A stretch of 53,041 nucleotides of DNA from Deltaproteobacteria bacterium (lineage in GTDB: Bacteria > Desulfobacterota > Desulfobacteria > Desulfobacterales > B30-G6). This document shows, piece after piece, positions 1 through 53,041 of this stretch. Below the pieces are notes generated by a model. It saw only the letters and a program-made list of their open reading frames with translations. It searched no databases and was not told where the DNA came from. The translations under genes and the position numbers were made by a program. Every line of letters starts with the position of its first letter. The first letter of the stretch is position 1. The stretch spans positions 1-53,041 of the forward strand of contig JAJDNW010000034.1 in the NCBI GenBank assembly GCA_022340465.1, written 5' to 3'.

Positions 1-2
1 CT

Positions 3-563
3 GACGGTGGCCGGATACTGGATGTCGGCACCGGCACCGGAAGCATCGCCCTCGACGCCCTGAAAAGGGGAAAAAACCTCAGGGTCGTCGGCGCCGATTT
101 CACCGCCGGAATGATAATGGTCGGAAGGCGGCGGCCCGGCGGGAACCGGGTCACCTGGGTGAACGCCGACGCGCTGTCGCTGCCCTTCGATGACGCCTGT
201 TTCGATGCGGTCACATCCGGGTACCTCATCAGGAATGTCAGCGATGCCGCCCGCGCCTTTCGGGAGCAGGCTCGAGTCGTCAAGCCCGGCGGCCGCGTGG
301 TCTGTCTGGAAACGTCACCACCGCCGGAAGGCCCCCTGAGGCCATGGCTCCTGTTCTTCCTGAACCGCGCGATCCCCCTCTTGGGGCACGCGGTGGCCGG
401 CAACCGTTCGGCCTACACCTATCTCCCCCAGACGACCCAAGCCTTCTTATCCCCGCAACAAGTCTGCGCCGTCATGCGCTCGGCAGGTCTCGAGCACATC
501 CGCTACCAACGCTTCATGTTCGGCACCATCGCGGTGCACGTGGGCGTCCGCCCGCTTTCTTAG
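3..563 (+). CDS. ubiE: UbiE/MenG-family quinone C-methyltransferase, 5'-truncated by the window edge
   Basis: The frame is open from base 3, so the N-terminus lies outside the window. The visible part has SAM motif I (DVGTGTG), then an acidic motif (GADFTAGMI), then ADALSLPFDD and a post-III motif (VVKPGGRVVCLE). The C-terminal part (AYTYLPQTTQAF, then HVGVRP at the end) matches the UbiE/COQ5 signature 'YxYLPxSxxAF...HVGxK'. The family methylates demethylmenaquinone or a ubiquinone precursor. In an anaerobe the product would be menaquinone, which fits the quinone-linked FeS protein encoded at 16-18 kb. The stop codon overlaps the stop of the convergent acyl-CoA ligase. Family is clear; exact substrate is inferred. 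Confidence 0.85.
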   Translation, partial: DGGRILDVGTGTGSIALDALKRGKNLRVVGADFTAGMIMVGRRRPGGNRVTWVNADALSLPFDDACFDAVTSGYLIRNVSDAARAFREQARVVKPGGRVVCLETSPPPEGPLRPWLLFFLNRAIPLLGHAVAGNRSAYTYLPQTTQAFLSPQQVCAVMRSAGLEHIRYQRFMFGTIAVHVGVRPLS

Positions 564-2083
564 TATTTGGCCCCGTGGTCTTTCTTCACCTTTTCCCGGT
601 CGATCTCGCCGTCCCCTGTTTTGGGCAGGGTCTCGACGAACACGACGTGCTTGGGCTTTTTATAGCGTGCAATCTGCGAAGCCACATACGCCTTCAGTTC
701 ATCCGGGTCGACACGCTTTCCGGGCTCGAGCACGCAGACGGCCTTGATGGCCTCGCCCCACTGTTTGTCGGAAACTCCGATGACGCTCACTTCGGCGATC
801 GCCTCGTGGCCCAGAATCGCCTTTTCCACTTCGGCCGGATACACGTTCTCGCCGCCCGGTTTGATCAGTTCCTTCTGGGCCTTGCGCTTCACATACCAGA
901 GGAAACCGTCCTCGTCGAATCTGCCGATGTCGCCGGTGTGGTGCCATCCGTTGCGAAACGTGTACGCGTTGTCCTCGTCCCGGCCCCAGTATCCCTTGAA
1001 AACCGTGGGCGAACGCACACAGATTTCGCCGGGGGTTCCCGTGGGGACCTCATTGTCCAGATCATCCAAAAGAACGACATTGCTGAGAGCCGTCGGCTTT
1101 CCGGCACTTCCGGGCCGGTCGGTGATCAGGCCTCCACTGACCCCCATGGCCTCGGTCTGTCCGAAGCCGGTTTCATACTGCACCCCCGGTACCAGTTCGA
1201 GAAAGCGCATGATGTTTTCGGGGTGGTCCATGCCGGTGACGTGTCTGAGGGAGCTTATATCGTAGTTCCCTTTCTCATAGGCCTCCATCAGCTTTTTAAG
1301 GATAGGGGCGAAATTGAAAAAAGTGGTGCCCTTCTCCTTTTCAATGGCGTCCAAGGTCTGTTCCGGCTTGAAGCGCTCCAGGACCACGTTCTTGCCGCCA
1401 CAGTGCATGGTAGCCATGGCCAGGGAAAGCCCGGCAATGTGAAACAGCGGCAGAATACAGATGTGGCAGTCCTTCTCTGTCAGATGGTAGCGTAACTGGG
1501 TTATCATGCTGCTGTATACGATATTGGCCTGGCTTAAAAGCGCCCCCCGCGGCTCCCCCTCCACCGCCGCCGTGTGAATGATGACAAACCCGGCGTCCGC
1601 CGGGATGTCGTACGTCCGTTCCAGTCCCTGCTCGCTGAGAAGGTCGCTGAATGGTAAAAAATCCGCAGACGGGTCTCCGGGTCCTATGGCATAGCATTTT
1701 TCGATGGCGTCCACTCTCGGGGCAACCTTGGCAACCACGTCACCGTAAGGCTGCCCTGCAAAAACCAATCGCGGTTTGCAGTCGTTCAGAACGAAAAAAA
1801 TTTCCTCCTCCTGAAACCGCCAGTTTACGGCCAGGACGATGGCGCCGATCTTCGCGGCCGCACCGTAGAGAACCAGGTAATCGGAGCTGTTGTGGCCGAC
1901 CACACCCAGCCGGTCGCCCTGCTGAATCCCGGCTGCCGTCAACCCGGCCGCCAGTCGATCGCATCTTTCTTTAAACGCCGGGTAGGTCAAGCGCTCCGAG
2001 TTGAAGACGACGGCCTCTTTCTCCGCACTGCCGGCGGCACTGCGGCAAATCATGTCATAAACGGTGAAGTCGTAAAGTCCCAT
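560..2083 (-). CDS. AMP-forming acyl-CoA synthetase (FadD-like) with atypical catalytic motifs
   Basis: This 507-residue ANL-superfamily adenylating enzyme would activate a carboxylic acid to its CoA thioester via an acyl-AMP. Visible motifs are the A5-like YETGFGQTE (303-311), HTGD (382-385) and KPGGENVYPAEVE (408-420). Two positions are unusual. The P-loop, normally TSGTTGxPKG, reads HTAAVEGEPRGA (170-181). The C-terminal 'GK' lysine used for adenylation is replaced in PKTGDGEIDR, with Glu at residue 493. The protein is full length, so it may be a diverged subfamily rather than a pseudogene. The start has a strong upstream AAGGAGG. The gene converges with the ubiE-like gene, the stop codons overlapping. 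The acyl substrate is not predictable. Confidence 0.85.
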   Translation of the reverse strand: MGLYDFTVYDMICRSAAGSAEKEAVVFNSERLTYPAFKERCDRLAAGLTAAGIQQGDRLGVVGHNSSDYLVLYGAAAKIGAIVLAVNWRFQEEEIFFVLNDCKPRLVFAGQPYGDVVAKVAPRVDAIEKCYAIGPGDPSADFLPFSDLLSEQGLERTYDIPADAGFVIIHTAAVEGEPRGALLSQANIVYSSMITQLRYHLTEKDCHICILPLFHIAGLSLAMATMHCGGKNVVLERFKPEQTLDAIEKEKGTTFFNFAPILKKLMEAYEKGNYDISSLRHVTGMDHPENIMRFLELVPGVQYETGFGQTEAMGVSGGLITDRPGSAGKPTALSNVVLLDDLDNEVPTGTPGEICVRSPTVFKGYWGRDEDNAYTFRNGWHHTGDIGRFDEDGFLWYVKRKAQKELIKPGGENVYPAEVEKAILGHEAIAEVSVIGVSDKQWGEAIKAVCVLEPGKRVDPDELKAYVASQIARYKKPKHVVFVETLPKTGDGEIDREKVKKDHGAKY

Positions 2084-2181
2084 GCATGCCTCCTTCCTCG
2101 ATTTTTGTGCTCAGGAATGATGAGAATGATTACATCAAATTCAGGCCGCAATCAAGCAGTGCCTTTGTTCCGCCATAATCC

Positions 2182-2418
2182 AACCCGGATAACCCGGAAA
2201 ATATAAAGATCACTTATCACGATAACACGAAAGTCCAAAAAACACGAAAAAGACCATATCTAATCACTTTCTGGATAGCGCTGACACTTCACTGCATGCC
2301 CCGTCTGTGCGGGAATGACGAAAAAACAACCAGACGTCGCAAGTATTTGGTATCGGATCATTTGAAATTGTTTAGCATTTTGATATAAGATCTTATTATT
2401 TTTGATTTATCCGGGTTA
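2182..2418. repeat. AT-rich spacer bounded by an 11-bp inverted repeat, with degenerate dispersed repeats inside
   Basis: The 342-base gap between the acyl-CoA ligase and the methyltransferase has no convincing gene. AACCCGGATAA (2182-2192) recurs inverted as TTATCCGGGTT (2408-2418). Inside, bases 2216-2250 hold CACGAAA-type words like those of the 14034-14112 palindrome. Bases 2296-2330 hold a degenerate copy of the common 'CCCGCGCAGGCGGGAATGACG' type repeat. The whole could be a decayed MITE-like element, but no target-site duplication was established. Confidence 0.35.
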
Positions 2419-2443
2419 GGATCTAATGCGAGAGGAGTACATA

Positions 2444-3229
2444 ATGGCTTCAGAGGAAAGCGTCGAATATCACGACCGGCTGGTCGCGCTGCTGGAAACG
2501 GTCTGGGGGGAGGGCTTCCTGTCCCCGGGAGGCCCGGAGGAGGTCGCCCTGGTTTTGGAGGGGATCGATCTCGCCGGCTGCAGGGTGCTGGACATCGGCT
2601 GCGGGGTCGGCGGCGTGGATATCCTGCTGGTGCGTGACTATCAGGCGGCAAAGGTTGTCGGCATCGACGTCGAGAAACCGGTGATCGAAAAAAGCCGCCG
2701 GCGGGCAGTTGAACACGGGCTGTCGGACCGCATCGAATACCGGCTGGTCGACCCCGGGCCCCTCCCCTTTGGCGACGAAACCTTCGACGTGGCGTTCAGC
2801 AAGGATGCCATGATACACATTCCGGACAAAAAAGCCCTGTTCGAGGATGTTTTTCGGGTTCTGAAGCCGGCCGGCGTTTTTGCCGCCTCCGACTGGATGC
2901 GCTGCGACCAAGGGCCTCCTTCGGCCGATATGCAGCGGTATGTCGAATCAGAGGGGTTGAGCTTCGACATGGCCCCGCCGGAAGCCTATGCCCGAACGCT
3001 CGAAGAAACGGGTTTTACGGAAGTCGTGCTCAAGGACAGGAACCCGTGGTACGCCGAATTGGCCCGTAAAGAATACGAGCAAATGAAAGGACCCCTCTAC
3101 GAAATGCTGGTGAAGAGGGCCGGCAAGGAGGAAACCGACCACAACCTGAACGTATGGCGCAACATGTGCATCGTCCTGGAAAGCGGTGAACTCCGGCCGG
3201 GCCACATGCGGGCGTTTAAAAGGGGCTAA
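2444..3229 (+). CDS. SAM-dependent methyltransferase, phosphoethanolamine N-methyltransferase-like
   Basis: This 261-residue class I methyltransferase has an N-terminal GEGFLSPGGPEE segment, motif I LDIGCGVGG, acidic VGIDVEKP, then FSKDAMIHIPDK and FRVLKPAGVFAASDW. That layout resembles the single-domain PMT enzymes ('SPGG...LDIGxGxGG...SRDAxLHI...KPxGxLLxxDY'), which convert phosphoethanolamine to phosphocholine. This is a resemblance judged by eye, and other small-molecule N-methyltransferases share it. I chose the ATG at 2444 because AGAGGAG (2431-2437) sits 6 bases upstream. An in-frame ATG at 2426 precedes that ribosome site. If it is a PMT, it would tie methylamine chemistry to the sarcosine operon downstream. 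Confidence 0.75.
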   Translation: MASEESVEYHDRLVALLETVWGEGFLSPGGPEEVALVLEGIDLAGCRVLDIGCGVGGVDILLVRDYQAAKVVGIDVEKPVIEKSRRRAVEHGLSDRIEYRLVDPGPLPFGDETFDVAFSKDAMIHIPDKKALFEDVFRVLKPAGVFAASDWMRCDQGPPSADMQRYVESEGLSFDMAPPEAYARTLEETGFTEVVLKDRNPWYAELARKEYEQMKGPLYEMLVKRAGKEETDHNLNVWRNMCIVLESGELRPGHMRAFKRG

Positions 3230-3310
3230 ATGCGGCTAAAGGTGTCGAAAAAGAGCTGTCCACCCAAAAGGCACAAAGACCGGGCCCCGTGTGGGAAATC
3301 GGACCGGGAT

Positions 3311-3343
3311 TGAAGATCCCCCGCAGCAAGCTGCGAGGAATGC
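3311..3343. repeat. REP-like palindrome (GCAGC-AAGCTGC type)
   Basis: Bases 3317-3340 form an imperfect inverted repeat around CCGCAGCAAGCTGCG, preceded by TGAAGAT. It lies between the convergent methyltransferase and serine-hydrolase genes. A related copy with the same GAAGAT lead and AGCTTGCTGCGGGGA core lies at 49829-49860, so this is a dispersed element and not a private terminator. Confidence 0.55.
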
Positions 3344-3358
3344 ACTCGCTTTCTCGGC

Positions 3359-4780
3359 TCAAGAAAATGCGGCCAGAATATTGCGGATGAACTCGTCCGT
3401 ACTCCAGGCCGGGCGGTGGCTTGTAGCTCCGAAACGCACCAGCACCAGTTTTTTCGATGGAATGATGATAACCTTCTGCTCCTGAAAACCCGAAGCCTCG
3501 TACTCGTCGCGTGGGGCGTGCACCCATCGCCGGTCTTCCGGGTTGCTCGGGTTGCCCGCATTCAACCAGAAAAGAGCCCCGTATTCTCCCATGGGTGCTG
3601 TTGGCGTCGGCGTGGTGGTGTAGGCCACCCAACCCTTCGGCAGAACGCGCTCACCCGCCCACACGCCGTCCCGGAGGTAGAGCAGGCCGAACCGGGCCCA
3701 GTCTCTGGGCGTCGCATGGGCGTATGAGGAGCCCACAAAGGTCCCGGATGCATCCGGCTCCAGGATGGCGCTGTACATGCCGATCCTGTCGAACAGCTCC
3801 CGGTAGAGAAACCGATAGTAATACAGATCCTCTTTCTCGATCGTCTGACGGACAATGCGGGCCACGATATTAGCCGTTCCGCTGGAGTAGGACCATTTGC
3901 CGTCCGGTTCCGTCTCGAGCGGCTTGGCCGCGGCAAAGGCGGCAAAATCATAACTCCCGAAAAGCATGTCCGTGGCATCGGCCAGCGGTCCATACACCTC
4001 CTCGAAAGCCAGACCGCTGCTCATGCGTAAAAGCTGGTCCAGGGTTATCCGCCTACGGGGGTCGCCGGCCGCCTGCCATTCCGGCACCGGTGCCGGCTGC
4101 ATGATGTCCAGTTTACCTTCCCTTACCAGAATGCCCACCAGGGCATTGGTGACACTCTTGCTCATGGACCATCCCAGGAGCGGCATATCCTTGTTAAAAC
4201 CCGGGGCATACCGTTCGGAAATAAGCTTGCCGTCATAAACCACCACCACGGCCCGGGTCTTGCGCAGGTTGTCAGGGGTGGCTTCGGCAAAAGCCGCATC
4301 GATGGCGGCGTCGATTTTGGCCGCATCGACACCTTCGATTTGGCTGATATCGGCTGCCCGGCTTCCCGCAGGCCAGAGGAGGTCCCCGCGATGCACCGGC
4401 CGGTTTTTCGCAAAGTCGGGCGCGACAAGCTTCTGACGGCGCATCGTTTCGGCGGTTGTTCCGACCACCAGTGAGCATCCGCACCCCTCGCGATAAATGG
4501 CTTTCAGTTTAAACATGCCGTACAGGCTGCCGGTGACCGATTTTTCATCATGGTCGATGGTATAGCCGGCGAAGGCGGCCAGGGGGTTGGCCGGTTCCAC
4601 ATCCTCGGTGAAAACGGTTTCGGGGTCGCGATGGGAGATGAACGTGCTCGAGCACAGATATTTGGCCACAAAGCCGGACCCGATGGGGCCCGTCTTCCCC
4701 GCAAACCACACGATTCCAATACAGGCAGTGATGACGATGCCCGCCAAGCCCCAAAGAGTGATCTTTAACCAATGTCGCAT
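3359..4780 (-). CDS. Membrane-anchored serine hydrolase of the beta-lactamase/transpeptidase-like fold
   Basis: This 473-residue protein has an N-terminal hydrophobic segment (about 8-27) acting as uncleaved anchor or signal peptide, so the catalytic domain should face the periplasm. The S-x-x-K catalytic motif is SMSK at 205-208, within GWSMSKSVTNALVG. The second motif is YSSG at 298-301 (Y-x-S/N). This resembles class C beta-lactamase-fold esterases and 6-aminohexanoate-dimer hydrolases (EstB/NylB type). The family hydrolyses esters or amides; the substrate cannot be read from sequence. GGAGG lies six bases upstream of the ATG. It follows the EamA gene on the same strand with a hairpin between them, so it is probably its own unit. 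Confidence 0.85.
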   Translation of the reverse strand: MRHWLKITLWGLAGIVITACIGIVWFAGKTGPIGSGFVAKYLCSSTFISHRDPETVFTEDVEPANPLAAFAGYTIDHDEKSVTGSLYGMFKLKAIYREGCGCSLVVGTTAETMRRQKLVAPDFAKNRPVHRGDLLWPAGSRAADISQIEGVDAAKIDAAIDAAFAEATPDNLRKTRAVVVVYDGKLISERYAPGFNKDMPLLGWSMSKSVTNALVGILVREGKLDIMQPAPVPEWQAAGDPRRRITLDQLLRMSSGLAFEEVYGPLADATDMLFGSYDFAAFAAAKPLETEPDGKWSYSSGTANIVARIVRQTIEKEDLYYYRFLYRELFDRIGMYSAILEPDASGTFVGSSYAHATPRDWARFGLLYLRDGVWAGERVLPKGWVAYTTTPTPTAPMGEYGALFWLNAGNPSNPEDRRWVHAPRDEYEASGFQEQKVIIIPSKKLVLVRFGATSHRPAWSTDEFIRNILAAFS

Positions 4781-4803
4781 GGGTGCCTCCGCTGATGGTT
4801 TTT

Positions 4804-4834
4804 GCCTTCTTTAACCTCAACAGGTTCTGAAGGC
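4804..4834. terminator. Hairpin between the EamA permease and serine hydrolase genes
   Basis: GCCTTC (4804-4809) pairs with GAAGGC (4829-4834), and an inner ACCT/AGGT stem extends it. No clear U-tract follows on the minus strand, so it could be a weak terminator or a processing site downstream of the EamA gene. Confidence 0.35.
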
Positions 4835-4867
4835 TTGATTACTTGATAGATTCTGCCGGGTCAGGCC

Positions 4868-5782
4868 TCACAGGGTTTGAGCGGGGTAGGTCTTTGGTAT
4901 AACCGCCCGCTTTTCCCGCCGGATCAGGTAAGCGCCGCTGGAAACGATGATCATGGCTCCCACCACCGTCCACCCATCCGGCAGGTCGCCGAAGAGAAAG
5001 AAGCCGAACAGCACGGCCCAGACAAGGGTCGCGTAATCGAACGACGCCAGCAGAGACGCCGGCGCCCGCTCGAATGCCCTGATCATGAAAAAATGACCGG
5101 CGGCCCCGACCAGTCCCAGCCACATCAACAGCAGCCATTGGACCGGACTGGGCGTCTGCCAAAAAAACGCCGCCATGACGCTCGAAAAGACAAGCCCGCA
5201 TGTGCATGTGTAAAAAAGCGTTGTCAATGCTTTGTCCCGCATGCCCAGAATCCGGGTGGTTATCTGCAGCGTCGCATAGAAAAGTGCCGACAGCACCGGC
5301 AGAATCACCGCCCAGTGAACGATGCCTGCTCCCGGCCTGACGACAAGCAGAACACCCGCAAGCCCCGCAACCGCGACAATCCACCGGTACGAACCGAATT
5401 TTTCGCCTAAGAATATGACCGAGAGGATGGTCACCAGCAGCGGTGAAATAAACGCGATGACCGTGCACTCCGCCAGTGGCAGATAGATCAGCCCGGCCCA
5501 GAAGGTGACACCGGCACAGAATATCAAGGAAGATCGCAAAACCTGCATTTTCAGATTGCGGGTCGACACTATTTCCCGAGGCGCCCCCCGCAGGAAAAAG
5601 ACCGCGATGAACAACAGGTGAAAAAAGTACCGCCCCCACATCACCATCCACAGGGACAGTTCGCCGGTTATGAATTTGGCGGAAGCGTCCAGGGTGGAGA
5701 AACACACAGTCATGGCCAGCATAAAACCGATGCCACCCAACGGCACTTCCAGTAGAGGGGACCGCACTGCTGCGGCCGGCAT
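4868..5782 (-). CDS. EamA/DMT-superfamily inner-membrane transporter
   Basis: This 304-residue protein has about ten hydrophobic segments in two EamA repeats. Typical features are the proximal LAMTVCFSTLDASAKF, the AECTVIAFISPLLVTILSVIFLGE end of the first repeat and ALFYATLQITTRI in the second. DMT-family proteins export or take up metabolites; the substrate is unknown. The open frame extends far upstream but there it only shadows the RpiR gene. I start at the ATG at 5782. A TTG at 5803, overlapping the TGA of the upstream regulator and preceded by GGAG, is a credible alternative and would couple translation of the two genes. Confidence 0.85.
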   Translation of the reverse strand: MPAAAVRSPLLEVPLGGIGFMLAMTVCFSTLDASAKFITGELSLWMVMWGRYFFHLLFIAVFFLRGAPREIVSTRNLKMQVLRSSLIFCAGVTFWAGLIYLPLAECTVIAFISPLLVTILSVIFLGEKFGSYRWIVAVAGLAGVLLVVRPGAGIVHWAVILPVLSALFYATLQITTRILGMRDKALTTLFYTCTCGLVFSSVMAAFFWQTPSPVQWLLLMWLGLVGAAGHFFMIRAFERAPASLLASFDYATLVWAVLFGFFLFGDLPDGWTVVGAMIIVSSGAYLIRREKRAVIPKTYPAQTL

Positions 5783-5799
5783 TTCCTCAGGCTGATTTT

Positions 5800-6693
5800 T
5801 CAAGGCGATCCGCTCCGGTCGGTTTTCTTCAGATTGAAAAGCACGTCGTTTTCCGCGTACACCTTCTCGAGCCTCCGCTGGTGCTCTTCCAGACGGTCCC
5901 CGTCCCGGCTGGCCAGCTCCTGGACCAGGTAGTTGATAATGCAGGAGATCGTCGTGGGGCTTCCGATGAAGGGAATGTTTTTGCTGGGTGCGACCAGCGA
6001 GAGATCGGCCAACCGGACCAGGGGGCAGAGGCTGCTGTCGGCAATGACCATCAGTTTTTTCCCCAAACGGTGCACGAGCCTGCCGAGGCGTATCAACTCG
6101 TTGGGGTAGCGGGCGGTGGCGATGATGACGACCAGGCAGTCGGCGGGGGCGATGGTGAGCCAGTCGATGGCGGTGCTGTCGCTGCCTTTGAGAATTTGCA
6201 CATTTTGCCGGATCTTGGTCAGCGACCACCCCAGGTAGTACGCGAATGTGTAGGACAGCCTCGACCCCACCACATAGACGTACCCACTCTCTTCCACGGC
6301 GGACACCGCCTCGGCCAGGGCCTCCATGTCGGCAATCTCGAAAAAATATTGGAGGTTGTCCATCTCCTCAACCATCACGCGGTGCAGCCGGTTCGCGTCA
6401 GGGCCCTTCAGGCCGGAGAGGTCTTTGCGGTCCAACAGACTCAAGTCCGTATCGACAAAATCCCTCAGGGCCTGCCGAAAAGCGCTGTAGCCGCTGAAGC
6501 CCAGTTGACTGACAAAACGTACGACCGTGGCTTCACTTACACGGCATGTTTCGGCAAGTTCCTTCGTGGTCATGAAAACGGCCTTACGCGGGTTTTCCAT
6601 GATATAGCTGCCGAGAATACGCCCTTTCGGTGTCAGGGACGGATGCTGCTCGACAATGGCCTTGATGGTTGCTTGCGATGATCGGTTATCCAT
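5800..6693 (-). CDS. RpiR/MurR-family transcriptional regulator (HTH-SIS)
   Basis: This 297-residue protein has an N-terminal RpiR helix-turn-helix (about 15-85: SLTPKGRILGSYI, TTKELAETCRVSEATVVRF, LGFSGYSAFRQAL). A C-terminal SIS domain (about 125-270) has GYVYVVGSRLS, DSTAIDW and a second VIADSSLCPL segment. SIS domains in this family usually bind phosphosugars, but RpiR-type regulators also control non-sugar catabolic operons. It is divergent from the sox operon across a 324-base region that contains a 30-bp palindrome. Control of that operon and of itself is the obvious inference. The EamA gene follows almost immediately, suggesting co-expression. Confidence 0.9.
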   Translation of the reverse strand: MDNRSSQATIKAIVEQHPSLTPKGRILGSYIMENPRKAVFMTTKELAETCRVSEATVVRFVSQLGFSGYSAFRQALRDFVDTDLSLLDRKDLSGLKGPDANRLHRVMVEEMDNLQYFFEIADMEALAEAVSAVEESGYVYVVGSRLSYTFAYYLGWSLTKIRQNVQILKGSDSTAIDWLTIAPADCLVVIIATARYPNELIRLGRLVHRLGKKLMVIADSSLCPLVRLADLSLVAPSKNIPFIGSPTTISCIINYLVQELASRDGDRLEEHQRRLEKVYAENDVLFNLKKTDRSGSP

Positions 6694-6860
6694 TCATGCT
6701 TCCTGAAGATGGGTTGAACGACACGATGAAATAAAAACATTCAAATTGGCAAAACGGAATGACATGGACACCCCTCAACAGGAAAAGCGGGGGCGGCAAC
6801 AGGGTTTAAACGAATATTTTCTTATTATATAGATGTTTATAATATTTTTGACGCTGCCCA

Positions 6861-6890
6861 CCTGATCGATAATTCTTTTTATCGAACAGG
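6861..6890. promoter_or_regulatory. Near-perfect 30-bp palindrome, candidate RpiR operator
   Basis: CCTGATCGATAA (6861-6872) and TTATCGAACAGG (6879-6890) are inverted repeats matching at 11 of 12 positions around a 6-bp centre. It sits in the divergent rpiR/soxB spacer, about 50 bp upstream of the soxB -35 box. The symmetry and location suit a dimeric regulator. Binding by the adjacent RpiR protein is inferred. Confidence 0.55.
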
Positions 6891-6936
6891 CGCTGACGAT
6901 TGTCAAGCCCTTTGAATGACATTTCGCTTTTTTCAC

Positions 6937-6966
6937 TTGACAGGTTTTATTTCATTGCCGTAGAGT
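6937..6966 (+). promoter_or_regulatory. Sigma70-type promoter of the sox operon
   Basis: TTGACA (6937-6942, perfect -35) is followed after 18 bp by TAGAGT (6961-6966, 4 of 6 matches to TATAAT). Predicted transcription would start near 6973, upstream of the soxB ribosome-binding site AGGAAG at 7007-7012. The palindrome at 6861-6890 lies upstream. Confidence 0.6.
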
Positions 6967-7017
6967 GATCGCATCTTGAAACGCAACACCCATCATCACC
7001 CCAAACAGGAAGCGACC

Positions 7018-8241
7018 ATGCTTGACAGAAACAAACCGTTGTGGGGCAAACCGCCCCGGTTGAAGAGAAGTTACGATGCGGTCATCATCGGGGGGGGGCT
7101 GCACGGCCTTGCAACCGCCTACTTTCTGGCCCGTCACCAGGGCATGCAGAACATTGCCGTCCTGGAAAAGAGATACATCGGATTTGGCGGGGCAGGGCGC
7201 AACACGGCTATCGTGCGGGCCAACCAGAGGACCCAGGAAAACGTTCCCCTGTACAAGGAAGCCCTCGACCTTTGGCCCGTACTGACCAAGGAACTCGACT
7301 ACAATCTCATGTTTTTCAACTGCGGCAACCTGAACCTCCTGCACAGCGAGGCCGCCGTCAATGCCGCCAGGATGAACGTCGCCAGCGCCCAGTTTCAGGG
7401 CGTTGAAAGCCACCTGATCGATGCCAAGACCTGCAAGGAGATGATGCCGGCCCTCAACATTTCAGAAGAGATCACCTTCCCGATCATGGGCGCCATGTAC
7501 CACCCGCCCGGCGGCATCGTCCGCCACGATGCCGTTGTCTGGGGCCTTGCCAAGGGTGCCGCCAAATACGGCTGCCACATCCACCAGCAAACGGAAGTGA
7601 CCGGCATCAACGTCGCAAAAGGCAAGATCGTCTCAGTGGACACGCAAAAAGGGAGGATAAACACACCACGGGTTCTGCTGACGGCCGGCGGGTACACCGC
7701 AGCCCTCGCGTATCAGATGCTGGGCATCAAACTGCCCATCAGCGTGCTGAACATCCAGGCCATGGTCACACAGCCCCTGAAGCCGCTCCTGAACCACGTC
7801 ATCTCTTCCGGTGCTTACCACGTCTACGCCAATCAGACGCTCAAGGGGGAGATCGCCACCGGCGCCCACATGGACGCCTGGCCCAATTACACCACCCAGA
7901 CAACCGCATATTACATTCGGCATCAAGCCCAGGCCATCACCCAGATGCTTCCCTGCCTCAAAGGCGTGAAATTCATGCGTCACTGGTCGGGGCTGGCGGA
8001 CATGACCCCGGACATGGCCCCCATCATGGACGGCAACAACGCCATCGAGGGCTTTTTCCTGAACTGCGGCTGGGGGTATTTCGGCTTCAAGTCCTGCACG
8101 GCCAACGGCAAATACCTGGCCCAATTCATGGCTACGGGTGAATGCCCGGACATTCTCAAACCGTTCCACCTGGGGCGCTACGCCAAACACCGTTTGATGG
8201 GAGAAACCGCCGCACTGGTGACATACACGGCGGACAACTAA
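7018..8241 (+). CDS. soxB: Heterotetrameric sarcosine oxidase/dehydrogenase, beta subunit
   Basis: This 407-residue FAD-dependent DAO-fold subunit carries the amine-oxidation site. The dinucleotide motif is VIIGGGLHGLATAY (about 22-35). GFGGAGRNTAIVRAN and GGIVRHDAVVWG are characteristic of SoxB. The His in RHDAV (about 170) corresponds to the histidine that binds FMN covalently in studied enzymes, as far as I can align by eye. The start at 7018 has AGGAAG five bases upstream; an upstream in-frame TTG at 6976 would be essentially leaderless. First gene of a soxB-D-A-G, oxidoreductase, etfBA, dgcB-like operon. Aerobic relatives use O2; the ETF neighbours suggest a dehydrogenase mode here. Confidence 0.92.
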   Translation: MLDRNKPLWGKPPRLKRSYDAVIIGGGLHGLATAYFLARHQGMQNIAVLEKRYIGFGGAGRNTAIVRANQRTQENVPLYKEALDLWPVLTKELDYNLMFFNCGNLNLLHSEAAVNAARMNVASAQFQGVESHLIDAKTCKEMMPALNISEEITFPIMGAMYHPPGGIVRHDAVVWGLAKGAAKYGCHIHQQTEVTGINVAKGKIVSVDTQKGRINTPRVLLTAGGYTAALAYQMLGIKLPISVLNIQAMVTQPLKPLLNHVISSGAYHVYANQTLKGEIATGAHMDAWPNYTTQTTAYYIRHQAQAITQMLPCLKGVKFMRHWSGLADMTPDMAPIMDGNNAIEGFFLNCGWGYFGFKSCTANGKYLAQFMATGECPDILKPFHLGRYAKHRLMGETAALVTYTADN

Positions 8242-8404
8242 GGGTGCGGCACCTCAAGATTATATAGGGAGGCATGGGAGAATAAAAAATTTGGGGTGTT
8301 GGCGTAATGGGTAGCCCTATAGCAAAAAGATAGACATTACTGCTGCACGCCACTACCCCATGTTGTCGGAGCCAATTAGTTGAAGGACCGGGGAGTTTTA
8401 GCTT

Positions 8405-8455
8405 AGAACCCTCGCCATCCCCGCGCAGGCGGAGATGACCAAAAAACACCCCGAC
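8405..8455. repeat. Degenerate dispersed repeat in the soxB-soxD spacer
   Basis: The 275-base gap (8242-8516) has no open frame of note. Bases 8412-8450 (CATCCCCGCGCAGGCGGAGATGACC then a run of A) match the pattern of the degenerate copy at 2296-2330. The upstream half (8242-8400) shows nothing I can name. The insertion separates soxB from soxD, which are usually adjacent. Confidence 0.4.
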
Positions 8456-8516
8456 GGCTCATTTATCTACTTGAAGACATTTTGAAAACGTATCACCCGA
8501 TAAGGAGGCATTTACC

Positions 8517-8759
8517 ATGGCGCTCACACTGACCTGCCCGATATGCGGTAAACGCAACGGCTACGAATTCAGGTACGGCGGTGAGGACAAGGGACCGCAA
8601 CCCGACGATTTCGGGCTTTCTCCGGAAGCGTGGTGTGAATATGTGCACATGAACCGCTGTGTCGCCGGCGTTCAAAAGGAATGGTGGTGCCACAAGGACG
8701 GGTGCGGCATCTGGTTCACCACTCAGCGGGACACACGTATTAATCTTGAAGTGGAATAA
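8517..8759 (+). CDS. soxD: Sarcosine oxidase delta subunit
   Basis: This 80-residue protein has the small SoxD zinc-fold. CPIC near the N-terminus (Cys 8 and 11) and HKDGC (H-x3-C) near the C-terminus supply the expected three Cys and one His zinc ligands. EFRYGGE and GCGIWF followed by RDT are family signatures. SoxD is structural, helping assemble the heterotetramer. AAGGAGG lies about 9 bases upstream of the ATG. A perfect hairpin starts at its stop codon. Confidence 0.92.
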   Translation: MALTLTCPICGKRNGYEFRYGGEDKGPQPDDFGLSPEAWCEYVHMNRCVAGVQKEWWCHKDGCGIWFTTQRDTRINLEVE

Positions 8760-8778
8760 AATCGTGTGCCACGATTTT
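8758..8778 (+). terminator. Perfect 9-bp hairpin at the soxD stop codon
   Basis: AAAATCGTG, a 3-base loop and CACGATTTT form a complete stem beginning inside the soxD TAA. The right arm ends in four T. It is too short a U-tract for confident termination. A partial terminator or mRNA-stability hairpin that tunes subunit ratios is possible. Bases 8779-8891 otherwise show nothing notable before soxA. Confidence 0.4.
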
Positions 8779-8891
8779 ATGAAACGCGACTACGTCGCTA
8801 TTTTACATAAGTAAAAAATTTTCTATCCCTGCAACACATTTGATTTGCGTAGACAAGTAGCGGGGAGCTAAAAGTCATCGGAGGCCAGAAA

Positions 8892-11807
8892 ATGAGCAGG
8901 CTCCAACACCAGCCGACGGTGAGGGTCGACACCGGCCGGCCCCTCACGTTTACTTATAAAAAGAAAACCTTCACCGGCTTCGAGGGCGACACGGTTGCCT
9001 CCGCTCTTTTTGCCAACGGCATCCGCATCTATTCCCGCAGCCTTAAATATCATCGCCCGCGGGGCCTGTACAGCCTGGACGGCGAATGCAGCAACACCTG
9101 CATGGCGGTAAACGGCATCCCCAACGTCAACACCGAAAAGACGCTTTTGAAAAACGGGATGCACGTAAAAGCGCAGAACGTCAAAGGATCCCCGGAGCTG
9201 GATGCAATGGGCTTCATGGACAGCCTCGACCGCGCCATGCCGGCCGGCTTTTACTACCGCACCATGCACAAGCCCGCCCGCATCTGGCCCATCGCCCTCA
9301 AGCAGGTGCGCAAGGCGGCCGGTTTAGGCAAAATCGAACCGGGCTTCCAGATGCCCGGAACATACGACGAGATTTTTCCCACTACCGATGTGTGTGTCAT
9401 CGGCGGTGGCCCGGCCGGAATGGCGGCCGCGCTTGCAGCCGCGGAAAGCGGCTTGCGGGTCATTCTCCTGGAAGCCAGGCCTTTTCTCGGCGGCTGTTTC
9501 GACTACCGGCTGACAGCGTTCGACAACGACCTTTCCCTTTTCGAAAAGGCCCGTGAACTGGAGTCGCGCCTTAAGGCCATGCCCGACATCCGTGTGTTCA
9601 AACACACCGCCATGGTGGGCGCCTACAGCAACCACCTGATCACCGCTTTTCAAAAAGGAGGTGAAAGCGACCCCTTCGATGAGCGCTATATCGAAATCCG
9701 CGCCAACAGCGTTGTCGTGGCCACCGGCTGCATCGAACGCCCCCTGCTGTTTGAGAACAACGAGCGCCCCGGCGTCATGCAAATCGGCTGCGCACACCGC
9801 ATGGCCAACACCTACGGCATCCTGCCGGGTAAAAGCGCGGTTTTCAGCATCGCGCACGATATGGGGCTGGAAGCGGCCATCGATCTTTGCGACGCCGGCG
9901 TCGACGTGGCCGCCGTTGCAGATATTCGGGAGGGCACGCCCAACGCCGGACTGGCCTCCGCCCTGGAAGAAAGGGACATCCCCCTCTTGAGGGGCTGGGT
10001 TGCCACCGAAGCCCATGGCGGCCCCCTGAAGGCGGTGGACCTGTCCACGCTGCAGGGCACCTTCAAAAAAACGGTTGCTTGCGACCTTCTGGTGGCCTCG
10101 GCCGGCATGACGCCGGTGACCGGCCCCCTGGCCCTGGCACAGGCCGAACTTTCCTTCGACCACCAAACCGGTTTTTTCCTGCCGCGGAAGCTGCCGGAGG
10201 GACTCTTTGCCGCGGGGCGTCTTTTGGGATTGAACGATCCCCTGGCAATCGAAGCGTCAGGCAGGGCGGCCGGACTCGCGGCAGCATCATCCTGCGGCAG
10301 GGATACTGAGGCCGCATTGACCGCTGCACGGGAAACGATGGAAAACCTTCCCGCAGCGGACCGGGGCTGCCGGCTTGTCATGGCTCCCGTAAAGGGGCGC
10401 AAGGCTTTCATCTGCTTCGATGAGGACACGACCGTCAAAAACATCAAGCAGGCCCTCGCCATGGGCTTCGATGCCACCGAACTGATCAAACGCTTTACGG
10501 CCGCAGGCACCGGCCCCGGTCAGAGCGGCATCCCCGGCCACAACCTGCCGCTGCTGGTCGCCCAGTACCATGCCGGCCACGGCGCCGTCACCCGGCCAAC
10601 GACCATGCGGGCGCCCCTGGCCCCGACGCTGATGGCCACGTACGCCGGGACCAATCACGATATGAGCAAACGCACCCCCATGCACGCAGACCAGGAAAGG
10701 GACGGCGGCATTATGCGCAGGGTCGGCGTGTGGAACCGGGCCAGGTACTTTTCCGACGATTTTTCCTGCCGGCAGGAAGTCGAAAATGTCCGCACCAATG
10801 TCGGTATGTTGGACGCCACCACGCTGGGGAAATTCCGGATTTTCGGCCCGGACGCCCTCAAGGCGCTGCAGCGGGTCTACGTCGGCGACATGTCCAAAAT
10901 CGCCCCCGGCAAAATCAAGTACTCCGCCATGTGCAACCAGGACGGCTGCATCATCGATGACGGTGTGGTCGTCAAAACGGGAGAGAACGATTACTACCTT
11001 ACGACCTCCACCGCCAGGGCAGGCGACACCGTGGCATGGTTCCGCTACCACACCCGCTACGACGGTTGGGATTTCAACCTGGTGAACCTCACCGACGCAT
11101 TCGGCGTCATCAACCTCGCCGGCCCGAAGGCCCGGGAGGTCCTGTCGGCCATAACCGACGCCGACATTTCCAATGACGCCTTCCCGTTCGCCGCCTACCG
11201 TGAATTGGAGGTGCTGGAAGGCATCCCGGTGCGGGCCATGCGGCTCGGCTTTGTGGGCGAACTTTCATACGAACTGCACATTCCGAGTTCTTGGATGCAG
11301 GCCGTGTGGCGCGCCCTGGCCGAGGCCGGCAAGCCCCTCGGCATCGCCAACTTCGGATTGGAGGCCCAGAATATTCTCAGAATGGAGAAGGGGCACCTGA
11401 TCATCGGTTCGGAGTCCGATCAGCGCACCACCCTGCACGACGTCGGACTCGGTTTCCTCTGGGACCGGGGCAAACCGGCTGCGGAAACCGTCGGCGCCGT
11501 GGCCCTGCAGCAGACAGAGAACCAGAAGAAACGCCTGAAGCTCACCGGTTTCAAAATGAAAGACACAGCGACCCCGCCCAAGGACGGCTCCATCATCGTC
11601 GACGAGCGCATTCGCGGGCATGTCTGCATCGCACGCTACAGTCATACGCTGAAAGAAGTCGTCGGTATGGCCCTGGTGGAAGACCCTTTGAATGCCGCCG
11701 GAACCGAGATTTCCATCTACGAAGACGAGTGCCAGGGGCAGTTGATCAGTGCAACCGTGATGCCGATGCCCTTTTACGACCCGGAGGGGGTGAGGTTGCG
11801 AAGCTGA
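8892..11807 (+). CDS. soxA: Sarcosine oxidase alpha subunit
   Basis: This 971-residue subunit is full length for the family. The N-terminal Fer2_4-like domain (about 1-100) contains GECSNTCMAVNG. A pyridine-nucleotide/FAD-type Rossmann domain follows (VCVIGGGPAGMAAALAAAESG, from about 167), then its second half to about 470. The C-terminal GcvT-like domain (about 590-960) is expected to transfer the methyl-derived formaldehyde unit to tetrahydrofolate, giving methylene-THF. In studied enzymes the alpha subunit binds NAD+ and THF. In an anaerobe the methylene-THF would feed a C1 pathway. The ATG has GGAGG nearby upstream. Confidence 0.93.
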   Translation: MSRLQHQPTVRVDTGRPLTFTYKKKTFTGFEGDTVASALFANGIRIYSRSLKYHRPRGLYSLDGECSNTCMAVNGIPNVNTEKTLLKNGMHVKAQNVKGSPELDAMGFMDSLDRAMPAGFYYRTMHKPARIWPIALKQVRKAAGLGKIEPGFQMPGTYDEIFPTTDVCVIGGGPAGMAAALAAAESGLRVILLEARPFLGGCFDYRLTAFDNDLSLFEKARELESRLKAMPDIRVFKHTAMVGAYSNHLITAFQKGGESDPFDERYIEIRANSVVVATGCIERPLLFENNERPGVMQIGCAHRMANTYGILPGKSAVFSIAHDMGLEAAIDLCDAGVDVAAVADIREGTPNAGLASALEERDIPLLRGWVATEAHGGPLKAVDLSTLQGTFKKTVACDLLVASAGMTPVTGPLALAQAELSFDHQTGFFLPRKLPEGLFAAGRLLGLNDPLAIEASGRAAGLAAASSCGRDTEAALTAARETMENLPAADRGCRLVMAPVKGRKAFICFDEDTTVKNIKQALAMGFDATELIKRFTAAGTGPGQSGIPGHNLPLLVAQYHAGHGAVTRPTTMRAPLAPTLMATYAGTNHDMSKRTPMHADQERDGGIMRRVGVWNRARYFSDDFSCRQEVENVRTNVGMLDATTLGKFRIFGPDALKALQRVYVGDMSKIAPGKIKYSAMCNQDGCIIDDGVVVKTGENDYYLTTSTARAGDTVAWFRYHTRYDGWDFNLVNLTDAFGVINLAGPKAREVLSAITDADISNDAFPFAAYRELEVLEGIPVRAMRLGFVGELSYELHIPSSWMQAVWRALAEAGKPLGIANFGLEAQNILRMEKGHLIIGSESDQRTTLHDVGLGFLWDRGKPAAETVGAVALQQTENQKKRLKLTGFKMKDTATPPKDGSIIVDERIRGHVCIARYSHTLKEVVGMALVEDPLNAAGTEISIYEDECQGQLISATVMPMPFYDPEGVRLRS

Positions 11808-11859
11808 AGCTCGGGAGCTGCCATTGGGCAGGTTACCAGGCAGATTGTATTGCGAGATG

Positions 11860-11938
11860 AATAATCAATGCCCAAGTCAAAGCAACCAGTATAACGCATT
11901 TGAAATATTGATAACTGGACATTGCGTATTGATTATTT
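11860..11938. repeat. Long imperfect palindrome in the soxA-soxG spacer
   Basis: AATAATCAAT (from 11860) recurs inverted as ATTGATTATT (ending near 11938), with further partial pairing inside it. A nested inverted pair, CCAGTATAAC and GATAACTGG, lies at the centre. The 183-base gap has no gene. The structure would fold into one long hairpin in the mRNA between the alpha and gamma subunit genes. Confidence 0.5.
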
Positions 11939-11990
11939 GGATATTAAATTCCGCTTTGGACGGATTTATTCAGGCAGCGAGGTATTACTG

Positions 11991-12632
11991 ATGATCGATA
12001 TGGAGAGACTGTCTCCGGTGATTTTTCCGCGGGAAGCCATGCAGGTGGAAACACAGAACCACTGGCGTGTCATTATGGAATACGAATCCGAAGGTCCCGG
12101 CCCCTGGGTCATCGACCTAAGCCACCGGCCCCGCTGGGATGTTCAGGGCAGCCGGTTGTCCGACATTAAACCGCTGGGCCTGGACATACCCGAGACGCCC
12201 GGTCAATGCCGGTTTGAAAAAGGTGCTCTGGTCAACCGCATGAACCGCACCCAGGCTTCCGTGTGGCAGATCGCGGGTGCAAGCGCCGAGATGCCCGCTG
12301 AAACCGCCTTCACCGAAACAACGGACGCGACCCTGTTCCTGGCGCTCGTGGGCAGAGAGGTTTTTTCGATCGCCGAAAAATTGTCGGCCATCGACTTCCT
12401 CGATCCTTCGCTTGCGGCCCCCGCATTGATTCAGGCACCTTTTTCCCACGTGCCCTGCCAGATCGTTCTCGCGGAAAAAGCCGGAAACATGCCGGGAATT
12501 CTTTTGACCTGCTCGAGGGGGTACGCCGGGGACATGGTTGCGGCGATCATGCACGCCGGGCGTGAATTCAGCCTGAAACCGGCCGGCAGCAACGCTTTCG
12601 AAAACTGGGTTGACACCACTCTACAGCCATAA
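11991..12632 (+). CDS. soxG: Sarcosine oxidase gamma subunit
   Basis: This 213-residue protein has the SoxG/GcvT-like fold pattern. Its closing segments RGYAGDMVAAIMHAGREF and NAFENWVD are weakly conserved, as usual for this subunit. Identification rests partly on position after soxB-D-A. I chose the ATG at 11991 because GAGG (11979-11982) is 8 bases upstream; the frame is open from 11922, but that part is inside the palindromic spacer. It is required for assembly of the heterotetramer and has no known separate activity. Confidence 0.82.
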   Translation: MIDMERLSPVIFPREAMQVETQNHWRVIMEYESEGPGPWVIDLSHRPRWDVQGSRLSDIKPLGLDIPETPGQCRFEKGALVNRMNRTQASVWQIAGASAEMPAETAFTETTDATLFLALVGREVFSIAEKLSAIDFLDPSLAAPALIQAPFSHVPCQIVLAEKAGNMPGILLTCSRGYAGDMVAAIMHAGREFSLKPAGSNAFENWVDTTLQP

Positions 12633-12646
12633 AAGGGGGAAAGATC

Positions 12647-13987
12647 ATGACGAAAAAATACGATGCAATCATTATCGGGGCGGGTGTTATCGGTTGCCCC
12701 ATCGGCTATGAACTGGCCAAAATGGGATACAAAACGCTCAACGTGGACAAGCTGTCCGATGCCGGAGAGGGGTCCACCGCAGCCTCCTGTGCCATTGTCC
12801 GCGCCCATTACTCCACCGTGGACGGCGTGGCCATGGCCTACGAAGGGTTCAAGTACTGGCTGGAATGGGAAAACTACCTCGGGAACGTCCAGGACGAAAA
12901 AGGCCTGGCTAAATACATGAACACGGGCTCCCTTCTGATAAAATCCCAGGGGCACGACTGGCAAAAGGTCAAAAACAACTACGATGTCGTCGGCGTCCAA
13001 TACGAAGAATGGGATGTCGCCAAAATCAAAGAAATGGTCCCCGTGTACGACATGCACGAGTTCTGGCCGGTGAAGCGCCCGGAGGATCCCGATTTTTTCA
13101 AGGAACCCGAAAGGATGCTAGAGGGAGCCCTGTTCTGTCCGGAAGGCGGCTACATGAGCGATCCTGCGCTCTCGGCCCACAACATCATGCGGGCGGCCGA
13201 GGCCAGGGGCGCCGAGTTTATATTCCAGGCCGAAGTCGCGGCCGTACGCAGTGAAAACAACCGGGTCCTGGGCATCACCCTGAAGGACGGAACGCAAATC
13301 GATGCACCGGTCGTGGTGAACGTGGGTGGGCCGCACTCCCACAAAATCAATCAAATGGCCGAGGGCGTTTACGAGGGATGCAATATCAAAACCAAGGCCC
13401 TGCGCCACGAGGTCATGCACTGCCCGTCACCGGAAGGGTACGACTACCTGAATGACGGCTACCACACGTCGGACGGTGACATCGGCTGCTACTACAGACC
13501 GGAGGCAGGCAACATGTTCTTGATCGGCAGCGAAGACCCTGACTGTGATCCCCAGGAATGGGTCGACCCGGACCTGTTCTACGCCGGCAAGGAATCGTCC
13601 TACAGACGCAACAACCAGCTGACCGCCGAGCAGTGGCAGGCCCAGACCTACCGCTGCGCCCGCCGCGTACCGGACATGGCCATCCCCAACCAGCCACGGG
13701 GCGTGTGCGACCTGTACGACTGCTCCGACGACTGGATCCCCATCTATGACAAATCGAGCATGCAGGGATTTTACATGGCCATCGGCTCCAGCGGCAACCA
13801 GTACAAAAATGCCCCCGTAGCGGGCGCCATGATGGCCGAACTGATCGACAAGTGTGAAAAGGGTCTCGACCATGACAAGGAACCCCTGCAGTACACCCTG
13901 CCCCATATCGGACGCCAGATCGACGTGGGTTTTTTCTCGCGAAACCGGGAGATCAACTACAACAGCAGTTTTTCCGTAAATGGATAA
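12647..13987 (+). CDS. FAD-dependent DAO-family amine/amino-acid oxidoreductase
   Basis: This 446-residue single-polypeptide protein has an N-terminal FAD site (DAIIIGAGVIGCPIGYELAKMG) and a STAASCAIVRAHY segment typical of sarcosine/dimethylglycine-type DAO enzymes. A C-terminal GFYMAIGSSGNQYKNAPVAGAMMAELI closes the FAD fold. It is not simply a second soxB, because it lacks the RHDAV motif. With etfB and etfA directly downstream it is a good candidate for a dehydrogenase that reduces ETF, for example acting on dimethylglycine, sarcosine or a related N-methyl amino acid. Substrate is inferred from context only. GGGGGA precedes the ATG. Confidence 0.85.
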   Translation: MTKKYDAIIIGAGVIGCPIGYELAKMGYKTLNVDKLSDAGEGSTAASCAIVRAHYSTVDGVAMAYEGFKYWLEWENYLGNVQDEKGLAKYMNTGSLLIKSQGHDWQKVKNNYDVVGVQYEEWDVAKIKEMVPVYDMHEFWPVKRPEDPDFFKEPERMLEGALFCPEGGYMSDPALSAHNIMRAAEARGAEFIFQAEVAAVRSENNRVLGITLKDGTQIDAPVVVNVGGPHSHKINQMAEGVYEGCNIKTKALRHEVMHCPSPEGYDYLNDGYHTSDGDIGCYYRPEAGNMFLIGSEDPDCDPQEWVDPDLFYAGKESSYRRNNQLTAEQWQAQTYRCARRVPDMAIPNQPRGVCDLYDCSDDWIPIYDKSSMQGFYMAIGSSGNQYKNAPVAGAMMAELIDKCEKGLDHDKEPLQYTLPHIGRQIDVGFFSRNREINYNSSFSVNG

Positions 13988-14033
13988 ATTTTAAAAGGCA
14001 ATGCTAAATGCCTTAAGAAAAAGACAAAATATA

Positions 14034-14112
14034 ATCACGAAAGCACGAAACCTTGAAAACACGAAACTACCTTTTCGCTTTTCGTGTTTTCAACGTTTCG
14101 TGATTTCGTGAT
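14034..14112. repeat. Long palindrome built of CACGAAA words
   Basis: A 34-base left arm (14034-14067) and right arm (14079-14112) match at 31 of 34 positions around an 11-base loop. Each arm repeats the word CACGAAA. A half-copy of the same vocabulary lies at 2216-2250. It separates the DAO gene from etfB. It looks like a dispersed palindromic element, not a terminator, since no U-tract follows. Confidence 0.7.
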
Positions 14113-14143
14113 GAAGGTTGTTCTGAAGCCAACCCGGCAGGTA

Positions 14144-14920
14144 ATGGATTTGAAAATATATGTTTGTGTCAAACACGTTCCGGACACAGCGGCAACGATC
14201 CGGGTGGGAACGGACGGGCGTATCGATGAAGACATCACCTTCATCATGAACCCCTATGACGAGAATGCCGTCGAAGAAGCCGTGCGCCTGAAAAAACAGG
14301 TAGGCGAGGCCGACGTCGTCGCCGTCACGCTTGGAAACGACACCGCCGAAGCCACGCTTAGATCGGCCATGGCCATGGGAGCGGACCGGGCGATCCTGGT
14401 CAGGTCCGCCGGGCGCCCCGACGGCATCACCACGGCCGGGGCGCTGTGCGCGGCCATTCGCCGGGACGGTCCTGCGGATCTCGTGTTCACAGGCCGGGAG
14501 TCCATCGATGCCGAAGGGTTTCAGACGATGTTTCGTTTGGGCGCCTGCCTGGACATGCCGGTAGCCTCCAACGTCGTCGCCTTTGCTCTGGAGAAAGGCA
14601 TGGTCAGGGTAACCTGCGAGATGGAAGCCGGCGACCGTGAAGATCTCGAACTGCCCATGCCCTGTGTTGTAGGGGCTGGCAAGGATCTGAACCAACCCGC
14701 CTATCCCAAGCTGCCCGATATCCTCAGGGCCAGAAAAAAGCCGGTAACCGTTGTGGATCAGGACCAACTCCAGGTACCGCCTTCGACGTCACGGGTCGAA
14801 ATGGTACGTCTCGAGACGACCGCTGAAGAACGGCATCCCAAACCGCTCGAGGGATCGGCGGACAAGATCGCCGACGCCATCGTGCGGATCCTTCGTGACG
14901 AAGCCAAGGTGTTGGAATAG
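14144..14920 (+). CDS. etfB: Electron transfer flavoprotein beta subunit
   Basis: This 258-residue protein shows EtfB signatures: IYVCVKHVPDTA at the N-terminus, EDITFIMNPYDENAVEEAVRLK, AMAMGADRAILV, FTGRESIDAE and a late CVVGAGKDLNQPAYPKLPDI. EtfB pairs with EtfA to carry two electrons from flavin dehydrogenases to a membrane acceptor. The frame is open back to 14084 but that part is within the palindrome, so I start at 14144. The ribosome site is weak (GGCAGG close to the ATG). etfA begins 4 bases after the stop. Confidence 0.93.
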   Translation: MDLKIYVCVKHVPDTAATIRVGTDGRIDEDITFIMNPYDENAVEEAVRLKKQVGEADVVAVTLGNDTAEATLRSAMAMGADRAILVRSAGRPDGITTAGALCAAIRRDGPADLVFTGRESIDAEGFQTMFRLGACLDMPVASNVVAFALEKGMVRVTCEMEAGDREDLELPMPCVVGAGKDLNQPAYPKLPDILRARKKPVTVVDQDQLQVPPSTSRVEMVRLETTAEERHPKPLEGSADKIADAIVRILRDEAKVLE

Positions 14921-14924
14921 CGAA

Positions 14925-15878
14925 ATGGATAAGACAGGCGTTCTCATAGAAATGCGCGACGGGAAACTGAAACCGTCCAACCTGGCCGTCTGTTCAGCCG
15001 CCTCCCGGGGCGACGGCGAATGCATCGCCCTGCTGCTCGACGATAACGAGAGCGCCGTTGGCGCAACCTTGCAGGACTACGGTGTGGACAGCGTCGTTAA
15101 AATAGAGGCCGACGACCGGGCCATTCCCTGGAATCCGGAAGCGTGGACCGCCGCTATCATGCAGGCCATGGCGCACTACGGTATCGCTACCCTGCTGGGG
15201 CTGGCCAGCGTCAAGGGCAAAATACTGCTGGCCGGAGTGGCCGCCGCTCTGGATGCCCCCCTGGTCATGGATTGCACCGCTGTAGACCTCGATCGGCACG
15301 CGGCCGTAAAACCCCAGTTCAGCGGGAAAGCCCTTGCCGAATTCGTGACCCACGGAGAGCGCCACATCTACGGCCTCCGCCCCAATGCCCTGCCGGCGGT
15401 TAAAGCCCCCCGCCAATCGAGAGTGGAAACCTTCCAGGCCACCATCGGCAGTTCCAGAACCACCGTTCTGAATGTTCGAAAAGGCGCTTCGGACCGTGTC
15501 GACCTGACCGAAGCGAACGTCATCATATCCGGGGGACGAGGCATGGCCAACGGGGACAACTTCGGCATCCTTCATGAATGTGCACGCCCCCTCTCGGCCG
15601 CCGTCGGTGCATCCAGGGTCGCCGTCGATGCCGGCTGGGTCAGCCACACCATGCAGGTCGGCCAGACCGGGAAGACCGTCACCCCCAAGGTGTACATCGC
15701 CTGCGGCATTTCCGGCTCCGTGCAGCATTTTGCCGGCATGAAAACCGCCGGCCTCATCATCGCTGTCAATACCGACCCCCAGGCCGCGATCATGCAGAAG
15801 TGCGATTATGCCGTCTGCGCCGACCTGTTCGACATCATCCCGGCGCTCACCCGAAAACTGCAAAAAACAGCAGATTAA
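14925..15878 (+). CDS. etfA: Electron transfer flavoprotein alpha subunit
   Basis: This 317-residue protein has an N-terminal nucleotide-binding half and the C-terminal FAD domain signature: IISGGRGMANGDNFGIL, GASRVAVDAGWV, QVGQTGKTVTPKVYIACGIS and a closing VNTDPQAAIMQKCDYAVCAD. It forms ETF with the preceding gene. Place in the operon between an FAD dehydrogenase and a CCG-domain membrane protein supports electron flow from dehydrogenases to the quinone pool. Start at 14925, 4 bases after etfB. Length is normal. Confidence 0.95.
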   Translation: MDKTGVLIEMRDGKLKPSNLAVCSAASRGDGECIALLLDDNESAVGATLQDYGVDSVVKIEADDRAIPWNPEAWTAAIMQAMAHYGIATLLGLASVKGKILLAGVAAALDAPLVMDCTAVDLDRHAAVKPQFSGKALAEFVTHGERHIYGLRPNALPAVKAPRQSRVETFQATIGSSRTTVLNVRKGASDRVDLTEANVIISGGRGMANGDNFGILHECARPLSAAVGASRVAVDAGWVSHTMQVGQTGKTVTPKVYIACGISGSVQHFAGMKTAGLIIAVNTDPQAAIMQKCDYAVCADLFDIIPALTRKLQKTAD

Positions 15879-15905
15879 CCGCCACATTCGATGAAGGTCT
15901 ATCCG

Positions 15906-15997
15906 AACCACAAAGGCACAAAGGACACAACGATTATTTTATCCTCCGCCGTATATCGATTTTATTTTTTCTTTGTGTCCTTTGTGTCTTTGTGGTT
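15906..15997. repeat. Palindrome of CACAAAGG words between etfA and the dgcB-like gene
   Basis: AACCACAAAGGCACAAAGGA (from 15906) extends to a 25-base arm that pairs with 15973-15997 at 24 of 25 positions, with a 42-base loop. The arms iterate CACAAAG, a different vocabulary from the 14034-14112 palindrome but the same design. Confidence 0.7.
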
Positions 15998-16059
15998 AAA
16001 AAAAATGATGGCAATTTCTCACCGGTAACAAAGAATTTCGATTGCGGTTGGAGGAAGCA

Positions 16060-18066
16060 GTGGAGCAATACATCATCATCAAGTCGTTTGTCGTGTTCGC
16101 GGCCCTTGTCGGCGGTTTTTTTCTGTTTTTCATGAGGGTGAAGCGCCTTTACCGGCTGATGCAGTCGGTAAAAGGTAAAACCGACTTCAAACTGGATCGG
16201 GTCAAAGACCGCGTCATGGTGCTGATCAAGGATGTCCTCGGCCAGTCAAACGTGCGTCGCAAAATCATGCCCGGGCTGGCCCACACGTTTATCTTCTTCG
16301 GCTTCCTGGCGATTCAGCCCCATTCCCTGGAACTGATGATCAAAGGGATCTGCCCCGCCTTTGACGTCGGCCACCTGATCCCGGGCCTCTACGGCGGATA
16401 TCTTTTCATCGCCGACATCCTGGCCGCCCTGGTTCTGGTGGGATTTGCCTATGTCGCCTACCGCCGTGTCATGGTGCGCCCCGACTACCTCACCATGGGA
16501 ACCGACGCCAACCTGATCATTCTGTTCACCTGCGTCATCATCGTCAGCTTCCAGCTGATCAACGCCCTGCAGACCCTGATGCCGGCGGAGGCCGGCGCCT
16601 TCGACTACGCCAATGCGTTTCCCGTCTCCGGCCTCCTGGTGAGCCTGTTCAGCCTGGACCAATGGCCTCCTCAAAAGGTGTTCGTCGGCTATCAAATTGT
16701 TTACTGGATCCACGTGGCCACCATCATCGGCTTTTTGATCTACATTCCCGGCTCCAAGCACCTGCACCTCCTGGCGGCCGCCCCCAATGTTTTCTTAAAA
16801 CCTTTGAAACGCGAAAAGGCCATCGCCAAAACCGACATCGAAGACGAAGCGGCGGAAACCTTCGGACTGGGAAAAACCATCGAACTGAACTGGAAAAATG
16901 TGCTCAACCTCTATGCCTGCACCGAGTGCGGCCGCTGCGAAGAACAGTGCCCGGCAGCCAATACCCAAAAACCCCTGTCACCTAAGAAATTGATCCACGA
17001 TTTCAAGCTCGACCTTTTCGACAACGCCGACGCCATCCTGGCCCAAGATGCTGAACAGGTGCCGCCCTTCATGCGCGAGGGCACCCCCATCACCGGCGAT
17101 GTTCTCTGGTCCTGCACGACCTGCCGCGCGTGCGAGGAGGTCTGCCCGGTCGACATCGAGCACCTGGACTTCGTCATCGAGGCCCGCAAACACCAGGTGC
17201 TCATGGAGGCCAGCTTTCCGCCGGAAGTGCAGGAAACCTTCACCAACCTGGAAAACCAGGCCAACCCCTGGGGGTTTGCCGCCGACACCCGGGCGGACTG
17301 GTCTAAAGACCTGGACGTGCCCCTGATGAGCGACAATCCCGAAGCGGATCTCCTGTACTATGTGGGATGTGCCGGATCCTTCGACGACCGGGGCAAGAAG
17401 ATCGCCCGGGCCACGGCCCGCGTTCTGAAGCGCGCGGGGATCGACTTTGCCATCCTGGGGCCGGAAGAGGCCTGCAACGGTGACATGGCCCGGCGGGCCG
17501 GCAACGAGTACCTGGCGCAAATGTTGATCCAGCAGAACGTCGAGGTCCTCAACGCCTACAAACCCAAAACGATCCTGGCCGGATGCCCCCACTGCTTCAA
17601 TGCCCTAAAAAACGAATATCCCCAGTTCGGTGCGGACTATCCGGTGGTGCACACCGCCCAATACCTGTTCGAACTGCATAAACAGGGCCGTCTGACTCCC
17701 AACGGAAAAAATCTGGGTGTCATGACCTTTCATGACTCATGCTACCTGGGACGCTGGAACGGCATTTACAATGCCCCCCGGAATCTGCTGCGCTCCATGA
17801 ACGCCGGCGGCGGCCTCGTAGAGATGCAACGACGACGCGACAAGGGCTTTTGCTGCGGTGCCGGCGGGGGCAGGATGTTCATGGAAGAAACCATCGGGAA
17901 ACGCATCAACATCGACCGGGCAGAGGAAGCCATGGCCACCGGCGCCGCTACCCTGGCCGCAGCCTGCCCCTTCTGTACGACCATGCTCGCCGACGGCCTC
18001 ATGGACAAGGAGTCCGGGATGCAGGTCAAAGACATCGTGGAAATCATCGACGAGGCCACCGCCTAG
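16060..18066 (+). CDS. Membrane FeS oxidoreductase with two CCG domains (DgcB/ETF-quinone-oxidoreductase-like)
   Basis: About 668 residues. The N-terminal half (to about 250) has five or six hydrophobic segments with several histidines in the NarI-like manner, so heme b is possible. Two [4Fe-4S] motifs follow (CTECGRCEEQCP, CTTCRACEEVCPVD). Two CCG modules come next: one with VGCAGSF, EEACNGD and GCPHC, the other with DSCYLGR, FCCGAGGG and ACPFC. This is the architecture of DgcB/HdrD-related proteins that accept electrons from ETF and reduce membrane quinones. The GTG at 16060 is chosen because GGAGGAA (16050-16056) precedes it; a TTG at 16042 is also in frame. Probably the membrane outlet of the operon. 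Confidence 0.9.
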   Translation: MEQYIIIKSFVVFAALVGGFFLFFMRVKRLYRLMQSVKGKTDFKLDRVKDRVMVLIKDVLGQSNVRRKIMPGLAHTFIFFGFLAIQPHSLELMIKGICPAFDVGHLIPGLYGGYLFIADILAALVLVGFAYVAYRRVMVRPDYLTMGTDANLIILFTCVIIVSFQLINALQTLMPAEAGAFDYANAFPVSGLLVSLFSLDQWPPQKVFVGYQIVYWIHVATIIGFLIYIPGSKHLHLLAAAPNVFLKPLKREKAIAKTDIEDEAAETFGLGKTIELNWKNVLNLYACTECGRCEEQCPAANTQKPLSPKKLIHDFKLDLFDNADAILAQDAEQVPPFMREGTPITGDVLWSCTTCRACEEVCPVDIEHLDFVIEARKHQVLMEASFPPEVQETFTNLENQANPWGFAADTRADWSKDLDVPLMSDNPEADLLYYVGCAGSFDDRGKKIARATARVLKRAGIDFAILGPEEACNGDMARRAGNEYLAQMLIQQNVEVLNAYKPKTILAGCPHCFNALKNEYPQFGADYPVVHTAQYLFELHKQGRLTPNGKNLGVMTFHDSCYLGRWNGIYNAPRNLLRSMNAGGGLVEMQRRRDKGFCCGAGGGRMFMEETIGKRINIDRAEEAMATGAATLAAACPFCTTMLADGLMDKESGMQVKDIVEIIDEATA

Positions 18067-18193
18067 CCGGAAGGCAGAGCTGCAGAGGGCCGCGCTACAA
18101 ACGCCGGTCCGTCAACCTGCAGCCGGTAATGTGCGACATGCAACCTCAACCCACACACCGTATACCATAAACCTTAGCACATAGAGGGTAACA

Positions 18194-18649
18194 ATGACTG
18201 TAGAGGAAAAAATCATCGGAATTCTGAAGGACAACAAGATCGACTACGAAGTCTTCGAACACGAACCGGTCTACACCAACCCCACCATGGCCGCGGCCCT
18301 CAACGTCAGCGAGTCGGAAACCGTCAAGTCGCTGGTCGTGATGACCAAGGAAAAGGAGATGGTCGTGCTGGTGATGCCCGGGAATAAAAAGGTGGAGTGG
18401 AAGAAAGCGGCCGCCGGCGTGGGCACCAAGAAGATCTCTTTCGCCAAACCCGAGCAGGTGCTGGAAAAGGTGGGCTGTGAAGTCGGCTGCGTGCCGCCCT
18501 TCGGTCAGCTAACGGACCTTCCCATATACATGGACACGGACCTCGCTAAAAAGGACTATGTGTACTTCAACCCTGGCGTTCACGACAAATCCTACAAAAT
18601 AAAGGCCTGGGACCTGAAGAAGGTCTGCGATCCTGAAATGATCGCATAA
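18194..18649 (+). CDS. ybaK: YbaK/EbsC-family aminoacyl-tRNA deacylase-like protein
   Basis: This 151-residue single YbaK domain starts with an N-terminal helix, then YEVFEHEPVYTNPTMAA, SETVKSLVVMTKEKEMVVLVMPGNKKVEWKKAA, VGCEVGCVPPFGQ and a final YVYFNPGVHDKSYKI. Family members hydrolyse mischarged tRNAs (for example Cys-tRNAPro) in trans. The 127 bases between the dgcB-like gene and this one hold no recognisable element, so co-transcription with the sox operon is uncertain. Which tRNA it edits cannot be predicted. Confidence 0.85.
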   Translation: MTVEEKIIGILKDNKIDYEVFEHEPVYTNPTMAAALNVSESETVKSLVVMTKEKEMVVLVMPGNKKVEWKKAAAGVGTKKISFAKPEQVLEKVGCEVGCVPPFGQLTDLPIYMDTDLAKKDYVYFNPGVHDKSYKIKAWDLKKVCDPEMIA

Positions 18650-18753
18650 TTATTAAACCGGCGGTAAATACCCAAAAAATAAGCCCTTGAAATGCAGGCA
18701 TTGCTGTGTTCGCTGAAATTTTATTCGTCTATTTGACCGCCGGTTTAATAATT
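18648..18753. terminator. 106-bp palindromic element between ybaK and a small membrane-protein gene
   Basis: AATTATTAAACCGGCGGT (18648-18665) is repeated inverted at 18736-18753, with the arms extended by AAATA/TATTT. Each arm touches the stop codon of one of the two convergent genes. It could act as a bidirectional terminator, although the loop of about 60 bases makes a dispersed repeat more likely. Confidence 0.5.
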
Positions 18754-18923
18754 TAAAATGATTCATTGGACCACCTTACAAGTCCCATGGCTATAGATAA
18801 AAGACCGAATGGTAAAAGGAGATTTGGGAATTCAGGTGTTTTCGCAACTATCAGACTGTATCCGATCCATATCCCTTGAAGGAGTACCAACACGACAACC
18901 ATCACTCCGAAAAACTTTCGCAT
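18753..18923 (-). CDS. Small two-helix membrane protein, unknown
   Basis: The 56-residue product begins MRKFFGVMVVVLVLLQGIW and contains two hydrophobic helices separated by a short AKTPEFPN turn. I recognise no family. I chose the ATG at 18923 because AAAGG lies about 9 bases upstream; a GTG at 18971 would add 16 mostly polar residues. It lies downstream of pal on the same strand, with a strong hairpin (18979-19019) between them. Confidence 0.5.
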   Translation of the reverse strand: MRKFFGVMVVVLVLLQGIWIGYSLIVAKTPEFPNLLLPFGLLSIAMGLVRWSNESF

Positions 18924-18978
18924 TTTTTGATACCTTTTTAAAAAATTATTGATGCGATGCGTGTCGATCACATTCTGT

Positions 18979-19019
18979 GAGAAGGGGCCTTCAGGATATC
19001 AACTGAACGCCCCTTCTCA
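18979..19019 (-). terminator. Hairpin closing the ExbBD-Pal operon
   Basis: TGAGAAGGGGCCTTCAG and CTGAACGCCCCTTCTCA form a 17-base-arm inverted repeat about 37 bases past the pal stop codon. It has high GC and only one or two mismatches. There is no U-tract on either strand. End of the long c-di-GMP-controlled operon is the likely role. Confidence 0.5.
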
Positions 19020-19055
19020 TAGTGAATTCGTTTATGTGCCGAAATCGTCCGCATT

Positions 19056-19637
19056 TCAATCGATCACGAAATGAGCGCGCCTGTTTTTTGCCCAGGCCTC
19101 CTCGTTTTTGGCGATGTCAACCGGACGCTCCTCACCATAGCTAATGGCGGAAAGCTGGCTGGCTTCAATGCCCATGTCCACAAAAAAGGCCATGGCACTC
19201 TGCGCCCGCCGATCACCAAGCGCGATATTGTAGGCCTCGGTTCCCCGTTCGTCACAGTGACCTTCGATGATCACGGAAGCATCCGGGTTCGCCCTGAGCC
19301 ATTCGGTTTTACGGATCAGCGACGCTTTGGCTGATTCCTTGAGTGCCGAACTGTCAAAATCGAAGTAAATATCCTCGTTTTCAAAGACCTGAGCGACCAT
19401 GTCGTCATTTGGCGCTTCTTCTTTTTCAACAACCTGTTTAGCCGCGTAAATTTCCTCTTCATCTTTTTCTTCCACCGCCGCCACAGGCGCCTGTTCGGCC
19501 GCACTTGCTTCCATGGCCGGGGCGGTTTCCTCGGCCGCCTGCTCCGTGTGCATGGCCTTTTTGGAGCACGCGGTAATAAAAATCAACCCCGGCAGAATCA
19601 ACAACAAGCAGATGCCTATCCATATTTTTTTCAACAT
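19056..19637 (-). CDS. pal: Pal-like peptidoglycan-associated OmpA-family lipoprotein
   Basis: This 193-residue protein has a lipoprotein signal peptide ending FITAC, then a Glu/Ala-rich linker (about 20-80) and a C-terminal OmpA/Pal domain (about 85-193). The domain has IYFDFDSSALK, VIIEGHCDERGT, YNIALGDRRAQSA, ISYGEERP and NRRAHFVI, including the Asp and Arg that bind diaminopimelate in Pal. It should sit in the outer membrane and grip peptidoglycan. It is the last gene of the ExbBD/TonB-like operon, the same relative place as Pal in tol-pal, but there is no tolB. The ATG at 19637 has GGAGGAG upstream. Confidence 0.9.
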   Translation of the reverse strand: MLKKIWIGICLLLILPGLIFITACSKKAMHTEQAAEETAPAMEASAAEQAPVAAVEEKDEEEIYAAKQVVEKEEAPNDDMVAQVFENEDIYFDFDSSALKESAKASLIRKTEWLRANPDASVIIEGHCDERGTEAYNIALGDRRAQSAMAFFVDMGIEASQLSAISYGEERPVDIAKNEEAWAKNRRAHFVID

Positions 19638-19762
19638 GTTCTCCTCCATTTCAAATTCAAAATAGATTGCATTAAAAATAACGTTGCTACCACCGCACGG
19701 TCAAAGCCTTTGCTTTTCCCTCGTTACATGACAGGTAGCGGCCCTCGGCGCAGTCAATTGAT

Positions 19763-20446
19763 TCACCCCCTTTCACTGTTCGCCACAACCGTCGAATCGC
19801 TTTGCGCTGCTTTCTGCCTTTGAGAGATGGAAATACCGTTCAAGGCCTTGACCGCCACCATCTCCAGACTGTCGATGATCTGTCCCGTAGTGGATGTTAT
19901 CTTGGCGTGAAAAAGCAGCAACGGTATGGCGGACATAAGGCCGAAGGCCGTGGTGTTCATCGCCACCGAAATACTGGCCGACAGCAAATCCGCCTTTTCT
20001 GCAGGATTGGCATTGGCCACAGCCGTAAAGGCTTGAATGAGGCCCATGATGGTGCCCAGCAGCCCCAGCAGCGTTGCGATGTTGGAAAGCAGAGCCACAT
20101 AAGGGGTACGCTTTTCCAGCTGGGGGATGATCTCCATCATGCTTTCCTCCATGGCGATCTCCACATCCTCCCTCCGTCGGGCCCCGCTGTGGCGTGACAG
20201 GCCCATGCCCAGCATTTTCGATATGTTGGACTTGTCTGTGCTGACGACCTTGCGAACCTTTTCGAGCTGCCCCTTTGACAGCATCGGATAGAGATTATCC
20301 CACACTTTTCGGTTGATGCTGCGCGTTCGGCTCAGCTGAAACCAGCGCTCCAGTGAGATGCTCAATCCGACCAGAAAAACGAGCAGAATTGGATACATGA
20401 ATACCCCCCCCTGTTGAAAAAACGACACGAATACCTTGATGCTCAT
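19763..20446 (-). CDS. MotA/TolQ/ExbB proton-channel protein, second copy (ExbB2)
   Basis: This 227-residue three-helix stator protein has MYPILLVFLVGLSISLERWFQL as helix 1 and the conserved helix 2/3 block TPYVALLSNIATLLGLLGTIMG and SISVAMNTTAFGLMSAIPLLLF. From EIAMEES to DSLEM it is identical for about 101 residues to the other ExbB in this operon (23079-23729), while the N- and C-terminal parts differ. The start at 20446 has GGAAGGAAAG upstream; the frame extends to 20533 without a good site. It would form a pentamer around ExbD helices and use the proton or sodium gradient. The TonB-like gene precedes it. Confidence 0.9.
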   Translation of the reverse strand: MSIKVFVSFFQQGGVFMYPILLVFLVGLSISLERWFQLSRTRSINRKVWDNLYPMLSKGQLEKVRKVVSTDKSNISKMLGMGLSRHSGARRREDVEIAMEESMMEIIPQLEKRTPYVALLSNIATLLGLLGTIMGLIQAFTAVANANPAEKADLLSASISVAMNTTAFGLMSAIPLLLFHAKITSTTGQIIDSLEMVAVKALNGISISQRQKAAQSDSTVVANSERG

Positions 20447-20568
20447 TTGCTCTTTCCTTCCGATGCCTGTTGCAGCCGTGGAATCCGGAAGCTGCAGATT
20501 GGATCGTTTCCAGTGGAAGCTAAATGCCGCCACCGCGAATGTTAATCGTCCATCCCATCGCCTTTGGG

Positions 20569-22104
20569 CTATCCAGCCGGCAGAAAATCAATGGGATATA
20601 ATATGGTCAATGCAGCCACGCCTTCCTTAGAGCCAAAATTGAATCTTTTAATACGTCCTATGATCTTGGCAACGAGTTTGTCGGAATCCAGGTCGGTGGA
20701 TTCCACCTTGCACATGGAAACGCTGCCATCGGCTTCAATGCTGAGACGTATCAGCATCTTCCCGCGCAGGGTCGGGTCCTTGCGCAGTTCCCTGTTGTAA
20801 ATTCTATAAAGGCTGGCCTTGTAGCGGTCGAACACAATCTGAATCTCTTCATCGGTTCGCCCCGGGCCGGGGCCGTCGCTGACGGGTCTGCCCGATTCCT
20901 CGATATTCGCAATGCCGCTTTCCACATTTTTAAAGCCGGCACCGTTGCCGGAGCTGCCGCCTTTACCGATGCCGTTGCCGCCCAGGCCATTGCCGTTGCC
21001 GCTGCCGACGTTGCGACTGAACGTGGCGAGACCGATACCGCCACTGGTACCGCCCTTGGCCTGCATGGCCACCAATGAACGTTGCGCCACGGCCTGGCCC
21101 TTTACCCTGGGGCTTTCCTTGCTCAAACGGGCATCCGTGCCGAGCTTGGCCACGGGGGTTTCATCGATAAGATCGGCAAAAGAGTTTTTGAAGGCAAGAA
21201 CACCCACGCGTTCAGCTTTTTTCCGGCTTCCCTTGGGATCTCCGCCACCGCCCCCAGCCTTCTGCGCCGGCTCCGCCTTGGGCTTTGACGCTACCGCTTT
21301 TTTGGCGATTTCCTGCTTCTCGGGCTCCGGTTTGGCCTTCTTCCGCTCCGTCTTTTTTGCGTCTTCTTCCGGTTTAGGCTTCTCGACATCTTCTTCCGCT
21401 TTCTGGGCGACCGGTTCCGGCTGCGGCACCGGTCGCGGTGGCTCCTGTTTCACCAGCTTGGCCAACCGCTTGGGAATTTCCACAACCGTGTCCTCAGGGC
21501 TGGGAAGCGGCACCGAAACCAGCTCGATAACGGTCCCCAGGATGAAACAAATCAACAGAGCGACAAGCAGCGCACGGCGAAAGCGTCTCTCACTTTCATT
21601 GTCCTTGGTCCAGGGCATGATCATCTTGCGGAAAGGCAAAGCGGAAACGTCCCGTTCGATGACGAATTCCTCCTTCCGCCGTTCTTCACGTTCATACGCA
21701 TCCCGAACCATTTCGTTGAGACCGTCCAGCTCGTCGAGCCTCTGTTCGATCTGCATCTGCAGCGCCGCTTGCTGCTCCAGAACCCCGTTGATCTTGCCTT
21801 CGAATCCGGCAATCTGCTCGCGCACTCGGCTCAGATGCTCTTCAGCATTTCGGGGCTGGTCGAGTCCTTCCCAGAAGAGTTCTTCGGCCTTCAGCTCACC
21901 AAGCCTTTCCAGCGCAGTGCATACCGCTTCCAAAGCATCTATTCGCTCTCTGTCCGAAGAAAACGTTTCCAACTCTGCTTCTACAGTGCGCAGCTCACTT
22001 TGAAGTCCTTCGAGCTTTTCACGCGTTTGCTCGATCTGCGCATGCAAAGGCGCCAGTTCTTCTGCTAATAATGTAGTATCCACAATATTCCCGCTATGTT
22101 TGGG
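20569..22104 (-). CDS. TonB/TolA-like energy transducer of the AgmX/PglI type
   Basis: The product is about 511 residues. Residues 1-165 are a predicted coiled coil (heptad-like EQTREKLEGLQSELRTVEAE), followed by one transmembrane helix (ALLVALLICFILGTVIELV, about 178-196). A Pro/Lys/Glu-rich periplasmic spacer, a Gly/Asn-rich stretch and a C-terminal TonB-like domain follow, with EEIQIVFDRYKASLYRIYNREL, GKMLIRLSIEADGSV and a final ILYPIDFLPA. The C-terminal pattern matches AgmX/PglI-type proteins linked to gliding in myxobacteria. The long cytoplasmic coiled coil is unlike classical TonB or TolA. The ATG at 22104 overlaps the end of exbD2; an upstream TTG at 22125 is possible. Confidence 0.85.
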   Translation of the reverse strand, partial: PKHSGNIVDTTLLAEELAPLHAQIEQTREKLEGLQSELRTVEAELETFSSDRERIDALEAVCTALERLGELKAEELFWEGLDQPRNAEEHLSRVREQIAGFEGKINGVLEQQAALQMQIEQRLDELDGLNEMVRDAYEREERRKEEFVIERDVSALPFRKMIMPWTKDNESERRFRRALLVALLICFILGTVIELVSVPLPSPEDTVVEIPKRLAKLVKQEPPRPVPQPEPVAQKAEEDVEKPKPEEDAKKTERKKAKPEPEKQEIAKKAVASKPKAEPAQKAGGGGGDPKGSRKKAERVGVLAFKNSFADLIDETPVAKLGTDARLSKESPRVKGQAVAQRSLVAMQAKGGTSGGIGLATFSRNVGSGNGNGLGGNGIGKGGSSGNGAGFKNVESGIANIEESGRPVSDGPGPGRTDEEIQIVFDRYKASLYRIYNRELRKDPTLRGKMLIRLSIEADGSVSMCKVESTDLDSDKLVAKIIGRIKRFNFGSKEGVAALTILYPIDFLPAG

Positions 22105-22588
22105 CATCCTTCTGGGTGACGGCAAGGGAAATCCTTCCGTATCCAGAACTTGTGCAAGTTGACATTATTTTTTTGAGTGCTCTGAATGGGATCATCTTGT
22201 CGGCTAGGATGGTAACCTCCTTGCCGTCAACGGCCGCTTTAGAGTGTATACCGATAATATTGCGTTCGAGCTGCGCCAGGCGATCGGCTATTTCAGGTAC
22301 CGAGAGCTCATCGGCATCCAGCAATTGGTCCGTGTTGATCACGGCTTCACCCTGCACCAGAACGATCTCGGGGCTTACCATGATCACGACGGTCTCTCTG
22401 GGCTTGGCCTCTACGATCGAGTCGGGCAGCTTGATCTGCCTGGGTGTTTCCAGAATCTCGCTGCTCCCGGAGTGAAAAAGGAGAAAAAAGACTAAAATGG
22501 TGAACACGTCCATTAACGACGTCAGGGGCAGGCTCAGCACCTTTTTCTTGTTGCGCTCCATTCGTCTTATGCGTCGACTGCTTCTCAT
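22094..22588 (-). CDS. ExbD/TolR-family protein with the channel aspartate (ExbD2)
   Basis: This 164-residue protein has a basic cytoplasmic start (RRIRRMERNKKK), a single transmembrane helix (LTSLMDVFTILVFFLLFHSG) and a periplasmic ExbD/TolR domain. Asp 27 is in the position of the essential proton-carrying Asp of ExbD/TolR. Its ATG overlaps the upstream exbD1 stop in ATGA, so the two should be made in near-equal amounts. The C-terminal 11 bases overlap the TonB-like gene. See exbD1, which lacks this Asp. Confidence 0.9.
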   Translation of the reverse strand: MRSSRRIRRMERNKKKVLSLPLTSLMDVFTILVFFLLFHSGSSEILETPRQIKLPDSIVEAKPRETVVIMVSPEIVLVQGEAVINTDQLLDADELSVPEIADRLAQLERNIIGIHSKAAVDGKEVTILADKMIPFRALKKIMSTCTSSGYGRISLAVTQKDAQT

Positions 22589-23076
22589 GGTGCGTCTCCT
22601 ATGGATATTTCTGGAAAAAGTACGATTTTCTGTTCGTCTTCGCCCGCTTCAAGCGGCTGTCTGGTTCCGCGTACCGCATCCATGATCTGAATCAGATAGT
22701 CGTACTCAATATCCGGTTCCATCAAAACGGTTGCATCCTCCTTCTCCGGATATTGGGCCTTTAACCGTAGAAGCATTTTAGAAAGCAGCGCCATGTCGTA
22801 CGATCCCTCTTTTTTCGGTATGGCGGCTTCCACAGACGATCCGTTGGCGATCTCGAACCCATTTTTGCGGACAATGACTTCGATGGCAAAATTGGGCTTA
22901 TTCGTAACCGTTCCCCCCGCACTGATGGGTACGCTCAACTCCATAATGGTTATTCTCGAAAAAACCGCGCTGATGAGTAGAAAGGGTATCAGCGCCACCA
23001 TCAAGTTGAGAAACGAAGTAATGTTCAACTCCGGTGTCTCAACCATTCGCTTCCTAAAACGGTGTCTTCTGCTCAT
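22585..23076 (-). CDS. ExbD/TolR-family protein lacking the channel aspartate (ExbD1)
   Basis: This 163-residue protein has an N-terminal ELNITSFLNLMVALIPFLLI transmembrane helix and a periplasmic domain (KDATVLMEPDIEYDYLIQIMDAV-like ending). Asn 24 occupies the place of the essential Asp of ExbD/TolR, in SFLNLM compared with SLMDVF of ExbD2. ExbD works as a dimer inside the ExbB ring, so this protein is probably one half of an ExbD1-ExbD2 heterodimer with one protonatable site. It follows exbB1 by 2 bases and overlaps exbD2 by 4. Confidence 0.88.
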   Translation of the reverse strand: MSRRHRFRKRMVETPELNITSFLNLMVALIPFLLISAVFSRITIMELSVPISAGGTVTNKPNFAIEVIVRKNGFEIANGSSVEAAIPKKEGSYDMALLSKMLLRLKAQYPEKEDATVLMEPDIEYDYLIQIMDAVRGTRQPLEAGEDEQKIVLFPEISIGDAP

Positions 23077-23078
23077 AA

Positions 23079-23729
23079 TTAACTCGCCTCAAATTTGCGC
23101 CTGGCAAAATTGGAGATATTATTGAGTGCCTTGACAGAGGCCATCTCCAGGCTGTCGATGATCTGCCCTGTAGTGGATGTTATCTTAGCGTGAAAAAGCA
23201 GCAACGGTATGGCCGACATGAGGCCGAAGGCCGTGGTATTCATGGCCACCGAGATACTGGCCGACAGCAAATCGGCCTTTTCTGCGGGGTTGGCATTGGC
23301 CACGGCCGTAAAGGCTTGAATCAGCCCCATAATTGTACCCAGAAGCCCCAACAGGGTGGCAATGTTGGACAGCAGGGCCACGTAGGGGGTGCGCTTTTCC
23401 AATTGGGGAATAATTTCCATCATGCTCTCTTCCATGGCGATTTCGATGTCTTCGCGACGCCGAACCGCCCCCTGGCGTGCCAGACCCATGCTCAGCATCT
23501 GGGCAACACTGGACTTGTCCTTGCTGACGATTTCGCGTGCTTTTTCAAACTGACCCTTGGACAACAACGGTTGCAGGCGCCCCCAGATTTTACTGTTTGC
23601 ATTGCGCACACGGTTCAACTGGATCATGCGTTCGATTGCAATGGCCATACCCACTGCAAACACAAGCATGATCGGATACATGAACATTCCGCCTCTTTGA
23701 AAAAATGAAATCATTGAATAAAATCCCAT
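23079..23729 (-). CDS. MotA/TolQ/ExbB proton-channel protein, first copy (ExbB1)
   Basis: This 216-residue protein has the three-helix layout of ExbB/TolQ: MYPIMLVFAVGMAIAIERMIQL, then a cytoplasmic REDIEIAMEESMMEIIPQLE region and helices 2 and 3. It differs from ExbB2 at the N-terminus (MGFYSMISFFQRGG) and in the last 15 residues, but shares a 101-residue identical core. AAGGAGG lies about 9 bases before the ATG, the strongest ribosome site in the operon. It is tightly packed with exbD1 and exbD2 and should form their stator. Confidence 0.9.
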   Translation of the reverse strand: MGFYSMISFFQRGGMFMYPIMLVFAVGMAIAIERMIQLNRVRNANSKIWGRLQPLLSKGQFEKAREIVSKDKSSVAQMLSMGLARQGAVRRREDIEIAMEESMMEIIPQLEKRTPYVALLSNIATLLGLLGTIMGLIQAFTAVANANPAEKADLLSASISVAMNTTAFGLMSAIPLLLFHAKITSTTGQIIDSLEMASVKALNNISNFARRKFEAS

Positions 23730-23773
23730 TATTTCCCACCTCCTTAGGTTGTTGCGATCGTCGTTTGGTTTAA

Positions 23774-24154
23774 TTAACGAGTCTGACCGCCCGTACTGAT
23801 GCGGTAGAACTCCAACTGCCTTTTGAATACGTCCATATCGACCGGCACATCCTTCTCGTTCAGCATGACGTTCAAGCTGGTTTCCGACCCAATTTCCGAA
23901 CTCTTCCAGGGTACGATATAGAGCGACTTGGGGGCTTCATCATTGCCCACGATCGACATGCCGGAAAGTTCCTTGGCGGCCGCGGTTTTTCCCACTACCG
24001 CCACTTTTTCTTTTTCTCCATGAACCGGCTCCGCCACGGACACGGCCGCCATAAACAGGGATAACAACAGGTACAGCACCCATTGGGGACCGATAAATGC
24101 AGGGTCAATGATCCTGCTGCCTGTCTTCTGAATCCTATTTGATTTTTCCCTCAT
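23774..24154 (-). CDS. Small exported or membrane-anchored protein, unknown
   Basis: This 126-residue protein has one N-terminal hydrophobic segment (QWVLYLLLSLFMAAVSVAEP, about 25-42). It is followed by a polar region with SGMSIVGNDEAPKSLYIVPW and a C-terminal FKRQLEFYRIST. No family is recognised. The ATG at 24154 has GGGGGAAA upstream; a GTG at 24175 is in frame but lacks a site. It lies between the TPR lipoprotein and exbB1 in the operon. The conserved-looking 'ELSG...GNDEAPKSLYIVPWK' core suggests a periplasmic partner of the ExbBD complex. That is inference. Confidence 0.75.
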   Translation of the reverse strand: MREKSNRIQKTGSRIIDPAFIGPQWVLYLLLSLFMAAVSVAEPVHGEKEKVAVVGKTAAAKELSGMSIVGNDEAPKSLYIVPWKSSEIGSETSLNVMLNEKDVPVDMDVFKRQLEFYRISTGGQTR

Positions 24155-24217
24155 CGATTTCCCCCTACCCCGCACCTCATTGTCGCCTTTTTGGACAGGC
24201 CACGCGATAGCCGGCAG

Positions 24218-24913
24218 TCATTGCGTTTCCCCAAGCCGACTCCGCAGATCCGCAATCCATAATTTGACCTTGTCGTCCTGCTGCATGGCTTGACTGTAAA
24301 TTTCGTAATGCTCAAGCGCTGCGTTCAGGTCGTTTAGATAAAATTCATATAGAATGCCGAGATTCCGATGAAGCGGATAATAATCGGGAAAACGCGCCAG
24401 GGCTCGCTCGTATATGTTGCGGGCCTCGTCAAAACGCCCGGTTTTGCGCAACAGCAATCCATACTGGTTACATGCCACCGGATGGTCGGGAACCAGTTCC
24501 AGCGCAGCTTTGAACTGGGCTTCAGCCTTTTCAAGTTGCCCCAACTGCTGATAGGCCATCCCCAGATTGATATGGGGAGCCGTGACGCCCGGTGAGGCTT
24601 TGGTGACACTTTCCAAAAGACCGATGGCCTCTTCGTACGCTTTTTCATGAAACATGGTGACGGCCCTTTCAAAATCGCTGCGTGCAGCATCGCTCAGCTG
24701 CGCCCTTTCGATGATAATGAAACCCTCCCAGCCATTCTCGAAGCGTGCGATCGAGGGACCCGGGTCAACGGGCGGTGGCAGCGGTTGGGCTGCCGGCTTG
24801 GTGCCGGTGCTGGTTGCACATCCGCACATCATCGCCAGAGCCGCCGCCGCGACGACAGCCAAGAACCAATATCGTGTTTGCAAACACCATCGCCTCCCAT
24901 ATATGCCTGACAT
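24218..24913 (-). CDS. TPR-repeat lipoprotein
   Basis: This 231-residue protein has a signal peptide ending near MMCGC, so Cys lipidation is likely (two candidate Cys). It carries about four TPR units (AVTMFHEKAYEEAIGLLES, PHINLGMAYQQLGQLEKAEAQF, CNQYGLLLRKTGRFDEARNIYERAL, YPLHRNLGILYEFYLNDLNAALEHY). TPRs mediate protein contacts, so it may be an assembly factor for the envelope complex. GGAGGGAAGG precedes the ATG at 24913. It begins 26 bases after the large TPR gene. Confidence 0.85.
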   Translation of the reverse strand: MSGIYGRRWCLQTRYWFLAVVAAAALAMMCGCATSTGTKPAAQPLPPPVDPGPSIARFENGWEGFIIIERAQLSDAARSDFERAVTMFHEKAYEEAIGLLESVTKASPGVTAPHINLGMAYQQLGQLEKAEAQFKAALELVPDHPVACNQYGLLLRKTGRFDEARNIYERALARFPDYYPLHRNLGILYEFYLNDLNAALEHYEIYSQAMQQDDKVKLWIADLRSRLGETQ

Positions 24914-24939
24914 GGTACCTTCCCTCCTTTGGCCCGTCC

Positions 24940-27900
24940 TCATGGTCGCTTCACTTCCTGCGGACCTTCATGATCGTCACTTTCAACCCCAGATTCCCCG
25001 TCGGCCCACAACACCAATTCACTGGCTGCCTCGGGTACAGTGGTCCTCGTTTCCGGAGATTCTACGGCAACAGCACCCGGTGACGGATTGTCGAGGCGGG
25101 TTTCCAGTCTAGGTTCTGCCTCGCCAACAGGCTCAGGCACGATGACCGGGACCCTTTCACCGGGTGTAACGTCGGCTTCCGGCAGGGGCTGATCCGTACG
25201 GGTGTCCGTCTTTGCCTCGGCGCCTTTCGCAGGCTCCGCTACCGGTGCCTCGACTTCCTCGCTGGAAGCTGCGGCGGTTGCCGGATGGAACTGTTCCGCC
25301 CGGGTATTCGTCTTTGCTTCGGCGCCTTCCGCAGGCTCCGCTACCGGTGCCTCGACTTCCTCGCCGGAAGCTGCGGCGGTTGCCGGATGGAACTGTTCCG
25401 CCCAGGTGTCCGTCATTACACCGGCGTCAGCTGCAGGCCCCGCTTCAGCTGTCGGGCTTTCTTCGTCAATGAGCCCAGACGGATCTGGTTGGTCGGCCAC
25501 GAGGGAATCGGGCATATCCGACGGGGTGTTTGCTTCCGGCCTGGCAAAGGCAAATATATACGTTTCCAGGGAACCGACCACATCGCTGTCTTCTTCGGGT
25601 TTGTCGTAACGGGCCGGTACGCTTATCGCCAATTTTTGAAGGCTCTTGTCGATCCAATCATTGTAAACGCCACGGGAAATGAGCTCGAGGTTGCTCTCGT
25701 GAACTTCGATGGCCTTCTCTTCAAAAGGATAGGCCTGATCCTCGATTTCCAACTCGTATTCTTCAAGTTCCAAAGGCGTCAGGCCTTCCGGACGTTCCGA
25801 AGCCATCAGCGCGTGGCTGAAATGGGCATATATCTCGGCCAGATAAAAGATGGCCCCGGCCGTAATCTCTCCCATCTCATAATCCATGAGACGGTTGAAC
25901 TCCTTGACCGCCTGCTTCATCAAGGACTGCTTCCGGCTCAGGTTGACCTGAATTGGCTTGACCAGATCGACGCCTACGAATTTTTCATAGGTGACCTCGG
26001 CCAGCACCATTGCGGCGTTTCCGGCCAGATAACGGGTTCTTGGCGTACGGTCGCTTCCAGCGGCAGCGTCGATGGCGACGATCTGGTCGAGTTCCGCCAG
26101 GTATTCCTGTCTGTCGTTCTGTGCTTTCAGGATTTCGGCGATTTTATTGCGCGTCTCCAGATTGAGTTCCAGCGGTTGCGGGAAGTAGGCCACATACCGC
26201 CGGTAAACCGCCAAAGCCTTGATGGATTCGTCTTCCCGGGCATACAGTTCCGCCGCAATCTGAAGGGCATCCCGCCGGACATCATCATCCGAGGATTCGG
26301 TTTCGATGCGCTCATACTCCCGGGCCGCAAGCAGGCGCTGGCCACTCTCCTTGTAAACATACGCCATCTTCTTGGTCACTTCCGGTTGGAGCTCATGTTC
26401 CGGAAAACTGGTTCGGAAGGCCTTGAGCACGGCTGCCGCCTCGTCCCACGCTTCGAGCTGAATCAAAGCCGCCGCGCCGTCATATTCGGCATTAGCCCGG
26501 ATGGTCGAGGTTGGCGCTACGCGTCCGACCCTTAAAAAATGATCGGCAGCGGCCCGGTAGTCCTCGGCAGCATTGGCTTGTTCGCCCTGTTTGTATATGG
26601 AGGCCGCGAGGTTATCCACCAGGCCCGGGCGTGTCTCATCGTCGGCCGGCAGCAAATTCAACACCTCAATATATGCGAGCTCCGCTGTCTGGTAATTCTG
26701 GAGTTCGTAAGCGGAGTGAGCGCTGATCAACCACGCGGTAAGCCTGATTTTTTCATCAGCATCGGGGTAATTCTCCAACAGCCTGGTTCCTGCTGAAAAA
26801 GACTGCTCGTAATCCTTCATGGCGTAAAGGTCCTCGGCCGCCGCCCCAAGGACGACTGCCGCCTTTTCATGATCCGGAAAATGGTCGACAAATTTTACAG
26901 AGACGCGCACGATATCTCTCTTGACGGCATCTTCCCTTTCCGGCGCGGTTTTTTCCAGCTGCTTGCGAAGGGCATAGACCGCAGCGTAACCGGCACCGGC
27001 GGATTGGTCATGAGAGGGGTAAGCGTATGCTGTCTTTTCATATTCAGCGGCCGCCCGGGCGTAATCCAGGCTCTCCAGGAACAGGTCAGCCAATTGATAG
27101 TTGATGGCCGGCGATTCTTCATCCGTTGGAAATGACGCCAGAAAATCGCGGTACCAATGAACCGCCTCTTTGAAATGGCGCGTCTTTTCCTCGGCTTCCG
27201 GCGCTTTCTGGTAGGCGGAATGGTAATGATGGGCCAAGTCGACCAGATTGATCTTCAAACTGTCCAAAACATCCTGGCGGTCGCTGGGCTCGAAATAGTT
27301 CCAGTATGGGGCGTTGAGGCCATAGTTTTTTGCAAAGGCTTTTTTGTCCTCCAGGACCAGGCTGGGAAATCCTCCGGCGGTATGGATGTCGATGATCCGC
27401 ATGTGAAAATTGGGCGACTGCCGATGAAAGGGGTTGCGGCTCACGAACGCTTCGTAGGTGGCACTGGCGTCGGCGTATCGACGCTTGTCAAGGTAAAATT
27501 CAGCCAGGTTGCTGTAGACGCTGTCCTCGTAGCTGCGCTTGCCGTGGCTGGAAAAATATTCCACCACGGAATCGGCACCGCCAAGGTTGGAGAAACCCAA
27601 ACTGATGACGCGGAAGGTATCTTCCATACGCTTGCGTTCGGTGTCATCTTCGATATGATAGAAATCGTAGCCCAGCGACTTTTTATGGTCCAGCAGGGCA
27701 ACGAAACGATGCTGAGCCTCCTCGTACAGCTCTTGCTTGTAAAACGTCCAGCCCAGTTTGTAGAGGGCCATTTCAAAATAAGATGACCCCGCACCCAAAT
27801 CTACGATACTCTGATAGGCGTCTTCGGCCTCCAGGTATTTCCGCCGGGTGAAAAAATATTCCGCACGCCGGAACTGAATTTCATCGATATAGCGCGATTG

Positions 27901-28572
27901 GGGGTATTCGCCGGCCAACCGCTCCATCACGAGCATGGCTTCATCGATGCGACCCAGCTCCGCGTATGCGCGGGACATCTGGTAAAGGACCTGGTCGTTA
28001 TGACTGTACAGAGGGTACTTGGCAAGCAGCTTCTGATAGAGCGCGATCGCTTCAATCAGCTCGGTCTGCTCCAGGTCGGGACCGTCTCCGGTTTGGATAC
28101 TCACTTCCGCCGATGACTCCGGAACGGGCGGCAGCTGCATCTTCGTTGCGCGTTCGATAAAATGCCGGCTATCCTCTTTGTCTGAATTTTTCCGTTCCGT
28201 TTGCGATGCGAGGGGCCGCGCGCCGCTGTCCAGAGAAGCGGCTTTCTGCGGAGCGCTCATCGCAGCCTGAACGGTCTCCCCGGTTTCCCAACGATCTTCA
28301 ATTTGGGCCTTGTCGGTGATGGTGCCGTACTCCTTCTCGATCTTCAGGTCCGCCATCCGCCGAATGGCCTCAGGCGCCAGAGCGGACCCCGGCGCTTCAT
28401 CCAAAAAACCCTGATAGCTCTTCAAGGCCTTATCCAGGCCGCCCTCTATCCGCTCTTCAGTGATTTCAACCTGTTGATTGCGCAATTTGGCAATGGTATC
28501 CCCGCCCCCTGTGGATTGACAGGCGGTCAGCGCCAGCGACAACAGAGCAATGATGAGTAGGGTCCGGATCAT
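24940..28572 (-). CDS. Large TPR lipoprotein with a repetitive Ala/Glu-rich tail
   Basis: This 1210-residue protein has the lipobox LALTAC (Cys 18) and then a long series of degenerate TPR/Sel1-like helical pairs (about 130-900), for example LYQMSRAYAELGRIDEAM and LGWTFYKQELYEEAQ. The tail (about 1020-1210) is low-complexity, Pro/Ala/Glu-rich and holds a 34-residue tandem repeat. It would be anchored to a membrane and serve as a scaffold. It overlaps the upstream TPR gene by 4 bases (ATGA) and has AAAAGG upstream of its start. The tail resembles periplasm-spanning linkers rather than an enzyme. Confidence 0.88.
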   Translation of the reverse strand: MIRTLLIIALLSLALTACQSTGGGDTIAKLRNQQVEITEERIEGGLDKALKSYQGFLDEAPGSALAPEAIRRMADLKIEKEYGTITDKAQIEDRWETGETVQAAMSAPQKAASLDSGARPLASQTERKNSDKEDSRHFIERATKMQLPPVPESSAEVSIQTGDGPDLEQTELIEAIALYQKLLAKYPLYSHNDQVLYQMSRAYAELGRIDEAMLVMERLAGEYPQSRYIDEIQFRRAEYFFTRRKYLEAEDAYQSIVDLGAGSSYFEMALYKLGWTFYKQELYEEAQHRFVALLDHKKSLGYDFYHIEDDTERKRMEDTFRVISLGFSNLGGADSVVEYFSSHGKRSYEDSVYSNLAEFYLDKRRYADASATYEAFVSRNPFHRQSPNFHMRIIDIHTAGGFPSLVLEDKKAFAKNYGLNAPYWNYFEPSDRQDVLDSLKINLVDLAHHYHSAYQKAPEAEEKTRHFKEAVHWYRDFLASFPTDEESPAINYQLADLFLESLDYARAAAEYEKTAYAYPSHDQSAGAGYAAVYALRKQLEKTAPEREDAVKRDIVRVSVKFVDHFPDHEKAAVVLGAAAEDLYAMKDYEQSFSAGTRLLENYPDADEKIRLTAWLISAHSAYELQNYQTAELAYIEVLNLLPADDETRPGLVDNLAASIYKQGEQANAAEDYRAAADHFLRVGRVAPTSTIRANAEYDGAAALIQLEAWDEAAAVLKAFRTSFPEHELQPEVTKKMAYVYKESGQRLLAAREYERIETESSDDDVRRDALQIAAELYAREDESIKALAVYRRYVAYFPQPLELNLETRNKIAEILKAQNDRQEYLAELDQIVAIDAAAGSDRTPRTRYLAGNAAMVLAEVTYEKFVGVDLVKPIQVNLSRKQSLMKQAVKEFNRLMDYEMGEITAGAIFYLAEIYAHFSHALMASERPEGLTPLELEEYELEIEDQAYPFEEKAIEVHESNLELISRGVYNDWIDKSLQKLAISVPARYDKPEEDSDVVGSLETYIFAFARPEANTPSDMPDSLVADQPDPSGLIDEESPTAEAGPAADAGVMTDTWAEQFHPATAAASGEEVEAPVAEPAEGAEAKTNTRAEQFHPATAAASSEEVEAPVAEPAKGAEAKTDTRTDQPLPEADVTPGERVPVIVPEPVGEAEPRLETRLDNPSPGAVAVESPETRTTVPEAASELVLWADGESGVESDDHEGPQEVKRP
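25201..25412 (-). repeat. 102-bp tandem repeat inside the large TPR lipoprotein gene
   Basis: Two copies of a 102-bp unit, about 95% alike, are arranged head to tail, with a shorter third fragment. The units encode 34 residues around EVEAPVAEPA and AEQFHPATAAAS. The period was read from the recurrence of GCCTCGGCGCCTTTCGCAGG (25214) as a near-copy at 25316. Such repeats commonly vary in number between strains. Confidence 0.8.
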
Positions 28573-30464
28573 TTCTTCACCTTTTCCTGGGACAATTCCC
28601 GGGTGGCGCGATCGTAGCTGTCAGCCACGGCAAAACGGGCCTTGACCTCGCACTCGGACAGATGTTCACGCCGACGGGTGAGTTCGTTTACGGCCATGGT
28701 TTCAAGCATTTGGCCCTGGCGATCCATCAGCGCATCCACTTTTTCATGGGCACCCCTGATCCTTGACCAAAGCCTGCTGATGACCGCTTCGTAGCCCTCG
28801 TAACTCTGCGTGGCAGCCTGCCGGGTCCGCACAAAGGTCGTGTATTGCTTTTTCAACAGGTCAATTTCGTCGTTCAATTCTTCAAGATGCTCATAGGCTT
28901 CCGTGAGACGACGGTCATACTGGGTATAAAGATTCCACGTCAGAATGCCTTTCAATCGGTTGACTCTGGCGATGATGACTTTGTTTGTTGAAGAACCGTT
29001 GCCTTTCAGCATCTCTTCCAAGCGGGCAATCCGAGCGTTGGATATGCGCTCTTCAGACGTGGCCAGATAATCCGGCCGGGGGGATACCAGCATATTTTTC
29101 AGTCGCTTTTCTATGCGGTCGCGCTGTTCAAGACGCAAACGCATCCGCGAGTCCAGTTGACGAAACGCCTTGTCGATATCCGGCAGCAATGGATGGTAAT
29201 ACGCACTTCTTTGGGCAATAAGATCTTCGAAAGCAATCAGATCGGATTCCCATGTTTCCATCTTTTTTCTCAGCTGTTCGAGGTCGAGATAGTTCTTGAG
29301 TGATTCCTGGAAATCATGGGAGGCCATCAGTTCAAGCAGATAGTAGGTTTCCGGCGTTTGCGGAAGCGCGCGCAACCTGACAACCCAATTTGCATCCTGT
29401 TTTAGCTCCTCCTGTACCAGCGCTTTTAAAAAATATCCTCCGCGAATGCTTTTGATGGAAGCGTCAAGCTTACCGATTTCGGTCTGGAACTTGGAAAGGG
29501 CGCTGTCATACAGCAATGCGGCCTTGCTGTACACGCTCAGCTTTGCATAGGCATAGGGAAGGGAAAGCATGGCTTCCTGAACGGAAGCGTCAGTGACTTC
29601 ACGATGGATCAATGCGCTCCAGGGCACCAGGGCTCTTTCGAAATTACCCCGGTAGGCATCGGCCCAACCTGATCCCAACAGCGCACGATTGGAAAAAGGA
29701 CCCTCCAATCTTACCCGATCGAGCGTCATTTTAGCGCCTTCGTAATTTTTTTCCTCCAGCATTTTTGACCCGAGTACTAGATTGGCCTTGTCCTTAATGG
29801 CCAGAGTGAGCGGTTGGTCGCCTTTCACTTGCCCGGCCTGGTCGATGTAGTAACGCCCCTTTTTCGTTTTTCCGCTTTTAAGAAGGGCAATGCCGAGATT
29901 GTAGGTTGCAAATCCTTCGAATTTCCGGGTTTCCTGGAGGGTTCTGAACATGCCCACCGCCTCATCGAAGTTCCCGTTCGCCATGAGGATTTGCGCGCGC
30001 AAAAAGGCCAGGTCCTCTGCAATCTCCTCCGGCACGACACCTTCTATGCGGTCCACTGCAAATTTTGCATTAGCCGGTTGATCTTTATGAAAATAGATCC
30101 GTGCCAGGCGGTAGAGCGCTTCGTTCCGCACCGGTTCTTCCACGTTCCCCTCTATGACCGCTGTTATGGCCCGACCTGCGCGCTGATGCATCCGGTAGGC
30201 CAGCTCGAAGTCACCAACAGCAAATTCGGCGTGGTTGATATGGTAGTAAAGCGTATCCCGCTCCGGTTCGTCCAGCCTGTGGTGCTGTGCGAGCTCGGCA
30301 TCAAGCCTGGCAATGGCATCGAACCAGTCATCTTGAAATGCGTAATAGATGGCCTCACCGAAATAGAGGTCTTTGAGCTCTTTGGGCGCAGTCATCCCGG
30401 CTGTTGCCGTATTTGCCGTTAACAGCGTCATCAAGCCGATAAGTATGGTCATCACCCTAAACAT
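28569..30464 (-). CDS. Exported TPR/coiled-coil protein
   Basis: This 631-residue protein has an N-terminal signal peptide (MTILIGLMTLLTANTATAG). TPR-like helical repeats (about 35-330, for example YRLARIYFHKDQPANAKF, ATYNLGIALLKSGKTKKG) lead into a long coiled-coil stretch (about 390-600, with QLDSRMRLRLEQRDRIEKRL and HLEELNDEIDLLKKQ). No catalytic domain is visible. Probably a periplasmic scaffold of the same complex as the large TPR lipoprotein, with which it overlaps by 4 bases. GAGGAA precedes the ATG. It starts a few bases after the upstream exported-protein gene. Confidence 0.85.
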   Translation of the reverse strand: MFRVMTILIGLMTLLTANTATAGMTAPKELKDLYFGEAIYYAFQDDWFDAIARLDAELAQHHRLDEPERDTLYYHINHAEFAVGDFELAYRMHQRAGRAITAVIEGNVEEPVRNEALYRLARIYFHKDQPANAKFAVDRIEGVVPEEIAEDLAFLRAQILMANGNFDEAVGMFRTLQETRKFEGFATYNLGIALLKSGKTKKGRYYIDQAGQVKGDQPLTLAIKDKANLVLGSKMLEEKNYEGAKMTLDRVRLEGPFSNRALLGSGWADAYRGNFERALVPWSALIHREVTDASVQEAMLSLPYAYAKLSVYSKAALLYDSALSKFQTEIGKLDASIKSIRGGYFLKALVQEELKQDANWVVRLRALPQTPETYYLLELMASHDFQESLKNYLDLEQLRKKMETWESDLIAFEDLIAQRSAYYHPLLPDIDKAFRQLDSRMRLRLEQRDRIEKRLKNMLVSPRPDYLATSEERISNARIARLEEMLKGNGSSTNKVIIARVNRLKGILTWNLYTQYDRRLTEAYEHLEELNDEIDLLKKQYTTFVRTRQAATQSYEGYEAVISRLWSRIRGAHEKVDALMDRQGQMLETMAVNELTRRREHLSECEVKARFAVADSYDRATRELSQEKVKK

Positions 30465-30467
30465 GAA

Positions 30468-30983
30468 CTACATTTCCTCGAGACCGATGCTTTGAGGCGT
30501 CAGTAATATTTCTACTATTTTAGGTCCCACACCCTTGTGCACTTTAAACTGTTTCGAATTTTTCATATCGAAACCTGCACTGCCTTTCCCACTGGCCAAA
30601 ACATGTATGTCGTGGTCGCCTGTCGTGATATTTCCCGTGTACAGGCGCTGTACCCCCCCTTTTTGCAAAGCTTCGAGCTCCTTGAAGGTGTAAATATGCC
30701 TGGCCGCCGGTTGCCCATCCAACACCACTTCAATGGTATCGAGTCGAAACTTTTCGTCCGCGGCCAGCGATACGAAAACAGCCATCTGCGTATTGGATGG
30801 AAATAACAGCTTTTCCTCGAGTTGGTTTAATTCGGCCGCAATGCTCAGGGCGTCTGCTTTTATTTCCTGCACCTGCTCATCCAAGCCCTTGATCTGCTCT
30901 CTGGTGACATCCTGCGCAGATGCTGTGGACCACATGGCAGCTACGCTGAATAGAAAGATTAACCATTTTATTCTATTGAACAT
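30468..30983 (-). CDS. Exported protein of unknown function, first gene of the riboswitch-controlled operon
   Basis: This 171-residue protein has a signal peptide (MFNRIKWLIFLFSVAAMWSTASA). A short coiled coil (QIKGLDEQVQEIKADALSIAAELNQ) is followed by a beta-rich domain with LDTIEVVLDGQPAARHIYTF and GGVQRLYTGNITTGDHDIHVLA, and a final GPKIVEILL. The second half has the look of a surface-exposed beta-sandwich. The ATG at 30983 is chosen because GGGGGATC lies close upstream; the frame runs to 31013. The terminator of the c-di-GMP riboswitch ends about 87 bases upstream. Confidence 0.8.
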   Translation of the reverse strand: MFNRIKWLIFLFSVAAMWSTASAQDVTREQIKGLDEQVQEIKADALSIAAELNQLEEKLLFPSNTQMAVFVSLAADEKFRLDTIEVVLDGQPAARHIYTFKELEALQKGGVQRLYTGNITTGDHDIHVLASGKGSAGFDMKNSKQFKVHKGVGPKIVEILLTPQSIGLEEM

Positions 30984-31069
30984 AATGATCCCCCGTTTTC
31001 CCGGTAGGCACACCTACAAGCATGTGATCCTTTTTTGTTCTATCCGCCATCCTTTATTGCCTGCATCTA

Positions 31070-31108
31070 AAAACAAAAAGCCCTCGGGCAAATATCCCCA
31101 AAGGCTTT
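31070..31108 (-). terminator. Expression-platform terminator of riboswitch 1
   Basis: On the minus strand AAAGCC pairs with GGGCTTT, with an inner GGG/CCC stem, and TTTTTGTTTTT follows. It lies directly 3' of the aptamer. It is a Rho-independent terminator whose formation is expected to depend on ligand binding. The same hairpin design follows riboswitches 2 and 3. Confidence 0.8.
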
Positions 31109-31114
31109 GACGAG

Positions 31115-31205
31115 TAGTTTCGGAAACCCGGCTGTCATAGCTTAACAAGCTTTAGACCCGTGGCTTTGCGTCCCCGCCTTTCAACAGGTTTGCCCTTTCG
31201 TTCTA
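31115..31205 (-). ncRNA. c-di-GMP-I (GEMM-I) riboswitch 1, controlling the ExbBD/TPR operon
   Basis: On the minus strand the aptamer reads GGGCAAACC, then a GAAA tetraloop stem, GGGGACGCAAAGCC, ACGGGTCTAA and GACAGCCGGG. These are the conserved GEMM-I core elements in the order found in Geobacter and Desulfobacterota members. By my alignment the position equivalent to Vc2 G20 is G, which favours c-di-GMP over cGAMP; this is a by-eye call. It lies between a strong promoter (31217-31245) and the terminator at 31070-31108, upstream of 11 same-strand genes. Confidence 0.92.
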
Positions 31206-31216
31206 TATTTACTTTC

Positions 31217-31245
31217 AGTATACTAGTAGCAAATCATCTTGTCAA
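31217..31245 (-). promoter_or_regulatory. Sigma70 promoter driving riboswitch 1
   Basis: TTGACA (31240-31245) and TATACT (31217-31222), read on the minus strand, are separated by 17 bp. The -35 begins only 16 bases past the stop codon of the barrel gene, so read-through from unit B would pass into riboswitch 1. Confidence 0.8.
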
Positions 31246-31260
31246 TTTTAATTCTTAAAA

Positions 31261-34200
31261 TTAGTATTTTCCAATTATATTTATAAACACGCCCTGATGT
31301 TGGTAGTCCATCTGGGTCAGGTCATCTGAAAAATCGCTGAAATTATACCCGGCGCCGATTTTTACATGGTTGCCCACATGTCGATACAACCCTACCAGAG
31401 CTCCACTGCGTCTGTCCTGCGCATCGGGCAGATCAAGCAAGCGCCCCTCCAACAAGGCGTCCCAGCGGTGGATGAAGTGCCAATCCACCCTGATCACGTA
31501 TAAATGTGCGCGGCTGGTAAAGTAATCCGGCTGCTCTCGATCCATAGCCACCTCCCCATGGCGGTAGCTGTATTTACCACCCACGGTCCAACGGGATGTG
31601 AGATCGTACATGACATCAATCGCTCCAATGTGGCTGCGTTGGATATAGCCTGTCGAGTTAGTTTCATCGGAAGTTTGATTGACCGACGGCAAATTGTAGA
31701 AATAGGTGTATTTGACCAGTACATTCAGGCGGTCATAATAAATTGGACGGTAGGCAAAACCTAGTACCGCCTCGGTATAATCGCCATCATAGTAATCTCC
31801 CAGTGAACTTTCGCTCAAACTGTAATTGAATTTTCCCAGAAGACGCCAGTCCTGCGATATCTGGTATTTAGCGTTGTTTTTCCACAGCCATGTCGTGCGT
31901 TTGGTCACGCTGGTGTCGGATTGCTCGGTTTCGTCCACCCTGTACTCCAGGCCGCTGGATAATTTCACGTTATCAAAGCCATAGCCTATACGCCCGCCAA
32001 CCGTTTTGCGATCGATCTCGGCTGCGGTTTGGGGATTTTTCAGAGAACCGATATCGAGATTAGCACCGATGTTCAGACGCTCCGCGACGGCCAGGTCCAC
32101 TCCCGTGGAATGCGTCAGCCCGGTGGGAACGTCCCCATGGCTATATTGCTCCTCGAGATAGATACTCGCGCTGTCTGAATAGCGTGTGCGAAAACCCGAG
32201 GTCATTTTGCCTTTTCTGGCCAGCAGGCCGTCATCTGTACGCTCGTTCTCCAGGGTATAGTTCTGATACAGCGTCGTCCTGTCCGAAAACAGATACTCTG
32301 TTCCGATTTTGCCGGCCGGTCCCAGGTCGCCGTCGGAGACTTCGCCTACGAGGTTGAGCCGATCGGTCAAACGCCAGTCGCCGCCGACACCGACCCTTCC
32401 GTTTTCATCGCGATTTCCGCTGGATCTGACCGTATCCTGCACGAATCCGTACGTCGTCCAGCGCCCCAGCGAATCATACTTCATTTTAACGACCGCATCG
32501 GTCCGTTCCCCCTCTTCCTGCGTCAGGGGGACGACGGCCGAGTTGTCTTCGCGGTTGTCGTGCCGCAAACCGGAACTCAAAATCCAGTTTTCAGTGACAC
32601 TGTAGTCCAGATTCACTTCCCCGGCATTTGTTTCAAGGCCATCCTGCTGAATTTGTTTATCCATTTTAACGCGCGCCTGGAAAGACTCTCCAATCGGCAT
32701 TTCCGCCGTTCCGCCGTACTGGGTGACATCCCTGTCGGTGGTTTGACCGGGAGCCGCATAGCCCGCTTCACGATCCTGTCGGTAAAATGTCACCCGGCCG
32801 CGTCCGTTTTCAACGATGTCCTTGACACCCAAACTGACATCGACCCGATACGCCGAAGCATCTACTTCATTGTCGCCTAAAAAATCGGACTCGTCATAGG
32901 TGTAACCGCCGTCATCCGAACCTGCCGTGCGGCTTCCCGGGCCCTTGGTATGGCCGGCTTCCATCTTGATCCACGACTCCGATGATACGCGCAGCGTTAG
33001 ATCCGTACCCTGCAAGCTGTTTTTCGTATCTGCTTCTTCATCCTGGTTGGCGGTCACGCCTATCTTGATATACTCGTTGAGCCAGTAGTGCAGCCGCCCG
33101 CCCGCCGCCAGCGTATCGGGGTCGTCGAACCCCGGTGTGAATTCATAGCGTGCCACCAGAAAAACAGGGTTGCCGCTGATCGATTCGGTGGAAACCAACA
33201 GGTTGTCATCAGCTGTCGTAGGCACGGGTTGTGCCATCAGAATACGTCCCTGCAGGTAGTCTATATCGTAGTCGAGCGTGGGCGTCAGGTTTTTTACCCC
33301 CAAAACTACACCGGAGTCCTTGTCCCTTACCTCGATCCGCAGGCGGTCCGAGCCTTCCAATATGTCTTGCCGCTTGAGGTAATAAAGCGACCCGCCCGTT
33401 CCCCGAAGCTCGTCGCGTCCGGCTACGGTGCCGGGATCGGCCGCAAAGCCATCGGCCAGCAGGCGCGGTTCACCAAAATCGGTGGTCTCCAACGGCTGAT
33501 AATGCAGGTTGGCACCGTACAATCCGCGATCCACCTGGGCCAGGTCGGTATCGGTGTACCCGATTTTGAAGTTACCCCAGAGCCCGTAGGTTTCGTCCTT
33601 TTTCATCTTGACGTAAAATTTACCGTTGGTCGGTGCATCTTCCGTAACCGTGCTGTCATCGCCAAAGGTTGGATAATGGTAGTCCGGGTCCATGCGTCGG
33701 AAAAGGGCCTCCGGCGATTTTTCCATGAAATTTGAAAAGATCTCGTCAAAAGGACCTTCACGGGTATCCGCACTGGCGGTCAGCCGCCAGCCATTTTCAA
33801 ATTTGCCGTTGGTGTAGAAGGCCAGCCGTCCCTCAATGCTTGAATCCTTGCTGTATTGTGGTTCATCCGGATCAAGCAAATCCGCCGGTCCGTTTGTGTC
33901 ATTGGCCGACAAGGTCAGGTCGGCAATGCCCACGGTGAACCAGTCGCTCGATTCCAGCTCCAGATCACGCAAATACAGTTCACCGTTGCCAAACTCGTCC
34001 AACACCGCCACTTCAACGGTGTGTATTCCGTTCGGCAGGATCTCTTCCGCCACGAAGCTGCCCTCACTGTCCACGGGAACCCTGTAGCCGGCCATCCAAA
34101 CGCCGTGGCCCTTTGGAATCGCGTAGCCATGAGCCTGTACCATACCCCCGCGTATTGGAATGTTACGGAAATCGATACGGCTCTCACCGTAACCTGTCAG

Positions 34201-36387
34201 AAGCTCCCGGTCGGGATCTACATCGGCGGCCGGCGGATCGATATGGTCGACCACCCACAGAGGCTGGCTGCTGGTTTCGTCAAAATGCCCTTTGGCATCG
34301 TAGACCCGCACCCGGTACTTCAGATCGATCTTCGGCGCACGAAAAGAATCGAACGGTACCTGCCACCGCGCCATGCCGTCGGCATCCATCCCCACGATCG
34401 CCAAGGGCTGATCCTTGACCGATTGATCTTTCTTAAAAATTCTGACTTCGGCACGCTCGATGAAGCTGCGGTAGTTGGCGTACAGGCGAAAACGCACCAA
34501 ATTTTCGACAAAGGCCGTATCCGGCGAATCCTGGTAGGCGATCGTAATCGGCCAGGCAGTCACGTCGAGTCTCGGCACCATGTGCAGGCTGTCGTACTTG
34601 AACTGGATTTGGGTGCTCTCCAAAGCCACGTCGGTACAGCGTTGAACATCCGCACTGCATTTACCCGGATCATCCAGCGGTGCGCCATCAACCGTGATGC
34701 GCATCTGATTCAAGGCAAAGGGATCCTCGGTCGTTACCTCACGGGTCAATGGATTAACCTCAACTCCCTCGTAATCATCCAGCTGGATCGACTCATCGTA
34801 GACCACCTGTACGATGACCCGCGACACCCCGGACTCGATAAAGCCGGTATTGACCACATCGTCGGACTGAACATAGCCGCGACCGTCAAACTCGGACTGC
34901 TCCGCACGCAAACCCATCTGCTCGCTGACTGCCATCATGGCCCGGCGGGCACGCGCCATGGACAAACCGATATCATCGCCATAGATCGCGGCCGTACGCC
35001 GATCCAGTATTTTGTCGGCGGTATAGCCGATGAATCTCAGCCGTACATGGCTTTTATCGCTGACTTCTTCCATGATGCGTTTCAATTTATCGGTGTAGCC
35101 ATCCGGTATGACGGGCCGACCCTTTTCGAAAAGGATGGTCTCGATGTTTTCTCTGGGCGAATCGTATACCCGGGTAACGGTTTCTGTGCCGGCGGCATCC
35201 GGGCACAGCTGCGGCTCGTCGGACAGGCTCTCCAAGGGGTCATCATACCAGAACTCGACCTCTATCCGCCGATTCATCGCCCTGCCCCGCTGGGTGTCAT
35301 TCGATGCCACCGGGCGCGAGGCCCCCTTGCCTTCGCTGGCAAGGGCCCCGTCGGGCAGGCCCAGGCTTTCCTGGACCGCCAGCGCAATACGCCGCGCCAC
35401 AGCTTTGGAGAGCCCCTCGTGGTCGCCGTAGATGCGTTTGTCGCGACCCTCCAACGGCAGGTTGTCCGTATAGGCGGTGAACTTGACCGTCAGATTCTCT
35501 TTACCGTGCAAATTGGTCAACGCTTGACGGATCTGCTGCAGGAAAGGAGCGGGTATTTCCGCCATGCCCTGGTCATATTGCAGGGGCGAGACCAGGTTTT
35601 TTACGCGCGCGCGGTGAGCGTGGCCTTCCTTGTAGCGCAATTTGCAAACGGTTTCGGTACGGCATATTTTGATGCGCTTCACGTGGCGCGGAACGACGAC
35701 TTCCTTCTCTACCCGCTTATCGACAATTTCGTCGTACCATACCTGTACTTCCACCCGCCGGTTGAGTCGACGCCCTTCTTCGGTTGCATTGTCGGCCACC
35801 GGCCGGCTGTCGCCAAGTCCTTCGTATGAAATGGCCTCGGGCGGAAGATGTAACGCTTTTTGGCAATATTCGGCGACAGTGCCGGCTCTTTCCCGCGAAA
35901 GCCCCGTGTTGTCGCCATATGTCGCCTTCAGCTCACCGTGCAGCTGAAGTGAATCTGCATGCCCGATAAAGTGCAAGCGCACATTGGTTCGGTCGTGCAT
36001 CCTGTCAAGAACTTTTTGCAAAAGGTCTATATATTCCTGGGTTATCTGCACCTCTCCCAAGCCGAAATGGACAGGCGGCACCAGGTTTTCGATCTTCACC
36101 GTTTTGAAATCCTGCTCGACAACTTCGCGAGTTTCTGTACGGTCTCCTTCATCTTCTTCGAATATGGCTGGATCGTGAACCCATGTTGCAGGGGGCTGGT
36201 CTGTCGGCAGATGCATCTCGGTTGCCGAACCCGGCGCGCCTGAATCTCTCAAACCGGTTTCCTGTGCCAAAACCGTTCCGACCACCACTGCACAATAGAT
36301 GCTCAGGCACACGACGACGACCGCCCGATTGAGCATCGATCGCTTAGTTGGAAATGGTATGAGAAGCATTCGTTCCATTTTTTTCAC
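31261..36387 (-). CDS. Giant outer-membrane beta-barrel protein with three OmpA-like domains
   Basis: About 1,708 residues. After an N-terminal signal (MLNRAVVVVCLSIYCAVVVGTVLAQ) there are three OmpA-like domains in the first 540 residues. Domains 1 and 2 keep the peptidoglycan-binding pattern (IGHADSL...NRRVEV, AYTDNLP...NRRIEV); domain 3 is degraded. A beta-sandwich region (about 560-830) follows. The C-terminal 850 residues alternate short amphipathic strands (YDVDYLQGRI-type, many Tyr/Asp/Arg) and end in Tyr, as outer-membrane barrels do. It may anchor or export the giant DUF11 protein 2 bases upstream. GTG at 36387 is preferred because GGGGAG lies 8 bases upstream. An ATG at 36378 is possible. 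Confidence 0.85.
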   Translation of the reverse strand: MKKMERMLLIPFPTKRSMLNRAVVVVCLSIYCAVVVGTVLAQETGLRDSGAPGSATEMHLPTDQPPATWVHDPAIFEEDEGDRTETREVVEQDFKTVKIENLVPPVHFGLGEVQITQEYIDLLQKVLDRMHDRTNVRLHFIGHADSLQLHGELKATYGDNTGLSRERAGTVAEYCQKALHLPPEAISYEGLGDSRPVADNATEEGRRLNRRVEVQVWYDEIVDKRVEKEVVVPRHVKRIKICRTETVCKLRYKEGHAHRARVKNLVSPLQYDQGMAEIPAPFLQQIRQALTNLHGKENLTVKFTAYTDNLPLEGRDKRIYGDHEGLSKAVARRIALAVQESLGLPDGALASEGKGASRPVASNDTQRGRAMNRRIEVEFWYDDPLESLSDEPQLCPDAAGTETVTRVYDSPRENIETILFEKGRPVIPDGYTDKLKRIMEEVSDKSHVRLRFIGYTADKILDRRTAAIYGDDIGLSMARARRAMMAVSEQMGLRAEQSEFDGRGYVQSDDVVNTGFIESGVSRVIVQVVYDESIQLDDYEGVEVNPLTREVTTEDPFALNQMRITVDGAPLDDPGKCSADVQRCTDVALESTQIQFKYDSLHMVPRLDVTAWPITIAYQDSPDTAFVENLVRFRLYANYRSFIERAEVRIFKKDQSVKDQPLAIVGMDADGMARWQVPFDSFRAPKIDLKYRVRVYDAKGHFDETSSQPLWVVDHIDPPAADVDPDRELLTGYGESRIDFRNIPIRGGMVQAHGYAIPKGHGVWMAGYRVPVDSEGSFVAEEILPNGIHTVEVAVLDEFGNGELYLRDLELESSDWFTVGIADLTLSANDTNGPADLLDPDEPQYSKDSSIEGRLAFYTNGKFENGWRLTASADTREGPFDEIFSNFMEKSPEALFRRMDPDYHYPTFGDDSTVTEDAPTNGKFYVKMKKDETYGLWGNFKIGYTDTDLAQVDRGLYGANLHYQPLETTDFGEPRLLADGFAADPGTVAGRDELRGTGGSLYYLKRQDILEGSDRLRIEVRDKDSGVVLGVKNLTPTLDYDIDYLQGRILMAQPVPTTADDNLLVSTESISGNPVFLVARYEFTPGFDDPDTLAAGGRLHYWLNEYIKIGVTANQDEEADTKNSLQGTDLTLRVSSESWIKMEAGHTKGPGSRTAGSDDGGYTYDESDFLGDNEVDASAYRVDVSLGVKDIVENGRGRVTFYRQDREAGYAAPGQTTDRDVTQYGGTAEMPIGESFQARVKMDKQIQQDGLETNAGEVNLDYSVTENWILSSGLRHDNREDNSAVVPLTQEEGERTDAVVKMKYDSLGRWTTYGFVQDTVRSSGNRDENGRVGVGGDWRLTDRLNLVGEVSDGDLGPAGKIGTEYLFSDRTTLYQNYTLENERTDDGLLARKGKMTSGFRTRYSDSASIYLEEQYSHGDVPTGLTHSTGVDLAVAERLNIGANLDIGSLKNPQTAAEIDRKTVGGRIGYGFDNVKLSSGLEYRVDETEQSDTSVTKRTTWLWKNNAKYQISQDWRLLGKFNYSLSESSLGDYYDGDYTEAVLGFAYRPIYYDRLNVLVKYTYFYNLPSVNQTSDETNSTGYIQRSHIGAIDVMYDLTSRWTVGGKYSYRHGEVAMDREQPDYFTSRAHLYVIRVDWHFIHRWDALLEGRLLDLPDAQDRRSGALVGLYRHVGNHVKIGAGYNFSDFSDDLTQMDYQHQGVFINIIGKY

Positions 36388-36389
36388 TA

Positions 36390-39300
36390 TCAACGCTCCC
36401 CAAACGGCTTGCCCCGCCGCCAAAAAACTTCGGTTTCAATACTCAGACGATACTGACCGTTAGACTTCTTCCACTGTCGGCTGACCTTTTTCTTCAATGC
36501 TGCCACTCTTTTATTGACCAGGCTTTTGCTTTCCACGTCAGCCAGGTAAGACAGGCGCAGGACCGACGGGGCTTTGTGCAATTCATCGATCAGCATGGCG
36601 AGTCTGGGCTTCCACTGCAGGCGCATGGTGCTGCTGCCGGGCTCGAAAACGCCGTCGGCGATATCGAGCCGCACCACGCGGTGGATGGTGGCACCAAAGT
36701 TGAAGCGCAGCATTTTACCGCGGGTGGCCCGCTGAACGCGGGGGTTCTCAGTGGTCAAACGATAACCCGACGGCAGGCTGCGGTCGTCTAACTTGAGTAT
36801 GAAATTGCTACCGCGGTTTTGATCGGGTACGGTTGCACAGGTGATGTGGAAACGTCCGTGCTTGTCGGTACTGGCAATCAAACCACGGGCCGTCACTACA
36901 CGAACCCCAGCCAATCCTAACTCGCCGCGATCTTGCCACCCGTCCAGGTTGCGGTCGTCGAAAACCTTGCCGATCACATCGGTGCAGTCGAAATCCGGGT
37001 CCGGAACGACCTGCACGGTGGCGGTCGCCTCACCCGAGATTCTGGTATTGGTGGCACGTTTTAACACATAGGCACTGTTGACATATTCACCTTCGGAAAC
37101 GCCTGAGCCCACGACCAGTAGCAACTGGAGAGTCAGCGTCTCGTTGACCTGCAGGTCCAGATTTTCCCAACTCAGTTCACGACCGTCGACCTGCGGCTCG
37201 AAACGATTGCCGTTCAACCGGCTGGAATCGGCCATATACTTGAACCCGGCCGGAAAATGGTCGACGATGCTGATGTCATACAGCGGCACACCATACACAT
37301 TGCTTACCGTAATCGTGTAGGGCACCAGCTCTCCACGGGAAACGTTGATCGAAGAAGAGGTTTTGGTGATGGCCACGGCCCCGTCCAGTACCGGATCGAC
37401 AGGAATGGCGTTGTTGAATATCTGGCTCTGGCCCGGCATGCTGGTATCATTGAGCAGCAGGCTCAAATAATAGGTCGTTCCGGTGGTGCGCGCTAGGACC
37501 GCAACCGGCGGAACGGTTGTATAACCGGTCACCTCGCAGTACTCGGCAGTTGCCGGAACCGCATCGTTGACGCTGCCTAGACATTCCGGAACAGAAAACG
37601 GCAAGGTGGTCGCATCGCTGGCAGGAGGAATGACCTGGGATTGATCGGCCATGTACCCATTCGCCGGCGGCGTCACCTCTATGAAATAGGTACCGCCGGG
37701 GGGACAGGCGGCCTCGCTGAAATTGAGATCGAACTTGTAGAAGCCGTCCTGAGCCGTAATCTGGGACTGCTGGATAGGATCGTCAAAACAACTGCTCGGC
37801 ACGCTGGCGCCGGTGGCCGCGTTCACCAAAGACAGGGAAGCGCCGGGTACCGGTACGCGGGAGATGGAGTTGTATACAGTACCGTTGGGCCAGATGGGCA
37901 GGTTTAAATTTTGCAGAATTCCTCCCGGGGATACGCTTATATCGCTGATGCGCTGCGGACTATTGGTGAATATGGAATCCGCGTAACCCAGCGAAGGGGT
38001 ATGTGACCCGGCACCCGCGGCACGGAAGCGCAGTTCGTAGAGTTCGGAAGATCCTGCATTGGGAGCCACACCGGAAAGTCGATAGGTACCATCGGCATTC
38101 GTCCGCACCGTTGCGAGCAGTTGATCATTGCGATACAACTCGACTGCCCAACCTTCAAGATGCCGCTCGTTGCTCTCATCCTGCCTGTTCAGGTTGCCAT
38201 CATGCCAGACGGTGCCATTGAAGGTAGCGCTGCTCGGTGTTCCGCCCACATCCAGACTAACCGCGTCCGTTGCGGTCTGGCTCGCGTTATTCCAACTGAC
38301 GACACCGGTATTGGTGAGCGTTGTTCCTATCGGCACCGATGATTCAACCTGCACACGGAAGCGCACCACAACCGAAGCGGCGCTTGGTAAATCGCCATAC
38401 TGGGCAGTGAGGATCGTGTCTGCATAGCTGACGCCAAGCGGGGAACCATTCATGCTTGCCGACCCGGGGACATAGGTCACCTGCCCGGCCATCGGGCTCA
38501 AATCGTCGGTCACCCTCACTTGTGTGGCCGTCCGATTGGCGATGTTGCTCACACGGATAACGTATTCGAGCTGGCTTCCGGCGATAGCTGCACCACCATT
38601 GACTACAAACACCTCTTTGACGATACTCAACAGCTGCGCATCGCCCACAACGACCTGCGTCGGCTGGTCGCCGTTGGTGTCGATACCGTCGGCATCGGTG
38701 GGCTCGTCTAGCGACTCATTGGTGCTCACCACCCCCTGGTTACTGATGATGGTTCCAGGCGTAACCCCGTCATTCACCCGAACATCGAAGGTGATCCGTG
38801 CCGTCGCCCCCATTGACAGTGTGCCGTTACCGCTGCCCGGCAAAGGCGGCGCCTGGTCGGAAGAACTCACGTCGATGCCTGAGGTCAGGGGAGAATTCCC
38901 TCCGTCCGGTTGACCGACCGGGAGGTCGTTCAGGTAAACGGAATCGGGGATATAGGTCGTGTCGGCAGGCACCGCATCGGTGAAGATCACGCCGGTGGCA
39001 GGGGCCGCACCTGAATTGGAGATGACGATGGTGTAACGCAGATCGTCACCCGGATCCACGATTCCGTCCGAGTTGTTGTCAACTAAAAGCGTCACTGTCT
39101 TGTGGGCATCCACCAGCGGAAAATTCCCCACGACATCCAGGGTCGGGTCATCCAAAGCCGTTGTTGCCGGATCGTCGGACGGCTCTCCGGAAACCGGGCC
39201 GGAGCCCTGGCCTTCGGCATCGACGAAGCCCTGGTTGGCGACAATGGTGCCGTCGACGACATCGCTGTCGATCACCACGTCGAAGGTGATCCTTGCCACA

Positions 39301-42300
39301 TTGGTGGCGTCTGCCGCAGCATCGGCACGCATGTAGCCCGCGGTCGTGTTCTCGGGAGCGTTTATCAGCATGCCGCTTTGCAACGGAGAGACGCCGGAAG
39401 AAGGATCGTACACCGCTATCCCGTTCAGACGCGTGGTTCCGGGAACATAGGTGGTGTGGGCAGGGATCTGATCCTGCAGAACCGTATTGACACTGTTCTC
39501 GCTGCCGACATTCTTGACGGTAATGGTATAACGCAGGGAATCGCCGGCCACTAGCTCATCGGGAGTACCGGTGATGTCCCGGGACGTTTTCCAGACGTCA
39601 AAGGCTGGCGAAGAACTGATCAGGGTAGACGTCTGGTTGCTCGGTGTCGCCGTCAAATTGTCAGCCGTCACCCGGGCCTGATTCAAAACCGCCAGGCCGC
39701 TTTGGATAGCAGAAGCCAGGGTCGCCTCGAACACGATGGTCACGCTATCGTTGGCGCTCCCCTGGGCATCGAGGGTTAGATTGCGAACATCGAGCATGCC
39801 CGTGTTGTTGACCCCGCCGGCGCCATCGGTGCTGGTAATGTCGGCGTCTTCGTCGGAAACGTCGACGATTTGCAGGCTGCCGGGAACAAACTGCGCCGCC
39901 AGCTCATCCACCACCACTGGATTGCTCAAAGCCACGATACTGTGATTGGTGAGCACCAGGGTGTAGCGAAGCGTATCTCCGGGTTGGGCGTTTTGCCCCG
40001 GATCTTCTCCGGTGGTCGCGTTGACAACCGATTTTACCAACGAGACATCCAGTCTGGTCCTCGTGGTCCTAACGGCCTGACCGGTAAAGTAGTCGTTCAC
40101 GGCCGGAGTGCCTGATCCGGTGCGCTCCAAGTCACTGTCACCGTTTAATCCGGTCCACCGGGCGATGGCATTATTGGTCAGATCCTGCCCGGCCTGAACG
40201 CCTGCGAGCACCTGTACGTCGTAGGTAACCGTAACGACCGTACCTTCGGCCACGTCGATGTCCGCATTGCCCTCGGCCGGACTCCAAATCAATGTCTGAA
40301 CGTCACCCACCCCGTCGCCTGAAACAATCGGCTCGGCAATGATGTTGTCAATGCCCTCCACTGTCGCGGTTTCGGCCTGATAGGCCAGGCCCAGGCTCAG
40401 CGTATCTTCTATCGAAATGTCGAAAGCATCCGCAAAGCTGCCTCCTGAAGCACCACCGCCGGCGGTGAGGCTCAAGCGGTAGCGCAAAATATCCCCGGCA
40501 CTCGGCGCCACCTCCGGGTTGCTCACGTTTTCAACGGTCTTGACAAGGGTCAGCAAGGGTTCCACGATGGTTACCGGAGCGCTGGTGGAAGCGGTATCCA
40601 AGTCTGCCGGCATATCCGCATACGTGTAGGAAGCCGTATTGGCGACACTGTCACCGGCGTTGGCCTGGTCGTTGTTAACCACCCGCGTTCTCAGCGTGAT
40701 GATGACCTGTCCACCGGCAGGAATACTCGTGATCCCCAGGCGCACGTCACCGGGCAGGGTGGTGCCGCTGTCGTTCAACGGCACCTCATTGTCGGCCGCA
40801 TCCACCGCACTGGCATTGACATATTCCAGGGCCGGGTGCAGATTGTCGGCGACGACGACATCCTCCAACGCCGTGTTGACAGGCACGGCGGGCACTCTGA
40901 TTTCATAGACAACGTCGTCGCCGACGGTCGCTTCTGCCGATGACACGAGCGTCTTCAGCAACTGCTCATCGCTTGTAAGATTCGTCATCCACACTTCCGC
41001 CAAACCCCCGGGCGAGTAGACCCGACCCGATTCCGCAGGCGGCAGCGACCTGTATTCGAGCAACCTCGCCTGGTTGCTCCAGCTTGTTGAAGCCGAAATA
41101 TCCGTATGAAAACCGATGTCGTAATCGACGAAAAGGCATTCACCCGGCTGCACGGAGGCATTGTTCAGAAGCGAGATCTCCATCTCACCGCCGCGGGGGG
41201 GGAGTGTGATGGCATAATCGATGCCCGAACTCAACGGAGTTGTGCCGATGGTCACCACTGGTGAATTGGCGGTAAGAGCACTTTCGTCAAACGCCGTCGC
41301 CAACTGATCCGTAACTACCAGGCCGTAAGCCGGCGCAAGGCCCTCGTTGCACGATGACAGCCTGAAATGCATCACATCGCCGGCGATGTCGACCTGGTAG
41401 GGGTCGGCCGCGGTTCCGGTGCCGACCCGCCCGGTGCCCTGATCGACTTTGGTGATGACGCTCATGCGCGGCTGACGGACTTCAATCCTATCCGCAGCGG
41501 TCAAACGATCGGGATAAGCCACCGGATCACCGCCGGTGTAGGTAAGCCGGGCCAGGTTATCGAGCCGAATACTGGTGTCCTCGTTCACACCAGCCGGCGC
41601 CGCATCGGCAACCACGCCTGCCACAACCCGAATAACAAGTGTATCGATGGGCGTTCCGTTATCGCTGGGTGGATTGGTGATATCACCGAATTCCCACCGC
41701 AGGGTCCCGGTAGCGCCGGCCGCAGGTTGCGGCGCCAACAACGTATAAATGAAGTTGTCGCCACCGATGATGCTGAAGCTTTGCAGTGCCATTCCTTCCG
41801 GGAGGACATCTTCCACGACCACGTTTCCGGTGGTATACTCTTGAAGATTCAGGGTCAAATCATAGCTTACGGTGTCACCGACACGGACAACCGGGTCACC
41901 TGTACTGGGCGGCGTTTCGGCATAGGAGTCTTCGAATACCGCTTTGGCGATGGAAGTGTCGTCGCTTGTGGCGATGCCGATCGAGGCGGGGCCGAAGCAA
42001 TAATCATCTAGGGCATCACTCGTGGGGCAGCCGGTACCCGTGCGTTCCGACAGGGATCCACCGTCAAGCGAAGTCCAATCCACATAGACACTGTTATCGA
42101 TGTCTGCACTGGTGACCGATGTGAGCCTCACCTGATAGGTGATCACCAAATCATGGCCGGCAGGGATATCGAGCGTTAAATCGCCGTTATCCCGCCCCCA
42201 AACGAGACTGCCGTCCACGAGAACGGTCGGCGTCGCTGCAAAGCCGACAACACTGACGTCATCGATTTGTGCAGCGGCCGAATCCGCGACCAGAGACATA

Positions 42301-44930
42301 TTCGCCGGCAGCGTGTCGACGATGTTCGTGTCATAGGCAGGGGAGTCGCCATTGTTGGAAATGGTGACCCGGTATTCGAGAAAATCGCCCGCCGTGGCCG
42401 GGTCGGTCGGCAGTTTATCCGCCGGCGAGACGAAACGAACCGTCTTGTCGGCTGAGAGATCCGGTTCAACGATGACCATATCCAACGTGCCGCCGGCACC
42501 GCCAACCGTTTGCGTCGCGTTGTTGCCGTTTCTGCGGTTGAAGGTGTAGGAGGCGCTGTTGGCAAAGTGTAAACCGCTCTGGTTGGGCATTGTGTTTTGC
42601 AGCTCCACCGTAATATCGATAACCGCCTGACCGTTGGGTGGAATGTCGATGCCGGTAGCCGCGTCCTCGATGACCAGGTTGGTGGTGCTGCCGGTATTGC
42701 TAAGGCCCCACGCGCCGCCGGACACAACCGTCGCGCTCACGAAGCTCATATCGGCATCTGACAGGCTCAAATCGTCTAAAATCCGGACATCGTAAAGGTA
42801 GGAGGCAATGGGGGTTGCCGGTATCGTGATGCGGTAGCTGAACCGTTCGCCGATGGTTGCCGTCTCCTGAGTGGTTTCTTTCAGCAGGGGACCCGCCCGC
42901 TGGATGATCACCGTTGTAGGATCGGCAGGATCGCCGGGAGCGGCGATGCCGTTTATATACGGGTCGTCGCTCAAGGCCGTGATACCGGTGGCGTCGAGCG
43001 TTGCCTGGTTTTCGACCACGGTGCTGCTGTCGATGGCCGTCTTCAGCGTGATCTCGAATTCAACGATCAGTTCGTCGCCGACGGCTACGTTCAGGGGCGC
43101 ACCGTCACCGTCTATCTGCAAGAGGCCGGTAACGGCATCGTAGGAGTAGTCGGCGCCGTCAGGCGGCGGGGTCACCATGGCAAAGCTGGCCAGATCGAAG
43201 TTTTCCGGGTCGAGCTGATCACCGATGCTGATGTTGTTGATGGTCTGGTCGACATTGAAAAGGCGCACCCGGTAGCGGAGCCTGTCGCCCGGAGTCGCGA
43301 GACTGGCGGGGTCCATGCCGCTGTCGATATTGGATACGGTCTTCTGAAAGTAGTATCCGGCCAGTGCGGTCGTCACCGTCTCACTGTCCTGGGAATCCGC
43401 CACACCCGGTGTACCGTCGGTGAGCGTCCGGTCGTACTGGCGGCGGCCGGTAAAGCTATCTTCACCGCTGAACCATTGGGTGGCGCCGGCTATATTGGTG
43501 AGTTCCAACCCGTCGTCCCTAACATTGCCATTGAGCTGGGATTGATAGGTGACAATCATGTGCTGGGAAGCGCCGATGACCGCGGCGGGGGAGTCCATGG
43601 TCAGGCTGAGCCGGCAGTGGGGCGCACCGGTATACGTCACGGAATAGTCGATGCCCCGAGTCAATACACCTGAAACCGGGGTGACGCCGTCGGCGGAAAA
43701 AACCTGAACACTGAGGCCCGATCCTGTCGTAGGATCGTATTCGCACATCTCCGCAGGTATTTCGTCCACAATCGTGGTGTTCCATGCATCGCTGCCGCCG
43801 AGGTTTCGCGCATCGATTTGAAAAGTTGTCGTGTCACCGAGATTCAAGGCCGTTTCGCTGCTGGTTTTGTTGACCACTAGATCGGGCTCGGCGATGATCA
43901 TAGGATCCGAAACGCCCGACTCGCCGGGAAGGGGCTCATAAGGCACACCGTCGATAAGTCGTCCGAAGGACCACTTGGCGGTATTGGTAAACACGGTCCC
44001 GGGGGCATTCGACGGGTCGTCGTCCAGGGTCACCGTGATTTCCAGAATGATTTGCTTCCCGGCGGGGATTGTCGGAAGGCTGTCGAAATCGAACGTAAGC
44101 AGGCCACCGGCGTTCGTGAATGCCGGTGACACGGACGTATTACTCCCCTGCCAATAGGCGTTATGGCTCACATAGGTCAGGGCTGCGCCCGTGGCGTTGA
44201 GATCGTCACTGACAATGACACTGTGCAGTTCGTTCAGAGATCCGCTGTCGTCGATAACAGCCCCTGTGCCGGCGTCATAGAGGACCGGAATCGTCAGTGT
44301 GTAAGTGAAGGGCACACCGATGGTGGCGGAAACGGCCGGGCTTTGCTTTACGATTTTCTCCACCGGAATTAAAAGATTTTGACAGCCTTCCTGGATGGCG
44401 CTAGACGAGCCGTTGACAAACCAGACCGTATGACCGGCAACGGTGTTACACGACATCTGCCCGGTGTGATAAACATTATCGAAAATGACAAGATAGGAAG
44501 TTGTATCGTTGTTGTCGAAGCTGAAATTGGTGCTCATCCCGTAGGGGAAATTTAGGATCGTACAGTCTGTGTCTATCTTGATGTTATCCGGGGCAGTGTG
44601 GATGTTACCATCGATCACCCCTTCGTAGGGCGGGTCAGAACAATTGAACTGATCGGCATAAACAGCGTCGGGCGTACCCGAGAGCAATAGGGCAAATGTC
44701 AGAAAAGATAAGCAAAGATGAAAAGATCGATACGAGGCATTAAACGCACAACTACCCGGCCGGTGCTTAATCCTGTCAACTATTTTAAACCACGGGGCAA
44801 AAGATAGTCTTATCCAGGCATAACCGAGTTTTATTATCGCTGAACGGATGTGCGATATGATGTGGCCGGCCCAACTTTTTAATTTTGCTCTTTTCACCAA
44901 AATAGGGAGTTCCCTTTGCTGGAAGGGCAA
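36390..44930 (-). CDS. Giant DUF11/SdrD-B surface protein with OmpA-like C-terminus
   Basis: Up to 2,846 residues. A long N-terminal extension (about 85 residues) precedes the hydrophobic signal HLCLSFLTFALLLSG. About 14 DUF11-type beta-sandwich units follow (pattern 'KTV...GDxLxYxIxVxNxG...V.DxLP'), then an SdrD-B unit with a Ca-binding-like loop (HDGNLNRQDESNE), a Cna-B-like unit, another DUF11 and a second SdrD-B (DDRNLDGWQDRGE). The last 110 residues look like an OmpA-type domain (RLSYLAD...LVNKRVAALKKKV). This is an extracellular stalk or adhesin design. No good ribosome site marks the TTG at 44930; TTG 44900 or GTG 44897 are alternatives. A c-di-GMP riboswitch lies just upstream. Confidence 0.88.
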   Translation of the reverse strand: MPFQQRELPILVKRAKLKSWAGHIISHIRSAIIKLGYAWIRLSFAPWFKIVDRIKHRPGSCAFNASYRSFHLCLSFLTFALLLSGTPDAVYADQFNCSDPPYEGVIDGNIHTAPDNIKIDTDCTILNFPYGMSTNFSFDNNDTTSYLVIFDNVYHTGQMSCNTVAGHTVWFVNGSSSAIQEGCQNLLIPVEKIVKQSPAVSATIGVPFTYTLTIPVLYDAGTGAVIDDSGSLNELHSVIVSDDLNATGAALTYVSHNAYWQGSNTSVSPAFTNAGGLLTFDFDSLPTIPAGKQIILEITVTLDDDPSNAPGTVFTNTAKWSFGRLIDGVPYEPLPGESGVSDPMIIAEPDLVVNKTSSETALNLGDTTTFQIDARNLGGSDAWNTTIVDEIPAEMCEYDPTTGSGLSVQVFSADGVTPVSGVLTRGIDYSVTYTGAPHCRLSLTMDSPAAVIGASQHMIVTYQSQLNGNVRDDGLELTNIAGATQWFSGEDSFTGRRQYDRTLTDGTPGVADSQDSETVTTALAGYYFQKTVSNIDSGMDPASLATPGDRLRYRVRLFNVDQTINNISIGDQLDPENFDLASFAMVTPPPDGADYSYDAVTGLLQIDGDGAPLNVAVGDELIVEFEITLKTAIDSSTVVENQATLDATGITALSDDPYINGIAAPGDPADPTTVIIQRAGPLLKETTQETATIGERFSYRITIPATPIASYLYDVRILDDLSLSDADMSFVSATVVSGGAWGLSNTGSTTNLVIEDAATGIDIPPNGQAVIDITVELQNTMPNQSGLHFANSASYTFNRRNGNNATQTVGGAGGTLDMVIVEPDLSADKTVRFVSPADKLPTDPATAGDFLEYRVTISNNGDSPAYDTNIVDTLPANMSLVADSAAAQIDDVSVVGFAATPTVLVDGSLVWGRDNGDLTLDIPAGHDLVITYQVRLTSVTSADIDNSVYVDWTSLDGGSLSERTGTGCPTSDALDDYCFGPASIGIATSDDTSIAKAVFEDSYAETPPSTGDPVVRVGDTVSYDLTLNLQEYTTGNVVVEDVLPEGMALQSFSIIGGDNFIYTLLAPQPAAGATGTLRWEFGDITNPPSDNGTPIDTLVIRVVAGVVADAAPAGVNEDTSIRLDNLARLTYTGGDPVAYPDRLTAADRIEVRQPRMSVITKVDQGTGRVGTGTAADPYQVDIAGDVMHFRLSSCNEGLAPAYGLVVTDQLATAFDESALTANSPVVTIGTTPLSSGIDYAITLPPRGGEMEISLLNNASVQPGECLFVDYDIGFHTDISASTSWSNQARLLEYRSLPPAESGRVYSPGGLAEVWMTNLTSDEQLLKTLVSSAEATVGDDVVYEIRVPAVPVNTALEDVVVADNLHPALEYVNASAVDAADNEVPLNDSGTTLPGDVRLGITSIPAGGQVIITLRTRVVNNDQANAGDSVANTASYTYADMPADLDTASTSAPVTIVEPLLTLVKTVENVSNPEVAPSAGDILRYRLSLTAGGGASGGSFADAFDISIEDTLSLGLAYQAETATVEGIDNIIAEPIVSGDGVGDVQTLIWSPAEGNADIDVAEGTVVTVTYDVQVLAGVQAGQDLTNNAIARWTGLNGDSDLERTGSGTPAVNDYFTGQAVRTTRTRLDVSLVKSVVNATTGEDPGQNAQPGDTLRYTLVLTNHSIVALSNPVVVDELAAQFVPGSLQIVDVSDEDADITSTDGAGGVNNTGMLDVRNLTLDAQGSANDSVTIVFEATLASAIQSGLAVLNQARVTADNLTATPSNQTSTLISSSPAFDVWKTSRDITGTPDELVAGDSLRYTITVKNVGSENSVNTVLQDQIPAHTTYVPGTTRLNGIAVYDPSSGVSPLQSGMLINAPENTTAGYMRADAAADATNVARITFDVVIDSDVVDGTIVANQGFVDAEGQGSGPVSGEPSDDPATTALDDPTLDVVGNFPLVDAHKTVTLLVDNNSDGIVDPGDDLRYTIVISNSGAAPATGVIFTDAVPADTTYIPDSVYLNDLPVGQPDGGNSPLTSGIDVSSSDQAPPLPGSGNGTLSMGATARITFDVRVNDGVTPGTIISNQGVVSTNESLDEPTDADGIDTNGDQPTQVVVGDAQLLSIVKEVFVVNGGAAIAGSQLEYVIRVSNIANRTATQVRVTDDLSPMAGQVTYVPGSASMNGSPLGVSYADTILTAQYGDLPSAASVVVRFRVQVESSVPIGTTLTNTGVVSWNNASQTATDAVSLDVGGTPSSATFNGTVWHDGNLNRQDESNERHLEGWAVELYRNDQLLATVRTNADGTYRLSGVAPNAGSSELYELRFRAAGAGSHTPSLGYADSIFTNSPQRISDISVSPGGILQNLNLPIWPNGTVYNSISRVPVPGASLSLVNAATGASVPSSCFDDPIQQSQITAQDGFYKFDLNFSEAACPPGGTYFIEVTPPANGYMADQSQVIPPASDATTLPFSVPECLGSVNDAVPATAEYCEVTGYTTVPPVAVLARTTGTTYYLSLLLNDTSMPGQSQIFNNAIPVDPVLDGAVAITKTSSSINVSRGELVPYTITVSNVYGVPLYDISIVDHFPAGFKYMADSSRLNGNRFEPQVDGRELSWENLDLQVNETLTLQLLLVVGSGVSEGEYVNSAYVLKRATNTRISGEATATVQVVPDPDFDCTDVIGKVFDDRNLDGWQDRGELGLAGVRVVTARGLIASTDKHGRFHITCATVPDQNRGSNFILKLDDRSLPSGYRLTTENPRVQRATRGKMLRFNFGATIHRVVRLDIADGVFEPGSSTMRLQWKPRLAMLIDELHKAPSVLRLSYLADVESKSLVNKRVAALKKKVSRQWKKSNGQYRLSIETEVFWRRGKPFGER

Positions 44931-44964
44931 AGAAATGGGCGGGAGGGGGCGTGAGGGTCTGAAG

Positions 44965-45001
44965 ACAAAAAGCCTTCAGGCACAAATCCCCAAAGGCTTT
45001 T
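44965..45001 (-). terminator. Expression-platform terminator of riboswitch 2
   Basis: AAAGCCTT and AAGGCTTT form a perfect 8-bp stem on the minus strand, followed by TTTTTGTC. It ends about 35 bases before the giant gene. The loop (TGGGGATTTGTGCCTG) differs from riboswitches 1 and 3 while the stem is conserved. Confidence 0.85.
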
Positions 45002-45004
45002 ACA

Positions 45005-45096
45005 GCTAGTTTCGGCAGCCCGGCTGTCATTGCTTTATCAGCTTTAGACCCGTGGCTTTGCGTCCCCGCCTTTCAACAGGTTTGCCCATTCGTTCT
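45005..45096 (-). ncRNA. c-di-GMP-I (GEMM-I) riboswitch 2, controlling the giant surface protein
   Basis: The core GGGCAAACCTG, GAAA, GGCGGGGACGCAAAGCC, ACGGGTCTAA and GACAGCCGGGCTGCCGAA is nearly identical to riboswitch 3 and close to riboswitch 1. Promoter, aptamer and terminator stand in the same arrangement in all three. It governs the 36390-44930 and 31261-36387 genes. Confidence 0.93.
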
Positions 45097-45113
45097 ATTC
45101 AATTTTTGACACT

Positions 45114-45143
45114 AGCATAGTAGCTAGTAAATACTACTGTCAA
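45114..45143 (-). promoter_or_regulatory. Sigma70 promoter driving riboswitch 2
   Basis: On the minus strand, TTGACA (45138-45143), an 18-bp spacer and TATGCT (45114-45119). Transcription would start just upstream of the aptamer. Bases 45144-45271 are AT-rich with no gene. Confidence 0.8.
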
Positions 45144-45271
45144 TAGTTTTTTTATTTTTTTTTACTAACCAATTTATGAGCACAATTGGCATCGGCTCAG
45201 ACCACCTCCTTATTTCCTATCATTCTAATTAGTTATTCTTCTTTTGTACTGATAAACTTTATCACTTCTAC

Positions 45272-45730
45272 TTAGAAAAAAAACCTTATCCCGGTACCCG
45301 CTTCCACATCCAGATCCGTATCCGGGGATAGGTTCAGTACCGGGACCAGTTCCAAAAATGCAGCTAAGGGTAAATCCTCGAATATATACTCAACCCCACC
45401 TGGAATCCGGATTCCTAATTTGTCATCCTTATTTTCACGATGGACCCATCTGACACCGCCCCCAAAATATATGGGAAGTTTCCCTTTCGGCACCTCGATT
45501 ACATCATACAAATGGAACAGGTAATCTCCATAGATGTGAAAATAATTATCGTGGCTTGTCTCCCATCCGGCACCCGCATCGATACCACTGTCGTCGTCAA
45601 GCATATATTTTGCCGTAATGCCGGTAGGTTGCCCTATGATCACCCCTACCCCGATTTTTTTTCTTTCCATCGCAGATACATTCGCCGCCAACGAAACGAT
45701 TACAAGAATTAAAAGGCATTTTAATTTCAT
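45272..45730 (-). CDS. Small outer-membrane beta-barrel protein (DUF3996-like)
   Basis: This 152-residue protein has a signal peptide (MKLKCLLILVIVSLAANVSAM). It then has a series of amphipathic strands: GVGVIIGQPTGITAKYML, HIYGDYLFHLYD, PIYFGGGVRWV, LGIRIPGGVEYIFEDLPL and ELVPVLNLSPDTDLDVEAGTGIRFFF. The closing Phe-rich strand is a barrel-assembly signal. The whole resembles DUF3996 proteins. The ATG at 45730 has GGGAGAAG upstream. It follows the RlpA gene by 111 bases on the same strand with no promoter seen, so it is probably the second gene of unit A. Confidence 0.8.
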   Translation of the reverse strand: MKLKCLLILVIVSLAANVSAMERKKIGVGVIIGQPTGITAKYMLDDDSGIDAGAGWETSHDNYFHIYGDYLFHLYDVIEVPKGKLPIYFGGGVRWVHRENKDDKLGIRIPGGVEYIFEDLPLAAFLELVPVLNLSPDTDLDVEAGTGIRFFF

Positions 45731-45841
45731 AACTCTTCTCCCATTCGATTTAAGCTCATATGACATTGCGACTTCGCCTTAGACGCGTTGACCCTGATGC
45801 CCTCGAGCTTTTGCAAGGCAGGAACTCATTTAACCCTGAGC

Positions 45842-46267
45842 TCAATTCAGATCAACAACTTCAATCTGCACGCTGATAATGCCGGCATTCAAATCACCAA
45901 TTTTTCTGAATGCTGAACGGGTAAGATCGATAATGCGCCCTTTTACAAACGGCCCTCTATCATTGATCTCAACGACTACGCTTTTACCATTTTCTATGTT
46001 TGTTACCTTGACTTTAGTTCCAAATGGCAGGTTTTTATGTGCGGCGGTGTAAGATTTATTATCAAGTCGTTCACCGCTTGCCGTTTGTTGATTTTGGTAT
46101 TTCGCAGCATAGTATGATGCTTTGCCCGTTTCCCTATACCCAGTCAATCCTGACGATCCTTTCATCGCGGTCTCAGCACAGCTGGCAAGGATCGCCGCCA
46201 TAAAGATAACAAATATAGTTTTAGGGCTTCTCAATGGATTCCATTTCTTTGAATTGATAAATTTCAC
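45842..46267 (-). CDS. rlpA: RlpA-like septal-ring lipoprotein
   Basis: This 141-residue protein has a lipoprotein signal ending AILASC, then a double-psi beta-barrel domain (about 50-140). The domain contains TASGERLD, YTAAHKNLPFGTKVKVTN, VVEINDRGPFVKGRIIDLTRSAF and a final VQIEVV. The Glu, His and Asp of ASGE, AAHK and NDRGPF match the RlpA lytic-transglycosylase active site. There is no SPOR domain, so targeting to denuded glycan differs from E. coli RlpA. The GTG at 46267 is the only plausible start. Riboswitch 3 lies upstream, so cell-wall remodelling is under the same signal as the giant protein. Confidence 0.85.
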   Translation of the reverse strand: MKFINSKKWNPLRSPKTIFVIFMAAILASCAETAMKGSSGLTGYRETGKASYYAAKYQNQQTASGERLDNKSYTAAHKNLPFGTKVKVTNIENGKSVVVEINDRGPFVKGRIIDLTRSAFRKIGDLNAGIISVQIEVVDLN

Positions 46268-46337
46268 ATATCATCTTAAAGACTTGACTTCAAGGTTGAG
46301 AATCAGGTTGAGTTAACATTATTTTAATTCTGAAAAC

Positions 46338-46372
46338 AAAAAGCCTCCAGGCGCACGCTCCCAAAGGCTCTT
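46338..46372 (-). terminator. Expression-platform terminator of riboswitch 3
   Basis: On the minus strand AGCCTTTGGGAGCGTGCGCC folds with AGGCT at its base, and TTTTTGTTTTC follows. Same position and base-paired stem as in riboswitches 1 and 2. Confidence 0.75.
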
Positions 46373-46378
46373 AATTAT

Positions 46379-46466
46379 AAGTTCGGCAGCCCGGCTGTCA
46401 TTGCTTTGTCAACTTTAGACCCGTGGCTTTGCGTCCCCGCCTTTCAACAGGTTTGCCCATTCGTTC
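46379..46466 (-). ncRNA. c-di-GMP-I (GEMM-I) riboswitch 3, controlling rlpA
   Basis: Identical in the core GGGCAAACCTG...GGGGACGCAAAGCC...GGGTCTAA to riboswitch 2. Together with the promoter (46483-46512) and terminator it forms the third copy of the cassette, about 70 bases before the rlpA start. Confidence 0.93.
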
Positions 46467-46482
46467 TATTTAATTTTATACT

Positions 46483-46512
46483 AGCATATTGGTTTGCATA
46501 TACTATTGTCAA
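46483..46512 (-). promoter_or_regulatory. Sigma70 promoter driving riboswitch 3
   Basis: On the minus strand, TTGACA (46507-46512), an 18-bp spacer and TATGCT (46483-46488). Bases 46513-46668 have no gene and show nothing else notable. Confidence 0.8.
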
Positions 46513-46668
46513 TATCTTTTTTACTATTCAATAATAGTATAAAAATGCAATCACGCAGATTTCATCCGCCATTGCGGAGAGGTGAGTTTGAACATTTAGA
46601 GCTGCGTCATCAGTGTAAATTTTCCAACGGTAGGTTTGATCCCCTTTATCCCTGACAGCATTCAGTCC

Positions 46669-47802
46669 CTACTTAGAAAACTTATTTGACAGATCTGCAT
46701 AAGCGGTTTCCGCTTCTTTAACGATTCTCTGGACCAATTCTTCAACCGTAGGCATGTCATTGATGCGCTGGGCAACCTCACCGCCGGCCATCATGGCCTT
46801 TTCCTTGTTCCCCTCATACACAGCCTTGATCGACTCGTTCTCGTATTCAATAAGCGACATGGCTTCCGTGCTTTGGTAGCCATCAGGCGTTCCGAGATAC
46901 ACACCTGGCGATTTTTTAAGGGTGTTTGCTGCATGCTCTTCACTTCTGGGGTTTCTCAACCAACGGGCCGGGCCCACATAACCACGCGCGACCAATGTAC
47001 CACGGTCTTGTGCGTCCACAACCGCTTGCTTCCAGAGAAGCGGGAAATCGCTCTCCTGTGTTGCAAGGAAGCGGGTTCCAATCAACGCGCCATCGCAGCC
47101 CAAGGCCAGGGTGGCTGCCAGACTCTTTCCGTCACCGACGCCTCCTCCACCGACCACGAGCGTGTTTTCATCAGAGACGGCCTCGGCCACTGCGGGAAAA
47201 AGCACCATTGAGTGAAGCGGTTCCCAGTGTGTATGAAAGCCGCCTTCATGACCTGAGGCGACAATGACATCAACCCCTGCCTTTTTACAGCGCAACGCTG
47301 CTCTAACGGAGGGGATGATATGAATCCAGGTAAATCCGGCTTTTTTGATCATTTCTCCCCAGCCCATTGGGTCACCGGCTGACGTATACATCACCTTAAG
47401 GGTATCTCTCATTTCGGGATTTTCCTCCCGTACCCTTATGGCCGTTTCGATCATAATTTTTGCTTGTTCTTTGAGCTCCGCCGATACCATCACATTTGGA
47501 CCGAAGACACCGCCTTTGTCTTTGACCAGGCGGTGGGTTCGCTTCAGGACCGATCCCAGCACTGTTCCCATATCGTCGTCGCGGTTCGCCTCCCCGGTGT
47601 CGCAAAAGGCGTTATAGATCCAGGGCTGGTCATGCTTGTTGAAGAGGCCGCTGGTGGAAAGAAGCCCAAGCACGCCTGCGTTGGCAGCGGCAACACATAA
47701 ATTGTTGTTACTGAAAGGGCCCATGCCCGCCTGGATAATGGGATACTTAATTCCGATCATGTCGCAAAGTCTTGATTTAATAATGATATCATCGATTTTC
47801 AT
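46669..47802 (-). CDS. Nitronate monooxygenase / FMN-dependent NMO-family enoyl reductase-like protein
   Basis: This 377-residue TIM-barrel FMN protein shows YPIIQAGMGPFSNNNL near the N-terminus. Later come DVIVASGHEGGFHTH with the conserved ASGHEGG FMN/substrate loop, VVGGGGVGDGKSLAATLALGCDGALIGTRF and the phosphate-binding end. In NMO enzymes the His of GHEGG acts as base; the same family includes trans-2-enoyl reductases and unknown enzymes, so activity is uncertain. AGGAG precedes the ATG. It abuts the thiolase remnant (17 bases). Confidence 0.85.
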   Translation of the reverse strand: MKIDDIIIKSRLCDMIGIKYPIIQAGMGPFSNNNLCVAAANAGVLGLLSTSGLFNKHDQPWIYNAFCDTGEANRDDDMGTVLGSVLKRTHRLVKDKGGVFGPNVMVSAELKEQAKIMIETAIRVREENPEMRDTLKVMYTSAGDPMGWGEMIKKAGFTWIHIIPSVRAALRCKKAGVDVIVASGHEGGFHTHWEPLHSMVLFPAVAEAVSDENTLVVGGGGVGDGKSLAATLALGCDGALIGTRFLATQESDFPLLWKQAVVDAQDRGTLVARGYVGPARWLRNPRSEEHAANTLKKSPGVYLGTPDGYQSTEAMSLIEYENESIKAVYEGNKEKAMMAGGEVAQRINDMPTVEELVQRIVKEAETAYADLSNKFSK

Positions 47803-47819
47803 AGTGAGTTCTCCTTTCT

Positions 47820-48044
47820 TTATCGTCTCAGGTTTTCAATCAAGAACACCACGCCCAGTCCACCGCCGCAGCAGGAACTGAAAAATCCATACCGGCCGCC
47901 GTTGTGCATCAGTCCGCGCATGGTGAACATGGCAACCCTTGCTCCTGAGACTCCGTTGGGGTGCCCGAAAGCAATGGCTACACCCATGGGATTCCATTTA
48001 TCCCGGCCGCCACGTTCGCCGCCGATGTATATATTCGGCTTCAT
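47820..48044 (-). pseudogene. C-terminal remnant of a thiolase (acetyl-CoA acyltransferase)
   Basis: Only about 74 residues remain. They include NPMGVAIAFGHPNGVSGARV, the thiolase NGGAIALGHPxGASGAR signature, and SSCCGGGLGVVFLIEN, the C-terminal active-site cysteine loop. The N-terminal 300 or so residues are absent and the upstream bases do not continue the frame. It is a decayed gene, not a functional enzyme. Confidence 0.8.
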
Positions 48045-48078
48045 GGAAAAAGATCCTCATGGTATTTTTCTTTTGTTC

Positions 48079-48183
48079 TCAGCGTAATTGTTTTCCTTCC
48101 AGGGCTTTCAAGACAGCCCTCCAGAAGTTGCATGCATTTGCAAGGGAGTTGATTGCATCAAAAATGGCTACCTCTCCACACAT
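48079..48183 (-). other. 34-codon open frame of doubtful status
   Basis: A short frame beginning MCGEVAIFDAINSLANACNF and ending KALEGKQLR lies between the two gene remnants. There is no clear ribosome site. It reads like the tail of a coding sequence whose first part is lost, but I cannot name the family. Confidence 0.25.
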
Positions 48184-48221
48184 AATCGAAATGGGCACTA
48201 TTTATTTGGAACAGTCCCTAA

Positions 48222-48305
48222 TTATCCTTTTTTCGTTACATCGACGGCTATCAGTGCCGCACCGATGGCACCGGTCACTTGGATGGGATTGGTTCTGGTT
48301 CTAAT
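48222..48305 (-). pseudogene. Possible remnant of an ASKHA/BadF-BcrA-type ATPase C-terminus
   Basis: Directly after the stop of the MetH-activation-like gene, and in the same frame, the bases encode NPIQVTGAIGAALIAVDV then a stop. The GAIGAALIA motif is typical of the C-terminus of 2-hydroxyacyl-CoA dehydratase/benzoyl-CoA reductase activator ATPases. The rest of the gene is missing. Short length makes the assignment tentative. Confidence 0.4.
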
Positions 48306-48998
48306 TTAGGGTTCGATAGAGCGATATTCACGGTCATACAATCCACTGTCGTAGGCAGCTTGCCGGGAAGGACATTTTTCTGTCGGACAAAGCCGGCAGT
48401 TGACAAATTTTTTCTCCTTTTCAAAAAAGATGCCCGATTCGGATTTGTCCGGATACATCACCATACTGCTGAGAAGCTCGACGCCGACGCGTGATGCCCC
48501 GTTTCCCAGCAAGGCGAATAATTTTTTCTGCTCATAGATCGACCAGTCCTCCAGGGACCCGGGGTTCATCTGGCTCAATTCCCCTGTGTGGTATCTTGCC
48601 TTGATATCCTCCTGCAGTTGACGCATGGCCGATCTCAAGGCCGCCATTTTGAGTTCGTCGGCGAAAAGCTTATCCAGCATGTCGGTAAATGTATCTGCCC
48701 AGCGGGTCAACTCGGTGCCGCAGGTCACCACAAACGGAAAGGTCCGGTGAAGGTTTTCGGTGTTGACGCTAAGGATGCGGCTTTCCAATTCCTGGTCGTC
48801 GACAACCACACTTTCCGGAAGGCGGGACCGTATTCGGCTTATTTTGTAGAATGCTTTCGGCGCCGACGCCTTTTGCGCCTCCAGCGCCATTTCCCGGAAT
48901 CTTTCGGTTTCGGGCCGGCCCTCCTTCAGGTGCATCTTCTCAATCATCGCATCGCGGTCGGGCGCAAATTCCAACGTGTCTAATACAATGCCGTCCAT
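48306..48998 (-). CDS. Vitamin-B12-dependent methionine synthase activation-domain-like protein
   Basis: This 230-residue protein has FPFVVTCGTELTRWADTF, ELKMAALRSAMRQL, and a C-terminal FALLGNGASRVGVELLSSMVMYPDKSESGI followed by CRLCPTEKCPSRQAAYD. The C-x2-C-x4-C-x2-R cluster looks like a metal- or FeS-binding site. This is the pattern of stand-alone MetH reactivation-like domains in corrinoid-using anaerobes. Biochemical role is not settled. The ATG at 48998 has GAGGTG upstream; a TTG at 49019 is in frame. Convergence with anaerobic-type remnants downstream suggests this locus once held more of a pathway. Confidence 0.75.
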   Translation of the reverse strand: MDGIVLDTLEFAPDRDAMIEKMHLKEGRPETERFREMALEAQKASAPKAFYKISRIRSRLPESVVVDDQELESRILSVNTENLHRTFPFVVTCGTELTRWADTFTDMLDKLFADELKMAALRSAMRQLQEDIKARYHTGELSQMNPGSLEDWSIYEQKKLFALLGNGASRVGVELLSSMVMYPDKSESGIFFEKEKKFVNCRLCPTEKCPSRQAAYDSGLYDREYRSIEP

Positions 48999-49266
48999 AT
49001 TCACCTCAATGCCGCTCAAAGAACATGGTGGTTATAATCCAATATCCTGTTTTACTAACTAAGAATGGTGATATCCGGGCAACATAGCCAACAAGGGAAA
49101 GTTTGCCGGGTTTCAACAACGTCAGCCTCTTTCGAGCCTGCCCAAAATCGGCACTGGTGGCTTCTCCCGTTCTCCGGATAAGTTGGACATGGCGCTGCCA
49201 CTCAGTAATATGGGCTTCTCAGTGAACTCTCAGAATGGCCACGTTTGGATGGCAGAAGCCCCCGGC

Positions 49267-49623
49267 TTATTCTCGGTGGTAGTCCCATAAGGCATTGACA
49301 ATGTTCCAGCTATCTGTCACTTCTGCAAGATGCAGATAGTCCGTAAACTGTTCAGATACGATTTTGACACTAGCCATCGATTCGGTTTGATCAAGGATCG
49401 TTATCTCTTTTCGCCCTTTTTCAGGATCATCGATACGTCCCTTCCCGTCTCCTGTTAACGTGAGCATCTCGCTCTTTGTGACGGACCAAATTTCTTCTTC
49501 GGAACCGATTCGCCGTTTGGCAAGATGCGGCGATAAAGCCCGGTCCATTCTCTCGACATCAGCCAAATACCAGCCTTCCACATAGTCTAACGCTCGTTGT
49601 GTAATGGCTTCTCTGTCTCTCAT
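49267..49623 (-). CDS. NTF2-like (SnoaL/lumazine-binding-type) protein
   Basis: This 118-residue protein opens with ITQRALDYVEGWYLADVERMDRAL and has ILDQTESMASVKIVS and a closing WNIVNALWDYH. These are the alpha-helix and beta-sheet landmarks of the NTF2-like cone fold found in DUF4440/lumazine-binding-like proteins. No catalytic residues stand out. The ATG at 49623 has GGGG eight bases upstream. Bases 49020-49266 carry no gene. Confidence 0.75.
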   Translation of the reverse strand: MRDREAITQRALDYVEGWYLADVERMDRALSPHLAKRRIGSEEEIWSVTKSEMLTLTGDGKGRIDDPEKGRKEITILDQTESMASVKIVSEQFTDYLHLAEVTDSWNIVNALWDYHRE

Positions 49624-49761
49624 TCGCATCACCCCATAGTGTTGAGTATTCGTATGCTACTTGGAAATGGGACACAGAATACAAAAATCGTCTTTCATGT
49701 CAAGCGAATTTCACAAAATAGAACCGGTGCGGCTTTGTAGCGTTCACTTGAACCAAGATAG

Positions 49762-49801
49762 CGCTCGCTTACGCTGCAGCTTGCTGCAGGGTAAGCGAGC
49801 G
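49762..49801. repeat. 40-bp palindrome (CGCTCGCTTAC type)
   Basis: CGCTCGCTTACGCTGCAGC and its near-inverse GCTGCAGGGTAAGCGAGCG form a strong hairpin with a 2-base loop. It lies just downstream of an AT-rich stretch, next to the REP-like copy at 49829-49860. Confidence 0.6.
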
Positions 49802-49828
49802 AATCATAATTGATAGCATTCCTTACGG

Positions 49829-49860
49829 TGAAGATTCCCCTTAAGCTTGCTGCGGGGAGT
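49829..49860. repeat. Second copy of the REP-like AGCTTGCTGCGGGGA element
   Basis: GTGAAGATTCCCC then AGCTTGCTGCGGGGA. It shares the GAAGAT lead and the AGC-TTGCTGCG core with the element at 3311-3343. Bases 49861-50163 are AT-rich and I see nothing else there. Confidence 0.5.
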
Positions 49861-50163
49861 GTTCAATGGCTGCACACAGTTTGTACGGGAAAAAAAGCAT
49901 GAAAATTTATTCGATTGCGCCCATGAAAAATGGCTAACGGTCGGAAACAAGTATGTCCTCAAAAATCTAATGCATTTTTTGAATGTACTGCAGAAAGCGG
50001 CTTAAGAAAAGAGTCAGTAAATTTATGCAACGTTAGGGTTAAATTGAAATTCTAGATTGGAAAACTTTCATAATGAGGGTAATCGATAACATGTAAGACA
50101 GCTTTACATAAATTGTGCAGGAATTGAAATCAAAATTATTTTAGGCTACATAATTTATTTGCT

Positions 50164-50508
50164 TTATTCTTTATCCGGTAGCACTTCCATGTCGTTAAAA
50201 AACAGCTCAGCGGTATTCTTGGTTGAAGATTGATACAGCTTCTTAATAGTTGTAGCAATTTTTTGGGCACATGCTTCGATAGGAAAGAAGTTCCTCGTTC
50301 GAAGGGCTGCAATCAATGAACTATTTCCTTTGGAGATCAATTGAAGAATATCGTCGCGGTCATATGTTTCTTCTCCAAGTAAGGAATAATAATCCTTTGT
50401 CAAAGCCAGGGAGTCAAATTTTTTAGGAACCTTGTCAATGATTGCATACTCGCCAATTTTAAGAATATTGCTTTCATAATCGATAGAGATCAAATATTTC
50501 TGAAGCAT
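50164..50508 (-). CDS. Hypothetical protein
   Basis: This 114-residue protein begins MLQKYLISIDYESNILKIGEY and includes DRDDILQLISKGNSSLIAALR and a C-terminal AELFFNDMEVLPDKE. I do not recognise it. It is AT-rich compared with the rest of the window. The ATG at 50508 has AGGAGAAGAAG upstream, which supports it as a real gene. Confidence 0.7.
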   Translation of the reverse strand: MLQKYLISIDYESNILKIGEYAIIDKVPKKFDSLALTKDYYSLLGEETYDRDDILQLISKGNSSLIAALRTRNFFPIEACAQKIATTIKKLYQSSTKNTAELFFNDMEVLPDKE

Positions 50509-50556
50509 TCTTCTTCTCCTTTTCAACATGGTATTTTACTAAAACTATCTTCAACC

Positions 50557-50688
50557 CTACTGTTGATTTTCGGATTCCTCGGAGCTTTCTTTACTTTTAT
50601 TCAATTTTCGTTGCCTTTTTTCCTCTTTCTTTTTCATTCTTGCAATTTCTTTTTGACGCTTTTTGAATTGATAATTTGACCTTGCCAT
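50557..50688 (-). CDS. 43-residue Lys/Arg-rich small protein
   Basis: The frame begins MARSNYQFKKRQKEIARMKK, is very rich in Lys, Arg and Glu, and ends SEESENQQ. AAAGGAAATAAAAT precedes the ATG, a good ribosome site. I recall short proteins of this MA-x-S-Y-Q-x-x-KRQKE kind near cold-shock genes; here it lies just past a cold-shock-protein tail, which agrees. Nucleic-acid binding is plausible but unproven. Confidence 0.65.
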   Translation of the reverse strand: MARSNYQFKKRQKEIARMKKKEEKRQRKLNKSKESSEESENQQ

Positions 50689-50801
50689 ATTTTATTTCCT
50701 TTCAATTCAGAAAGCCCCACCATACATCTAAATATGGAACGATCGGATAAAATTGGCGTGCGATGTTTGATCTGACCCGAAGCTATGTGTAGAAATGATA
50801 A

Positions 50802-50836
50802 AGGGCACCCGTCATCTTGTTATGACAGGATGCCCT
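50802..50836 (-). terminator. Rho-independent-like terminator after the cold-shock-protein tail
   Basis: AGGGCA/TGCCCT and GTCAT/ATGAC form a long stem with an AACAAG loop. TTTATC follows on the minus strand, a short U-tract. It would end transcription coming from rhlE and the csp remnant. Confidence 0.65.
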
Positions 50837-50859
50837 CTATGTTCAATTTAGACAGATGA

Positions 50860-50904
50860 TTAGTTCACAGTCACATTGATTGCAGCAGGGCCTTTTTGAA
50901 TACT
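50860..50904 (-). pseudogene. C-terminal tail of a cold-shock (CspA-type) protein
   Basis: Read on the minus strand, the frame gives SIQKGPAAINVTVN and a stop, the hallmark end of CspA proteins. Upstream the frame does not continue into a cold-shock domain. Only the tail survives between rhlE and the terminator. Confidence 0.65.
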
Positions 50905-51058
50905 CAAAGAATAACACGGTTTGTCAGAATAGCAAGCTATATAATTGAATTTTATTATAATATTTATAGATTGCTTTTTAAGTGTATTAATACGGCCCGT
51001 TAGAAAGGTTTTCACCAATGACAAGTGCAATTAAGCCTTCGGCTATCCTGCATGGCGA

Positions 51059-52228
51059 TTAGATTTTCATTGACCACCGCCGTGGCTTCCGCTTAGGGGA
51101 TGATGGCACCGGTTTGTAGCTAAAGGTCGGTAGGGTTCGTTGTTCGATTTCAGCATCGATCATTCGGCTGATGGCACGAACCATATCTCTATCGTTCTCG
51201 GTGGCAAGGGTGAATGCTTCACCACTGCGGGTGGCTCGGCCAGTCCGGCCAATGCGATGAATGTATGCTTCTGGCGTAGAGGGGATATCGTAGTTGATGA
51301 CATGTGAAACACGACTAACGTCAATCCCACGTGCGGCGATATCGGTTGCCACCAAAATCTGATAACTCCCGTCACGAAAACCATCAATTGCAGCTTGGCG
51401 TTTGTTCTGAGATAAATTTCCCTGCAATGATGCCGTCCTGTACCCATAAACCGAAAGTCTTTTTCCCAAATTTTTGGCTCTGTGTTTGGTTCGAGTAAAT
51501 ACCAGAATGGAACGGGCCTCGGTGTTATCCAGCAGGTTTAACAACAGATCTGTTTTCAGATCCTGAGTCACCGGATAAAATGCGTGACTGACTGTATCTG
51601 CGGGCTTTGTGCTGCCGATTTTAATGGTAACGGGGTTTTGCAGAATGTCATTCGCCAGGCGTTTTATGGCTTTTGGCATGGTGGCCGAGAAAAGCAACGT
51701 TTGCCGTCTTTTTGGAAGATGACGCAAAATACTTTTGATGTCGGGCAGAAATCCCATGTCGAACATGTGGTCAGCTTCATCCAATATAAGCGCATCCAGT
51801 CGGGAAAGATCGATCGTATGACGGCGTATGTGGTCTAACAGTCTTCCAGGGCAGGCAACAACAATATCGGCCCGCTTAAGCTTCTGGAACTGTGGGTTGA
51901 TATTCACCCCGCCATATACCGTGGTACAATTCAAATCAGTTCTCCGCCCAAGGGTCTTGATTTCCTGGCAGATCTGTTCAGCCAATTCACGAGTGGGCGC
52001 CAGAATCAAAGTACGGATGCCGCTCTTTCGACAAGTAACAAGGCGATTTAAAATCGGTAAAACGAATGCTGCTGTTTTTCCGGTACCAGTTTGGGCCAAC
52101 CCCATCACGTCACGATGTTTAGTTATCGGTTTGATTGCCTCGGTCTGAATGGGTGTTGGGATTGCATAACCTGCATCGGAAACACCAGCCATGATCAAGG
52201 GGTGAAAATTAAATGCTTCGAAATTCAA
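51059..52228 (-). CDS. rhlE: DEAD-box ATP-dependent RNA helicase, RhlE type
   Basis: This 389-residue helicase core has all the motifs: Q motif (GYAIPTPIQTEAI), I (AQTGTGKT), Ia (PTRELAEQI), GG, Ib (CPGRLLD), II (DEAD), III (SAT), IV (ILVFTRTK), V (ATDIAARGID) and VI (HRIGRTGR). The C-terminal extension is short and basic (SSPKRKPRRWSMKI). The start is a TTG at 52228, with AGAAGG upstream. RhlE proteins remodel RNA duplexes and are often cold-induced; a cold-shock-protein tail lies downstream. A terminator lies in its 5' leader. Confidence 0.95.
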   Translation of the reverse strand: MNFEAFNFHPLIMAGVSDAGYAIPTPIQTEAIKPITKHRDVMGLAQTGTGKTAAFVLPILNRLVTCRKSGIRTLILAPTRELAEQICQEIKTLGRRTDLNCTTVYGGVNINPQFQKLKRADIVVACPGRLLDHIRRHTIDLSRLDALILDEADHMFDMGFLPDIKSILRHLPKRRQTLLFSATMPKAIKRLANDILQNPVTIKIGSTKPADTVSHAFYPVTQDLKTDLLLNLLDNTEARSILVFTRTKHRAKNLGKRLSVYGYRTASLQGNLSQNKRQAAIDGFRDGSYQILVATDIAARGIDVSRVSHVINYDIPSTPEAYIHRIGRTGRATRSGEAFTLATENDRDMVRAISRMIDAEIEQRTLPTFSYKPVPSSPKRKPRRWSMKI

Positions 52229-52253
52229 TATATACCTTCTTTCTGAGTCCCCA

Positions 52254-52283
52254 TAAAAAAAGCCCCGGAGTTATTCCGAGGCT
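52254..52283 (-). terminator. Intrinsic terminator inside the rhlE leader
   Basis: On the minus strand AGCCTCGGA and TCCGGGGCT pair, followed by seven T. It stands 26 bases before the rhlE start, downstream of a promoter candidate at 52331-52359, so it must be read through or relieved for expression. Attenuation, for example in the cold, is an inference. Confidence 0.75.
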
Positions 52284-52330
52284 AACAAATGTATTTTGGT
52301 TGACAACCGGGAACACTGTACTTGGATCCC

Positions 52331-52359
52331 ATGATATGGTTCTCTCAGGGGTTTGTCAA
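52331..52359 (-). promoter_or_regulatory. Sigma70 promoter upstream of rhlE
   Basis: TTGACA (52354-52359) and TATCAT (52331-52336) on the minus strand with a 17-bp spacer. The ATG inside the -10 starts a 16-codon frame (MGSKYSVPGCQPKYIC) ending at the base of the terminator stem. Transcription from this promoter would begin past that ATG, so the frame is probably not translated from it. Bases 52360-52607 hold no gene. Confidence 0.55.
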
Positions 52360-52607
52360 GCTAACCTAAATAATAAATACAATATGTTCAAAAAAAAATT
52401 AAACATGTTGCTATTTATGCCAACATCGGATAGATTAGGGGCGAATTGATCAATATCAATTGTGAGAAATATTTACCTGCCAGAAACGTTGCCCGATTTC
52501 TTGCCCTTGATTTTCGTTAAGCTTAACAGAGCTGTCTCTCTTCATTCAATTTTGCAAAGAGAATTTTCGATCTTTTCCAATACCGTTTTTCATCATATGA
52601 TGAATGG

Positions 52608-52910
52608 ATGGCACAAATGAAAAATAAAAGTAAGGGTAGGCAATTACTAATTGAGAGCTTAGCTGCGAAAGGATTAGAAGACGAAGTTATTCCTAGTCTT
52701 ATCAGAAGCATGAGAATTTGTTATGATGCCGATCCTAAGATGCCTTCTTTAAAAACAAATCGACGAATTCGGTCTTTGGGCTGGAATAATTTTAAGTTAG
52801 ATAATCATATCCTGAAAATATCAATCGATTATTTTAAAAAAGAAATAAGAAATACTTCACCAACAACAAAAGAAATTAATCATTTTAATGAAAGCTTTCG
52901 CCAACAATAG
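52608..52910 (+). CDS. AT-rich hypothetical protein
   Basis: This 100-residue frame contains GRQLLIESLAAKGLEDEVIPSLIRSMR and WNNFKLDNHILKISIDYFKKE. It is unlike the GC-rich genes of the left part and could be horizontally acquired. No clear ribosome site precedes the ATG at 52608 or the next one at 52617. I do not recognise the family. Confidence 0.45.
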   Translation: MAQMKNKSKGRQLLIESLAAKGLEDEVIPSLIRSMRICYDADPKMPSLKTNRRIRSLGWNNFKLDNHILKISIDYFKKEIRNTSPTTKEINHFNESFRQQ

Positions 52911-53041
52911 GGCTGCAAAAGCCTGAGGGCTTCAGAGTCAAGGCGTCTGAGGGTGAAGCCGTAGTTCTTTATCCTGCTCCGGCGAAGCTCGCAGAGCGAA
53001 GTCGGATTCGAACCCTCGGCAAAAAAGGCGCCGCAGGCGCT

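Follow-up and report, generated by a model that had tools for sequence, protein, structure and literature searches.

We found that a compact region of a deltaproteobacterial contig joins an ExbB/ExbD-type motor gene set to the genes for a giant surface-type protein and a large outer-membrane barrel, with predicted cyclic di-GMP riboswitches placed before both parts. Our preferred reading, to which we assign a probability of about 0.6, is that the region encodes one c-di-GMP-regulated, proton-driven envelope machine that acts on an outer-membrane-anchored, giant adhesin-like stalk.

Organization of the gene cluster

The window, that is, the whole stretch of 53,041 nucleotides that we analysed, corresponds to contig C34; the assembly from which it comes has 162 contigs and spans 4.39 Mb. 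Thirteen open reading frames lie between 45.0 and 19.0 kb, closely packed, the spacing or overlap between neighbours ranging from a few bases up to about 250 bp. All are on the minus strand, as is every feature of the window described below. The genes named in an earlier interpretation of this DNA, made from its letters alone (the sequence-only reading), are open frames on this strand at or very near the positions it gave, and Pfam and NCBIfam agree with its assignments. Two small conserved genes, h181 and h133, were not named there; neither encoded protein has a family match in Pfam or NCBIfam. Unit B consists of the giant protein and the barrel, and unit C of h181 and the motor, transducer and scaffold genes that follow.

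Unit C resembles the Agl–Glt core complex

In 2011, Luciano et al. described an Agl–Glt 'core complex' made up of gltC, gltD, gltE, gltG, aglR, aglQ, aglS and one additional gene, found it clustered in non-deltaproteobacteria and in Geobacter, and left its function open (PMC3169522). The gene set of unit C equals this core. It forms a single cluster in which one ExbB/AglR-type motor gene (ExbBa, 23079–23729; PF01618, E = 7e-25) lies with two different ExbD genes corresponding to AglQ and AglS (ExbDa, 22585–23076, and ExbDb, 22094–22588; both PF02472). The single extra gene, h181 (30468–31013), encodes a conserved exported protein, heads nearly every unit C that we examined and may correspond to the 'additional gene' described by Luciano et al. 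The predicted force transducer (20569–22125) carries the AgmX/PglI C-terminal domain (NF033768, 57.9 bits against a cut-off of 40), matches the GltG model NF033760 with E = 9e-14 and has the GltG-type features of a single transmembrane span, a proline-rich stretch and a TonB-like C terminus.

The remaining core positions are filled by TPR proteins: the GltC-like TPR631 (28569–30464; 43–65% identity in barrel-linked clusters), the GltD-like lipoprotein TPR1210 (24940–28572) and a GltE-like lipoprotein of 241 amino acids (24218–24943), the latter two each with a lipobox. When family HMMs built on unit C were run against GltG loci of Myxococcota, they matched the proteins at the GltD position with E values of 2e-35 to 5e-48, those at the GltE position with 3e-22 to 1e-29 (partly a generic TPR signal) and the GltG C terminus with 2e-10 to 5e-13. 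The TPR631 HMM matched the frame preceding GltD weakly (E = 1.5e-10 to 7e-6), and the length and position of that frame fit. The GltC/D/E/G gene order of Myxococcota agrees with that of unit C. The small exported protein h133 (23774–24175) keeps its position across the 38 family sequences collected; we considered it as a candidate GltF and found no match. It is very probable, on this evidence, that unit C is a standalone Agl–Glt core complex, and the likeness to Agl/Glt proposed in the sequence-only reading proves to be specific.

The same reading had also suggested a resemblance to a gliding motor. In such a machine, the DUF11 stalk would be an adhesin dragged along the cell, in the way that SprB or CglB is moved in other gliders. 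This would suit a unit C that equals the ancestral core of the Agl–Glt machinery, and Agl–Nfs is known to transport surface cargo in Myxococcus (PMC3858216). However, the core by itself was reported to be insufficient for motility (PMC3169522), the GltG and GltJ models scored far below their cut-offs (51 of 650 and 37 of 450 bits), no gliding-specific NCBIfam model reached its cut-off and no gliding-specific gene was recognised. For the gliding Group A genes (gltA, B, F, H, I, J and K), no NCBIfam model scored above cut-off in the scanned proteins, and the models may not cover all of these genes. We therefore regard a gliding machine as unlikely and find no support for this part of the earlier proposal.

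Conserved residues in the predicted stator differ between the two ExbDs. At the pore position, ExbDa has asparagine in 37 of 40 sequences in place of the usual aspartate, whereas ExbDb has aspartate in 39 of 39; the pore threonine residues of ExbB are conserved, with the pore threonine invariant in 38 of 38. AglQ and AglS, by comparison, are both predicted to bear the conserved aspartate (PMC9389320), a trait not known to define the core. This Asn/Asp difference, conserved across phyla, implies a putatively asymmetric stator. The same pattern is present in a second flavour of core complex in Gammaproteobacteria (L286–L297, for example L286:2762–18448). There, no DUF11 gene or barrel lies beside the core; its neighbours encode an exported protein of about 950 amino acids containing CxxCH, an ApbE-like protein, a thioredoxin-like protein and a 400-amino-acid outer-membrane-type protein, which we take to be DUF3570-like. 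These neighbours suggest that the second flavour has a different cargo, perhaps a redox-related one.

The Pal and second ExbB genes are local additions

Downstream of the transducer are a second ExbB gene (19763–20533; MotA_ExbB) and a gene for a Pal-type OmpA lipoprotein (19056–19649; TIGR02802, 132.7 bits against a cut-off of 125). The second ExbB gene is 82% identical to that of ExbBa over 443 bp of DNA, consistent with duplication or gene conversion. Neither the second ExbB nor Pal was found in any other cluster examined, including that of G063, and the inclusion of two ExbBs and Pal in the conserved system, as in the sequence-only reading, is not supported.

These genes bear on the possibility that the cluster serves Tol–Pal- or TonB-type envelope maintenance or uptake, the DUF11 protein being a surface-layer-like coat whose linkage to the motor is merely co-regulation. 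ExbB and ExbD, a TonB-like transducer, Pal and OmpA domains are all present, as this explanation would predict. Against it, the TolQ and TolR models score far under their cut-offs (60 of 221 and 22 of 127 bits), Pal is absent from all the other clusters examined, and the co-inheritance and gene fusion described below exceed what mere co-regulation would require. The absence of tolB that had been noted holds for the cluster; the genome encodes TolB elsewhere, at C85 and C30. As the canonical tolB is located there, the motor of unit C is an additional one. We judge envelope maintenance or uptake to be improbable, and a Tol–Pal-like function, as earlier proposed, is unsupported.

Unit B pairs a giant DUF11 protein with a large barrel

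The first gene of unit B (36390–44930) encodes a surface-type protein of 2846 amino acids in which Pfam and NCBIfam detected DUF11 in seven stretches (E = 8e-60), RrgB-type isopeptide-forming domains (E = 5e-55) and SdrD_B. Its C-terminal domain is conserved among relatives; an OmpA-like domain suspected there by eye was rejected, as profile comparison gave it a probability of 0.1%. The second gene (31261–36423) encodes a protein of 1720 amino acids with peptidoglycan-binding OmpA domains (Pfam, E = 4e-22) and, on its C-terminal side, a barrel. We modelled residues 607–1720 with AlphaFold from 66 sequences (mean pLDDT 77, pTM 0.75), having discarded a six-sequence model with a pLDDT of 47, and counted about 38 strands of barrel length. 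The best structural matches of the model were FimD ushers (Z = 15.0 and 14.8, with an rmsd of 10–15 Å and TM scores of 0.1–0.25), followed by VDAC and porins at Z of about 12, where the next unrelated entry also scored 12.0; Foldseek matches included LptD and SprA (SprA, E = 7e-7). The predicted structure fits a very large outer-membrane barrel, which does not in itself prove an export function.

Gene fusions supported a direct partnership between the DUF11 protein and the barrel. In five loci (G048, L129, L152, L154 and L158), the two are fused as one open reading frame; in G048 this frame has 3160 amino acids, with DUF11 repeats at the N terminus and the barrel at the C terminus. In the fused protein, SdrD_B-type sequence continues directly into the segment preceding the barrel.

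The barrel also raises the possibility of a secretion system, in which an usher- or SprA-like barrel serves as the export pore, the motor energises the export or release of the DUF11 protein, and the stalk is static from then on. The FimD and SprA matches point in this direction, as do the fusions, whose N-terminal repeats and C-terminal barrel are arranged as in autotransporters; motor-coupled export of a giant adhesin also has a precedent in SiiAB, named type I secretion (PMC12204202). However, the usher match is weak given its rmsd and TM values, none of the cluster genes codes for a chaperone, an ABC transporter or a sorting protein, and the peptidoglycan-binding OmpA domains suggest an anchor. 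Dedicated secretion is thus a possible but distinctly less probable account than a machine that acts on an anchored stalk.

Two variants of unit B were seen elsewhere. A short-barrel class (L168–L175; Marinobacter, Pseudomonas subflava, Methylophaga and others) has a DUF11 partner and no core complex. In some Microbulbifer (L111, L112, L114 and L115), two DUF11–barrel pairs stand in tandem behind a single core complex, an arrangement that suggests interchangeable cargo.

Units B and C are adjacent in many genomes

Among 297 sampled genomes of the phylum, few had a relative of the barrel that matched over most of its length: G063 at 63% identity, G202 at 40%, and G260, G048 and G194 each at about 31%. 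All 11 genes recur in unchanged order in G063, at 36–70% identity, preceded by a tandem pair of c-di-GMP-I-GGC aptamers. A more divergent unit C occurs without unit B in 18 other genomes of the phylum, and unit B occurs without an adjoining unit C in G202, G260 and G048; the partnership is therefore obligate for neither half.

When the barrel alignment was run against 85,000 species genomes, at least 479 relatives were obtained, and we retained the best 80. In Desulfuromonadales (L100–L108), the order is DUF11–barrel–h181–TPR–TPR–TPR lipoprotein–h133–ExbB–ExbD–ExbD–AgmX. The rotated order, h181...AgmX–DUF11–barrel, was seen in about 30 regions from Gammaproteobacteria, Acidobacteria and Myxococcota, with AgmX immediately before DUF11 in several gammaproteobacterial and acidobacterial loci. 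The units thus appear as B–C or C–B depending on lineage, and the 35 regions that we examined hold the rotated or unrotated cluster with few gaps within each region's reach.

Among 49 of the best 80 of at least 479 relatives, the GltC-like TPR631 was present in 38 of 41 long-barrel genomes and in 0 of 8 short-barrel genomes (Fisher P = 4e-7). TPR631 and the barrel share one contig and strand in 31 of those 38 genomes, again among the best 80 of at least 479, and lie within 31 kb of each other in 29; in the remaining seven, they are on separate contigs of draft genomes. We also drew 274 gammaproteobacterial genomes without bias; eight of them had strong TPR631 matches and nine a long barrel, with all eight shared (hypergeometric P of about 1e-14, or 2e-12 when short barrels are counted; the cut-offs were placed at the score gap after the scores had been seen). 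Pairwise distances of the barrel and of five unit C proteins were correlated with r = 0.69–0.96, compared with permutation maxima below 0.38, a pattern that fits co-inheritance.

We are close to certain from these data that B and C are partners. That they are chance neighbours in this genome might be argued from the genomes in which each unit stands alone; however, the 31 of 38 genomes with both on one contig and strand and the P value of the gammaproteobacterial sample already contradict this idea, and we give it almost no weight. The sequence-only reading had tied its proposal to the co-occurrence of the two units in related genomes; both are adjacent in many genomes across Desulfuromonadales, Gammaproteobacteria, Acidobacteria and Myxococcota, and so the refutation that it named fails. 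Its statement that no described system has this exact composition stands for the whole set, but not for unit C, which had been described by itself as the core complex. DUF11 is not mentioned in the main text of Luciano et al. (PMC3169522), and our searches of the accessible literature for DUF11 with ExbB, OmpA or TPR gave nothing relevant. As far as the searched literature shows, the link of the core complex to a giant DUF11 protein and a barrel is unreported.

Predicted c-di-GMP riboswitches precede both units

Control by c-di-GMP, as proposed earlier, gained direct support from Rfam, which detected three c-di-GMP-I aptamers (RF01051) in the window at 82–87 bits against a cut-off of 35. They lie before the DUF11 gene of unit B (45011–45096, 84.6 bits), before h181 of unit C (31119–31204, 86.8 bits) and before an rlpA-type gene (46382–46467, 81.8 bits). 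The whole genome has five such aptamers, and the probability that three of the five fall inside 15.4 kb by chance is about 3e-4. Each is preceded by a promoter-like site, TTGACA-17/18-TATACT/TATGCT, with the −10 element ending 12–17 nucleotides upstream of the aptamer; the spacing and −10 element are 17 and TATACT for unit C and 18 and TATGCT for the rlpA-type gene. Terminator-like hairpins follow downstream, among them those at 44965–45000 for unit B and 31073–31108 for unit C; two of the hairpins are near-identical. With a promoter-like site and an aptamer of its own, each unit looks like a separately started transcript that answers to one signal. In the unit C leader, folding showed that AAAGGC of the aptamer can pair with GCCTTT of the terminator, which is not clearly so in the other two leaders. 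The regulation could have either sign, ON or OFF. The aptamers were assigned to c-di-GMP-I by sequence model score, and c-di-GMP, as opposed to 3′,3′-cGAMP, is their predicted ligand.

To extend the comparison, we ran a covariance model built on seven aptamers over 142 sequences and found aptamers in about 14 other genomes, from Desulfuromonadales, Woeseiaceae, Lysobacter, Steroidobacter, Acidobacteria, Myxococcota and others. Seven of these loci were rechecked with Rfam, and all were above a cut-off. All matches above 45 bits sit before DUF11 or h181, or before rlpA in the window; elsewhere, the strong matches are 3 to about 840 nucleotides ahead of DUF11 or h181. The Microbulbifer and Nitrosomonadales clusters had no match above 45 bits to this model; c-di-GMP control is therefore a common feature but not one that all clusters share. 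Tandem c-di-GMP-I aptamers precede the DUF11 gene at L027:12682–13143 (G063) and L277:16743–17034; both of those in G063 are of the c-di-GMP-I-GGC variant, for which the ligand may differ. Our searches of the accessible literature gave nothing relevant on a link of c-di-GMP-I riboswitches to DUF11 or to such a machine.

The third aptamer belongs to a separate operon under the same kind of riboswitch. Its first gene (45842–46267), which starts 114 nucleotides past the riboswitch, encodes an RlpA-family (DPBB) lytic transglycosylase lipoprotein of 141 amino acids (TIGR00413, 129 bits against a cut-off of 82), and the second (45272–45766) a small outer-membrane-type protein of 164 amino acids, so classed by its sequence, with a weak DUF3996 match alone. 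In Myxococcus, the link between the gliding complex and peptidoglycan is made by another transglycosylase, AgmT (PMC11444678), and the riboswitch-linked rlpA operon may represent a functional parallel. We considered the RlpA–outer-membrane protein operon as a part of the conserved system and set it aside, as no relative lies beside the other clusters examined.

Discussion

We propose the following mechanism for a c-di-GMP-regulated machine that acts on an anchored stalk. Unit C would supply an AglR-like ExbB motor, two AglQ/S-like ExbDs and a GltG-like, TonB-type transducer, with GltC-, GltD- and GltE-like TPR scaffolds extending to the outer membrane. Unit B would be a dedicated surface module, in which the giant DUF11 stalk is anchored to, or passed through, the barrel that carries the peptidoglycan-binding OmpA domains. 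Proton flow through ExbB/ExbD would be relayed by the transducer and the TPR scaffolds to the barrel–stalk complex, and the stalk would be exported, extended, pulled or moved, as an adhesin. The c-di-GMP-I riboswitches before B and C would set transcription in two or more transcription units. We infer physical contact between the two modules and an adhesive role for the stalk, and consider it somewhat probable that the motor exerts force on the stalk; its purpose may lie in display, secretion, adhesion or gliding. We know of no adhesion or gliding phenotype for such a cluster.

The core complex has been regarded as a standalone machine whose specialisation was suggested to depend on its cargo (Wartel 2013; PMC3858216), and its purpose has been unassigned since 2011 in many bacteria not known to glide (PMC3169522, PMC3858216). 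We found a distinct core-complex lineage that almost always lies beside one giant surface protein and one barrel, often with c-di-GMP riboswitches; for the purpose of the core, this offers a cargo and a signal that are concrete and can be tested. Carriers include the cultured genera Microbulbifer, Geotalea and Lysobacter, and the lineage would bear on the evolution of gliding and on c-di-GMP control of surface attachment in Geobacter-like bacteria. More speculatively, the clusters might represent an unnamed, widespread class of surface machines, in which a giant DUF11 fibre is exported or moved, through or together with an usher-like barrel of about 38 strands, by a c-di-GMP-gated, proton-driven Agl–Glt core whose stator is asymmetric; this could be the ancestral function behind Myxococcus gliding.

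Several known systems share parts of this composition. The leaders are like known c-di-GMP-I (GEMM-I) riboswitches in having an RF01051 aptamer with a promoter before it and a terminator-like hairpin after it. Tol–Pal shares the ExbB/ExbD motor and the TonB-like transducer, and Pal in this genome only, but the cluster lacks TolB, its proteins score below the Tol cut-offs and the genome has a separate tolB locus. Unlike chaperone–usher systems, the cluster has no periplasmic chaperone. GldLM and type IX secretion with SprB would work alike, with a proton-motive-force-driven motor, a large outer-membrane barrel and a giant mobile adhesin; however, no Gld gene was recognised here, and the SprA match denotes a large barrel only. 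The SiiAB motor is linked to the giant adhesin SiiE. Such a pairing of a proton-motive-force-driven motor with a giant adhesin (PMC12204202) is similar to the one proposed here, except that our cluster has an Agl–Glt-like scaffold instead of ABC exporter or membrane-fusion genes. The Myxococcus Agl–Glt gliding and Agl–Nfs spore-coat machines have a like motor, transducer, TPR core and surface cargo, but their cargo is slime, CglB or spore-coat glycan, whereas in our cluster a protein stalk that has a barrel of its own is the candidate. Closest is the Agl–Glt core complex, which unit C resembles in content, clustering and scattered distribution; here, by contrast, riboswitches, an OmpA-barrel and a giant DUF11 protein accompany it.
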